Shown: in pieces, positions 1 through 64,000 of the stretch
Layout: the number at the start of each line of letters is the position of its first letter
How positions within the stretch are numbered: position 1 is the first letter of the stretch
NCBI GenBank assembly: GCA_004335835.1
Contig: RWJK01001019.1
Location: 22,146 to 86,145, forward strand
DNA from: Scenedesmus sp. ARA3
Taxonomy: Eukaryota > Chlorophyta > Chlorophyceae > Sphaeropleales > Scenedesmaceae
Length of the DNA: 64,000 bases
Direction: 5' to 3'
Made by a program: the position numbers and the translations under genes
Notes under the pieces: model-generated
Databases searched by the model: none
What the model saw: the letters and a program-made list of their open reading frames with translations, nothing else
Told to the model about the DNA's origin: nothing

Positions 1-1954
1 GCCAAGCTGCTGCTGATTCAGCAGCAGCAGATCCAAAGGGCCTCCTGATGACAGTAAGTGTGATGCCCTGCTGCCGCTGCCATCTCCGCCGGCAGCAGCA
101 CCAACATGCATGTTATGGATCAGCAGATCCGCATCTTGCTGCTGCTGCTGCTGCCGCTGCTGGCGCTGCTGCAGCTCGTGCTGTGCTGCTGCTGCCATCA
201 ATGCAGGGTGCTGGCTCAAACCGCTGCTGCTGCCGGACGCTTGCCCGTACGAGCCCTGCATCAGAGCCCTGAGGCTGCCGGCAGCAGCAGCAGCAGCAGC
301 AGCGGCGGCGGCGTCTGCATTGCTGCCGCTGCCACTGCCTGCCTGGTAGGGGCTTGGCAGCTTTGAAACCAGATCACCCTCTGCCAGCAGATCTTCCAGA
401 TCCGATGTTTTGTTGTCAACATCCATAGGCTGGCACGCTGCTGCTGCTGCTGCTGCTGCTGCCAGCTGCTGCTGCTGCTGTTGCTGCTTCTGGGCGGCAG
501 CAGCAGCAGCAGCAGCACTGCCTGGTGCAGAAGAAGGGTTGCCAGTGCCGTACATATGCAATCTAGGCACCTCAGGTAAGCTGCTCATGTGGCTGGGCAT
601 GCCTAACCCCATCTGCTGCTGCTGCTGCTGCTGGTGCTGCATCTGCTGCTGCTGCTGCTGCTGCATCTGCTGCTGTTGCTGCTGCGTCTGCTGCAGCAGC
701 GACAGCTGCTGCTGCTGCTGCAGCTGCTGCTGGGCAGCAGCATGTGTAAGGCGCAGTCGAGACGGCGACTGGTGCATCAGCGCAGCAGCCAGATCACTGT
801 TGCTGTATGCTCCAAGGTAAGCAGCTGGCATGCCCCTTCCCAGATCACCAGCCATCAGTGTCTCTGCATCTAATGCATGATCATATATGTTGTGCAGGGG
901 ACTGAAGCCGCCTAAACCGCCCAAACCGCCCCTGCCTAAACCCCCATAGCCCCTGCCGCCACCATGCCCGTCACCTCCAAACCCTGAACCCCGCAGCAGC
1001 TGATCCAGCCCCATTGCCGCTCCATCCCCAAACCCTGGCTCGTCCCTGAACCCCAGCCCACCGCTGAGCCCTAAACCGCCCTGGGGGCCGGTCAAGCCGC
1101 CGCCAAGCCCTAGCGGCCCAAGCCCTAAACCGCCGAGCCCCATGCTGCTAAACCCAAGCCCTGCTGCACTGGCTGAAACCCCGGCTAGGGTTGGTGAAGC
1201 CCTTGGAAGGTTGTTGGCTTGGCCTGAGTCATCTACTGTTACAAATGGAGAGCAGGGTGGGTGCTGCTGCTGCTGCTGCTGCTGCTGCAGGTGCGAGTAG
1301 CTGTTGGAGTTGCCTGGTGCCGCCTGCAAGCAGAATATGAGCAGGTGTAGGCGGCAAAACAGGCAGTGTGGATAGGTGGGTCACTACAACAGGCTGATTG
1401 CAATTGGAAAGCAATGCACAGCATGCTGCTTGCTGCCCTGTGCCTGCTGCTGCTGCTGATTGCATCACAGCTCTTACGTAAACTGTGGCAGTTATCACAA
1501 CAGCTGTGTGGCGTCCTGTGGCCTGGTACATGCCTCCTGCTGTGCTACAATTCCAGCAAATCAAATTCAAATTTGAATCACCAGCAACCCGCCAAAATAT
1601 TTTACTAACAGTCCTACAATGATGTTATAACACAGCAGACTCACCATGGCTTTGTAGATACCCCCCATCACTCCATGGCCACTGCTGATGCCCCCATGGC
1701 CCCGCCCGACAGCAGCAGCAGCAGCAGCGCCAACACCCCCGACCAGTCCACCCACGCGCCCGCCACCCCTGCTGCTGCGCCCGCCCCTGCTGCTCCGGCC
1801 GCCGCGTCTGCCGCTGCTACCGGCAGCGCCCGGCGGCTGCACACCCGGCGTCGGCGGCGCCTGCTGCTGCTGCTGCTGCTGCTGTGATTTGCTGCTAGGG
1901 CTAGATCCTCCTGCAGGGGAGCCGCCATTGCCGGTGCCCTCATCATCTGATGCG

Positions 1955-2004
<50 letters not shown>

Positions 2005-4138
2005 AGCTGCGGCTGCTGCCTTGCTGCCGCGTGGTGCGCGGGGTGACTGTGGATTGGAGCGGGCCACCTTGCGGCTTGATTTGCGCAGCGCAGCAATGAT
2101 GTCATCCTGCAGGGGAGTAACAGTGTGAGTAACAAGTGGTGAGGTTGTACTGTGTCCCAACCATCACACCCAGACCTTGAGGCGCACACTCACCCAGGCT
2201 AGCTTGCTGCTGGTGTACAAGGTTGCGCTGCCAGGAGTGCTCAGCGTCTGCTCTGAAGACTTTTGACAGCGCAACTTCACACACCGCCAGCTTGAAGTTC
2301 ACCCAACACAAATAGGGCACCATGACGTTCACACTCACCAGCGGCAATCTGGTGCATCTTCATACATCGCCAGCGTGTACTTCACGATTGTCTTCACACA
2401 CGAGAGCATCACACTCAGCCTGAACTCCACACTCACCCGCACTAAGCTTGAAGTTCACGATCGTCTTCAGACATCAGATCAAATACAGACTGGTGTAACT
2501 TTGCACTCACCCGCGCCAGGTTGCCGCTGGTGACCCACGGCAGCGCATCTTCATACACCGCCAGCTTGAAGTTCACGATGGTTTTCACGCCCCTGCACTT
2601 CACTGCCATGATGTCATGCGCCTTGGCGGCCTGCACCTCGTTGTCAAAGCCACCCAAGTAGACTTGCTTCTTGGCGTCCCAGATGTGGGCCTGCAAGATT
2701 GAGAGAGAAGCAGCAAGGTACACTGATAATAGACTCTGTGGCAAGGCAAGCGTTACTGTGAATATTGATGCTGCCCAGGTACACCTGCTTCTTGGCATCC
2801 CATATATGCGCCTGAAAAGTGACACAAAAGGTTGCAAGGCATCACAAGAGTGAGATCAACGCGGCCTGCGCCTCGCTGTCAAAGCCACCCAGGTACACCT
2901 GCTTCTTTGCATCCCAGATGTGCGCCTGCGGACACAGAAACAAGCAACAACAGGGTGGTGAGTGAGTGTTGACTGTACTGTAGCAAAAGCCTGCACCTCG
3001 TTGTCAAAGCCGCCCAGGTACACCTGCTTCTTTGCATCCCAGATGTGTGCCTGCAAAGTGACACAAAAGGTTGAGAGGGCATCACAAGAGTGGTTTCAAG
3101 GCGGCCTGCACCTCGTTGTCACAGCTGCCCAGGTACACCTGCTTCTCTGCATCCCGGCTGTGAGCCTCCAAGATAGACTCAGCAAGCTTCATTGTTTTCA
3201 CGTTTGTGGCAGGGCAGGTTGACTGTGGCAAGCTTGGCGACTGCAGCAGCTGCCTCCCAAAACAACAGCACAGGCATCAAACAAATGACTGCATTGCCGC
3301 CGCAAGAGTGCAAGCAAGGCAGTGATGGGCTCGGGCGGCATCATGCACAGCGACCATCGCTCACAGCTGATGTTGCAGTATGTTATGTTATCATATGTAA
3401 CGCAATGTAACACGATGTAACACTGCTTGGGCTCACCTCCCAGCGCTTGGTGCGCCTGTGCTGTGTGACGCCCCTGAACCTGCTGCTGTTGCCGATGGGG
3501 CCGCGCCGCGCCCTGGACACTTGCTGCAGGCACGCAAGCAATTCAAGCACATGGAGACGATGCAAGGCGTGTTGTTGGGCATGGCAGCGCGCAGATTGCT
3601 GTAGCAGGAACCTGCACATAATACATGCACTGGGTAGCAAAGACGGCAGCCGATTGAACCGATTAGGCGGCGGCGCGCGCAGCATGTCAAAGCGACATGC
3701 CTGACTGCATGCGCATCACACATGCAAGCCTGGTGTTTGTCTCTTGCGCAAAGCCATTGACAGCAGCCGCAGCGGTACCGCTAGCAGCAAAAGCTCCTGC
3801 TGCGGGCAACACGTGCGCTGCATGCACAACACAAAATGCGACAATCAGGGCAACCCTGCACGACTAACACGTTACTAAAATGCTATGTAACGCTCACCTC
3901 TATGTCAAAGTTGGTCAGTGCCTCCAGGTCGCTGCGCAGGTCGTTCACTTCATGCACCGCCACAGGCCGCGTCATCACTGCAGTCAATGCATCATCAAAG
4001 CTGCTGTAGCGCCGCACCCCTGCTGCTGCTGCTGCTGCTGGGTTGGCTGGAGCGGCGCTGCCGGTAAGGTGGTGAGGGGAAGCAGCAGCAGCAGCAGGGC
4101 GCTGGGGTGCTGCCATTTGCAGGAGGTGCTGCGCAGGG

Positions 4139-4186
<48 letters not shown>

Positions 4187-4271
4187 AGGTGTGCAGCAAG
4201 GGGAGAGGGCTGCAGGGAGGCTGCTGCTGCTGCTGCGCTGGGGCGATGGGAGGCAGGGCTATTGCCAAACA

Positions 4272-4308
<37 letters not shown>

Positions 4309-4680
4309 GACAGCATGGGCCACTGCTGCTTGGTGCTGCTGCTGCGCCTGCTGCTGCTGCAGCTGCCTGTACTGCTGCTGCTGGTGTGAGGCTGCCGCGG
4401 CAGCGGCTTCGCTGCTTTGGTAAGGCGTGCGTGCTGCTGCTGCAAAAGGAGAGGGTTCACCATCTCTTTGCGCAGCAGCAGCTGCAGCAGCAGCAGCCAT
4501 GATCTGCCGCTGTGGGGTTTGTGCTGCTGCTCCAGCTGCAGCTGCTGCCTGTTGCTGCTGCAGCAGCTGCTGCTGGCTGCTGCTGTAGTTCATGCTGTTG
4601 CTGAGCAGTGCTGCCGCTGTTGCATGCACTGGATAAGCAGCGACCAAGGAGCTCGAAGCTGCCCTGGGTGCTGAGACCAC
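1..4680 (-). CDS. AP2-domain transcription factor (partial, both ends unresolved)
   Basis: Likely nuclear DNA-binding regulator of the plant AP2/ERF superfamily. Exons read on the minus strand are 4680-3898, 3523-3437, 2690-2511, 2106-1645 and 1323-1, all joined in phase 0. The AP2 domain is built from the second and third: SRFRGVTQHRRTKRWE joins AHIWDAKKQVYLGGFD, then AAKAHDIMAVKCRG and the NFKLAVYE end. A linker DDIIAALRKSSRKVAR follows, like the linker after AP2 repeats in AINTEGUMENTA-type factors, but no second AP2 repeat is visible. The first exon is Q/A-rich; the fourth is alanine-, glutamine- and glycine-rich; the last (1323 to the edge) has glycine-leucine repeats, polyQ and an acidic patch and stays open off the left edge. 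These look like activation domains. The 5' end is missing: position 4680 follows an AG acceptor, so at least one exon lies upstream. The family call is secure; target genes cannot be read. Confidence 0.85.
2745..3180 (-). repeat. Four acceptor-side echoes of the AP2 core exon
   Basis: The intron upstream of exon 2690-2511 holds four diverged copies of that exon's beginning (AHIWDAKKQVYLGG), at about 2765-2815, 2865-2930, 2990-3055 and 3105-3170. Each has a CAG or similar acceptor in front and breaks off before the exon's own donor. Only the copy nearest the 3' side continues into the complete exon. The other candidate acceptors could compete during splicing. Confidence 0.85.
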
Positions 4681-6724
4681 CTGTTAGCTGCTCCAACACG
4701 CCCGTCAACTGCTGCTGGTGCTAGTTCTGCTTCTGCTATTGTTGCTTTGGGGCAGATGATGATGGCAAGATTCTCAGGAATGTTATGATCCAGCAAGCCC
4801 ACAATCTGCAACAGCAGCACATTCATGTCCAAAAAGCAGTGAGTGATGGGCCTAGCAGGAGCGAAGCATGCACTGAATCGTTTTCAGCCAGCACCCTCAT
4901 CGACAATCTGAATGGTGATGAGTCAAATGCTGCTGCTGGTACAGCTTCGCTGCAAGCACACTGTTTGTTTAGCGTGCCGCACGCAGGGCAGCAGCCGCTG
5001 CTGGTATCTCTGAAGCATTGCAGCAGTGCTTGATCTCAGGATGCTGATGTGAACGACGCAAGGCAGCACAATGCGTGCATGCATGCATCTGGCTGATAAT
5101 TGCTGCTACTGTCTTCCTGGCAGCAGCCAAGCAATGGTGCTTCTGCTGCAGTTCAGCTGGCAGGTGCTCCTGCTGCTTCAGCAGCTTCAGCTGAAGCAGC
5201 ATGCCGCAACGCAGCGCCCGGCAGCAGACGCCACAGGAAGCCATATGTTTTGGCGCGCATGCGGAGCAGCATCGTGTGAAGCCTGTCACACATGGGACGG
5301 CCGTAGCCGGCTCAGCAGCAGCAGACTCACGAGGTAAGTTGCACAACGTTGGCCGGTCCAAGAACGGGGAAACTTGCGGTTGGCAAAGCAGCTGACACAG
5401 CAGCGAAGGGTATCTGCCTTTCACGCCAGTGAGGCGCAGATCGCAGATCTTCTGCCGCTGTGCGATGATTCGAGCGGCTTCAGCCAGCACGATGAGCGGT
5501 TGCGGAAAGACACTGACAAGGATCAATGCGCCCGACAGGGTAGCGGACATTGCCAATGCTGCATAATGAACCTGGTGCAGAAATTTTGGTGATGATTCGC
5601 AGATGCAGGTGGGCGTTGCCGTCGCCGGCAGGTGGCTTGAACGTTGGAAACACCTTGGACAGGCGCGGTTTATGGCCCGACGTTGGAAGGTCCCATCATC
5701 AGTGCTCGGAAGCGTTTTTTGCATATTTAACAGCTGTTATTTCTTTTGGCAAATGAGCTGATCTAAGCGTAGATGAAGCGCAGCTTCGGAGCAGCCACTG
5801 TGACGTGCTCCCTTCCGCCGTGCGGCAAGCACTACTGCCCTTGCCGCTTCGTTTATATCTTTATTGTACTAACATCAGTCATTCTTACGCGCTTGTGTGG
5901 TTTAGGCAGGTCTCCTGCTGCTGGACAGCAGTACAGCCGATCAGTGATGAGGGAACATAGCAGGTGTCACCTGCTCTTCCTTGGTTAGTTCCTGCATGCA
6001 ACGCCCCTTTGTATTTACAAACCATGGCTGAATGGCAAATTCATCTTGATGTGCGCCGAAGCAGTTCAACCAACCTATGAGAACAGTGGCAGCGCTTGCC
6101 ATACAGGGCTGAGCCCTACATGTAGCTAATTAAGATTTCCTTCAGCAACCACCTGGAAAACGGGATTCAAACCCGTCCCAACAAAACCATGCCACTTCTT
6201 CCATCCCCTTCATCAGCTGGCTACCCACAGTGCTGGCCAGGCTAAGAGGGCGTGTGTGCACTGCCTGGTTGCTGCTGTCCAGGCAGCGCGCTGCACGCCC
6301 TGGATGTTGCAGCACAACTGCTGCTGCTGCCGCCTCAAACCTCACAACAAACCAGCTTTTTGCAGCTGATCTTCTGTTGCTACTGTTTAACGATGCTGCA
6401 CAACAGGACGGCCTCACTGCTGCACAACTGGACGGCGTCACTGCGTCAGCCCCAGCTCCTGCATGCACTGCAGCACCTCATTGGCAGACACACCCGGCCA
6501 TCTCATCACAGGTTGCCAGCTGGCAGACTGATCAACAGCAGCGAGCCAAACTAAGATCGGTAGCCACCATTTCAAATGACAAGTTGTGCCATCAACTCAA
6601 TCAATGTGCAGTGCTGAAACTGGCTGCTGCTGTTCAGGCACGATGCACACCCACACTGCTGCTGCTGCTGCTTCACCTGCAATCTCATGCATAAACACAA
6701 ACGGATTATATGAGCTGCACAGCC
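4681..6724. other. Upstream region of the AP2 gene and downstream region of the kinase gene
   Basis: About 2 kb with no gene I can name. It should contain the missing 5' exon(s) and promoter of the AP2 gene. A minus-strand open frame from an ATG at 5724 down to 4969 (251 codons) is the longest candidate; it has a GTGAGT donor near 5330, but I could not join it in phase to the exon at 4680. A TTACA at 6015-6019 (TGTAA on the minus strand) is a possible polyadenylation signal for the kinase gene, about 700 bases after its stop. Confidence 0.4.
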
Positions 6725-6994
6725 TCATTGCGTCAGCCCCAGCTCCTGCATGCGCTGCAACACCTCCTTCGCAGACACACCCGACTTGCGGCTGAACAGC
6801 CGGCTCCACCAGCGCAGCACCTTCTCCCTTAAACCCCGCAGCAGCTTGAAGCGCCGGGGTTTAGCGGTGACATCCAAAACCGCGACCTCCCGCACCTCCA
6901 CAAAACCGCCGCCGGCCTCGTCGTACACGCGGTCACTGCTGGCCACGCGGCGCACTGCACCGTCAGCGCCGGTGACTGCAAGCAGCAGCATGGT

Positions 6995-7053
<59 letters not shown>

Positions 7054-7103
7054 NNNNNNNNNNNNNNNNNNNNNNNNNNNNNNNNNNNNNNNNNNNNNNN
7101 NNN

Positions 7104-7156
<53 letters not shown>

Positions 7157-7235
7157 GCAGCAGCATGGCGGCTGGACAGATCAGGTGCACCTTCCATGAA
7201 CAGGGACACACAATTGAGATGGTCATGGTGAGCAA

Positions 7236-7267
<32 letters not shown>

Positions 7268-7816
7268 GGTGGCAGCAGCAGCAGCCATCCAGCAGCCGCA
7301 CATAGAACAGCACCCACCTGTCTGCAGCAATGTTAGCGGCTGCAGCTTCAAGTCAAGCGTGTCCTCAATCGGCTTGTACAGCTCCATCATGATAATCTGG
7401 AAAACTGTGTCCTGCTACCTACATCAGCCACAATATATCACCCTCTCCCTCCCACCTGTGTCATGGAAGAAGCGCGCCTGCAGCTTCAGGTCCAGCACAT
7501 CCTCGATGTTCTTGTACAGGCACAGCTGCGTTTGCAAGGCCATGCCCAGTCAACTATCATTGTTGAAAGCAGCAAGATCCTCCCCACCTGTTTCCTGAAA
7601 ACACCTGGCCTGCAGCTTGAGGTCTAGTACATCCTCAATGAGCTTGTACAGGCACATCTGCGTTTTGAGAATGTTTCATAACCTTCAAAAGCACCAAAGC
7701 CTCTCCCTCCCACCTGTGTCTTGGAAGAAACGCGCCTGCAGCTTGAGGTCTAGTACGTCCTCGATGAGCTTGTACAGGCCCAGCACGCGCCCCTGGCGGC
7801 TCTTGGGCCAGCCCCT

Positions 7817-7870
<54 letters not shown>

Positions 7871-8487
7871 GCAGCAGCAGCAAGAACATATTAGTGTGTT
7901 TGCCTAGGGTCACAGGCACCACAATGCATAACTGAAACTGCAGAAGCGAGGCAAAGTGTGTGCTGCATACAACAGCAGCACAACGCCGCCACTGGGGTTC
8001 AAACAGCACACCTCTCACCTGCCATCCAGCTGCGTCGCCAGCGACCGCAGCAGCCGCCAGGAATCAGACCTGCCCCGATACTAGACTGCAAAAAACCCTG
8101 TACAAAGCTGCCACTGGGCTTTGAACGGCAGACCTCTCACCTGCCGTCCAGCTGCGTCGCCGACGAGCGCAACAGCCGCCAGGAATCAGACCTGCCTTTG
8201 TAACAGACTGCAAAACACCACCACCATGCTGCCACTGGGCTTCGCACCGTATACCCCTCACCTGCCGTCCAGCCGCGTCGCCAGCAACCGCAGCAGCCGC
8301 CAGGAATTAGATCTGCCCAATTACCAATGCAATGCTGCCACTGCGCTTTGAACCGCAGACTTCTCACCTGCCGTCCAGCCGCGTCGCCAGCGAGCGCAGC
8401 AGCCGCCAGGAATCAGACCTGCCTCTGTACCAGAAGGAGTAAAATGCTTCCAGGGGACCCTTGGCAGGCGGCAGCCGCTGCAGCGCC

Positions 8488-8531
<44 letters not shown>

Positions 8532-9891
8532 GCTGCTGCTGCCGGCTGGGGCGCTGTCTGCCGGGGTGTTCATGTTGGGGGAAGAGAGTTTGAGGTAGCT
8601 GCGTGCCTGGCGCTCGTTGATCTGTGGTCGCAGAGGCATACACATACAACACAGCGCACAGCAGGCACAAACAAGTAAGCCCAAGCAGGTACAGATTGAG
8701 CAATGTATTGCAGTACGGCGATTGCAGCGGGCACAGCAAATGAGAACACGGCAGAAGGAGCAGGGGCGCGGGACTTGACTCACAGCTGCTTTCTGCAGTG
8801 TGTGCTGGCTCAACTGGCCCAGTTGCATCTTGCAACGAGACAATGCCATGTCGGACATGCAACGCAACCCAATGTATACACTTCACCTCACCTTGAAATG
8901 GCCAAAGTCCAGGATCTTGACAGTGAGCAGCCCTTTCGCCAGCGCTGCTGACTCAGCAGACACAAAACACCTTGAGCCAGCTAGACAATATAATTCTACC
9001 CAGCAAATTAAATCAACCATCCAACACACCTTGGAGTGGCCGAAGTCAAGTATCTTGAAGGTTAGCAGTCCCTTGGCCAGTGCTGCTGACTCAGCCCGAC
9101 ACAAACCCTTGAGCCAGCTGGAAAATATATTACAACCCAGAAAGATCAATGTATCAAGCATCCAACACACCTTGGAGTGGCCAAAGTCCAGGATCTTGAA
9201 GCCGAGCAGTCCCTTGGCCAGTGCCGCTGACTCAGCAGACCCAAAACACCTTGAGCCAGGTAGACAATATATTACAACCCAGAAAGATCAATGTATCAAG
9301 CATCCAACACACCTTGGAGTGGCCGAAGTCCAGGATCTTGAAGCTCAGCAGTCCCTTGGCCAGTGCTGCTGACTCAGCAGACACCAAGCCCTGGGCCTGC
9401 CATGACAATACAACCCACAATAGCACACGCAACGTACCTTGGAATGGCCAAAGTCCAGGATCTTGAAGGTCAGCAGCCCCTTAGCCAGTGCTGCTGACTC
9501 AGCAGACACAAAGCCCTGGGCCTGCCAGGTTTCAGCGTCATCCCGCAGTGCTTGCAGAGCCTCTGGGTCAGTGCTGTGCTCCATGATGTTGCTGCATTGC
9601 ACACCGCAGAGGTTCAGTGAACTGGAAGACAACAGTACATTGTAGTGTATGGTATTGTAGCAGCATGCACTGTTTGAGCAAAGGCAAAGCAGTGGAGTCA
9701 GGTGTCATGATCTGCGGCGAACTGCCCTTGTAGGGAGGCTGATGACAACTTGACAGTGTGTGCTATTGTTCTGAAGTTCATACACACGGCTGTGTCAATA
9801 TAAGTGCGCAATGGCCGCCCACCTGATGCGCAGGTCGCCATGCTGGAAGCCAACCAGCGCCTCAGCCTTGTGCAGCGCAGTCAGCACCTGC

Positions 9892-9945
<54 letters not shown>

Positions 9946-11912
9946 ACCTGGTTCAGGAGATATGTCAAAACACACAGCAGCAGCTTACAGCCGCGCCTCT
10001 GCCTTGTGCAGCGCAGTCAGCGCCTGCACGAAAGCAGACACAGCTGCACAACTTCGAATCAACAAGCGGGAGTCCTCCGGAGTGCTACTCCAGAGGGGCA
10101 GGGCATGTGTCTTGCTGGGAGTGCTCCAGGGTAGCTCCAGGGAGTACAAACTGGAGTAAATTAGAACTCTGTTGGCATTATGTCCGATTGAAGGACCCGA
10201 GGATGCACATGCACACACCCCACCTGCTGAAATACCATGGCCCATTGCGGCAATGAAGTCAGCATCTCAGGAGCTGGCATCCTCCTCCAGCCTACTGTCC
10301 AATAGGCCCAACAGCAATCACCTGCACCCAATTGCAACCACCCACCTGCTGCAGACACCGCATACACCGCCTGCCCACCTGCTGCATCATCATCGTGATC
10401 CTTCAGACGCATGTGCAGCCTGCTGAACATTTGTCTGCTGCAGCAAGTGCCTGCCACGCCTGCTGCAGCAACACACAGCAACACACAGCAGCAACAGCAA
10501 CACACAGGGACCCACCCACCCACCTGCTGCCGCATCACGAGGATGAAGTCAACATCCCAGAAGCTGGCATCCTCCCCCAGCCTGCTGTCCGACAGGCCCA
10601 CTAGCAACCTGCTGCACCCACCACCCCATCCTTTACGACACACCCCTCACCCCTTGCTGCAGCAACTGCCACCTGCCTACCTGCTGCAGCATCATTACGA
10701 TAAAATCCACATCGCAGAAGCTGGCATCCTTTCAAGCCTGCTGTCTTGCCGTTGATGCCCTCAAGCACTGTACCACACCCGGGGCAGCACCCTACTAGAA
10801 CCCCCGCCAACCATCTGCTGCAGCATCATAAGATTGAGGTCAAATTGGTAGGCAAACTTCCCCCTCCCCACAGCCACACAGATACAGCCACAATACACCG
10901 CGTTTGCTTACCTGCTGCAGCATCATCACGATGAAGTCCACATCGCGAAAGCTCGCATCCTTCTCCAGCCTGCTGTCCTGTCTACTCAACCTGCTGCATG
11001 AACCACCCCACCTGGTGCAGCTGCTTAACCCCTCCACCCTTTCCCGCCAGCTGCGTGCCTGCAACATGGTGAGGATACGTCCATGCACATAAAGCGCGAC
11101 CCACCTGCTGCAGCATCATGACGATGAAGTCAACATCACAGAAGCTGGCATCCTTCTCAAGCCTGCTGTCCGACAGGCCCACCAGCAACCTTCTGCGCCT
11201 GCACCCACCACCCCATCCTTCACGACACACAAACCCCTCACCCCTTGTTGCAGCAACTGCCACCCGCCTACCTGCTGCAGCATCATCAGGATGAAGTCCA
11301 CATCACAGAAGCTGGCATCCTTTTCAAGCCTGCTGTCGAGGCTCTTGGCGTTGATGCCTTCCAGCACGCAACACCACCCGCAGCAGCACCCTAACCAAAC
11401 CCCCGCCAACCACCTGCTGCAGCATCATTAGATTGAGGTCAAAGTGGTGAGCGAACTTTCCTCTTCTTGCCACAGCAACACAGATACAGCCACAATGCAC
11501 CTACCCACCCACCTGCTGTAGCATCATCAGGATGACGTCAACATCACAGAAGCTGGCATCCTTTCAAAGCCTGCTGTCCAGGCTCTTGCCGTTGATGCCC
11601 TCAAGCACCCAAAACCACCCGGGGCAGCACCCTACGAAAAACCCCGCCAACCTACCTGCTGCAGCATCATTAGATTGAGGTCAAGTTGGTAAGCAAACTT
11701 TCCTCTTCTTGCCACAGATACAGCCACAATGCACCCACCCACCCACCTGCTGGAGCATCATCATGATAAAATCCACATCACAGAAGCTGGCATCCTTTTC
11801 CAGCCTGCTGTCCAGGCTCTTGCCGTTGATGCCCTCAAGCACAGTGCCCCTGAACACCAGCTGGCCTTTCTTGTCTTCAGACACCACGGCAGGGCCTGCA
11901 TGCAGCCATTGC

Positions 11913-11943
<31 letters not shown>

Positions 11944-13735
11944 CAGCAGCAGCAACGCAACTGAGTGGTTGCCTTTGAACACTGGGATGTTGCTGCAGCA
12001 CCCGCCCCAGTCCAAGCTGCTGCTGTTGATGCCTTCAAGCACAGTGCCCCTAAAAACAGCTTGCCTTTCTTGTCTTACAACACCACAGCAGGTCCTGCAT
12101 GCAGTTGAATAACACAGTGGCGGCGACAACAGCAGCAGCGAGTGAGTTTCGGTGCTTGCGTGCTACATGCTGCTGCTGTCACCGCATTCGGCCGCCGCCC
12201 AATCATCCACAGGGATGTGTGCAATCATGTTCACAAGCGTGTGATAGCATGACCATCGATGCGAGTACAACGACGTGTACAGACGTTCACCTGTGGGGAT
12301 GATCATGTTGAGTTCCGGCGCTGCTTCTGCCACTGAGTTGAGCCGCCGCCTCAGCATCCACGCCCTACTGTTGTTCATAATCAGGTTCGCAAGACATAGC
12401 AGGATCATGCTCACCTGTGTGAATGATCATGTTGAGCTCAGGTGCTGCTGCCGCCACCGCATTTAGCCGCCGCCCCAGCATCCACCCCCTGCTGTTGGTT
12501 ATCATCAGGTTCGCAAGATATAGCAGGATCATGCTCACCTGTGTGGATGATCATGTTGAGCTCAGGTGCTGCCCCTGCCACCGCATTCAGCCGCCGCCCC
12601 AGCATCCATCCCCTACTTTCCTGCAAAACCATCTGTGCGCATAAATGACACAATGATGCTCACCTGTGTGAATGATCATGTTCAGCTCGGATGCTGCTGC
12701 CGCCACTGCATTCAGCCGCCGCCCCAGCATCCACTCCCGCTGGAATGCGCGCCGCAGCCCAGGCACCGGCTTGGCCATCTTCAACACCTGCATGCAGCCA
12801 ATACAGCAGTACATAAAACGCTGCAAGCATACTGTGGAAGCAAATGCGCCAAACCGTGCACGCCGTGCAGTTGAGTTGCTGTTCACATAAGGCCATGTGC
12901 TGAAAATTACGTGTACGCACATGCAACCAACTACATCTTTCGCCAAACACCTCACCAGCTCGGGTTGCTTGCCATCGCTCGTCAGCTTGTACATGTCAGC
13001 AGAGGTAGCGCTGCCAACATAAATGTGCACAGAACGTCAAACGCGAGTGTGGCATGCCATGCACATACTATCTGCTCACCAGCTCTGGCTGCTTGCCATC
13101 GCTCTGCAGCTTGTAAACGTCAGCAGAGGTGCCGCTGCCCACATGCTTCGCCACCTTTAGGTGGGGAGACAGCTGCGCACCCTCAGCCGCCTCAAATGAC
13201 TCATCTACCTGCATGTAACAGTGTAACATGTTACATAATGTGTCACATGACATGTTGCCTTCGGAGAGTCGATCGCTGGAAGTGGTGTGGCATGCCTCGA
13301 TGGCGCTGCTTGATTTTTAACATCAAAACCTCTACATAACTAAGCATGCCCTGATCCTTGTAGCAGGGTCCATGTAAAGCGCTTGACCAGGGGTACTGGA
13401 TGCTTGCTGCTGGGGGGTTTGACCGACAGATGTCATGGTAAATTCAGGCCAGCAGCCTGAATCTGACACAGCATGCATGCATCAGCACAACCCTGCTCAC
13501 CAATATGCGCTCCTCATCAAACCCACCCTTGTTGCAGCAATTTGGTCAAAGCAAGGACACAAGGTTCATGGTATGTAAAGTAACAAAAACATGTAACATC
13601 ACATAACGCAACCCTTTTCACCAGTATGCGCTCCTCATCGAACCAGAGCTGCTCCGCAAGCAGCGGCTGCTTCTGCTGACGCTGCTGCTGCGTGCCCGAC
13701 TGGTGGGGCCTTCTTGAGCCTGCAGCAGCGTGCAT
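6725..13735 (-). CDS. Kinase-like protein with HGD catalytic loop, 5' end unresolved
   Basis: Probably a phosphotransferase of the protein-kinase fold; substrate unknown. In-phase exons are 13735-13622, 13208-13080, 12787-12664, 11865-11747, 9887-9823, 9591-9438, 8621-8368, 7814-7714 and 6975-6725, giving at least 436 codons. In order: a glycine loop GSGTSADVYKL, a candidate ATP lysine in VLKMAK, a helix C glutamate in FQREWMLG, a hinge-like VLEGINGKSLD, a catalytic loop HGDLRISNIM formed across the junction 9823/9591, and KILDFGHSK with the DFG metal site. HGD instead of HRD is typical of aminoglycoside-phosphotransferase, ABC1 and RIO-like kinases, so a canonical Ser/Thr kinase is not assured. 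A basic C-terminal segment ends at the TGA at 6725-6727. The frame is open a little upstream of the ATG at 13735, and I could not find the true first exon. Nearly every intron carries exon echoes. Confidence 0.75.
7054..7103. other. Assembly gap (50 N) inside a CAG run
   Basis: Fifty N sit between two CAG tracts in an intron of the kinase gene, just before the acceptor of its last exon (6975). The true microsatellite length is unknown. On the sense strand the tract reads CTG. Confidence 0.99.
7315..7665 (-). repeat. Three donor-side echoes of kinase exon 7814-7714
   Basis: Copies at about 7318-7400, 7463-7535 and 7612-7665 repeat the end of the intact exon (LYKLIEDVLDLKLQARFF) with its GTGGG-type donor. 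They lie downstream of the intact exon in the direction of transcription. Confidence 0.8.
7985..8320 (-). repeat. Three donor-side echoes of kinase exon 8621-8368
   Basis: Three copies of the exon end RSDSWRLLRSLATRLDGR with a GTGAG donor, spaced about 115-120 bases, lie downstream of the intact exon. Several have lost the reading frame. Confidence 0.85.
8880..9390 (-). repeat. Four donor-side echoes of the DFG exon
   Basis: Copies at about 8886-8960, 9030-9095, 9172-9240 and 9312-9385 repeat the 3' half of exon 9591-9438, including ILDFGH and the donor. Spacing is about 140 bases. The intact exon is the most upstream copy. Confidence 0.88.
10205..11680 (-). repeat. Large donor-side echo array of kinase exon 11865-11747
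   Basis: At least nine copies of the exon end (SRLEKDASFCDVDFIVMMLQ) plus a CAG|GTGGG donor fill most of a 1.86 kb intron at irregular spacing of about 100-190 bases. All are downstream of the intact exon. Copies differ by substitutions and small deletions, so they are not a simple assembly duplication. Confidence 0.85.
12020..12080 (-). repeat. Acceptor-side echo of kinase exon 11865-11747
   Basis: A single diverged copy of the beginning of the same exon (VFRGTVLEGIN) lies on its upstream side, so this exon has echoes of both kinds. Confidence 0.7.
12285..12620 (-). repeat. Three donor-side echoes of kinase exon 12787-12664
   Basis: Copies at about 12292-12365, 12412-12485 and 12535-12608 repeat MLGRRLNAV...NMIIHTG and the GTGAGC donor with a period near 122 bases, downstream of the intact exon. 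Confidence 0.88.
12945..13030 (-). repeat. Donor-side echo of the glycine-loop exon
   Basis: One copy of the end of exon 13208-13080 (VGSATSADMYKLTSDGKQPEL). The copy has changed the glycine loop. A second short donor-side echo, of the FDEERIL exon end, lies at about 13498-13530. Confidence 0.75.
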
Positions 13736-13739
13736 ACAT

Positions 13740-14433
13740 GCGATGAGCTTGTCACTGGACACTAGCTGCTGCTTCTTCTGCAGCAGCCGCTGCTTTGTGT
13801 TCTTACATGGCTGATGTAGTAGTTATGCACCAGCAGGTCATCAATAGTATGCTTGCTTAGGCTGTGCTGCTGCTCTTGCCAGCAGCAGCACTGGTGCTGC
13901 AGTACTGCTGCTCAGGCCGCTCACCTGCAGGCCCTGCGGCCCCCACCAGAGCATCAGCACGCCTTGGGCCCCTGATGTAACGTTTCCTGCAGCCTAGAGC
14001 TACCAGGGATTGATCCCGGCCCTGGAGGGCGAAGGCCATCGGACTGCAGGTGAATGATGTATTCAAGGATGAGGGGCCGACCAAGCAGTAGTCGTGCTAG
14101 CAGGTAACGGTAATAATCGGCATATAGAAGATAAATCAACAGTTCACGGCGCAGCGACTGCTGCGTGCTTGCGGGAGTCGCCTCAAAAGGGAGAACGAGA
14201 AAGCTGACGTGCAGCCGTTCAGAGCAGTTCAACTGCACAAAATCAACGTCTGAGCTCCTAATTATGATGGATAAAATGCATTCAATCCCTGCCAACTATG
14301 CGTATGCGGGCCACCTGGTCAGCACATCACACGTGACCCCAAACCTTGGAGCACAACGTGCAAACCATGCCCTAACTTCTGTCGAGCCATACGTGTCAGC
14401 GCATCTTCAAGCCAGCAGCTGCTCTCTCTACTG
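13740..14433. other. Region between kinase 5' end and CobW 3' end
   Basis: About 700 bases that must contain the unresolved first exon and promoter of the kinase gene. A short minus-strand frame around 13805-13870 (TIDDLLVHNYYISH before a GTAAGA donor) may be a coding exon, but I could not join it to the next exon. No RNA gene is visible. Confidence 0.35.
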
Positions 14434-16124
14434 TCATTTCCGCTGTAGACACGCCAGCAATGCTTCTTCCAACAGCTGCCAGGTGCTGTTTAGTTGCAGG
14501 CTGGCACCATTCAGCGACAACTTGCCAATGCCAGCCCCTGCCTGTGCTGCACCCTGTGCTTCACTGCACTGGCTGCCGCCACCAGCAGCACCAATTTGCT
14601 GCTGCAGGAATGCATTCAAAGCTGCGTGGAGCTGTGCCTCAGGGTTGCTGGTCACTCCTGTAGCCTCTGCAGTCATAACAGCTGCCGGTGGTGTGCTCAC
14701 AATCACCTCCACCATACTAGGCCCTCTGTAGCACACTGGCTGCAGCTGCAAAGCTTTACTGCTTGCTGTTGACTGCTGCAACTCATCCAGCTCTGTTGTC
14801 GGCGACACAGCTTGCTGCTGCTGCTGCTGCTGCTGCTGGGGTGCTGGCAAAGACAGCGGCATCACCCACTGCTTCTGTGCCACCCGAAACACGCCCTTCA
14901 GCCGCAGCACAGCCGGCTGTACCAGCTGCAGCAGCTGCAGCAGCAGCACTTGGTCAAATATGTCCTGTTGGTCAAACACCCAGCCGCAGGAGCCGCAGCC
15001 AGCCGCCTGTAAGCCTGTGCCAGGCACTCTGCATGGCTGGCCTGCACTTGCAGCATTCACTGCTGCTGCTGGTGCTGCTGTACCTTCCTGTGCAGCCTTG
15101 CTCGCTGGTTGGTCCCGCAACTGCATCCCTTGCAAGCTGGTGTCCGCTGCTGCCTGCTGCTGCCGCGCCCGGCTGCTGCTGCTGCCTGGTTTGACCATCA
15201 GGGCTGCTGCTGCTGCTGACCTAGGTGCATGAAGCCAGCAGGTGTCTAGCTGCCCATGTGCGGAGATGACCACCTGTGAAGCACAGCGTTTGAAACGGCA
15301 GCATTCATGGTGACAGTAAAACCAACGACGCAGAACAGCAGCAGAGAGCAGCCACCAAGTGCTGTGCAGGGCTGTGAAGCCAAGCCTGTGAACTCAGCAG
15401 CATGGGTCATTCGACTGCATACAAAAACCACGCAGAGCAGCAGTGACCTGGCCTGAACGGAATATACACATGATTGCATCTCCTCTGTTCATATGCTGCT
15501 GGTGGCTCCAACATGAGCGACCTCTCGGTATGCTGCGCCAACACGCTCACCCACTTACGCACCAGTGTACAGTGCAATGCATGCTCTGAAACACCACACC
15601 ATGTGATCCAGCACAAGAGAGAGGTGAAACATCACACCATCTGCCTTAACACACACCTACCTCCTGTTTTAGTGGGAACAGCTCGTCTGCTGCCCACTGC
15701 TGCAGAGCTTCAGCAGCGCCTGCTGCTGCTGCGTCTGCCTTGCTTCCTACCAGCACGTCAGCCACTGTCACTTGGTCTGCTGCTGTGCTGTTAGCCATGA
15801 GGGTGGCTGGGTCAAACACAGACAGATCCACCTGGAGATGTATGAGGCAGTGCAGCAGATTGGTTATGTTTGTGGCGCAAGGTGGTGGTTTGATACACAA
15901 GCACGTCACAAGCAGCTTCTCTGCTGTTGGCCATGAGCGCGGCTGGATCAAACACAGACAGGTCCACCTGGAGAAATAAATTGCAGTGCAGCAGACATGT
16001 TGTGTCTGTGGCGCGGCGAGGCGGTGGTTTCATACACAAGCACATGACAAGCAACCTGTGCTCAAATTGCTTGAGGAGATGCACAGCAACACAACACAAA
16101 GCTAGCCGCGGCAGCAGCAGCAGC

Positions 16125-16163
<39 letters not shown>

Positions 16164-16269
16164 GCAGCAGCAGATGACTCACCAGGCATATGACTGCATT
16201 CAATTGCAGCGAGGTGCACAGATGTGGTCCTTGCAGAATATCAATCAAGCCTACAGCAGGAACGCAAAC

Positions 16270-16301
<32 letters not shown>

Positions 16302-17710
16302 TGCAGCATCTCAGAGCAGGCAAGTGCCGTGCACAGCATATGACAGTTTACAATGTTAACTTGCATCGCCTGTGGAGGTTTGCTGCTGATGGGCAGGGCG
16401 GCGCTCTTGTCACAGCCAGTGAGCCCATGCTGATGCAGCCAGCACCATTGCAAGCATAGCTCTTTTGCCAGTATGATACCAAGCCAGAGTCAGTGGATCA
16501 GGCTGTCAGCGTCCTCATGTCAGGCAGCGCGGTTTTCGTCATGGCAACTGCTGGTGTTCCTTACTTCCCTCCCTCCGTACCTCACACGTGTCGGCAACAC
16601 AGCAGACTGTGCCGTGTGTATGGGCCGCACTCACCGCCAGGGTGCCCCAGGCCGCTTGGCTCTATGATGACCCTGCTGCCTGTTGTGCTTTGTTGCTTTC
16701 CTCACACCACCACAGTGCACATTCAAATGCTTTGCACAGCAGCCTGCAAGCTCGCCGCCAGGGTGCCCCAGGCCGCTTGGCCTTATGATGACCCTGTCAG
16801 GCTTTGCCTTACTGCTGTCCACACAGCACCACAGCACACATTCATATGCAATGCAAATGCACGCTCATCTGCACTCACCGCCAGGGTGCCCCAGGCCGCT
16901 TGGCTCGATGATGACCTAAGATGGTGCCAGGACCCATATGTAACTATCCTCTCTCAATGCACAACAGCCTGCAAGCTCACCGCCAGGGTGCCCCAGGCCG
17001 CTTGGTTCTAGGATGAGCCTGTCAGGTTTGGCCTGGCGGATGATCTGCGCAATGGCAGCACTGAGGGGCCCAGAGAGCACGCAGCACATGCACCCTCCTG
17101 CAAGCTGCTTCACCACTGCTGAGCCGTCAGGGCAGCTGGCCTTGATTGCAACAGCGTCCAGGCCTACTGCACCAAACTCGTTGACTATGATGCACCAGAC
17201 TTCATGGCTTGGCTTGTTCTGTGGCAAGGAAGGCATGTCGAAGGGTGATTTTGGGCAGGGGGGTGGCGCTCTGTGGTTATGGGAGTGCATGATGTCATGC
17301 TGGTCAAGGGTACTGTACAGGTACAGAGGGCAGGGGTGCAGCAGGTTTCCTGGCACGGTACTGCTGTTTGTGATGCAGCTCAAATGCTGTTGCATGGAGT
17401 CTGGGGTATGATTGTGGTTTATTTTGTTTTGCAGCTGTGGCGAGGCTGCATTGCTGCTGTGCAGGTGGTGCTGCCCCACCTGCAGCAGGGTGCAGATTGC
17501 CGTGGTTTTGCCCACGCCCAGAGCTCCTGTGATGATTGTAACCGGTATAGGGAGCTTCAGGCGCCGTGGCTGTGTCATTGCTGCAGCGGCAGCCATCCTA
17601 CACTGTTTTGTGTGGTTCAATTGCAGACGTGCGGCAGCAGCAGCAGCAGATGTCTTGGGTCGAGCAGGTGATGAGAGATGCGAGCCATGAGCAACGTTCG
17701 TAGCTGCCAT
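14434..17710 (-). CDS. CobW/COG0523-family G3E GTPase (metal chaperone)
   Basis: Family members are GTPases that insert or traffic metal ions such as zinc or cobalt. Exons 17710-17480, 17218-16981, 16250-16183, 15831-15661 and 15273-14434 join in perfect phase to 515 aa. In order: P-loop GALGVGKTT near residue 62; IIVNEFGAVGLD; the metal-binding GGCMCC motif near residue 120; LILEPSGLGHPGG; VICLVDLSVFDP; VADVLVGSKAD as the guanine-specificity motif; then a long C-terminal domain with RLKGVFRVAQKQW, typical of CobW_C. That domain is stretched by Q/A/S-rich inserts, including a run of nine Q. The first 50 residues are A/S/R/K-rich and could be an organelle targeting peptide. The gene is divergent from the kinesin gene. 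The metal cannot be read from sequence. Confidence 0.92.
15905..15975 (-). repeat. Acceptor-side echo of CobW exon 15831-15661
   Basis: One copy of VDLSVFDPAALMANS with its CCAG acceptor, upstream of the intact exon in the transcript. Confidence 0.8.
16625..16930 (-). repeat. Three donor-side echoes of CobW exon 17218-16981
   Basis: Copies at about 16628-16680, 16745-16805 and 16872-16920 repeat the exon end EPSGLGHPGG and its GTGAG donor, all downstream of the intact exon. Each copy carries the conserved switch-region SGLGHPG motif, so mis-splicing would duplicate a functional segment. Confidence 0.85.
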
Positions 17711-18048
17711 TGGCTTGGTTCAATGTTTGAACGTGCACGACCACACCTTTAATCAAAACCACACGTCGTCGTCGCAGCACTGACCTGTAACAAGGGTTTC
17801 GAACCAGCTCAGCTGGGTCAGAGCATGAAACGAAAGTCCTGAAAGGTCAACAACATACAAAGGGAAAGCAGAATCGAGCGAGACACGCAAATCAATGGGC
17901 TAAGTCGGTATTCAAACACGGCAAAAATGGCAGAGGGGGTGTTCCCGCTGCCTGGAGCAGCGAATGGGGAGCTGGTTGACAGGTTATAATTGATGATAGT
18001 ATTTAATGCGCAGCACATCTGCCCCAGTTCATCTTGTGTCGTGCAATC
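17711..18048. promoter_or_regulatory. Divergent intergenic region, CobW and kinesin
   Basis: The 338 bases between the CobW ATG (minus) and the kinesin ATG (plus) must hold both promoters and 5' leaders unless a leader is spliced. I see no clear TATA box or named motif. Confidence 0.5.
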
Positions 18049-21000
18049 ATGCATCTACCCCAACATGTGCATCCACAGCAACAGATGCACATCTTGCACT
18101 TCCGCAACAGGTTGATGGCCAAGATTGCAGAACTGGAGACAAAGCTTTACGAAAAGGAGCTCGCTGGTAGTGACTTGATTCCTGCTGTGCACTGTGAGTG
18201 TTCAGCGCTGCTGCAGTGGGGTGATGCTGCAGGCAGGCTGCAAGGCAACATGTACACTTCATGCGGACTTATGTCATACCTCAGTGATGTTGCGTAGACA
18301 CGAAGCTTTTCAGAAACTGGAGCATACTGTGTCGGTTCTGCTGCCTTCGCTATGGCTGTCAACACGTGCCTGTCCCTGCCTGTGATGTGCAGCCAGGAGC
18401 ACCAGCAAGAGCTCGCTTACAGCAGCGCCAGCAGTGAATAAGGATCTCCTGCAAGCACTCGGCGACCCAGAAAAGCTTCCAGGATCTCCCACACTAGCGG
18501 CCAACTTCAGCAGCAGCAATAAGCGCGACAGTTGGCTAGGCTCAGTGAGGAACTCACTTGCCAAGTCTCTTGAATCGCTGACAGCAGCAGCAGATGGGCC
18601 TATCAGCAGCACAGATGCAGACAGGTACACCAGCAGGAGCAATTTGAGCAGCAATGATGGCAGCAGCGGCCGGAGCGGCAAAACCAGCTTGGTGCAGGTA
18701 CAGCAGCTTGCAGGAACACAGGCTGCTGCAGGAGAGGCAGCACAACAAAGGCAGGCAGGGGGCTCTGGCAGTGTTACACCTAGGTCAGCAGCAGACGCAG
18801 CCGCAGCAGATGGCAGCAACGCATCTGCAGGCATGCGCAAAAGCACCAGCAGCACAGCACTGGTGCCACTTGCCGGCACTGCAGGCAGCAGTTTCAGCGT
18901 CAACAGCAGCAGTCAACCCAAGTGGAAGAGCAGCTTGAAGCACTACTACAGGTACAGATGCTGAAGCTCACAATAATTCACAATCCTGCAAGCAGTTGTT
19001 TGTCTGCTGATGGCATTACAGTCGCCAACATGCTGTCCTGCAAGCACAAACAATTCAATTCCGAACTGTTCACACTCGCACAACACACATACCATCCAGT
19101 CACCCAACACTGCACGTCTGCCAGTCACAAGCGCATCTCTCAAACACAACTGCCCTGTTCATACGCGTGACGGCATGCTGCTGCAGGTACTACCTGTCAT
19201 CTGCTGAGGTGGATGACGAGACAGGTGACCTCACGCAGCGCGTGCAGGAGGCTGCTGGTGCTGCTCTGGCTGAGGCCAATGAGCGGCTGCAGGAGGCAGA
19301 GATGAAGGTGCAGGCAGCGCAGGTGCGCATGGGTGAAGCCAAGGAACAACTTGAACAGCAGCAGGCAATTTGATGTGAATGCTAGCCAGGCAGCGAGTCC
19401 CTTGTTGGTTGCAAATCTGACACAGCACACTTGGAGGCGGAGATAAGCACAGATGCGCGATGCGTGGTCATCCAGCAGCAGGGAGAGCCGGCCTCCGACA
19501 TGCAACTGGCTGGCACTTTTTACACTGCTGGCGTCTATCCTTTTGCACGCCCCATCAAGCCTTCAACTCATGCTCTACATGCTGCGCGTGTTGCACTGGC
19601 TGATATCACCCTGCAGGCCGCGCAGCAGCAGCTGCAGCAGCAGCTGGCGGCGGCCGAGCAGCTGGCGGCTGATGTGGAGCAGCTCAAGAGTGAGAACCTG
19701 GAGGCGTGGCGCGTGAAGTATGAGCTGGAAGGGCAGATGGCTGCCACCAAGGCCACACTAGAGGGGCTGCAGCGGCAGGGCAGCAGCATGCACAAGGTGC
19801 GCGCAGTGGTCTGGGCTTGATTTGTGTAATTCTGAAGTTGGGGGTCCCTGCTCATGCCTAGCTGCTGCTTGCAGGAGCTCCCCTGATACGGTGTTCAACG
19901 AGACACATGTACAGCGATTACCTAACTGTTTTTTTTATCTGCACCATCATCTGCAGGAGCTGGAGCACATGCGGCAGCAGGCGCAGATCTGGTCAGACGC
20001 ACATGCGCAGGCTTGCTTGCTTGTTTGCTGACCTGCCGCCTGCGTGCACACCATGCTGTTTATGTATGGCGCTGCAGGGCCTGGAGCACATGCGGCAGCA
20101 GGCGCAGATCTGGTCTAAAGCACGTGGGCAGGCTTGCTCGCTTGCTGACGTGCTGACTGCTTGCACACCGCGCTTCTTTGGCTCTGCAGGAGCTGGAGCA
20201 CATGCAGCAGCAGGCACAGATTTGGTCTGACGCACATGCGCAAGCTTGCTTGCTTGCTGCCGCCTGCGCCTGACTCGTGCTGTTCATGTATGGCTCTGCA
20301 GGAGCTGAGCACATGCGCCAGCAGGCGCAGATCTGGTCTGACACACATGTGCCCACCGCATGCTTGCTGACGTTTTGACCTGCCGCCTGCGTGCACACCA
20401 TGCTGTTTATGTATGGCCCTGCAGGAGCTGGAGCACATGCGGCAGCAGGCGCAGATTTGGTCTGACGTCAGCAGCAGCGAGGTGCAGAAGATGCGCGCAG
20501 AGGGCGAGCTGTTGGCAGGGCAGCTGGCAGCACGCAGCGCTGAGCTGGCGGCGCTGCGGCAGCAGCTGACAGACATGGATGCTGAGCGGGACAGGGCGCT
20601 GCAGGAGCGGCAGCAGGTGGGTCACGCATGATTGGCAAAGTGGTGGGGGGACTGGCATGTAGTGCTGAGCTGGCGGCGCTGCGGCAGCAGCTCACAGGCG
20701 TGGAGGGTGGAGGCTGAGCGGGACAGGGCACTGCAGGAGCGGCAGCAGGTGGGTCACGCATGATTGGCAAAGTGGTGGGGCAACTGGCCTGTAGTGCTGA
20801 GCTGGCGGCGCTGCGGCAGCAGCTGACAGGCGTAGAGGCTGAGCGGGACAGGGCGCTGCAGGAGCGGCAGCAGGTGGGTCGTGTATAATTGGCGAGGTAG
20901 TGGGACAACTGGCATGTAGCGCTGAGCTGGCAGCGCTGCGGCAGCAGCTGACAGACGTGGAGGCTGAGCGGGACAGGGCGCTGCAGGAGCGGCAGCAGGT

Positions 21001-23551
21001 GGGCTGTGCAGCGTTCGGGTGGCGGAGGAGCAGTGGTGCCCAGGCGTCCTGCAGTGTGTAGCGTCTGGGACATCAGTAACAGACTTTCCAAGAGCACTGC
21101 AATGTAGGCAGCCCTGCACGCGCACAGTTCCCGGAATCCTGTGATTGCTTGCGTGTCAAACCGTATGTTGCCTTTGCTGCTGCTGCTGCTGCTGCCAGGC
21201 ACTTGAGGAGCGCGACAAGCTTCATGCGCAGCTGCAGCAGGTTGGGTCACTGCAGCAGCAGCTGGCCGCTGCAAGTGCAGCAGCAGCTGCTGCCACCAGT
21301 GCAGCATCAGGCTGGGAGGAGAAGTTCATGCGGGAGCGCGCTGTGAGGAGAAAGCTGCACGAGCAGCTGCAGGTGCGGCTTATGCCTGAGCAGCACAAAC
21401 CCATGGCAGCGGCTTAGCGGCAGGCAGAGGTACATACGAAAGCAGCATAAAATGGCAAAGCATGTCACTGCAGTCACTCAGCTAAGGAATGTGAAGATGA
21501 TGGCTACATGAAGTGCCGTCTTTCAGCGCCATGTTTCCACCAAGTATGCCTGCTTAAGCACTGGGCATATGCGCGTCCTGCCGCATTGTGTGCGCTGTTC
21601 ATGTGCTTGCGCAGGTGCTGCGTGGCAACATTCGCGTGATGTGCCGGGTGCGGCCGGCGCACCAGCAGCAGCAGTCGCCCAGCAGGAGCCCCGCAGCCAC
21701 TGCTGCCTTTGGTGCCGCACATGGCAGCTGCATCGGCTACCCACTGGAAGGGCTGCTGGCAGTGCACGACGCCTCGACTGCGCGGCAGCGGGAGTTTGAG
21801 TTTGATGCGGTGTTTGCGCCTGAAGCTAGCCAGCAGCAGGTGAGCAAGATGCGAGGCATGATGTAAGTCAGGTTACTAGGTGTTGTCTCATTCGGCACAA
21901 ACACAAGTGAGTATGCCTGCCAGACAGCTCAATGTGTCTCAAGCAGCTGATGTTCTGCCTTGTTTCGCCGCCGCCGCTGCTGCTGCTGCTGCCAGGTGTA
22001 TGAGGAGGTGTCGCCGCTGGTGCGCTCCTGTGCTGACGGCTACAACGTGTGCATCTTCGCGTACGGCCAGACAGGTAGCGGCAAGACGTACACAATGGAC
22101 GGCCCGGCAGACAACCCAGGCATCAACACACGCGCACTGCAGGTGTGCTGATGCACCCGCCTGCTTGTCGCATGTGTGCGCTTGCGCTGCTGCAGAGCAG
22201 CCATACTGTGCCCCTGCTGCCGTTCTGCCAGAGTCACTGCTGCATGTGTCAGCCCGTCGCGAGCAGTAGTGCTTGCTTAAACTGTCCTGCTGGTTCCAGA
22301 GCTGCTGCTGCTGCTGCTGCCTGATGCTGCACTGCCCTTGCAGGAGTTGTTCTCCATAGCAGCAGACGAGGTTGACCACTCCTGGTCCTTCCAAGTAGCA
22401 ATGCTTGAGATCTACAACGAGGCAGTGCGGGACCTGCTGGCCATGTCGGCCTCTATTGGAGGCGGCAGCGGCGCTGCGTCAGCAGCAGCAGTAGCGGCTG
22501 CTGCGTCAGCGCACACTGTGGAGGTGTCTGGCCTACCTGCAGGGGAGCTGCCGCCAAACATGGACAGGTGAGTGTGAGCGGCATGCGCATCAGCACGCCA
22601 TGATGTTTGCTTGCAGGGCATCAGAACCCGTCTCAGCACTTCAGCATAGCAGGCTAGCAACCCTGATGCTGCTGACGCCCTTGTAGTGGCATGTTGTTGT
22701 TCCTGCAGGGTGCCTCGCCTGTTGTGCGCAAGGTGTCCAACACAGCCGAGCACAGCAGCCTGGCAGTGCTGCTACTGACGCCTTATGATGTGGCCTGTCT
22801 TTGCAGGGTGCCTGGTGTGGCGCAAGGTGTCCAACACAGCCAGTCATAGCATCCTGGCAGTGCTGCTGCCAACACGTGCTGATGCCATATGACGTGGCCT
22901 GTTTGTCTTTGTTCCTGCAGGGTGCCTGGCCTTGTCTGGCGCAAGGTGTCCAACACAGCCGAGGTGCAGGCTGCCAGTGCTGCTGCTGACGCCTTATGAC
23001 GTGGCCTTTCTTTTTCCCTGCAGGGTACCTGGCCTGGTCTGGCGCAAGGTGTCCAACACAGCTGAGCACAGCAGCCTGGCAGTGCTGCTGCCAACACCTG
23101 ACAATGTGGCCTGTTTTTATTCCTGCAGGGTGCCTGGCCTTGTGTGGCGCAAGGTGTCCAACACAGCCGAGGTGCAGGCGGCGCTGCGGGAGGGTGTCCG
23201 CGCACGTGCCACAGCAGCAACAGCGCTGAACGCTGCCAGCAGCCGCAGCCACGCCCTGGTCAGCGTGAAGGTGCAGGGCGTGCGGGAGGGCAAGGCTTTT
23301 ACTGCCATGATGCACCTGGTGGACCTGGCAGGTACGTGCGAACGCTATGCTGTTGTGATATTTTGATGCTGCAATGCATGCCACCTATCTTCATGCGGTG
23401 CTTGCAAGTCCGCCAAAAAGTGTGCTGAGACTGCTGGGGTGCCGGCAGTGAGTGGTTTGGCCACAGTGTAGACGAGTGCTGGCCAGGAGCTTGCTGCCCA
23501 CGGGCTTGCACTCCACTGGTGTTGAAGATGCGGTCCATCTGCGTGCACCTG

Positions 23552-23585
<34 letters not shown>

Positions 23586-24477
23586 AGGCTCTGAGCGCGT
23601 TGACAAGAGCGAGGTGGCGGGGCAGCAGCTGAAGGAGGCGCAGGCCATCAACAAGTCCCTCAGCGCGCTCGGGGACGTGGTGGCGGCGCTGCAGCGGCGC
23701 GGCGCACACATCCCCTTCCGCAACAGCAAGCTGACGCAGGTGGGTGCGGCTGCTGACATGGCTGCTGCTTTTGGCGTGTGGGGTGGTGGGCTGTGGTACA
23801 TACGTGTCAGCTGATGTTGCAGGTGGAAGCCGGGGGGGCAGATGTCATGGGGGAACTCGCCTAACGTGCACAACAGCTGCTGGCGGTACTGCTGGTGCTA
23901 CTGCTGCAATACACTCAATGGCTAGCAATGAGGCTGGTACGCACACACTGTCCACCTGATGTGCTGCCTGCCACCTGTGCAGGTGCTACAGGACAGCCTG
24001 TCTGGCAGCAGCAAAGTGCTGCTGGTGTGCAACCTGTCGCCTGAGCCCGCTTCGTGCAGCGAAACGCTGTCATCGCTCAACTTTGCATCGCGGGCAGCTC
24101 AGGTTGAGCTTGGCCAGGCGCGCCGCGCCCCTGCAGCAGCAACAGCAGGTGGCAGCAGTGCAGCATCTGATGCGGAAGGAACTGGTGGCATTACCACCCC
24201 ACGTGGCAGCAGCAGCACCATAGCAGCAGCAGCAGCATCTGCGGGTGCTGACAGAGGCAGCAGCCCAAGCCCGACAAAGCTGCCGGCACCTGCTGCTGCT
24301 GCTGCTGCTGGTGGTGTGAGGACCTCTGGCAGCTTCTCTCCCGGTGGTATGGCAGCAGCAGCAGCGGCGAGGCCTGGCTCACGGCTCAGCGAGCGGGCAG
24401 CAGCTGCTGCTGGAGGTGTGCCTGGCATCAGCAGCCCCAGGCTGGCTGCAAGCACTGCCAAACCTGCACGGCACTAG
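18049..24477 (+). CDS. Kinesin-14-type motor protein (C-terminal motor)
   Basis: Microtubule motor, probably minus-end directed. Twelve exons join in phase: 18049-18166, 18435-18951, 19187-19364, 19617-19796, 20425-20616, 21199-21372, 21615-21839, 21996-22142, 22344-22567, 23129-23331, 23588-23739 and 23983-24477, giving 934 aa. Residues 40-211 are Ser/Ala-rich and probably disordered. Residues 212-453 are heptad-rich E/Q/A/L coiled coil. The motor starts at 454 with [14 protein letters not shown], the neck-motor junction typical of kinesin-14. It contains the P-loop GQTGSGKT (552-559, bases 22065-22088), NAASSRSHA (switch I), LVDLAGSE (switch II, split by an intron), and a motor end near [13 protein letters not shown] Ser/Ala/Gly-rich tail of about 120 residues follows. 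One intron (after 19364) would use a GC donor. No MyTH4 or calmodulin-binding region is recognised. Confidence 0.93.
19870..20345 (+). repeat. Acceptor-side echoes of kinesin coiled-coil exon 20425-20616
   Basis: Four or five copies of GCAG plus [15 protein letters not shown], about 110-120 bases apart, lie upstream of the intact exon. Each carries a usable-looking acceptor. Some also run into a common tail resembling the word HAQACLLA. Confidence 0.87.
20650..21003 (+). repeat. Three donor-side echoes of kinesin exon 20425-20616
   Basis: Copies near 20660-20750, 20790-20875 and 20920-21003 repeat [11 protein letters not shown]...[11 protein letters not shown] and the GTGGG donor, downstream of the same exon whose 5' end is echoed upstream. 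Confidence 0.88.
22700..23090 (+). repeat. Four acceptor-side echoes of kinesin motor exon 23129-23331
   Basis: Copies near 22709, 22806, 22919 and 23024 repeat CTGCAG followed by [14 protein letters not shown], then a tail of common spacer sequence. The intact exon is the last one. Confidence 0.88.
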
Positions 24478-25503
24478 CTGGTGTAGAGCTGCCAATAAGC
24501 CGTGTGTTAGCAGCTGCTGACTGTGACTAGAACTCATGTGGGCAGCGGCGAACCGCCGCATACTTCTGAACGCAGCGTCTGTGTATGATGCTTGTTTCTT
24601 GTTGCGAATGTCCTGTCAGCCAGCTGTGGGCTTATTCTTGGCACAGCGTGCCTGTCAGCAGATGCATTGTTCTATTATGATTCTGGAGATGATTGTGTGT
24701 GTTCGTCACTTGCACGTGGTGCTTTTTATTGTGTACCTCTACCTCACGCCACATTGAGTCAGACGTTGGGCAGTACACCAGAGGCGCCTTGCCGTCAATC
24801 ACATCTGTAACCAACGTAGTGCGTTGCACTGCACGTGCATCAGCATCGACTCACCACAGATGCACTGTATCAAGAGCACCTTGCAAATGGCATCCATGTC
24901 CTCTTGTTACATTGGTTGCTGGTGGCATGCTGTATGCAGTGTAACAGCAGTCTCACAGCGCACTCTTTGCTGGCCAAAGCGCATTCCCAATAGCCGCAGC
25001 AGCATCACACAGAGATACCACCACTAGTGAAGTCTGCACCTACTGCGGCTGCTGCAGATGCAACAATGCAGCCGCGGGGCTTGCACGTCTGTACACGTCA
25101 CTTCAAATGGGCATGCCCAACATCAACAGATTCGCAACACCGCTTCATTGTGCTGCTGCTGCTGCCCGGCCCTGCAGTCGCGTCGGCAGTGGCGTCTGCT
25201 CAGGCCCAGCACACAGGAGCCTGCTGCGGCGTTTGAAGGGTTGTCGCACCCGCTGCAACCCCATGGGCCGGCTGACATTTTGAAAGACCACGGTGTGATT
25301 GACTAACAACATAAGGATAATACAAACTTGTCGACAAAATACCAATATCAACATGGATATTGTCCCCAGCCAGGCTGCTGCGGCGCAAAGGACGTAATAC
25401 GAAGGTGCCCCGGGTCAAGCTGCAGCTTGCTTTCCACAGCTGCATGGTGTGTCACAGCTGTACAAGTGTTCTGGCTGCTGCTCCGGCTGCTGCTCCAGCT
25501 GCC
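24478..25503. other. Convergent 3' intergenic region, kinesin and DUF3172
   Basis: About 1 kb between two gene ends. A TGTAA at 24806-24810 is a candidate polyadenylation signal for the kinesin gene, 330 bases after its stop. A TTACA near 24906 could serve the minus-strand gene. I see no coding sequence. Confidence 0.5.
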
Positions 25504-27904
25504 TCACTCTCCCCTGTTGGCTCCCGAGGGGCCCTCGCCCAGCTGCAGGGACTTCTCAGGGTTCAGCAGGTACTGCAGAGGCACAGGGTTCAGCAGGGCA
25601 CAAGACTTGGGCAGGGTTAATAGTGAGCAAGGCCAGGATTTAGCAAGGTTGAGGACTCAAGACGGTGCTGCAGGCATGCACAGAATGAGAGGACAAACTT
25701 GCATGCTACTGCTCTGTGCACACAAACACTCCGACACCCAACCCAAACCCTTAGAACTCACCTGGTTCTCTGCTTCTTCACTGTGATACACGCAGGACAC
25801 CTCGGGGTCCTTGGCCAGGTCACCCACGAAGCCAAACGTGTTCATGCGCTTCTTGCACGACTCCACCTGCACAGCAGCAGCGGCAGCAGCAGGGTACACA
25901 TAAGTCAAACATGCAGGTTGCATACCCAACAGCAGCAGCAGCATCAGCAGCCCCTGCCATGCCCTCAGCAGCTGCGGAATTTGGCAGGCCCAGTGCTCAT
26001 GCACGCTGCGCTCACAGCCCCCAAAACACCCCACCGCTCCACTCACACCACACACTCAACCACCTGCTGCTGCTACACTACCGGTACACTGCTGCTGCTG
26101 CCGGCTCACGCGTGTAATGACGACTGCTGCTACCGTTGCTGCTGCTGCTGCTGCTGCTGCACCCTGGCTCACCTGCTTGCTGTCCACCAGCTTCTCGCGC
26201 TCCAGTACGTTGAAGTTGCTGCGGCGCAGGATGCAGCCGGGCTTGACCTCGGGCTGCAATGGCAAACAAGATTGGAACAGCGGCACAAGGCAGTCAGCCT
26301 GTTGTACTAATTCAGGTACGCGGGCGGGCAATTGCTGCGGCGCAGGATGCAGCCGGGCTTGACCTCCGGCTGCACATGTTCAGGGCAACACAGCAGCAGA
26401 AGCACAGTCAGCCAGTCGGTCAGTCATTCATTACACCAACACAAGCAGGCAGCCAGGATGCAGCCGGGCTTCACCTCAGGCTGCGATTGCAACACAGCGG
26501 TAAGGCAGGCAGTCAGCCAGGAGAAAATCCAGGCAGGCAAGCAGCCAGGGCGCAGGATGCAGCCCGGCTTGACCTCAGGCTGCAATGGCAAACACGATAG
26601 GAACAGCGGCACAGAGCAGTCAGCCAATGTATTCATTCATGTAGGCGGGCGGGCAGTTGCTGCGTCGCAGGATGTAGCCAGGCGTGACCTCTGGCTGCAT
26701 GGGTGTACCCAAAAGTGCGGCACCGGCCGACTGTGAGGCAGATGGTCAGGCAGACAGCCAGGCAGTCAGGCAGGCATGCAGGCAGGTCAACAGGCTGATG
26801 CGCAGTGTAATTGCAACCCGCCAGTGCTGGTACTGCTTACAGAATCCACAGCCACGCATCTTGTCGACACGCACTGGTCAAACATGCGCTGGTCAGCACG
26901 TGCTGGTCGAACATGCGCTGGTCAAACACGCGCTGGTCAAACGCACACCTGAGTCACGTACAGGTTTAAGAGGTTGTAGGCCCGAACACGCGCTGGTCAA
27001 ATAAGTGTGACTGATCAGGTAAACGTGGTTGGTCAAACAGAGTCAAAAAAGCTGCTGGTCACGCACGCACCTGAGTCACGTACAGGTTGAATGGGTTGTA
27101 GGTCACAAACACGCGCTGGTCAATGACAATGTGTGCTAGTCAAACTCTCTCTGGTCAAACAGCTGCTTGTCAGGGAACACGCACCTGAGTCACGTACAGG
27201 TTGAAGGGGTTGTAGGTCACAAACACGCGCTGGTCAAAGACCATCGCAGAGTAGCCATAGGCCATGCACACCTCAGCATTGGGTGTGCGGCGGTCAATGA
27301 TCTCCGTGGAGGCCACCTGCAAGTGACAGTTGTTATAACCATGTTTATGACATTGTCACAAACATCAAATCCTCTCCAGATGGCTGATACCGCCGTGTGA
27401 AACACATCTGTCCTAAAAAAGCGGCCTGAGGCGCGCAGTGCGTTCTGATGGCAGGTTTATCAAGGCATTCTGCACATCCTCATCAGTACATAGTTGCTGT
27501 GCTGCTGCTCAACGTATGCTTGCACCCAATGTTCATGCTGATGTGTTCTCTTGCTGCTGCGACTGCATGATGTACAAGCTTGCAACGCATAGCGCTTGTG
27601 AGAAAAACTGCAGTGCTCTGCCAACCCCAGTGCCTGCACTGCTGCTGCTGCTGCTGCTCCTGCTGCTGCTGCAAACCTCACCTGGTTTGGCGACAGGTTG
27701 ATCTCAGCATCAAAGTACACGCCAGCGCCCAGCCCTGTCACAAACGCTGCCGCAATCAGCGCCTTGGTGTATCCACTGAGTCCACCATCACCATCGCCAT
27801 TGCTGCCGCCGCCGCCGCCACCGCTGCCGCCCCTGCCTGCCCCGCCTGCTTTTGTAGCTGGATCCGCTGCTGACCACGGCTGCTGCTGCTGCTGCCAGCT
27901 CCAC

Positions 27905-27942
<38 letters not shown>

Positions 27943-28251
27943 AGGAGGGGGTTGATTGCTGCTGCGTGGTGGTGCGTAGTTGTAACCTCCTTGCTGCCGC
28001 AACTGCTCCCGCTCATAGTCTGTTTGCTGCTGCGGGTTGTTGCTGCTGCCAGGTGCTGCTCTGCAAACGACTCCTGGTTTGCTACTGCGGCTGTTGCTGC
28101 TACCGCTTGTAGTGTGGGATGGTAGTGAACAGCACCGCTGCTGCTGCTGGAGCAGACACCGACTGGGGTTTGCTGCTGCTGGTCTTGATGTACGCTGCTG
28201 CTCCTTGCTGAACCGCGTGCAGCCCCGAAGCTTGCCACTTAGGCTTTGCAT
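25504..28251 (-). CDS. DUF3172 protein, probably plastid-targeted
   Basis: Member of a conserved family shared by cyanobacteria and plastids (Pfam DUF3172, function unknown). Exons 28251-27682, 27316-27185, 26253-26173, 25866-25762 and 25572-25504 join in phase 0 to 318 aa. Residues 1-70 are R/S/Q-rich and acid-poor, like a transit peptide. A Q-, then G/N-rich linker follows. A single membrane segment, YTKALIAAAFVTGLGAGVYF, precedes EINLSPNQ. The conserved core follows: IIDRRTPNAEVCMAYGYSAM, RVFVTYNPFNLYVTQ, KPGCILRRSNF and CKKRMNTFGFVGDL. I expect it to sit in the thylakoid or inner envelope membrane with the core in one compartment. The polyQ linker is probably lineage-specific. Start chosen as the only ATG giving a targeting-like N-terminus. 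Confidence 0.88.
26310..26710 (-). repeat. Four acceptor-side echoes of DUF3172 exon 26253-26173
   Basis: Copies near 26330-26372, 26446-26485, 26550-26585 and 26660-26702 repeat GCAG plus PEVKPGCILR, upstream of the intact 81-base exon. Spacing is about 105-115 bases. They are separated by CAGGCAGGC-type spacer. Confidence 0.88.
26940..27120 (-). repeat. Two donor-side echoes of DUF3172 exon 27316-27185
   Basis: Copies near 26945-26995 and 27067-27120 repeat RVFVTYNPFNLYVTQ and its GTGCG donor downstream of the intact exon. Nearby short 'gctggtcaaac' words also multiply in the spacer. Confidence 0.82.
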
Positions 28252-28930
28252 TTGAACGTTTTGTAGCGCGGACTTAACCTGCAGGTCAGGCCATGGAGAG
28301 ATGCAGAGTGTGAGGTTGCAGGTCTACTGTTGGCAGCAAGCTCTCCGTGCATGCAGCAAGAACATGTGGCGGCCTGACAGACCAGCGCTCATATCCACAT
28401 ATTAGTATTTCAAAACTCACGAGTGCTGACAGAGTTATGCGCAAGCAGCATGCACTGCTGTTCAGGGGCGGGCGCACCTTCTGTTCCTTACTTTTGATGG
28501 GCGAACCAAGTCGGAAAATGGGAAAGAAAACAAATGTACTGAAAACTAAACGCGTGTGATGTATGTTCTCCGTGCACAACTGTAAACTCCGTCTGTGCGG
28601 GGTGAGGCAGGACGACGCTGTCTATTTACCTCGCTTCAGTGCAAGTTAGCATCATTAAGCCTGAGTCGTAGCACAAAGCTTCTGCGGTGCCTTCAGATAT
28701 GAGGTGTGTGACAGTCTGGCCATCTTCCAACACTGCTGCTGCCCTTGCCAGGGACACGTGGCACACAAAGCACGACCAGGCACTGCAAGCTTCATCCGGA
28801 TTCTAAACGTGTCATGCGAGCACTGCAGCCCCTTGAACCATGCGTGTGCACTACCAAACCCTGGACAATGCTCTGCACAACCTGTTGCAGTGCCATGAGG
28901 CAGGCAGCCACCTCAACAGTTACGGCTGTC
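28252..28930. other. Intergenic, upstream of DUF3172 gene
   Basis: Minus-strand promoter region for the DUF3172 gene, followed by the downstream flank of the CPBP gene. No coding sequence or RNA gene is visible. Confidence 0.5.
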
Positions 28931-29140
28931 CAGCTCACGGCAGGGAACGCAGTCTCCACAACGACAATGTTGTACATGCTAGCAGCCGCACCAACAGGTT
29001 GCCGCCCGCAGCCAGCAGCAACCCCAGCACGCTGCCAGCCACCTCACAGCAAATATTCGGTCCCCAGAACCACTGCATTGTACATGCTGTGGGCCAGCAG
29101 CGGTACCAACAGTTTACCATCAGCAGCCAGCAGCAACCCC
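28930..29140 (-). repeat. Two echoes of the CPBP terminal exon, stop codon included
   Basis: Copies of the last coding stretch (GNLLVPLLAHSMYNAVVLG) lie downstream of the intact exon. The nearer one also copies the TGA stop and following bases; the farther one is degraded. Here the duplicated boundary is coding/3'UTR rather than exon/intron. Confidence 0.8.
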
Positions 29141-29161
29141 AGCACTTTATTGCGAGCCACC

Positions 29162-29345
29162 TCACAACAAGAATTCAGTTCCCAGAACCACTGCGTTGTA
29201 CATGCTGTGCGCCAGAAGTGGCACCAGCAGATTCCCGTCAGCAGCCAGCAGTGAACCACTCAAAATGACACCCAGCAGCGCCTCTGGCAGGAAGGAGTCG
29301 GCTGGGTGCGCACTGGCAAATAGCAGTCCAGTCAGCAACACCTGG

Positions 29346-29389
<44 letters not shown>

Positions 29390-29883
29390 CCAGCAGCAAA
29401 CATGCAGATAAGATGCGACAGTGGAACAAAATGAGTATCAAGCAAGCAGGACTGTCCAGCTTTGCATTTGCAGCTTGCACGGCTGCTGCTGCACCAGCCT
29501 TGTGACGTGGTGGCAATCCACCCATTACCAACAGCATTGCCACAGCATCACAGGCGGCACTCGCATTTAATTTTCCCAATGCACGTGCGAAGTACTGTCA
29601 GTCGGCGCTGTTGCCCACTCACCGCCAGCCCTCTTGGTGCGCAGCATTACTACTACTTACGGTTGCACCTGTATTGGGCAACTCTGTCCTGTGATTAAGC
29701 CACAAGTCGCAGCACTGTGACAGCATCAACGGCTGTAAACCATCTCAACAATGCATGCCGAACTGACCAACTATCAGCATTGGTGCAGCAGCAGCACTGT
29801 CTGTTATTGCCAACTCACCGCCAGCCCTGGGTGGGCCCACTTGGTGAGGCTGGGCAGCACGTAGCCGCGGAAGTACAACTCCT

Positions 29884-29926
<43 letters not shown>

Positions 29927-31867
29927 GCTCACTTCAAGGCAAAGTACAGATGTGTGTGTTTTGCAGGAGCCAACAAACTGAGCTAATGCACATCACCTTG
30001 TCAAAATCTGTGTTGGTGAGGAACCTCTGCAGCACACATGGCATCCTCTGTGACCCCCGCCAAAGAGTGCTGTCAACCTCGCTCTGTTGCGGCGGCAGCA
30101 GCCGCAGCAGCAGCAGCAGCAGCGGCGGCGGCGGCGGTGGCGGCGGCGGCCAGCATCTCACCTTTGTGGCGACGCCAGCAGCAGCGCACCCAGCGCCAGA
30201 GCCAGCGTGCACGCCTGGTCACCATTGTTTGTGTCATAATGCTACAAGTTGCCCCTGCTTGGTGTGGAGGCAGCAGTATGCGCCTGTCATGCAGGAGCTA
30301 GTGCAAACGGCACACCTAGGCGGCTGGCGCCAGCAGCAGCAGCAGCAGCAAGCATCTTACCTCAGTTGCAGGCGCCAGCAGCAGGGCCCCCAGCACCAGT
30401 GCCAGCGTGCCCACATCATCCTGGTGCAGGCCTGCCAGGTGGCGCCACTCCTCTGCAGCAGCAGCAGCAGCAGCAGCAGCAGGTTGCTGGCGACGGAACG
30501 CCCGGCTTGGGCTGCCTACTGGTAACAGCAGCTAAGCCACCTGTTCACTGATCAAATACTACTTGATTAACAAACATTTGCTAGCGAGCATGTGTTATGC
30601 GTCCAAACAAAACTCAATGCAGAAAGCGGCGTGTGAAGCTTTGAGTTGTGTATCTATCTACTCACCCTCCCCATCCACATCTCATGTCATGAAGCCCGCC
30701 AGCAGCACGCCGCTGCCCACCCCGGAACAGCCCTGAGCTTGCAACACCCCCTGAACTTGCAACAAAAACCTGTGACGCTGTGTTGAACAGCAGAGAGTTC
30801 AATTGCTTACCCTCGCCGTCCACATGCCCGGTCATGAAGCCCGCCAGCAGCACGCCGCTGCCAAAAGCATTCAAACTGCAAGCTGGTCAGCAAAAACTGC
30901 TGTTTGGACAATCATAATTTGGCCACTCACCCTCCCCATCCACATGGCCGGTCATGAAGCCCGCCAGCAGCACGCCGCTGCCCACAGCAGCAATGGCTGT
31001 GGCCAGTGCCTGGAACAGCGGGATGGTCGCAAACTCAGCCATGAACCTGCAGCAGCAGCAGCAGCAACAGTGGCAGCAACACTGTTTGGCAACGCAGTGG
31101 CCAGCGCTTGGATGAATGAGGCAAGAGAAGATGCGATCAGCACCGCCCCAACACCAGCTAGTAATACAGCAGCGCCGGCTGTGGTAAATAACGCGGCTTG
31201 GCAGCTAGCTGTTTCGGTGCAATCAACCATGTCATCAGCGCATTTGTGTTGAAATCCAACATTTTCAGAGCCACATGTGCTGTGCACCCACCAGGGCTTT
31301 GGCAGGGGCTGGTGCTTGCTCGTGCTGCTGTTGATGATCAAGAAAGTGCTGCCCAGCTGCAGCACCTGGCAGCACAGGTTCAGCACCTCCTGCGAGCAGC
31401 AACGCAGCAAACACAGTGCAGTGCAGTGCAGTGCAGTGCAGTGCAGTGCAGTGCAGGCTCAGCAAATGAGCAGGAATTAGCTAATGAGCAGAAACAAGTG
31501 CAACCCTACAGCAAAATTAAGCCAGCAAGAATGCACTTCTATGATTGCGTCAGAGTGTAGCGCACAGGGCAGTGATGGCATAGCAGGGCCTGTCGTGGCC
31601 ATTGCCGAAGAAACACACCGTGTTGGTCTGTGATGTCATTATCAATCAATGTCAGCCATTGTATCCGCACCTTCTCTCCTATGGGCATGGTGGACAGCTC
31701 TAACCCCTGCAGATGAGCTGCAGAACTCAGCACTGAAGCAGCAGCAGCAGCAGGGTCTACGCGTCAACATAGCGGCAACACCACACATCTAAACTGCTGT
31801 GAAAGCAGGCAAAAGGGGCACAAACCTTCAAATATATGTGCTGCAGCACAAAAACAGCAGCAGCAGC

Positions 31868-31901
<34 letters not shown>

Positions 31902-32593
31902 GCAGCAGGTATCGCACCTGCGAAGGGTATGGCCATATTGATGACCCACACTGCTGCCGTCACCTGGATAAACTCCCTGCAAACAGCAGCGGCAGCAGCA
32001 GCAGCAAAGGCAGGAAGCACCGTACGTCTGCTCCAAGCAGTGGCACTGCTGGCATCAGCAGATGCTGAACAACAGGTGTGGTGCATTGCAGTCACCTGTC
32101 ACCTTGCGCAGGTCTTGTGCTCTGCTGATGTGTTCAGCCCTGTGGTGGCTGTGGTGCTGAGTGATAGTGCTAGGTAGCAGCTTGATTGCCATACAAAAGG
32201 AGATGCTGTTCAAACAATTCAACTGCAGCTGTGCTGCTCTCACCATATGTCCCAAGGCACCTCATAATGCGCCCGCATTGCATCCAGCTGCGACACCTGC
32301 TGCTGCAGTGCGGGCTGGGCTGCTGCTAGCTCTCCTGACGCCGCATCCTGCTGCCGCTGCTGCTGCTGCTGCTGCCTGTGACTCTGCAGCTGCAGCAGTT
32401 TGGGTGCTTCTGGCTGTTGCTGCTGTTGGGCTGTGGCTGCATGCTGCTGCTGTTGCGCAGGGTCGCTTGCAATGTCTGCGGGAAACTTCTCAGGTTTGTC
32501 AGCCGCCTGCAGCAGCGGCAGGACGACATGTATGACATGTACAAGAGTAACTTTGTTACTTAGAGACCGATTGAATGTACCCCTAGTATGCAT
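29162..32593 (-). CDS. CPBP-family intramembrane metalloprotease (CAAX/Abi type)
   Basis: Membrane protein of the family that includes CAAX prenyl endopeptidase Rce1 and plastid relatives. Supported exons are 32506-32244, 31976-31918, 31717-31671, 31389-31292, 31046-30931, 30452-30361, 29881-29819 and 29341-29162, all in phase (305 aa). The frame is open without a stop to an ATG at 32593-32591, which would give 334 aa; the true start may lie upstream. Conserved motifs: the EExxxR motif as ATEELYFRGY, whose glutamate pair is created exactly at the 30361/29881 junction; FASAH for the second motif; and HSMYNA for the third histidine motif. Several hydrophobic segments fit an integral membrane protein. 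The first exon is Q/A-rich. Whether it processes CAAX proteins or has a plastid role is unknown. Confidence 0.82.
30150..30210 (-). repeat. Donor-side echo of CPBP exon 30452-30361
   Basis: A decayed copy of LALVLGALLLAPATE downstream of the intact exon. The terminal catalytic glutamate is lost in the copy. Confidence 0.7.
30660..30860 (-). repeat. Two donor-side echoes of CPBP exon 31046-30931
   Basis: Copies near 30664-30720 and 30805-30860 repeat GVLLAGFMTGHVDGEG and the GTGAG donor, downstream of the intact exon. Confidence 0.85.
31413..31457. repeat. GTGCA pentanucleotide run
   Basis: About eight to nine perfect GTGCA units in a CPBP intron. It is the only clear pentamer microsatellite in a window otherwise dominated by CAG/CTG. 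Confidence 0.95.
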
Positions 32594-34305
32594 GCTGTAC
32601 AATGCATCAGTCACAAGATTGCAGCGGCAGCGGCAGCAGCAGCACTCCCTACCTGCGCAACAGTACAAGCACAACCAGCTGCAAGTGCTACTGAAGCTCG
32701 TTCAGGTCATTTGCAGGTCAATTTAAAGTCTGTTTTCTGCACAGCTCGCCTGCAATGGTGCTGCTCTGCGATATTTCGGCAGGTCCCCAAAGTGCTGCTT
32801 TGGGTGCTGTTTTGCCGACAATGCTGTAGCTGCGGGATTCAATCGCGGACGCTGGAACAAGTTAAACGAACTATTTTGCAAGATCATTGTTGCTGCTGGT
32901 CTCAAGAGCTCTGTGCTGTCAGCTTGGGTACGGGTGCCGGGATTGCCAGCAGTACGAGGATGCTGCTTAATCGCAGATCAGTAAACAATGCCCGACGCAG
33001 TTAGCCTGCTTGCACGAGTTTTTGCACTACACATACGATCCGGGCAAGGATCTCTATTTTGACGCCAAGCGCATAAGGAGTGACTGGGGTTTGTCACTTG
33101 TCACATTACATTGGCAGTGACTGGTGTGCATGCATGTGGTGCAGCAGCATCTACTGCCCCTGCAATCCCTCACTAAAACCGTGTGGTTTCATCCCATGCA
33201 ATCCTACATGCGTTGCAGCATGCCAGCCTGTATCAGCGGTGCATTACTCAGCTGCAAATCAGAAAGCAGCAGCAGGTTTGTCCAAAGCACTTGTGACCAC
33301 GCCATGTGGCTGCCAGCCCGATGCGAAGCACAATCAAGACACAGCTGATTGGATTGAACACAGGTAGACCTGCACATTAATCACAGGCATAATGGCAATG
33401 ACGCTTGAATTGTGTGCCACACAATGCCTACAGCTGCAACCGCAGCGGGTTTTCACACAAGCAGCCTGCACGCCTGTGGCATGCAAGCATACATACGCTA
33501 GCTCTAGTGATGCAAGGTGACTGAGCCGTGCAGCTGCTGCTGTGCGTGCAGCAGCAGCATTAAATCACACTCGATGAAATGCACATCTAAATCCCAGCAA
33601 TGTTGCTGTCATCAGCAAGCCAACTCAGCTGTCGGACATAGTGGCAAGCTGCCGCTGAAGCTGTATGCCAATATCCAACAGCTTATGCTACAGTGTGGCT
33701 TGTGCCATGTGCATGTGCCATGTGATGTGCCAGCATGGACCCTCCCCTTCAAACACTACGCTGTAGTGCACCCAGCACCATAGCACGAAGGAGAGCGCAG
33801 CCCTGCAATCAACAGATGCCATGACCCACTGCATACACATTGCTAAAGATTGAACATGCACCTGTTTGTCAGAAGCCCCTATCTAGACCACAGACAGCTG
33901 CCGCCTGCAGCTGCTTGTACTACCTGATATGATACATAGATGGTGCTGTGGCAAGCACAATGCAAGCGCAAGACAACTTGAGCCACTGTGCCGACATGAA
34001 CGCAAGGTTGCAGACTGCTGATCTGGCAGCCTACATGCAGCTAACATTGTACATAACTGCAGCCCGCGTGGCTGCTGAACCGCCACAGAGCGTCAGCAGC
34101 GTCGCCACGCCTAGCCCTGCTAAAGGTGCATCTTAGAAGCCTCCCGCCCATCCTCTACACTCCCTAGCACTCGCGCTGCTGCGCCTGCAGGCGCTTGGCC
34201 TTGCTTGCATGCACAACCCGCCTGCAATCCAGCATGGCAATTTACTTGGAGGCAAAAACAACGGCCACATGCCAGAAACGAGCAGCAGCACCTTGCAAGC
34301 AGCCA
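32594..34305. other. Intergenic between CPBP and MCTP genes
   Basis: About 1.7 kb. It should hold the CPBP promoter and possibly a further 5' exon, and the MCTP 3' flank. Short cysteine-rich open frames occur on the plus strand, but none has splice context or a recognisable domain. Confidence 0.5.
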
Positions 34306-34460
34306 CCTCACAAGTCCTCCAGCGACTTGCTGGGCAGGTTGCTCACAAACTGCACCGGCCCCTTCACCCCCGGCGCCTTGCGCCACCAGGGCGGCCGCAG
34401 CACCTCCCAGCACCACCAGCCAAACAGCAGCACGCCAGGGCCAGCCAGCAAAACAGGAAC
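34306..34460 (-). repeat. Echo of the MCTP terminal exon, stop codon included
   Basis: A copy of QFVSNLPSKSLEDL with the TGA and following bases lies downstream of the intact last exon (34815-34549), together with part of its coding sequence. It would act as an alternative last exon or lie in the 3'UTR. Confidence 0.82.
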
Positions 34461-34548
34461 ATGCACAGCGACGCTTGCGTCAAATCAAAACAACTGCAAC
34501 TGGCAGGTTCTTGTGCCAGCAACCAGCAGAGCCTCACAAGCAGCCGCC

Positions 34549-37500
34549 TCACAGGTCTTCGAGTGATTTCGAAGGCAGGTTGCTCACAAACTGCACAGGC
34601 CCCTTCACCCCAGGCGCCTTGCGCCACCAGGGCGGCCGCAGCACCTCCCAGCACCACCAGCCAAACAGCAGCACCCCGGGGCCCGCCAGCCACAGCGCAG
34701 CAGCAAGCAGCAGGCTGCGCCAGAAGAACAGCGCAGTGGCGAGGGGGTCCTGGCCGGTGACCATGGCCTGCAGGCGCTCAAAGACCATGGCTAGATCATC
34801 GATGCGGTTCTGCACCTGCAGCAGCAGCGGCAGCAGGGGCAGCAGCAGCAGCAGTGATACCAGTTTTAAAGAGTGACATGGCCTGCAGGCGCTTGAAGAC
34901 CACCGCCAGGTCATCGATGCGGTTCTGCACCTGCAGCAGCAGCCACAGCAGTGGACACGTTGCCAGCAGGGCAGCGGCCTTCCAGCAGGAAATGTTCAGG
35001 TCAGTGGTTGCAGCAGTGTAGCTGTGGTTGTACAGCTCTGGACCTGCAGAGGACCAAGGCAGATGCAGGTGACAATTTAGCAAGCAGTTCAGCCACGGCT
35101 CGCCTGCAATGTGCTATGCAGCAGCTGCTCGCAGCGCCGCTTCAACACCACTATCGGATTTTGAATACCATGCTTGCATTGTCTCCAATCAATGGACCCC
35201 AGTGAACCGCACCTGCAGCGAGATGCGCAGCAGCTGCTCGTATCGCCGCTTGAGCATCTTCAGCCGCCGTGGCTGGAACATCATGATGGCCGCCAGATCA
35301 CATGCATTGCCCTCCCTGCACTGTTTCTTGCCACGCACCGCTGTCGACTCAGCTAGGTGCGGCTCTTGCCTTTCAGCATGAGCAGTCACAGCAGCAGCAG
35401 CTCTGCGCTGCTCCAGAGGCACACAAAATAGAACCAAAAGAAAGTGTCAAGCGGGCAGAACAGACCCCTTACCTGCAGCGAGATGCGCAGCAGCTGCTCG
35501 TAGCGCCGCTTGAGCATCTTCAGCCGCCGCGGCTGGAACATCATTATGGCCGCCAGATCACGCACGCCGCCGCCGCCGCCGCCCCAGCCGCCGCCGCTGC
35601 TGCCGCCTCCCGCCGCGTTGTAGGGTCCGAAGACGGAGCTGCTGGCGCTGCCGCCGCTGCTGGTGCTTGCTGCGTCATCGTCCTCGTCATCTTCGTAATA
35701 TAACAGATCTGAGGGCAGCAGCCCGGCTGTGTCGAAGAGCTCCCCGAGGTCAAACCCTAGGTACTCCACCAGGCCCTGTTATATGACATGGTTATGACAA
35801 TAGTGTAACACAGCAGGCAAGATAATGGGTCTGTAGTGGCTAGGAGCATGAAGCACAGGTCTGCATGTGATCAAGCGTCCTGCACACGCACTTGCCAAGC
35901 TACAACACAGTGAGCAACAGGCAGAACCCCGCCACCACTGCCGATTCAGCACGGCAAAACTTTTATCACAACAGAGTCACTCACGGTGCATCAGCCGCCG
36001 CCGCAGTGACCCCACACAAGCTGTGTGTGTATTGCAAAGCTCCACCCAAGCTGACAAAACGGTACAAAAGTACAACCTCTAGCTCAGCTGATGCAGCAAG
36101 AGCAGGAGCATAGTACAGCAGGAGATAGACGTAAGCACGCAGCACACATGCGTTCAGCGGCCGCTCACGTGCATCAGCAGCCGCCGCAGCGCCACCACGC
36201 TGCGCCACAGCAGGAACGCAAACAGGCTGGCGATGGGCCTGAAGCACAGCGCTGCCATGACCGCCACGCTGGCCAGGTTGTGGCTGGGGCGGCTCCACGC
36301 CTTGAGGTCGTTGAAGTAGTTCCAGGCTGAGGGCACCCAGCTGGTGGCCACACGCAGCCGGTGGATGTTGTGCCTGCAGAAACAGGGCAGTGCAGGGTAT
36401 GACAGTTTGTGTGGGGCGGCTCCACGCCTTGAGGTCGTTGAAGTAGTTCCAGGCCGACGGCACCCAGCTGGTGGCTACTCGCAGCCGGTGGATGTTGTGC
36501 CTGCGAAATGTGTATGAGCATATATCCCTTTGAGTGATTTAATGATAAAGACATTACAGGTGAGAGCGTGACATGCATATCCATGGTCATATGGGGCGGC
36601 TCCACGCCTTGAGGTCGTTGAAGTAGTTGTAGGCTGAGGGCAACCAGCTGGTGGCTACATGCAGCCGGTGGATGTTGTGCCTGCGAAATGTGTATGATCA
36701 CACAATCCTGTGAGTGATTTGATGATGATGACCATGAGAGATAAGAACATGACCTGATTTGTATATCAAAGGTCATATGAGGCGGCTCCACGCCTTGAGG
36801 TCGTTGAAGTAGTTCCAGGCTGGTGGCCACACGCAGCCGGTGGATGTTGTGCCTGCGGGATTGTAGCAATGTTTGATTGGAGGATAGTGATGCTGTTAGT
36901 GATGCTGTTGAAAAAAGACACATGGTCATCATAATGCCAAACATCGCCCTTCCTGTCTTCAGCGCCTTCCACGCTGCAAGCGGCAATCTAGGCTCATACC
37001 TAAAGTTCAGAATAAGAAGTTCACATGCTGAAGTTCAGTTCACAACTTCTCACCTCGATCGTGACAGCCGGAACTTCTCCCTGCCTGTCTCCAGCACCTT
37101 CCAGGCAGCAGCAGGCAACCTAGGCCAAACCAATACTTCAAACCAAACAATTCACACTATCAAGACGTTCAGAATGTGAAGTTCAAAGTGTCAAACTTCT
37201 CACCGTGAACGTGACAGCCGGAACTTCTCCCTGCCTGTCTCCAGCACCTTCCACGCAGCAGCGGGTGGCACCGGGGGGTCCGCAGCAGCAGACAGCCAGG
37301 CCACCACCTTCTGGTGGTGGCTCTGCGTGATGAGGTCCCTGCTGGCTGCGTGGAACAGGCTGATGTGGTGCACCTGGCCAGTAAATGGAAACGACGAGCA
37401 GCAGCCGCAGCAGTAGCAGTGATAAGGTCTCTGCTTGCTGAGTGAAACAGGCTGATGTGGTGCACTTACAACACATGAGGTTGTCAGCAACAGCAGCAGC

Positions 37501-40500
37501 GGCGCGCGTGGTTGGGTCCCTGCTAGCTGCATGGAACAGGTTGATATGGCCCACACTGGGATCCAGCTGCACGCTCGCATATGTTGGGACATGTGCGCTG
37601 CTGCCCCATGCAGCAGAACACATTGCAACAAAAGAAAAACCGCTTCCAAGCACCCACGCGCACCGTGGGTGGGTACTGTGAGCGCTCGTATGCGTTGAGC
37701 AGCCTCTGGCGGTCAGGTATGCTGCAGGTAAACCCCAGCAGCACCAGCCCTGTGGTGTGGCTCACACTGACGCCTGGCGTTACAACAGGTGGGTGCGGCG
37801 AGTCGGCGTGCTGCTGCTGCTGCTGGATGCTGCTGCTGCCGGTCACGCGTAGCTTCAGCGACTTGATGACCTCCCTGCAGCACAAAACATGCAGGGGTAG
37901 ATAGACAAATTACACGGTGTCCTCATGCGGCATACGCCATGACCAACTCCAATACAAAACATGCAGGCAGGCGCAGCACAAAACAAGACTTCTTGCCTAC
38001 ATACATTCTCTCATAACATGTGTGCATGCTGTCGTGGCTCAAAGCGACTTGTGATAGTGCATGCCAAGAAAAAGCCCAAACACAAAACCAACATAAGCAG
38101 CTAATGCGCCACTGAGCAGATCACAAACCAGCGAGCCATACCCGTGGTTGAGGAACATGAGGTAGATGACCTTGTTCACGAGGCAGCTTATTGACACACT
38201 AAATACAAACAAGACGTAACAGAGCAGGACTTGTCACCTGTGGTTGAGGTACATGAGGTGGCTGATGCGGTAGGTGAGCTTGCCCAGGCACATGCCACCG
38301 ACTACTGTTGAACAGCATCAACACGCAACGGCAACTGTGCAAAGTGGCCATTGCATCTGTGGTTGAGGTGCATCAGGCAGCTGATGCAGTACGTGAGCTT
38401 GCCCTGGCACTGCGCAATGACCAATGCTTCAACAATACAGGGGTCTTGGCACAACATGACACAGTAACAAACCGCACCTGTGGTTGAGGTACATGAGGTA
38501 GCTGATCCTGTACGTGAGCTTGCCCAGGCACTGCAGCTTGCCCCGCCCAGCGTCAGTGAACACCGCCAGCAGCAGTGTGGTGGTGGGGTGGTAGATGGGC
38601 ACAGACAGCTGCCACGCAAAGTCGCTCTCACGCCTGCGGCAGCAGCAGCATGGTGTTGGAGTGGCAAATCAGCACGCAACTGCCACACAAAGTCTGATTC
38701 GCGCCTGAAGCAGCAGCAGTAGTTGTCCTGCACCTGGAATCTGGGCATAACTCATCCAGTAGCAGGTGATGCACGATGGCGCAAACCCGTCCTCATACTA
38801 GCTCACTTCTCACAGCAGCCGCGCTGCTCCTCCTCGCACCTCACAACGCTCTTGGCCCAGTGCGGCCCAATCTTGAGCAGCAGCCACCACCCTTTCGGGG
38901 GCTCAGGCGTCAGCTCCACTCGGTGCACCACCAGCTGCAGCGTAGCTAGTGGACCAGCCAGGCAGCCCCTCTCAGGCTGCACCGGCAGCCCTGGAATCGG
39001 GCTCACGCTGCTGCTGACAATGTCTGCTGCCGCTGCTGCTGCTGCAGTGGCTGCTGCTGCTGCTGCGGCTTTGGGAGTGGCTGCGGCGCTGCTGCTGCCA
39101 CCGCCTGCTGCGAGGAGGCTTGCGCTTGGGCTGCGGGCGAAGGGTGAGGGCTTCTGCAGCCGGGCTGTGAATGGGTTGAGGCGCGGCGTGCCGGCAGCCT
39201 GGCTGCTGCTGCTGCTGGTAGTGCTACCACCCAATGGCCATGGCAGCTGCATGCAAAGGAAAAAAAGTTTACACTTGTTAGGCGAGGTTGTGACAGCCCT
39301 TAACGAGCCCTTGATGTGCAGTTGTGCAGTGCAGATGTGCAGTTGTGCTGCTGCATTGCAGCTTCTATGGATGCGGCAGCGGCTGCGCAGGACAGTTTGC
39401 AGACTGTGCTGCACTGTTGACAACACAAGTCAATTGCATGCTTCCTGCCGCACCAACTCACCTGCTGCTGCAGCCAGCCCAGCCAGCCCTGCTGCTGCTG
39501 CTGACCTGCAGTCACAACCAGCGCTGAGGCCCTAACCCCTCCGCCCTCTCCTTCGCCAGCTGCTGTGCCAAACATCGTCACTCTGCGTGACGTAACCCTT
39601 GTGCCAGCAGTAGGCCGAGGTGAGTTCGGCACGCTGCTGCTGCCAGCAGCAGCAGCGGCAGCAGCTGCTGCAGCCGCCGCAGCCGTCACCGCACTCGCAC
39701 CGAGCACAGACCCCTTTCGCGACATGCTGTCTCCAATAGCCACGCGAGGTGAGTTTGGCACGCTGCTGCTGCTGCCGACGACTGCTGTTGCTGCTGCGAG
39801 GCTGAGGGCAGGCACGCCGTACATTGCTGCGCGGCCGTCTGCGTCTGCTGCTGCTGCGCGCAGCTCTACTGTGCCACCCTCGATGCCTTGCAGGGACAGC
39901 TCGATGCCCGGCAGCTGATTGCGGCGGAACTGCATGGCACACATACACCAGCACACAACAGGCTGATGAAACAGGTTGATGTAGGCGTATCAGACGTGTC
40001 AGAACTGCGCTTCACAATGTCAAAAGTTGACGCATGTCAGACCACTTCAGCAGGCGCCAGCCCGATGCCTTGCAGCTGGTTGCAATGAAAATGCACGGCG
40101 CACGTGCACAACAGGTAACAAGGTTTGTGAACCACTTGTTCACCAAGTGAGAGTAACACAGGGCTGGACACATTCGGAGGCACCAGCTCAACGCCTAGCA
40201 ATGGGATGCAGCGGCACAGCTCACAATCTGCACGAATTTATCCTACTTCACCCGACCCTGTAGCAGTTGCGATCCAGTGGAACTCACCGCGCGCACGCCC
40301 AGCCATGTGGTGGGTAAGCGAGGGCTGGCCACTAGCAGGTCCACCACAAACCATGGCAGCACACATCTTGATGCGGTGAAAGCAGCACATCGTGACTCAC
40401 CGCACGCACGCCCAGCCATGTGGTGGGTGGGGGAGGGCTGGCCAGCAGCAGGTCCACCACGCTCCACTCGCCACGCGCCATGAGCTTGCCACCAGGCAGC

Positions 40501-42947
40501 GCCTTGCCGCGCAGCACTACCTGCAGCACGGCAGCAACATGTTTTAAGTCACATTGGAACAGAATCAGCCAGCATGCCACGCACCATCAACTTGCACCCG
40601 GGCAGGGCTTTGCCGCGCAGCACCACCTGCATCAAACTACATGAGGTGTAGAGTTGCATGGAAGCAAAACCAGCCAGCATGCCACAGGTCACGAGCTTGG
40701 CCCCGGGTAGGGCTTTGTTGCACAGCACCACCTGCACGTGCTATAAATCCACAGGATCAGGGTGGAGACAATAGGCTTTGGCCAGCAACGGCAGCCAATG
40801 CGACACCCGCACCAGCCTATTCAACAACCTACCTCCAGCACCAGCCGCTTGTGCTGCAGCGGCCGCTTTGAGGTGAACACAAACTGCTCGCGGAACACCG
40901 CCGCGCCGCCAGGCCGCAGCCGCACCGGGTTACTCTCATGCACCTGGTGCTTGCCAAACCTGAGCCTTGCCAGCGCATACACAGGCTCAGCCGCCAGGTG
41001 CTGCTGCAGCAGCGCCTGCTGCTGCTGCTGCACACGGGCCTCTTCTGCCATGCTGGGACTGTCACTGAAGCTTGAGCCGCCCAGAAAGTCAAACAGCCGG
41101 TTGCTGGCCTGAGCACCGCCAGCATCCTGGTGGTATGCTGACACGACAGCCGCGACTGCTGCTTCCAAGCTATCCGCCATGTCCAGGCCGCCGCCGATGT
41201 TACTGCTGTTAGTAACGGTGTTATTAACGTCGTGCCAGTCTGACATGCTGGCGCTGCTGAGGCTGCGGTGCAGCTGCTGCTGGGTGTGCCGCGCTGTTTT
41301 GGGGGAGGACTTGCTGGCCTGCTTGAGGTACTGCAGGTACCAGCTGCTGCCCAGCTGCACCTCCAGCAGCGACAGCTGGCGGCAAGAGGGAAAAAAGGCA
41401 ACACGAGGTGATTCATTTAGAGTATCTGTTGGCATGTGTTGAGAGGTGATGATGGCAGGCGAGCAGCAGCAAAAGCACCAGAGCATGCTGAAGGGGGAAG
41501 GGCACATGCCAATGCACATTGCAAAAGCAACCAAAACACTGACTGTGACAGGAGCTCGCAATGCAGTATCACTGCGCCGCACCTTGATGTACACGATGCA
41601 TGGCTCCTCGTACAGCGTGCCCAGCTTGGCATGCGTCACAACAGGCGGCACCTACAGCAGCAGCGCCAGCAGGAGAGGTGCATACATTATCAGTTGCAAC
41701 TGACAGCCTGGCACTCTGTTGAATTGGAAAAGCGACTGCTGCTGTTCACCTTGGTTGCAGGAAGCGCAATAAGCCCTGTGACATACTTTGCTCACAAACA
41801 TGCATCAACTCACATGCATGTGCGCTAGCCATTCCAGCCCAATAAGCAAGCCTGCAAAGCACACCTTGATCTCGCCGGGCAGCAGGCAGAAGCTGACTCG
41901 CTCCGCCACATCAAACGCATGGTGGTGCCGCCACGTGGGAGCCCACCACAGCGCAACACGCACAGTACCCAGCTCCGGCTGCTGCGGTTGAAGCTGCTGC
42001 TGCTGCGGCGGCTGCTGCTGGGGGTGCTGCTGCTTGGGTTGCTGCTGCTGCTTATTGCCGCCGCGCTTTTCCTGCAAGTAGTGCCGCAGCGACGGCTGCG
42101 ACAGCAGCGGGTGCGACAGCGCGCGCTGCAGCTGGCTCTGCGGCTGCTGCTGCTGCGCGTCCTGCTTGCCATGCTGCTTCTTGGGCTGCTGCTGCGCGGG
42201 TGGCTTGACGTCTTTGAGCTTGCGTATGTTAGCAGGGTGCAGCTTGAGGTCAAGCTCAAGCACCTGACAGCGGCAGCAGTAGCAGCAGCAGCAGTATGTT
42301 GTGAACTGGCAGCCATCAGCCCACACTTTGGTCATGTTGGAAGGGTGCAGCTTGCGGTCAAGCTCCAGCAACTGGCAGCAGCAGCAGCAACACTTCCACT
42401 TCCACAGACATCTCACCTCCTGCGGCTTGTAGGCAAGCGCATTGACGTCCACACAGCCTCGCCCAAGCAGCTCATCAGGCCGCCAGAAGTCCCAGTCCCA
42501 CACCTCCACCAGCATAGCTCACTCTGCAGCCTTTCAAAAACCAACCCTGCAACTCACCTGATGCGGCTCAAACGCAAGCATGCTGACGCTGCAACCAGCC
42601 ACAAACACACAGCGCAGCGCGATGTGTTCTCACCTCCTGCGCCTCAAAGGCAAGCGCATTGATGTCCACAAAGCCTCACCCAAGCAGCTCGTCAGGCCGC
42701 CAGTGACGTCACCAGAAGAACGCCGCCCTGCAACATGCCGCACCACACAGCACCAAAGCCTTCAAATCCTCACCTCTTGCGGCTCAAAAGCAAGCGCGTT
42801 GATGTCCACAAAGCCTCGCCCCAGCAGCTCATCGGGCCGCCAGAAGTCCCAGTCCCACACCTCCACCAGCACCTGTCGCTTGCCGGCAGACACCTCGTGC
42901 CACTCAAGGTAGAACTCTTCGCCCCAATCAGGGTCTAGGGTCCTGCA

Positions 42948-42979
<32 letters not shown>

Positions 42980-44581
42980 CCAAAGGTTCATTGCATGCGC
43001 GTGTATGTACTTGAATGCTCTGTACGCAAGATGTAGAGTCCCGCACAATGCAGCTGCTATCACACCTGCATGTAGGTGAACACGCTACCGCTGCTGGTTC
43101 AAAGCCAATGCATGAGCTGGACGCTGCTCCTGCACGCAGTGTGATGTGCTTCCTGCTGCTCAGCCTGCAGCTGTACAGAGCAACTGCTGCGACTACTTTG
43201 CGCTGTTGCTGTCCAAAGACATTGCGTATCAGCCTACACACTGCTCCTGCAGAACATGCTGCGCTTCCTGCAAGCTGATCAGCCTCCAACTCAAAAGAGC
43301 AGCTGCTACTCTGCACTGTTGCTGTCCAAAGCCGTTAGTATGAGCCTGCACACTGCTCCTGCAAGACGTGCTGTGGTTCATGCAAGCTGCTCAGCCTCCA
43401 ACGCAACGAAGCAGCTGCTACTCCGCAATGTTGCTACCCATTGCCATTGCGTGTGAGGCTGCACGCTGCTCCTGCAACTTTGCCGTGCTTCCTGCAAGCT
43501 GCTCAGCCAGCTGAAGTTCTCCAGAGCAACTGTTGCAATTACTCTGCGCTGTTGCTACCCATTGCCATTGCGCGTGAGCCTGTGCACTGCTCCTGCAGAA
43601 CGTGCCGTGGTTCCTGCAAGCTGTTCAGCCTCCAACGCGACGGAGCACCTGTTACTCTGCACTGTTGCTGTCCAAAGCCGTTAGGTGTGAGCCTGCACAC
43701 TGCTCCTGCAAGATGTGCCGTGCTTCCTGCAAGCTGCTCAGCCTGCCACAGCTTTCCAGAGCAGCTGCAGTAGCTGTCCACCTCCAGCCGGCTGCAGCAG
43801 CAGAGGCTGTGCTGCTGAGCTGTTGTGTTGCTGCTGTTGTGCTGTTGTGATGCTGCATGCGCACCTGCGCTGCGTCGCTGTGCGGTGCTGCGCTTGGCCG
43901 CACAAGATCTTGCAGTAAGGGTCTGGCAGGCCTGCCCTGGCTTTGGGTGACAGGTCACGCGCACCCAACACCTGCAGCATTGTAGAAAGTTACATGTGCA
44001 TCCAGCATTATAGGCTTATAGTCCTTCAAAGCATAGCGCCGCAGCGACATCCTGGATGTTAGCGTCTGCTGCTCCCTTGCAGGAGGCTCAGACAGTGCAT
44101 GTATGTGCACCCTTCTGCAGTTGGCACGGCGCTGGGGCACACACATAAGAGCTATTGCACTGCCTCAACGACTTGGCAAGTGCTGTGTTCAGCAGAGCGA
44201 AGAAACAGTCGCACTATAAGTGAACAGCAAACTGGCATGCGTTGCCTTCAGGTGGCTGGCGAGGTATGCATGCTAGCCTGGACGAGCATGCAACGCATGC
44301 CTCCCAGTTCAAGCTGACACAGCATCTACTGCTGAAAGTTTGATAACGAAGATCCCAGTGGTAGCTCTGCACACTACTTCAGTGCTGCTGTTGTAGGTGA
44401 GACCTGTGTGCAGCATGTGTACGCCTGTTGTTGCACCAGGGGCAGCAGCAGCAGCAGTGCCAGCACTCACCCTGATGTGCAGGTCAAGTCCCTTGAAGCT
44501 GGTAAACCATTCGTCCTGCGAAACCTCCTTCAGCAAGTCTCTGTCTGTAATGCGCAGAGGGTGGGACTCAAGTGCAGTCAT
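34549..44581 (-). CDS. MCTP-like C2-domain membrane protein with PRT_C tail
   Basis: Plant MCTPs are ER-anchored proteins whose C2 domains bind lipids at membrane contacts. Fifteen exons join in phase: 44581-44471, 43971-43865, 42942-42774, 42263-41865, 41651-41583, 41375-40833, 40520-40401, 39929-39462, 39246-38840, 38633-38478, 37874-37664, 37373-37204, 36373-36169, 35775-35473 and 34815-34549, giving 1,234 aa. The first C2 (residues 31-129) is clear: LHIRVLGARDLSPKARAGLP, DPYCKILCG, TLDPDWGEEF, and EVWDWDFWRPDELLG with acidic calcium ligands. Later C2-like strands are broken by Q-, A- and S-rich inserts. Residues 960-1234 match the PRT_C region: NIHRLRVATS, a membrane hairpin, YEQLLRISLQVQNRIDDLA, DPLATALFFW, two more hydrophobic helices and a basic-acidic tail. 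An acidic YYEDDEDDD patch precedes it. The number of functional C2 domains is uncertain. Confidence 0.88.
34870..34940 (-). repeat. Acceptor-side echo of MCTP last exon
   Basis: A copy of CTGCAG plus VQNRIDDLAVVFKRLQAM lies upstream of the intact exon 34815-34549. Confidence 0.8.
35205..35305 (-). repeat. Donor-side echo of MCTP exon 35775-35473
   Basis: A long copy of the exon end (FQPRRLKMLKRRYEQLLRIS) with donor, downstream of the intact exon. Confidence 0.85.
36405..36870 (-). repeat. Three acceptor-side echoes of MCTP exon 36373-36169
   Basis: Copies near 36412-36503, 36592-36683 and 36777-36857 repeat HNIHRLRVATSWVPSAWNYF through FNDLKAW, upstream of the intact exon. Period is about 180 bases, the longest in the window. 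Confidence 0.87.
36940..37115 (-). repeat. Two donor-side echoes of MCTP exon 37373-37204
   Basis: Copies near 36945-36990 and 37045-37112 repeat AAWKVLETGREKFRLSR, downstream of the intact exon. Confidence 0.8.
37410..37560 (-). repeat. Two acceptor-side echoes of MCTP exon 37373-37204
   Basis: Copies near 37432-37470 and 37505-37555 repeat the HHISLFHAASRD beginning, upstream of the intact exon. This exon therefore has echoes on both sides. Confidence 0.8.
38140..38415 (-). repeat. Three donor-side echoes of MCTP exon 38633-38478
   Basis: Copies near 38145-38195, 38235-38290 and 38355-38412 repeat GKLTYRISYLMYLNH and the donor, downstream of the intact exon. Confidence 0.82.
39605..39780 (-). 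repeat. In-exon duplication SSSVPNSPR in MCTP
   Basis: Within the coding exon 39929-39462, the segment SSSVPNSPR occurs twice about 130 bases apart, separated by an alanine run. It shows that the same kind of local duplication can be retained in the protein. Confidence 0.8.
40040..40220 (-). repeat. Acceptor-side echoes of MCTP exon 39929-39462
   Basis: Two decayed copies near 40050-40105 and 40180-40215 of the NQLPGIELS beginning of the exon, upstream of it. Confidence 0.65.
40285..40345 (-). repeat. Donor-side echo of MCTP exon 40520-40401
   Basis: A copy of the exon end (DLLVASP...TTWLGVRA) with donor, downstream of the intact exon. Confidence 0.82.
40560..40745 (-). repeat. Two acceptor-side echoes of MCTP exon 40520-40401
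   Basis: Copies near 40578-40632 and 40683-40738 repeat VVLRGKALPGGKLMARG, upstream of the intact exon, which is thus echoed on both sides. Confidence 0.85.
42320..42385 (-). repeat. Acceptor-side echo of MCTP exon 42263-41865
   Basis: One copy of LLELDRKLHPSNMTKV with acceptor, upstream of the intact exon. Confidence 0.8.
42415..42720 (-). repeat. Three donor-side echoes of MCTP C2 exon 42942-42774
   Basis: Copies of DELLGRGFVDINALAFEPQE and the GAG|GTGAG donor near 42416-42515, 42552-42590 and 42634-42720, downstream of the intact exon. The longest copy extends back to VLVEVWDWDFW. Confidence 0.88.
43135..43760 (-). repeat. Intronic minisatellite, about 115-base unit
   Basis: Five to six diverged units built around 'cactgctcctgcaag' and 'gctgctcagcctcca' fill an MCTP intron. 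Unlike the other arrays, I find no similarity to either flanking exon, so it is a true intronic tandem repeat or the echo of an exon I did not recognise. Confidence 0.8.
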
Positions 44582-44949
44582 CAGGAACTGATCATCATGC
44601 TGCTCTCAGTACCGACACACACTGCGTCATGGCCGTTCCAACAATTCAGCTATTGCTGCAATCGAACCTGCGCCCTAAGCGTTGTAGACGTCTGTCGGGT
44701 GTGTCCAAGGAGTATATTCATTCAAACGTGGGCAGTTGCTAACAGTGTTCTGTGTGAAGGGTTTCGGTTGAGGTGTGTTGTTTCAGATCGGTCATCTGAG
44801 CAGTTCAACGCTGCGGTTGGTCGTTGCTTGGAAGCTTCAAGCTGTACAACAGTGCTGAGGGTGGCTTGGAACTGTGCAAGACAGTACAGCACTGTCAGCG
44901 AACACACGCGGTTCCTGTTGGGATGACATTCTAATTGAGTGTATACAAA
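44582..44949. promoter_or_regulatory. Divergent intergenic region, MCTP and P5A ATPase
   Basis: The 368 bases between the two ATGs must carry both promoters and leaders. No named element stands out, and there are no CAG/CTG runs here, unlike the flanking genes. Confidence 0.5.
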
Positions 44950-46012
44950 ATGGACGATCCGGCTGTGCCAGACAACCCTGCACCCCCTGGTGTGAAAGCC
45001 AAGGAGATAGAGCGGGTGGTGCTGCTTCAGCGTCGGCTGGGTGCTGCCAAGCTGAACATTGGGCCGTTCATCGTGATATACTCGCTGCTCTTTGCAGCTT
45101 GGGTGCAGCAGTACATCGAGAACGGGTAGGTGGCAGCAGGACACCAGGCCAGCACAACAGCATCAACCACTACAGCACAGATCAACCGCACACTATCCTC
45201 TGCTCTGCATTGTCACAGGCCTCTCCTGTTGAGTGTATCCAGCCAAGCATTTGGCAGCAGTAATACTGGCAAGCACATGACTTTGTATCTACTGAAACCG
45301 GCAGCAGCTGCCTTGCTGCGGTATCCCAAGTGCCTGGTGTCGCGCCGCTGCTGCTGTCCGGCAGGCACCCGCTGTATGTGGTGTATGCGTCAGTTGTGGT
45401 GGCAGTGCTGCACGTGCTCAGCTTCCTGTTCACGCACTGGCTGGTATCCTTCAATGCACTTGTCAACTACAAGCGCGTGGAGAAGCTGAATGACGCAGAG
45501 TACATCCAGGTGCGCTTGCAGGAAACATCTAGTCGACGTTGTAAGGCATGGCTTGGGATATCGGTGCGGGAAGTGGAAGGGGAGTGAGCATTGCCAGCAG
45601 TAGCAGTACGAGACAGCGTGGAATGGGTGAGAGCTGGCTTCCAAGCAGCAACAGCCATGGCATACGCGCGCTTGCAATCGTGAGATGTTGGCTGCAGCAG
45701 CTGCAGCAAACACCAGACACAGCAAGGACACACAACAGACTGCATGGCAAGCAGCTGGGACTGGCACTGATAAACCCCCTTAGCCAGCGTGCAGCCGGCA
45801 GCTGCTGCTGCAGCAGCAGCGGCAGTGCACCTGCTTGGCGCCAGCAGTCAAAGTAAGCGAGCAACAGCTGCAGCCCTGCAGCCTCCTGCGTGCCATCATC
45901 ACACTGGTCCTGAAGCAGCAGCAAGGGCAACATGCCATGCGCATCTGCTCACAATGTTAGCTCTGTCTTTTGTGATTGGCCTGCGTTGACATGTTCTGCT
46001 GCCGCATCCTGC

Positions 46013-46057
<45 letters not shown>

Positions 46058-49000
46058 AGGTGGTGCCGCACAAGTTCTCCGGCAATGCTGACATCGTGCC
46101 GCTGGAGTTCAGGCAGGCGGTGAGCAGCTGGCAGTGCACCACAGTGCACCATGTTGGTAGGATCGTGAGATCAATGTTGCAGGCATCGTGCAGCAAGCGC
46201 ATGCGTGCAGCAACGCTGCGGGACTTCCAGGTGTTGCATTTAGTTCTGCTAGCTGCGCTGCAACTGTAACTCATGCCGCCTCCACAGTCCAAATAGCCCA
46301 CAAACATCATTGCCGCTGCTGTTATTGTGTTTCAACGGCTGCTGCAGCGTGACCCCCACTCTGGAGAGGAGCACTCTGAGGTCGCACCTGGATTCAAATG
46401 CAAGCTGCACTGCATTTGCACGCCCATTTCTGCACGGCCCGCACACCACAACATCACTGCCACCTCTATGTTTTGTGTTTCAACGGCTGCTGCAGCGCGA
46501 CCCGCACTCTGGAGAGGAGCACTCAGAGGTCGCATTCGAGTTCCGCAAGCTGCGCTTCAACTACCACCCGGATTCAAACGGCTTTGAGCGGCTGCGCTTC
46601 CCCGTGCACGAGCCCTTCAGCTACTACCTGAAGGCCAGCGGATACGGCCATGGCGACAAGGTGGCGGCAGCTGTGGCGCAGTGGGGCCTGAACAAGTTTG
46701 AGGTGCGCTGCTGAGCTGTGGTTGTTTTTTGAACGGACATGTTCAGTTTCATACAAAACTTGAACTTGGGAACAGGGGTGGCGGTTGCGGCTATGGCGCA
46801 GCGGGGCCTCAATAAGTTCGAGGTGCGGTGCTGCTGCTGTGAATCTTGTGCGGCTACTTGCTTGACGGTGCATGCCAGCATGCTGTCGGTACGACAGATG
46901 CAGCAATCAGGGGTTGCCAGTGGGCTTGAACAGGCCGTTTGCTATGCAGCGGTTCCTTGTGGTTGCTGGCGGAACAATACAAGTGTGTGAGACGTGGTTG
47001 CGCCTTGCACAGAAGTACAGGGCTGGGGCACAGTGGTATTGGTTTTGAGCTGTCGCGCTGTGGGGCACAAACAAGTTTGGGGTGCTACGCTGCTGCTGCT
47101 TCTTGCTGTGGCTGCTGCAATGCTGCCGGCTGCTTGTCGTGGCCGTAGATTTGACATTGAGCTTGTGTGCTGAGAGATGTTTGTGTCTGCTGTTGTTGCA
47201 GCACCGCTCGTGTTCCCTACTGCTGCTGCTGCTCCTTTGTGCATGCCAGGTGCCCGTGCCCCCTTTCAGCGAACTGCTCAAGGAGCAGATGCTGGCGCCC
47301 GTCTCCGTGTTCCAGCCATGCTGACCCTGCTGCTGCTGCTGCTGCTGGGTGCCCGTGCCTCCCATCGGTGAGTTGCTCAAGGAGCAGATGCTGGCGCCCT
47401 TCTTCGTGTTCCAGCCATGCTGACCCTGCTGCTGCTGCTGCTGCTGCTGCTAGGTGCCTGTGCCTCCCTTCAGCGAGTTGCTCAAGGAGCAGATGCTGGC
47501 GCCCTTCTTCGTATNNNNNNNNNNNNNNNNNNNNNNNNNNNNNNNNNNNNNNNNNNNNNNNNNNNNNNNNNNNNNNNNNNNNNNNNNNNNNNNNNNNNNN
47601 NNNNNNNNNNNNNNNNNNNNNNNNNNNNNNNNNNNNNNNNNNNNNNNNNNNNNNNCCAGGTGCCTGTGCCTCCCTTCAGCGAGTTGCTCAAGGAGCAGAT
47701 GCTGGCGCCCTTCTTCGTGTTCCAGGTCTTCTGCGTAGGGCTGTGGTGCCTGGACGAGTACTGGTGAATGGGGCGGTGTTGGGGCTGCAGCTGTGTAAAG
47801 ATTGTACAGCTGCGTCTCACATCTGAGAGTGTGCACGCAAGCGAGAGAACCTGCATTCATGGCATGCAGCAGCAGCAGCAGCAGCAGGGACTTTCATCCA
47901 GGCCTGCAGCAGCTCATTGCAGGCTTAGGACTCCAAACCTTGCCACAGCAAACCCCACTGTTGCGTGCATGCTGCCAAAGCAGCAGCAGCAGCGGCAGGC
48001 TCCTCCGGTGTAGCTAGCTGGCTTTGCCTCAGCCAGCATGGTTTAAGGATTGGATCAACATCAAACCATGGCTGTGTGCTATTTGTTTCTTAGCTTTGTC
48101 TGTATTCAAAGCTGCATCGCAACAGCTAAGCAATTTGCTGCACCACCTCCTTGGAACATGGCAGCAAGCTCTACTTGTGGTTATGAGAAGCCACACAAGC
48201 AGCTGTTGGAAGTGTTGTTTGCAGCACTGTTTGTAACACAGCACTGTTTGTAACACTTTTCTAAAGTTCAACTCTGCTGCTGCCTCTTGCTGCAGGTACT
48301 ACTCGCTGTTCACGCTGGGCATGCTGGTCATGTTTGAGTGCACCGTGGTCGTGCAGCGCCAGCGCAACTTGCGCGAGCTGCGCAGCCTGCAGACACCCAA
48401 GCAACGCCTGCAGGCATACCGCGGCGGCAAGTGGGAGGTGCGGCGGTTGTTGTTCATTTATATGAAAATATCAATTTCAAAGGCTGCGGGTCAATGGAGG
48501 CAGCAAGTGAATGTGCAGTGCAGAGCAGCGTCTATGGCTTTATGGTTTTCTTTTGGTTTGGTGCACAAGTAGATGTTGCAGCGCCGGCGAGAGCTGCGCA
48601 GCCTGCAGACGCCCAAGCAGCGGCTGCAGGCATACCGCGGCGGCAAGTGGGAGGTGCGCAGCAAAGCCTGCGGCTTCACATGTTTGGAAACCCACTTTAC
48701 AGCCTCCTCATGAAGTGTGTATTTGCAAGGATAGCAAGTGGGAGGTGCAGCGCAGAGCAGGGCATGTAGCTTCGTGCTTGCTGTTCACATGTAAAATGCA
48801 CAGGTTGGGGCTGCGCGAGCTGCGCAGCCTGCAGACGCCCAAGCAGCGCCTGCAGGCCTACCGCGGCGGCAAGTGGGAGGTGCGGCGCAGTGCGGCGCAA
48901 TCAGTTGCTGTTTTCAAAGCCTGCGGCTATAGTTTTTCCTTGGGTGGTGCTGTTGTATCGCACAAGTAGGCGGTCTGGGTGTGCTGCTAGGACAGGGGTG

Positions 49001-49686
49001 GAAGGTGGGAGGAGGGTTGGAGTGACTGCCAACGCAAGGAGTAACATAACATAGCCTCTGTGATCAAGCAACCAGTCTGGCTCAACGGTGTTTGAGCCAA
49101 GGTCATAAACCAACAACAAAGCATGACTGTGCTGTGACTGCAGGAGGTGCCTGGCGAGGCGCTGCTGCCTGGTGACGTGGTCAGCAGTGCCTTGCCATAC
49201 GGTGAATGCTCTGCTGACAATGCATTGAAAATTCTTAACAAGCAGGTTGTGTTGCTGCTGTGACTGCAGGAGGTGCCTGGCGAGGCGCTGCTGCCTGGTG
49301 ACGTGGTCAGCACTGCCTTGCCACACGGTGAATGCTCTGCTGACAATGCATTGAAAGTTCTTAACAAGCAGGTTGTGTTGCTGCTGTGACTGCAGGAGGT
49401 GCCTGGTGAGGCGCTTCTGCCTGGCGATGTGGTCAGCATCTGCCGGCCCAAGGGGGGCCCCGGGGCAGAGGAGAAGGTGGTGCCCGCAGGTGGGTGCTGC
49501 AGCAGCTGCAGCTGCTGGGGATTTGCTGCATGTTGCGTGTTAGGCTTAGGCGTACACCGCTCTCTTTCGAGCATGCGTGGGTGATTTGCTCTGTAGGCAC
49601 AGGACAGCATAAGAAGCCTTGAATCAATGGACAGCTCCTGTACTATCCTGTGCTTACCGGCGAATCCACACTGACAACCCGTTGAC

Positions 49687-49717
<31 letters not shown>

Positions 49718-51499
49718 TGCTGTCACCGCTGCAGACTGCTTGCTTCTTGCCGGCAACTGCATTGTAGAAGAGGCTGTGCTCACTGGCCAGCCCACACTGA
49801 CAACCCGCTGACCTGCTGCTGCTGCTGCTGTCGCCGCTGCAGATTGCCTGCTGCTCGCCGGCAATTGCATTGTGGAAGAGGCTGTGCTCACTGGCGAGTC
49901 AACCCCCCAATGGAAGCTGGCTGTTGGGGGCGGCGGCGTGTCACCGAACGAGCACCTGCACATCAAATCGCACAGGCAGCATGTGCTGTTTGGCGGGACA
50001 AAGGTGCTGCAGCATACCGGAGATAAGGCAGGGCGCATTCGCACGCCAGACGGCGGCTGCCTTGCTGTTGTGCTGCGGACAGGTGCGGGACAGAGACACG
50101 GATGCTGCTGTGCACACAGCTGTGTTGTGTGACTCGGCGCGTAGCTGTGTGTGGAGAATTTACAGCATGTTTGTGGTGCATCCAGCTGGTTGTTGAGGCT
50201 GTTTTGTTCACAGAAGTGTACTGACGGCCTCTGTTGTGCTGTGTTGTTTGCACACGCTTGATCCTCTGGCGATGTGTGGGGTATGCATTGTGCGAATTCC
50301 GGCCGATGATGCTTGCTGAACTAGATAGTAGATTTGTAGCGGGGCAACCTGCGATGATCCTAAACCCATTTGGGGAAGCCCTGAGGCCCGCTGGATGCCC
50401 CCTGCTCTATTTGCAGCCGCAGGGCGCTGTGTTTTGAAGGCAGTGTGTCTCTGGTGTTCAATGGTGTTTCATGGTGCATGTGGTCAGTGAGAGTTCTTCA
50501 TGGTGTGCTGTTCCTCTGTTCTGCATTGTGCCAGCTACCCGAACTAAGTGAATGTCAAGCAGAGTTTGACCGTGCACCTGCATAGGGCGCACCACATCAG
50601 TGACCGCAGTGCCTGCTGTTGCTGTTGCTGCTGCTGCTGCCGCTGCCCCCTCACAAAGTACTGCTGCAGGCTTTGAGACCAGCCAGGGGCAGCTGATGCG
50701 CACCATCCTGTACAGCACGGAGCGCGTGACCGCCAACAGCTGGGAGACGGGGCTCTTTATCTGCTTCCTGCTGGTGTTCGCAGTGTCTGCGGCTTACTAT
50801 GTGCTGAAGCATGGCCTGGCGGTGAGTCCTTAGCTGTTTATGGTGCGAGATCTTCATTTGTGAGCCCTCAGCTGCGACATCTTAGCTGTTTCTGGTGCCA
50901 TTGTAGAGCTGGATCTGGTGTGGTGTTCCTGTGGTGTACTTGTGGAGCCGGTTGCACTGGCACCACCAGTACACCACAGGCACACCACACCAGAGGTGTG
51001 TTTGATCGTCTGCCTGCTGGTGGTTGCGGTGTCTGCAGCTTACTACGTGCTCAAGCATGGCTGGCGGTGAGTCCCTAGCTGTTTATGGTGTGAGGCCTTA
51101 ACTGTGAGCCCTGAGCTGCGACATCTTAGCTGTTTCTAGTGCTCTTGTAGAGCTGGATCTGGTGGGGTGTCCCTGTGGTGTGCTCGTGGTACCTGTTGCA
51201 GCTGGCACCACAAGTACACCACAGGCGCACCCCACCAGAGGTGTGTTTGATTGTCTGCCTGCTGGTGTTGGCGGTGTCTGTGGCTTTCTACATGTTTCAA
51301 CACGGCGTGGTGGTGAGGCGGTCTGCTTGTGTACATCTCTTTGGTGCTGTTTTTGGCTTGTTCGATGTGGCGTGGTGTCTGCAGTTGGGTGTTTTGTGGG
51401 ACGTATCCAATATGGTGTGTTTGTCATCGTCTGTGGAAATGTGGGGCCTGTGGGTCACCGCCAACAACTCAGCTTCAGTTGCTGCAACGCAAACTTTAT

Positions 51500-51535
<36 letters not shown>

Positions 51536-54450
51536 AGGACCCCAGCCGTGACCGCTTCAAGCTCATCCTGAACTGCGTCATGATCGTGACCAGCGTCATC
51601 CCGCCAGGTGCGCAACACACCCCAGCGCTGCTGCAACAGCAGGCGCGCTCTGAGCATGAGCAGAGCTGCAGTCGATGCCAGCCTGGTGGCTTCTTGCTGA
51701 TTTTGCCGTTAACGGGAAGTTCAAATCATGTGTGTTACTTTCCACATGCAGAGCTGCCCATGGAGCTGACCATTGCTGTCAACGCCAGCCTGGTGGCGCT
51801 GGCCAGCAAGGCCATCTTCTGCACGGAGCCCTTCCGCATACCCTTCGCGGGCAAGGTGCGTATGAACTGCTGCTTAAGATTCTGTCTAACAGTACAGCTT
51901 CAATTGGACTTTTGGGGGCGCTTGTGCAGCGCAGTGGCAGCGTAGTGGTGTGAGCAAGGTCATCTTCTGCACGGAGCCCTTCTGCATACCCTTGGCGGGC
52001 AAGGTGTGGCCGTTGTGTATGAGTTGAGATCTCACCATCAGCACTTCTCTTTCGTTTCACACTGATGTTATGTGAGTGGCATGTGAAGGATGCTGTGCCT
52101 GTGTCATCTTCTTGCTCAGCTGCTTTCATGCTGCCCTGTTATCGGCTTTGCTGTAGTGTAGGTGGAGGTGTGCTGCTTTGACAAGACAGGCACACTCACA
52201 ACAGACCACCTGCTGCTGGAGGGGCTAGCAGGGCTGCCCGGCAAGTGAGTGTTACGTAACATGTCATAACACGTCGTCATACGCTACAGTTGGTTAATTG
52301 CAGTCCCAACAGCACATCAGGTCGAGGTCGATAGGAAAGGCATAGTGTTGCATAACAATGCTTCGCCATTTGCCTTTGCAGCACTGCTCTCTGCCTGCTC
52401 TGGCAAATTGCAATTGCAATAGCTGCCGCAGTGCGTCTTGCAAACCTGGCACCTGGCAGTGTGCTTGCTGCCATGGCACACGCCTACTCCGCTTCTTTTA
52501 AGCATGCGTGCATGTGCGCTGTCCTGCAGGCCGCCGCGCGAGCTGGTGAGCGAGCCGGCGCAGATGCCTGCTGCTGCCGGCGAGGTGCTGGCTGCTTGCC
52601 AGAGCCTGGTGCTCATCGACGGCGAGGTCATTGGGGACCCTCTTGAGAAGGCCGCACTGCAGGTAAGGCACAGCAGAAAACAAGTTTGGCACTTGTTGCA
52701 TGTTTGGGAGTATGTGTGTAGGTGTTGGCTGGCTGCCAGAGCTTGGTGCTTATTGACGGGGAGGTCATTGGGAACCCTCTTGAGAAGGCGGCTCTGCAGG
52801 TGAGGCAAATGCCGCTGCAGACCTTTGCAAAGGCGCTTTCAGCTGCTCAGCACTGCTGCCGCTACAGGCCTCCTGCTCGAGCTACAGCAGCAGCAGTGCG
52901 CTGTCACAATATATCCGTGCTAGCCACTCTTTTTTAGCTCCCACTGGTTTGCACCCCTTGCCCTGTTGCTGCCCTTCAGGCGTCCCGCTGGAGCTACAGC
53001 AGCGACGTGGCGCTGTCACACGACAAGAAGACGCGCGCGACCGTGGTGCAGCGCTACCACTTCAGCAGCGGGCTGCGCCGGATGGCTGCCACAGTGCTGC
53101 TGGAGGAGGAGGATGCTCCACAGCCTGTGCCTGTTGCGCTGATGAAGGGGGCGCCTGAAGTGGTGCGGCAGTTCCTGAAGCAGGTGCGGCCTGTTTGTAA
53201 CCTGCTGTGCAGCACAGTGATAGAAGCAGAGACGGAGGCGGATACTGGGCATTGCATGGTATGGTGTGTTTGACAGCAGGGTCTTTCATCCGGGCCCATC
53301 CCAGTCGTAGTGGGGGCGCTGGGTTCCAAACCCTGCCACAGCAGCTGCTGCTTGCACCTGTTGATGCCGTCTGGCTGTACTGCTTGGCCAGACGGCTGCG
53401 TGTGAGCCGCGACATACATCTGCATGCATAGCTTACCCTTACCTTCTGGCCTCAGACCATGCGCTCATCATGTCGTGACCGCAAGGGGTCAGCTGGTGGC
53501 AGGACTGACGTGACATTACCGTAAGTGTATAGCATAGCCACACCCACAGCACGCCTTGTGCGCACCTGTCCACTCAAATTTGTCCTGCAGGTGCCCTCAG
53601 ACTACAATGCCATCTACAAACACTTCGCTGCACAGGGCTTGTTCACACTCACATGCCATACCGAATCAGCATGCATTCGGCCCGCCTGCCGGCTCTACTC
53701 CACTGTTAATCCCGATCCCTGCAGGTGCCATCAGACTATGACGCCACATACAAGCACTTTGCTGCTCAGGGTGCGCGCGTGATCGCGCTGGCCAGGCGGC
53801 GGCTGCCAACTGACCTGGACGGGCCTGAGCTGCGCAACCTGGAGCGAGATGCGGTCGAGCGGGACATGGAGTTTACAGGGTTCGCCATTTTCCAGGTGAG
53901 AACTTCACATTTGGAAGTTGTATATGTTGACTGACTTTAGTGTCAGGGCGTTGCAGCGACTGTCAATCGACTTGGACGGGCCATAGCTGCGGAACATGGA
54001 GCGGGAGGCGGTGGAGCGGGACGAGTTCACTGGGTTTGCCATCTTCCAAGTGAAAACTTCACACTGAGCATGATCTGTTTTTCTGGGTGCTCCTGGGTGC
54101 TCTTGAAATAAGATGCGACACGGGCGCAAGAAGCGTTGGAGCCTGTAGTTGCGGTGCTGGCATCAATCAGACACATGCTGTTCATGATCAGCAGCATGTC
54201 TTGACCACTTGCTGCTGCTGCTGCTGCTGCAGTGTCCCCTGAAGGAGGAGTCTGAGCCTGCACTGGCTGAGCTGGCATCAGCCAGCCACATGCTGGTCAT
54301 GATCGCCGGCGATGCGCCTCCTGATCTCACTTCTGCTGCTGCTGCTGCTGCAGTGTCCCCTGAAGGAGGAGTCTGAGCCTGCACTGGCTGAGCTGGCATC
54401 AGCCAGCCACATGCTGGTCATGATCACCGGTGATGCGCCTCCTGATCTCA

Positions 54451-54490
<40 letters not shown>

Positions 54491-57198
54491 AGTGTCCCCT
54501 GAAGGAGGAGTCGGAGCCTGCACTCGCTGAGCTGGCATCAGCCAGCCACATGCTGGTCATGATCACGGGTGAAGCACCTCCTAACCTCACTTCTGCTGCT
54601 GCTGCTGCTGCTGCAGTGTCCTCTGAAGGAAGAGTCAGAGCCTGCACTGGCTGAGCTGGCATCAGCCAGTCACATGCTGGTCATGATCACCGGCGATGCG
54701 CCGCTGACGGCAGTGCATGCAGCCAGCCAAGTGCACATCGTCACGCGGCCAGTGCTGGTCATGCAGCACAAGTGAGTGTTGGGTTTTATTGTTTGCAGCA
54801 AGCAAGGTAGTGTTGTCTTTTGATATTGTGCAGCACCAGTGAGGTGCCATTGTAAACGAGCATGGAGCCAGCCAGTTGCACAATGTGACACGGCCAGTGC
54901 TGGTCATGCAGCCCAAGTGCGTGTTTGGCTACGACAAGGCGGGTGGCAACTTGTGCTCCTGTTGCTGCTGCTGGTGCCTGCTGTTGGTCAACCAGTTTTC
55001 AATTATGACAAAACCAAGCCCTTGTGCACTTGTGTGACACTTGCTGCAGGCTTGAAGCTGTGGGTGATGGCCCGGGCGCCTACCACACCCCGGGTTCAGC
55101 AGATGCTGATGCCGAGTTCGAGTGGGCCATTCATAACAGAGTTCTGGCGAAACCAAAACCTTGTGCACTTGTGTGACACTTGCTGCAGGCTTGAAGCTGT
55201 TGTTGATGGCCCAGGCGCCTACCACACCCCGGGATCCGCAGAGACTGATGCGGACTGTCATGATCAGCATCACAAATGTCTGGCCAAACCCTTATTACGT
55301 GTACATTCCGTCACCTTTCTCACTGCAGGCTGGAAGCTGTGGGTGACGGCCCAGGCGCCTACCACACCCCAGGTTCTGCAGAAGCTGATGCCGAGTTTGA
55401 GTGGGTGTCCCCGGATGAGTCGTCGCGCATCCCCTTCAGCAGAAGCTGGGAGGAGCTGCTGCTGCTGGCTGGCGAGTACGACCTGTGCCTGACAGGTGCG
55501 GCGGGAAAGGGGCACACCGCGCGCAGCGCAGCTGAAGGGCGCTGAGCTTATTTAATGTGGGTCACTTGCGCTGGCAAGCGCTGCAACACACTGCGCAGCG
55601 CTCGGGCCTGACAGCATGCTGCTTTGGGCGTGGTGGCTGTGCTCATGTCCAGCGTAAGACCTGCCACCCGCTCACGATGTGCATACTGCATTACCACAGG
55701 CAACTATGTTGATCCATTTTGTCATGATTATGCTGCTGCTTTGCTGCAGGTGCCGCGCTGGCGCACGCTGAGGGCTGCGGGCTGGGCCGCAGGGTCATCC
55801 CGCTGGTGCATGGTGCCTAACATTAACCACAACATATCATTTATCTGGGTTGTGCTCGTATGTTATGTCTGCTGCGCAGGCGACGCGCTGGCGCACGTTG
55901 AGGGCTGCGGGCTGGGCCGCAGGGTCATCCCGCTGGTGCAGGTCTTTGCACGCGTGAGCCCTGAGCAGAAGGAGCTGGTGCTGCAGGTGCGTGTGGAACG
56001 TGATGCTGCTGCCTTGGGTTGAGTGCTGATGTGGCTTGAGACTTCATAGAGAGCAGAAGGAAAAGCTGGGTGCTGCAGGTACGTGCGTATGTGTGAGTGT
56101 GTGTGGCTCTCACCTTTTCTGTGTCGCAGTGTGCTTTGCTGCAGTGTGTTGCTGGTGCACCAGGTTTGGGAGCTCCGGTTGTTGCGACTGTGGGGTCTTA
56201 ACAATAGGAGCAGGTGCTTGCAGAAAAACACGCGTGTGTATAGGACGGCTGCGTGTTTGGGACGCTGGCGTGGCTTTGCCCCCAGCTGCTGCGGCTGACG
56301 CACAATGCTTGCCGCAGCAGCTCACAATTCACACTTTGTTGTCTGCTGCTGCTGCTGCTGTGCCTGCAGACGCTGCGTGCTGGCGGCTGGGTGACGCTGA
56401 TGGTTGGTGACGGCACCAACGATGTGGGAGGGCTCAAGGCTGCACATGTTGGCGTGGCGCTGCTGGCACCCAGTGCTCTGGCTGAGCTCAAGGTGCGAAT
56501 GGTTGGCAATGCTCAAGTGTACTTCGGGTTGTCCGGTTTGCCGTTTGCCGACTTGTGTGATGTTGGGTGTCGGTACTCAGTAGTTCACATCAACTATGCA
56601 AATGGTGTTATTCTCTATGTCGTGTTCATTGAGAGAAGCCAATTCTTCAGAAATGCTCAAGCTGCCCCGTGTGCTTACTGCCCTGTGCCTGCTGGTGCTG
56701 CTGCTGCCCTGCCTGCTTACGCCATTGCAGAAGAAGTCGAAGGAGAGGGGAGAGAAGAAGAGCAGGAGCTCAAAAGCAATAGCAGCAGGCGGCAGCGCAA
56801 ACAGCAGCCAGCAGCAGCAGCAGGGTGCAGTGGTGCCCGCCGGAGATCGAGCAGCAGCAGCAAAGGCAGGGCGCACCTCACCAGCTCCAAACGCTGGTGC
56901 GGTTGTCGCCGCTGGAAGTGCTGCTGCAGGTACAACAGGCGGCGAGCAGGCCAAGGGCAAAAAGAAGGGTGAGTGACCACTGCGCATGGCATGTGATTGC
57001 CTGCAGCTGCTGGCTGCTGCCCCACTTGTCGGCAACTCCAGCAACTCACGAGCAGAGGAAACCTCTGGCAGTGCCGCTGCTGGGGCAGCGATTGCAGGCC
57101 TGCTCCTAGCAGCTGCCTTTGTGGCGTCAAGCCGGGCGAGGCTCTACTGCAGCCATACCCATTGGCCTATGCCCAGCACTTGCACTCTCGTAAAATCT

Positions 57199-57253
<55 letters not shown>

Positions 57254-57335
57254 AGGCGAGAAGCTCAAGCCGGGCGAGGCGCTGCTGCAGCAATCCCTCT
57301 GGCCTAAGCCCAGCAGTTACACTCTCATCAAATCT

Positions 57336-57391
<56 letters not shown>

Positions 57392-60300
57392 ATTTCCAAC
57401 AGGCGAGAAGCTGAAGCCTGGTGAGGCGCTGCTGGAGCAGTACCGGGCCGCTGGCAAGCCCGTGCCGCCCTCGCTGGAGCGCATGGCGGCAATGCTGGAC
57501 AAGATGGAGGAGGACAGCGCGGCAGCACAGGTGTGGCTGTCTTACAATATGCTTCGCAGTTTAGTTGTTGCCTTATTATGCGGCTATATTGGATTAAAAC
57601 AGCGCGTCTGCCCCTTTGCCGTGTTCGGATTGGGTGGCTGTGTATGTGCGTGGAGGCCATGCTGGACAAGATGGAGGAGGACAGCGCGGCAGCACAGGTG
57701 GGCACAACATTGTGTTTTTGTTGGTGTGAGTGTCTGTGTCTGCAGACTGAGCCCCTGCGGTACCTATCTGCTGTTTGTTTTGCAGGATGCCCACATGGCC
57801 CCCCTGGCAACCCATCGCTGTTGCAGCAGTTTTGCTGAACCTGTTGTGCTGAACCTTTTCCTATGGTGCTACATTTGTTTTCTGCAGGACGCGCCCATGG
57901 TCAAGCCTGGCGATGCAAGCATGGCCTCCCCATTCACCGCAAAGGCCTCCAGTGTAGCGCCAGTGACAGACATCCTCAAGCAGGGCTGCTGCACGCTGAA
58001 CCCCCCTGTGGTGTGTGTTTCTGCTGTTTTGCAGGATGGCTACACGGTTGAAGCTCCGGCAACATATCTCTGCTGCAATGGGTTTGTTGGCCCTACTGAA
58101 CCTCTTCCTGTGGTGTCATCTTTGTTGTGTGCAGGATGTGCCTATGGTCAAGCCTGGTGACGCCTCCATGGCCTCCCCATTCACCGCAAAGGCATCCAGC
58201 GTCGCGCCTGTCACAGACATCCTCAAGCAAGGCCGCTGCACGCTGGTGACCACAGTGCAGATGTTCAAGATCCTGGGTCTGCTGTGCCTGAGCACAGCCT
58301 ACGCGCTGAGCGTGATGTACCTGCAGGGAGTCAAGCTCAGCGATGCTCAGGTGCGGGGACTTGTGTTTTGTCAGAGGTGAAGTAAACTTTTACATATTGT
58401 CTACGACAGACTCCGTTTGGAACTGTCCATGTTGAGAAAGGTCTTGCAGCCTGTTGTGGTAAGGGCCGAGATCCTGGGAGGATAGTGTGATAGGATTTGA
58501 AGCCAAGCACAGGCCTGCCAGGCATGCCATTTTGCACATCAGAAAGTACAGGCCAAGGCTGACAAAGAGCTTTGGCAGATGCAGCAAGCTGCCCCCTGAC
58601 ATGCTGCCGTGGACATACTTCAATGGTGAGTGCACCTTATGGGGACCCATAATGTGTGCTCGCCTTTGAAATATGTCCATGACAGGATGTCGGCGTCAGC
58701 TTGCGGCCTTTGCCAAAGCCACCTCGCTGCACTGGCAGCCAGGTTGCCTGCTGGCCATGCTGCAGGGTGTGCAGCATGCATGTGGCTTGCGCTGTGCTGC
58801 TGTTATACTTGAGTAGGCCACGCTGTATGATGTGCTGGCTGCCGGTAATCCACGGGTGGTGACTGCCGGCTTGTGTGTGTTGTGTTTCTGGTTGTGAGAA
58901 TGTGTTCTGCCTGCTGTTGCTGCAGGCCACGCTATCTGGCGTGCTGACTGCCGGCATGTTCTAGTTTATCAGCAACGCCAAGCCGCTGACATTGCTGCAT
59001 TTCTGCATTCAACGCCAGTGCCACCTACTGTGGGTATTGGAGTTGAATGCGGAACTCCAGCAATGACTCTATTTTGTCTGATACATGCAGGCTGTGCTGC
59101 ACTTCCGCATGCTGATACGCAGCAACATAATATGAAAGCAACTGTAACAACTGTTTGCTATGTTGTGGTATTATCTACTTTGTCTGTTGATTCTGTAAAA
59201 CAAGCGTAATTTCTGCTGTGGCGCAGGCCACGCTGTCTAGCGGGCCGTCTGCTGACATGTTCTACTTTATCAGCAACCCCCTCCGATGTTGCTTGCCGTA
59301 CCTAGTTTTTTGACAGCTGGTTACCGTTGCCTGAACGCTGCAGGCCACGCTGCCTGGCGTGCTCACTGCTGGCACAATCTGGCGCTGACTGCATATTCTG
59401 GTGTGCTAAATGCTGACACATTTTGCTATGCTGACTGACGGCATGGCCTGGTGTTTCGTCCAATTGCTGCAGGCACAATCTGGCGCTGACGGCATATTCT
59501 GGTGTGCTAAATGCTGACACATTTTGCTATGCTGACTGACGGCATGGCCTGGTGTTTCGTCCAATTGCTGCAGGCCACGCTGTCTGGCGTGCTGACTGCC
59601 GGCATGTTCTACTTCATCAGCAACGCCAAGCCGCTGCCGCAGCTGAGCTTGCTACAGCAAGTCTGTTGAACCCATACTCAACACTATCGCGTCCTGACTT
59701 TTCCATTTGCAACGATGCAGGCTACACTGCTCTCTGGCATGTTAAACGGCGGCATCCAAATGTTGAAGCAACTGTGACTTGGTGTACTCTGTCTGGTAGA
59801 TGTAAGCCATGCATCCTGACAATCCTGAAACATGTATTTCTGCTGTGGTGCAGGCCACGCTGTCTGGCGTGCTGACTGCGGGCATGTTCTACTTTCTCAG
59901 CAACGCCAAGCCGCTGTCATTGCTGAAGTCCCGCATTCATGTTCATCGCCTGGCTGACTGCGCTACATTCACAAATGTGTACTTTCTGCTGGCATGCAGG
60001 CCACGCTGTCTGGCGTGCTGACTGCCGGCATGTTCTACTTCATCAGCAAACCCTTCCACTGTTGCTTGCCATGTTCAGCTTCCTTGACTGCCGACTGCCT
60101 CTGTTTGCTTGCTGTAGGCCACACTGTCTGGCGTACTGACCGCGGGCATGTTCTACTTCCTCTACTGTTGTTAGCCATGTTTGACCTCTTCGACTGCTGG
60201 TTGCCGTTGCCTAAACGCTGCAGGCCACGCTGTCTGGCGTGCTGACTGCGGGCATGTTCTACTTCATCAGCAATGCCAAGCCGCTGCCGCAGCTGAGCCC

Positions 60301-62540
60301 CGTGCGGCCCCACCCCTCCATCTTCTGCGCCTACTTCTTCACAAGCCTGCTGGGCCAGTTTGCGGTGCAGCTGGGCTTCCTGGTGTTCATGTACAGGTGC
60401 TCGAGTGCGCATATTGCATCTCTGAAATACACTGCTTCGAGGATGGTGTAGCAGGCAGCTGCAAGGGGTAGGGAGGTTGCTGGGCCAGTTTGCGGTGCGG
60501 CTGGGCTTCCTGGTTTCGGGTACAGTTCATGTACAGGTGAGGGCGTGTGTGCATGCTGTATCTAAGAATAAGATTGCTGCCTGCATATGGGCCGGTGGCT
60601 GTAAGGAGTGGGGCGGTTTGCTGTGCAGGCGGGCTTCCTGGTGTTTAGGTGAGGGCGCGCGCACGCACGCTGAATTCGGATGGAAGGTTCTTTTGTGATA
60701 ATTTTTTTCATGGCAGGCGGCTGTCAGGGTGGGCCAGTTTCCGTTGCAGCTGGGCTTCCTGGTGTGCATGTACAGGTGAGGGATTGTGTGCATGTTGGGG
60801 GCGAATGTATTGCATCAAGGGTATTGTGGCCGGCAATTGTGAGGAGTGCAATTTGCTGATTTGTGCTTGTCCGCTGCTGCTTCACCCTTGCAGGATGGCG
60901 CTGGCAGTGATGCCAACTGAGCAGCAGCACACGACACCGGGTCTGACTTTGCGCCAAACCCAGTCAACACCATGCCCTGTGCTGAGCATACCTCTCACTG
61001 AACTGTACCTGTCCGCTGCTGCTTTACCCTTGCAGGATGACCCTGGCAGTGATGCCAGCCGAGCAGCAGCAAGACGCCGAGTCTGACTTTGCGCCAAACC
61101 TGGCCAACACCATGCCCTATGCTGAGCATGCCTATTGCTGAATCGTACTTGTCCACTGCTGCTGCAACCTTGCAGGATGGCGCTGGCAGTGATGCCAGCC
61201 GAGCAGCAGCAGGACACCAAGTCTGATTTTGCGCCCAACCTGGTCAACAGCATGCCTGCCCTGAGCGTGTGCCATCTGCTGATTTGCTCCCGTCCAACGC
61301 TGCTTCACCCTTGCAGGATGGCGCTGGCAGTGATGCCTGCTGAGGAGAAGCAGGACACAGAGTCTGACTTTGCGCCAAACCTGGTCAACAGCATGCCTGC
61401 CCTGAACATGCATATTGCTGAACCGCACTTGTCCAACGCTGCTTCACGCTTGCAGAATGGCGCTGGCAGTGATGCCTGCGGAGGAGAAGCAGGACACCGA
61501 GTCCGACTTTGCGCCCAACCTGGTCAACAGCATGCCTGTGCTGAGCGTGTGCCATCTGCTGATTTGTACCCGTCCAACGCTGCTTCACCCTTGCAGGATG
61601 GCGCTGGCAGTGATGCCAACTGAGCAGCAGCACACGACACCGGGTCTGACTTTTGCGCCAAACCCAGTCAACACCACCCAGTCATGCCCTGTGCTGAGCA
61701 TACCTCTCACTGAGCTGTACTTGTCCACTGTTGCTTTCACCTTGCAGGATGGCGCTGGCAGTGATGCCTGCGGAAGAGAAGCAGGACACAGAGTCCGACT
61801 TTGCGCCAAACCTGGTCAACAGCATCTGCTACCTGGTCCAGCAGATCGTGCAGCTGACCACGTTTGCGGTCAACTATGTGGGGCACCCCTTCAACACAAG
61901 TTTGACCCAGAATGCGGGCATGATCAAGAGCCTGCGCTACAGTGGCTGCTTCCTGGCCCTGCTGGTCAGCCAGTCAGTCATGCCTCTGAACGAGAGGTGA
62001 GTGTCTGCACAAAAATGTTGTACTTATCACCAGTGAAGGTGCAACAGCCATTCCTGGTGCCTTGTTGACAAAGAGATTGCCTTTTGCTTGTGAGCGGCCG
62101 AGCACAGCGCGTGGCAATGAAGCATGAAGCACACCACATGTCTACTTGCTGTTTTGCATGCAGTGAATATTGCTGCAAAAGAAACGACATGGGACGCAGC
62201 ACGCCACTTGCTTGGTGCTGCCCATGCTCGCCATGCACTCTGAGCATAAAAACTTACTAATGCCCGCTGCTGCGCCGTCTCCTGCCTCACTCTCCCGCCT
62301 TTTTGTGTGGACCTTTTGTCATCTTCCCCCTGCAGCTTCGGCCTGGTGGCTATACCGCTTGAGATGCGGCTCTACCTGATAGCAGGCTCGCTGGCTGTGA
62401 TCGCCTTCAGCCTGTTCTGGGAGCACAGCCTGCGGCGACTGTTCCCTGCAGCCACACCCCCCAGCAAGGGCTACATGGTGCACAGCAGGCAGCTGGCGCA
62501 GCTGCAGGCGCAGCGCTCGAGAGCACGCAAGGACGAGTGA
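44950..62540 (+). CDS. P5A-type ATPase (Spf1/ATP13A1/PDR2 family)
   Basis: ER P-type ATPase; characterised P5A pumps remove mis-inserted transmembrane helices. Twenty-five exons join in phase to 1,300 aa: 44950-45125, 45308-45509, 46060-46119, 46496-46702, 47660-47763, 48296-48437, 49396-49489, 49843-50082, 50670-50821, 51538-51607, 51752-51855, 52162-52244, 52530-52662, 52980-53183, 53725-53895, 54617-54771, 55329-55495, 55880-55986, 56370-56492, 56731-56968, 57403-57530, 58135-58350, 60224-60396, 61748-61996 and 62336-62540. Signatures: [20 protein letters not shown]; actuator TGES (345-348); VIPPELPMEL in the ion-site helix, diagnostic for P5A; phosphorylated Asp524 in [15 protein letters not shown] (645-649); GDGTND (870-875); then C-terminal membrane helices. 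A K/E/S/Q/A-rich insert of about 80 residues follows the P domain. Somewhat longer than plant homologues. The gene is echo-rich: most introns carry copies of exon edges. Confidence 0.96.
46310..46390 (+). repeat. Acceptor-side echo of P5A exon 46496-46702
   Basis: One copy of the beginning [13 protein letters not shown] with its acceptor context, upstream of the intact exon. Confidence 0.85.
46770..47090 (+). repeat. Donor-side echoes of P5A exon 46496-46702
   Basis: At least two copies of the exon end ([13 protein letters not shown]) near 46776-46830 and 47020-47085, downstream of the intact exon. The second is strongly decayed. Confidence 0.75.
47230..47514 (+). repeat. Acceptor-side echoes of P5A exon 47660-47763
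   Basis: Three copies of CAG plus [20 protein letters not shown] separated by CTG runs, cut by the following gap. They lie upstream of the intact exon. The number of copies in the gap is unknown. Confidence 0.88.
47515..47655. other. Assembly gap (141 N) inside an echo array
   Basis: The gap breaks off inside one copy of the PFSELLKEQ repeat and resumes at the acceptor of the intact exon, so the assembler evidently failed on near-identical tandem units. Confidence 0.98.
48575..48895 (+). repeat. Donor-side echoes of P5A exon 48296-48437
   Basis: Copies near 48590-48660, 48728-48750 (partial) and 48808-48885 repeat [20 protein letters not shown] with the GAG|GTGCG donor, downstream of the intact exon. 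Confidence 0.87.
49130..49350 (+). repeat. Two acceptor-side echoes of P5A exon 49396-49489
   Basis: Two nearly identical units of about 127 bases start with CTGCAG and [14 protein letters not shown], then shared spacer. They lie upstream of the intact exon. Confidence 0.9.
49640..49842 (+). repeat. Acceptor-side echoes of the P5A TGES exon
   Basis: Two copies upstream of exon 49843-50082 repeat [17 protein letters not shown]. In the better copy (about 49733-49800) the actuator motif has become TGQP, and a stop follows, so it cannot replace the real exon. Confidence 0.85.
50845..51320 (+). repeat. Donor-side echoes of P5A exon 50670-50821
   Basis: Two copies of the transmembrane exon end ([21 protein letters not shown]) near 51000-51070 and 51240-51315, with a repeated spacer of about 180 bases containing 'caccagtacacc', downstream of the intact exon. 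Confidence 0.85.
51950..52010 (+). repeat. Donor-side echo of P5A exon 51752-51855
   Basis: A copy of [16 protein letters not shown] with its donor, downstream of the intact exon. Confidence 0.85.
52720..52910 (+). repeat. Donor echo of exon 52530-52662 and acceptor echo of exon 52980-53183
   Basis: About 52722-52803 copies [20 protein letters not shown] with donor. About 52865-52905 copies the ASRWSYSS beginning of the next exon. One intron thus holds both kinds, each on its expected side. Confidence 0.85.
53585..53640 (+). repeat. Acceptor-side echo of P5A exon 53725-53895
   Basis: A copy of CTGCAG plus [16 protein letters not shown], upstream of the intact exon. Confidence 0.88.
53940..54060 (+). 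repeat. Donor-side echo of P5A exon 53725-53895
   Basis: A copy of the exon end (DLDGP...[17 protein letters not shown]) with donor, downstream; this exon is echoed on both sides. Confidence 0.85.
54225..54600 (+). repeat. Three acceptor-side echoes of P5A exon 54617-54771
   Basis: Three units of about 120-140 bases, each a CTG run, CAG acceptor and [20 protein letters not shown] onwards to MITGDAP, upstream of the intact exon. Copy-to-copy identity is high and the CTG run length varies. Confidence 0.92.
54830..54925 (+). repeat. Donor-side echo of P5A exon 54617-54771
   Basis: A decayed copy of [18 protein letters not shown] sequence downstream of the intact exon. Confidence 0.75.
55040..55265 (+). 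repeat. Two acceptor-side echoes of P5A exon 55329-55495
   Basis: Copies near 55048-55125 and 55188-55258 repeat GCAG plus [20 protein letters not shown], upstream of the intact exon. Confidence 0.88.
55740..55820 (+). repeat. Acceptor-side echo of P5A exon 55880-55986
   Basis: One copy of [18 protein letters not shown] with CTGCAG acceptor, upstream of the intact exon. Confidence 0.85.
57120..57295 (+). repeat. Two acceptor-side echoes of P5A exon 57403-57530
   Basis: Copies near 57126-57155 and 57254-57292 repeat [10 protein letters not shown], each followed by spacer and a long CTG run. The intact exon is last. Confidence 0.87.
57645..58080 (+). repeat. Donor echo of exon 57403-57530 and acceptor echoes of exon 58135-58350
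   Basis: About 57650-57705 copies the [14 protein letters not shown] end with donor. Then three or four copies of the [18 protein letters not shown] beginning occur; the one at about 57888-58000 extends over 110 bases of exon sequence. Confidence 0.87.
58815..60215 (+). repeat. Nine or so acceptor-side echoes of P5A exon 60224-60396
   Basis: Copies of CAG plus [20 protein letters not shown] start near 58817, 58925, 59228, 59342, 59572, 59720, 59853, 60000 and 60117, all upstream of the intact exon. Spacing is irregular (about 105-300 bases). The exon heads resemble each other more than the spacers do. One copy has an in-frame TAG. Confidence 0.9.
60475..60785 (+). repeat. Donor-side echoes of P5A exon 60224-60396
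   Basis: Three or four copies of [16 protein letters not shown] and the GTG donor, progressively decayed, downstream of the intact exon. Confidence 0.85.
60880..61735 (+). repeat. Six acceptor-side echoes of P5A exon 61748-61996
   Basis: Units start near 60893, 61034, 61175, 61316, 61457 and 61597, a regular period of 140-141 bases. Each contains a pyrimidine tract, [26 protein letters not shown] and NLVNS-like sequence. The first and sixth share the same frame-shifting variant and the same spacer. Confidence 0.93.
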
Positions 62541-62966
62541 ATGATACGTCATGCCGTGGTTGTTTAACACACTTTGTGGCCTCCGTATTGGCGCCAGGCT
62601 GCTGCGCAGCTGCGCTTTGATATGCAGAGCAATTGCTTTGCGGGGTTTGCTTTGGATGGTTGAGCGCTGCAACGCGCAAGGGGTTGGGCCGGGTAACAAT
62701 CAACCGTGCGGGTTTCAACATCAGCGCTGTGTCAGCTTCACTCACAGCCTTGCAGCAGACGGCTTGCTGCTGGCATGATTCTTCGAGCTTGCTGAGTCAG
62801 CACGAACCGTTGTTAGAACGCCAACACAGCACGTGCCATGCAACAGCCTTGTAAAGGAGCTCAGCTTGTCAACGACAAGCCTGTCACTCCGAGTATTGAA
62901 TATTTCCTTTGCACGGTGTGCTTCCTGCAACGCATTCCAATAACGTCACTGACAGCAGGCTATTAG
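62541..62966. other. 3' flank of P5A ATPase gene
   Basis: Contains a TGTAA at 62850-62854, about 310 bases after the stop, a candidate polyadenylation signal. I see no gene. Confidence 0.5.
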
Positions 62967-63269
62967 GCTGCTGGCCAAGTTGAAGATGAGTTTCATGTTG
63001 TGTTTGAACGTGATGCGTACCTGGCAGTGCGAGAACATTTCTGGAAGCTTTTTGTTGATTTTGGGCACTGGAACGGCTCCGGCAATGTTGTGAGCCCTGG
63101 TGGTCGTAGCTTGGCTGACTTCATGCAGCAGAGACAGAGCAGAGTTGCTGCCTGCATACATCACTGCTTTTTGATTCGGAACGATCCTGAGATGATTGGT
63201 TTTCTTCCGGCTGAGTCTAGTGCTTCAGAGACTGAGTACTCTGAGCTTGTTGAGGTCTCCGACGCTTAG
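62967..63269 (+). pseudogene. Decayed retroelement C-terminal fragment (tentative)
   Basis: An open frame after a TAG at 62964-62966 begins with VEDEFHVVFERDAYLAVREH and runs about 100 codons to a TAA/TAG-type stop. The VEDEFHVVFE-x-x-AY-x-x-VR pattern resembles the end of non-LTR retrotransposon polyproteins of algae and plants, where a CxxC knuckle precedes and a cysteine follows FE. Here that cysteine is arginine. A CASCN knuckle-like word lies just upstream in another frame, at about 62921. A related 60-base segment recurs near 63385-63445. No start codon is evident. It could instead be a host gene fragment. Confidence 0.4.
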
Positions 63270-64000
63270 TGTCTGTGTTTCTGTTTTGTGCTTTCTGGAC
63301 CCCATGAGCCTTGTCTGGCTCCTTAGTGGGTGGGCTTGTGGCCCTACTTTGGTAACTGGTAACCGGTAACTAACAGCAGGCAGACTGGCAGGTCGGCAAC
63401 AACAAGCCTGCCACGTGAACAATGCTGTTGCAAAGTGTGCTTCATGTAACTCTTTGCACAAAATCGCTGACTGCCACGGCTTGAAGCAGTCTGAAGGAGT
63501 GGCCGGTCCCGCCATGGTGGGCCTGCACCACAGCCTATTAGAGTGTGATTTGCAAGAACTTTGCGGTTTCAGGCAGCACTCCGCCTGCTAGGCGCCTAGA
63601 CCACAACACAGCCGCGGCACAGCATAGATTGTGCTGCCTTTGTAAGCAGTTGCCAGCTGACAGCATCAGCCAGGACATGCCAACGCCACACTGCGCCACA
63701 CTGCGCCACAGCAACCAGTCAGAACAGGCGTGATATACCCTGTGGCTCATGATCGCTAACTTTTGAACTGCTAGATGCTAAACACGCCAACGGGTCCGCC
63801 TAAATCAATTGTGTTACGCTGCCACTGCACACAACATTGCCGGTGCCTCCTAACCCATGCAGCTAAAACTGTAACAGCCTCTGAGAGCACTGCAGCTGCT
63901 GCTGGAACTGAAGCAGCCATTCCTGCAAGCTGCCACCTGTTGGCGCTGGTCATACTGCACTGTCGTCCCAGTTATTCATAGTCCAGTGTGCCCCCCCCCC
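63270..64000. other. Unassigned right-hand end
   Basis: No gene recognised. The segment near 63385-63445 repeats sequence from about 62875-62935, and the window ends in at least ten C. Confidence 0.4.

Follow-up and report, generated by a model that had tools for sequence, protein, structure and literature searches.

The introns of the five genes modelled in this stretch of 64,000 nucleotides (the window) carry many diverged copies of the edges of their adjoining exons, arranged in tandem and with a nearly constant polarity. The best explanation, which we consider likely, is that local tandem duplications recurrently cross exon edges and that the truncated copies decay and lengthen the introns. 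The copies, their positions and polarity, their recurrence elsewhere in the genome, their pattern of decay and a large length difference between two paralogues were all observed directly.

The window is part of contig C716 of a draft assembly of 87.3 Mb, composed of 1,567 contigs with N gaps. Judging by protein identity, it probably derives from Tetradesmus obliquus or a very near relative. Five genes with 61 introns were modelled by placing homologous proteins with a purpose-written spliced protein-to-DNA aligner: an ATP13A1-type cation-transporting ATPase, a C2-domain (MCTP-like) protein, a kinase-like gene, a CobW gene and a kinesin, whose boundaries are the least secure, as its homologue is a more remote one. 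The ATPase gene (44950..62537, + strand, 25 exons and 24 introns), which we take to be of the P5A type, was modelled by spliced alignment of P0001, P0002 and P0003. Its modelled coding sequence comprises 1,281 residues without a stop and shows 9 residue differences and one 14-residue gap relative to the public T. obliquus protein P0001; P0001 and P0002 are concordant at nearly all exon boundaries, with P0003 deviating at exons 1, 2, 19, 20, 22, 23 and 25. Among the genes on the - strand, there are the C2-domain gene (34555..43971, 14 exons modelled from P0121 and P0122, both ends incomplete, with a 99% match to P0122), the kinase-like gene (6728..14039, 10 exons, from P0123) and the CobW gene (14437..17578, 5 exons, from P0128). 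CTG/CAG triplet runs are very numerous in the window (for example at 4139-4185, 57200-57391 and 46014-46057), some of them directly preceding an acceptor AG, as in the array of ATPase exon 16. There are N runs at 7054-7103 (50 bases) and at 47515-47655 (141 bases), the latter within an array whose copy number is consequently uncertain.

Of the 59 introns that are 60 nt or longer, 35 have a repeat family touching the edge of an adjoining exon, 1 has a solely intronic family and 23 have no family. By gene, arrays of this kind occupy 15/24 such introns in the ATPase, 8/13 in the C2-domain gene, 7/9 in the kinase-like gene, 2/4 in CobW and 3/9 in the kinesin; the earlier note on this DNA, which had claimed arrays in most introns of every gene, was thus right about the arrays in these five genes and overstated the case for every gene. 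Array spans, including copies and spacers, cover 19,340 of the 30,907 intron nucleotides of the five genes (63%), and the median intron length is 592.5 nt with arrays versus 243 nt without them, both of which support the claim that introns grow from duplications. Also supported is the claim that local tandem duplications of about 100-180 bp cross exon edges in the five genes. The spacing between copies is 102-183 nt in 36 of the 41 array families.

Junction-crossing copies, defined by at least 12 nt on each side of a splice junction, were found upstream of 23 of the 61 acceptors (exon-start or acceptor-type copies) and downstream of 19 of the 61 donors (exon-end or donor-type copies). When the adjoining introns were searched with exon ends of up to 400 nt, 109 of the 110 matches were on the same strand, and 105 of these 109 cross the edge or reach within 5 nt of it, indicating that fragments of exon interiors are not scattered through the introns. 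The copies are thus direct and lie beside their source, and arrays were also detected by TRF. In contiguous cases, the exon part and the intron part add up to a unit close to the spacing (161/152, 132/126 and 269/249 nt for ATPase exons 4, 8 and 22), and in the 20 examples inspected the spacers between copies often had no recognisable homology. An introner-like test of the ATPase region (19.9 kb), in which 39 of 247 candidates were scored, gave as its main dispersed match 62967-63371, which lies outside the gene, and within the gene gave short matches, mostly at CTG runs, the longest being 189 bp at 74%. The element at 62967-63371, just 3' of the ATPase gene, is a dispersed repeat with copies up to 99% identical on many contigs, and our impression is of a reading frame similar to the tail end of a retroelement protein. 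In ATPase intron 8, 91 bp (50298-50388) match contig C935 at 89%.

In the ATPase gene (+ strand), six AG-bearing decoys of the start of exon 24 (61748-61996) form an acceptor-type array with a period of about 141 (60846..61825). Exon 23 (60224-60396) has acceptor-type copies of its start in a 1,873-nt intron (58917..60286) and donor-type copies of its end (60346..60797). Acceptor-type arrays are also present at exon 16 (54617-54771), with three decoys of its start (54139..54702), and at exon 7 (49396-49489), where the outermost decoy of the array (49130..49444) has only 14 nt of intron in common. The end of exon 9 (50670-50821) is copied in a donor-type array (50756..51317); inside it, in the segment 50914-51239, stretches of about 80 bp match each other in inverted orientation at 83-86%, and this imperfect palindrome might fold into a hairpin. 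A decoy of the end of exon 21 (57656..57697) corresponds to the 14 extra residues of P0001, which are absent from the transcript-derived P0002.

In the C2-domain gene (- strand), there is a donor-type decoy of the end of exon 13 (35473-35775) at 35211..35301, with 91 nt at 96.7% at a distance of 260, in which homology runs about 2-6 nt into the intron and then stops, and an acceptor-type array of the start of exon 12 (36169-36373) at 36274..36857. Part of a decoy copied from the end of exon 9 (38238..38261) encodes the extra HLMYLNH of P0121, absent from P0122. The end of the last modelled exon is crossed by a 221-nt direct repeat (80%, about 34270-34730), which was excluded from the counts and may be a further donor-type echo, the gene probably continuing. 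Weak internal repeats lie inside coding exons of this gene (41865-42263, 62%) and of the kinesin (23983-24474, 58%).

The kinase-like gene (- strand) contains mostly donor-type arrays, including six junction-crossing decoys of the end of exon 5 (11747-11895; array 10253..11848), four of exon 7 (9438-9591; 8889..9527), three of exon 8 (8368-8621; 7980..8434) and three of exon 4 (12664-12787; 12287..12742). In the kinesin (+ strand), exon 4 (20425-20616) is flanked by an acceptor-type array upstream and a donor-type array downstream (19950..21003), and four decoys of the start of exon 10 (23129-23331) form an acceptor-type array (22643..23182). CobW (- strand) has a donor-type array at the end of exon 2 (about 16627-17034) and one acceptor-type copy of exon 4.

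With respect to polarity, exon-start copies upstream and exon-end copies downstream of the intact exon were predicted, and 78 of the 79 junction-crossing copies in the adjoining introns of the five genes are on the predicted side (37 acceptor-type and 41 donor-type). The single wrong-side match in an adjoining intron, at exon 9 of the kinase-like gene, is 65% identical over 94 nt and lies 396 nt downstream. All wrong-side matches within genes amount to 6 acceptor-type and 1 donor-type, six of them at 64-68% and one at 76% over 50 nt, and the six besides that of exon 9 fall in the same exon, in the territory of another exon or in other introns. As raw counts, the same junction search returned 87 same-strand matches outside the gene concerned and 75 opposite-strand matches anywhere in the 64 kb.

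The same polarity was found in a blind test beyond the window, for which a Pfam search of the genome was used to locate chaperonin (PF00118) and SNF2 helicase (PF00176) exons, with the 30 best loci taken per family. Twelve of the 60 loci were dropped (11 with matches outside 60-420 nt and one locus that was too short), and the remaining 48, on 23 contigs, were analysed. A same-strand copy outside the match was present at 26 of them. Exon-start copies were upstream in 34 cases and downstream in 2, the latter being 61-62% identical, and exon-end copies on the same strand were downstream in 19 cases and upstream in none, with 2 upstream copies on the opposite strand; in these counts exon edges are approximated by the ends of Pfam matches, some of which contain a stop, and neighbouring loci overlap, so that copies may be counted twice (for example at L058 and L067). 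The other matches comprised 7 of the whole match, 2 interior and 3 within the match. The predicted polarity is thus kept by nearly all same-strand copies (78/79 in adjoining introns and 53/55 at the other loci).

This polarity is a matter of tandem geometry and of the definition of the intact exon. Duplication of a unit that spans an exon start gives a downstream copy that runs on into the exon and leaves a truncated copy upstream of it, and the reverse applies at the end of an exon. A simulation placed 844 tandem duplications at random in 23 introns free of arrays, with the observed unit lengths and with decay parameters of our own choice, and all 360 copies detected in it obeyed the polarity. 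The one-sidedness thus supports an origin by tandem duplication and is silent on selection, and polarity was rejected as evidence of selection, given that the simulated copies obey it without any. The proposal that only events leaving an intact exon survive is for the same reason not supported by polarity. Because polarity follows from geometry, equal numbers of acceptor-type copies upstream and downstream, which the earlier note had named as contrary to its reading, are impossible for tandem copies. One-sidedness is simple geometry, and the copy number is the striking part.

Beyond geometry, there is an excess of arrays at exon edges, touched by 40 of the 41 families versus 359 of 530 (68%) expected in the simulation (binomial, 2e-6; per-intron Poisson version, 0.003), although 40/41 flatters the excess, since overlapping families were merged and intronic events inside arrays are thereby hidden. 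The 7,705 nt of putative intergenic DNA contained no array, and the sole direct repeat in them was a weak one of 95 nt at 66%, with its copies separated by 527 nt. Furthermore, where a junction has a single decoy of at least 75% identity to its exon (22 cases), the homology breaks off no more than 16 nt from the splice site in 12, and the blocks of many copies stop 3-12 nt beyond the junction. In the simulation, the share stopping within 16 nt was 5-14% with equal decay, 27-36% when intron-derived sequence decayed twofold faster and 62% when it decayed fourfold faster, and the excess of single changes measured on the intron side of decoys was about 1.7-fold. On our numbers, plain decay is insufficient to account for where the homology blocks end, but the margin is modest and the cases are few; a faster decay of intron-derived sequence explains part of the exon-edge excess.

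These observations bear on the alternative that copying is targeted to exon edges by machinery directed there, for example by breaks at R-loop, nucleosome or GC boundaries, in which case copied blocks would stop at the splice signal and duplications lying wholly within introns or intergenic DNA would be rare. The concentration of families at exon edges, the array-free intergenic DNA, the abrupt block ends and the higher GC content of exons (0.632 versus 0.553 in introns) are all in line with such targeting, as is the echo of a stop-codon edge described below; nevertheless, the rather steady spacing of the copies speaks against it, the exon part and the spacer are negatively correlated in length (rho -0.60, p 0.04, 12 cases), as for an ordinary tandem unit that has lost its intron part, and the fourfold extra decay reproduces the block ends, so that we regard targeting as unlikely. 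For blocks without intron homology, duplication between haplotypes, with copies deriving from a diverged allele, was also considered. A bolder proposal, also a doubtful one, is that short tandem duplications start in the exons themselves, for instance by breakage at exon or R-loop edges; introns would then extend outward from exon edges by a genome-wide mutational process, and decoy splice sites would be seeded at roughly every second exon.

In the kinase-like gene, the end of the last exon is copied in the 3' flank (6426..6498, - strand, 86% over 73 nt), and this copy includes 58 coding nucleotides and 15 nt with the stop codon, an edge that has no splice site. A splice-specific mechanism is thus not needed, and this copy agrees better with an effect exerted by exons or by constraint on coding sequence. 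For the proposal that introns grow from the splice junctions themselves, this means that the splice junction as such is not required. Splice-specific copying was tried as the main explanation and demoted to a rival, because this edge is echoed and because strong extra decay reproduces the block ends.

The copies diverge from the intact exons in a way that is mostly that of non-coding sequence. In their exon parts, copies share 58-98% identity with the exon, and in 109 copies compared with the intact exon there are 520 synonymous and 652 nonsynonymous differences, with an opportunity-corrected ratio of 0.40, to be set beside the ratio of about 0.5 that we ourselves expect for a neutral copy and a constrained exon, and with the rows of the 109-copy table not being independent, since copies within one array are related. 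The same copies contain 18 stops and 129 indels, of which 115 are frameshifting. Most of them look like non-coding, dead sequence, and frame and coding constraint, as expected of alternative exons, are not kept overall, although a high-identity subset does look constrained. In copies with at least 85% exon identity the nonsynonymous/synonymous ratio is 0.26-0.30, and some high-identity decoys have synonymous changes only (3:0, 3:0 and 4:0), whereas others have the opposite pattern (0:7 and 0:4). Single changes are distributed over all three codon positions in decoys (43, 41 and 56), and those in the true exon are mainly at the third (4, 1 and 14). Once non-homologous flanks are trimmed away, the decoys have a lower rate of singletons on their exon side (113/1942) than on their intron side (86/891), and an excess at third positions emerges in them (48/544 versus 34/688 and 31/707), which is not predicted for a purely dead copy.

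The third-position excess and the synonymous-only decoys would be expected if the copies were functional, either as alternative or poison exons or as selected decoy splice sites under purifying selection. The AG or GT is kept in 72 of 78 decoys, a set preselected to cross the junction, and decoy pieces occur in two public proteins, which would also be in agreement with a function; yet the frameshifting indels and the stops, the absence of the decoy exon from the transcript-derived homologue P0002 and the decoys with the reverse pattern make it very improbable. A coding function was rejected for most decoys on account of the 115 of 129 frameshifting indels and the 18 stops, the synonymous-only subset of high identity being an exception.

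Identity between decoy and exon is 87% in the exon half and 72% in the intron half. This step at the junction was considered as a sign of selection on the decoys, and it is weakened as such because a constrained exon alone halves the divergence on the exon side. The exon half is also less diverged than the intron half when decoys are compared with each other, in 17 of 18 families, part of the step being due to non-homologous flank. It could be supposed that the copies have their exon part renewed by the intact exon through gene conversion, which would leave only exon-bounded blocks similar. The decoy-decoy comparison agrees with such conversion, and so do contiguous cases with a far better exon half (0.92/0.67 at exon 11 of the C2-domain gene and 0.83/0.71 at exon 22 of the ATPase) and a mosaic copy in the ATPase exon 24 array, in which, by eye, the intron half is that of one decoy and the exon half that of another, suggesting that copies exchange sequence. 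In other contiguous single-copy cases, however, the two halves are about equally diverged (0.83/0.76, 0.84/0.90 and 0.79/0.79), and conversion among copies should preserve intronic arrays too, of which just one was found; we consider this explanation improbable.

Turnover of an array can be followed in one case. Positions 1-5737 of the window have a diverged copy, either a paralogue or a second haplotype, on the short contig C887 (4711-11433; L009 and L010), with long blocks at 83-89% identity and others lower. The intron before one exon measures 47 nt in the window versus about 855 nt in C887, where it contains four exon-start copies, and two of these have bases in common with the window's exon that are not present in the C887 exon. 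The C887 array would most simply have grown after the split of the two loci, loss from the window being the alternative. The exon parts of the C887 array are 92-94% alike, and its spacers, judged by eye, are far more diverged. The C887 copy of the first 5.7 kb is useful as an outgroup for array growth.

The decoy pieces in P0001 and P0121 imply that the copies exist in other T. obliquus records. These pieces may be mispredictions, the annotation having been misled, unless decoys are sometimes spliced in. An artefact of assembly or prediction might be suspected given the draft state of the assembly, with its numerous contigs and N gaps, but it is extremely improbable, as the copies are not identical to the exon, decoy pieces recur in proteins whose annotation stems from other T. 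obliquus records, and the models from P0001 and P0002 agree at nearly all boundaries.

To return to recurrent tandem duplication across exon edges, the preferred explanation can be set out as follows; in it, we infer the duplication step, the unequal exchange and what causes the excess at exon edges. Short local tandem duplications, with a unit mostly of 100-180 bp, would continually arise in the genome. A duplication that crosses an exon edge would be tolerated, because a working splice site is retained by the copy that is continuous with the remainder of the exon, and a truncated copy would be left in the intron on the crossed side, which would generate the entire polarity. Together with their AG or GT, such truncated copies would then decay mostly as non-coding DNA and the constrained true exon would change little; owing to this constraint, the exon half of an array should be recognisable longer than the intron half. 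Arrays could grow further by duplication or by unequal exchange among copies, and the net outcome would be a lengthening of introns from exon edges. The excess at exon edges might come from a faster erosion of non-coding arrays, from duplication initiated by exons, or from both.

The origin of intron sequence is usually lost, and here 63% of the intron DNA of the five genes lies within array spans, with 40 of 41 families at exon edges. Mean intron length is 462 bp in T. obliquus versus 230-302 bp in the other four algae of a published table (PMC5966456), and the accessible part of that paper gives no explanation for the long T. obliquus introns. If general, the duplications described here would be a direct cause. 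The arrays are also a large natural experiment on splice-site choice, in which true sites compete with nearby copies of themselves, and the decoy pieces in two public T. obliquus proteins (P0001 and P0121) are a practical warning for gene prediction.

A model of intron gain by tandem genomic duplication is reportedly due to Rogers in 1989 and to Gao and Lynch in 2009. The short-tandem-duplication mutational process of human and mouse cells resembles the one proposed here in that it makes short tandem duplications. Genome-wide arrays of exon edges were not found described in the titles and abstract openings of the literature matches listed, a coverage outside which most subscription journals lie. 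The earlier note knew of no named system for them, which stands for the arrays as such and not for a single event, since one boundary-crossing duplication has already been reported in potato (PMC4974935, abstract). In the accessible parts of the papers on the AGGT model (PMC3443670, PMC2891723), the tandem duplication of exonic segments with a proto-splice site is a mechanism of intron gain. The likeness to our arrays is that tandem duplication inside genes is a source of intron sequence; in the AGGT model the unit is exonic and a new intron is formed, whereas in the alga the unit spans a splice junction, or a coding end, that already exists. Closer is the potato RdRp gene, in which a single tandem duplication across an intron-exon boundary gave a new intron (PMC4974935): there too, the duplicated segment extends from an intron into the following exon, and on our reading of the abstract the upstream copy has a truncated exon piece. 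The potato case is one event in one gene, with intron gain, a cryptic donor and an added exon piece, while in the alga there are arrays of at least two copies in 35 of the 59 modelled introns, which would lengthen the introns and leave the number of exons unchanged.
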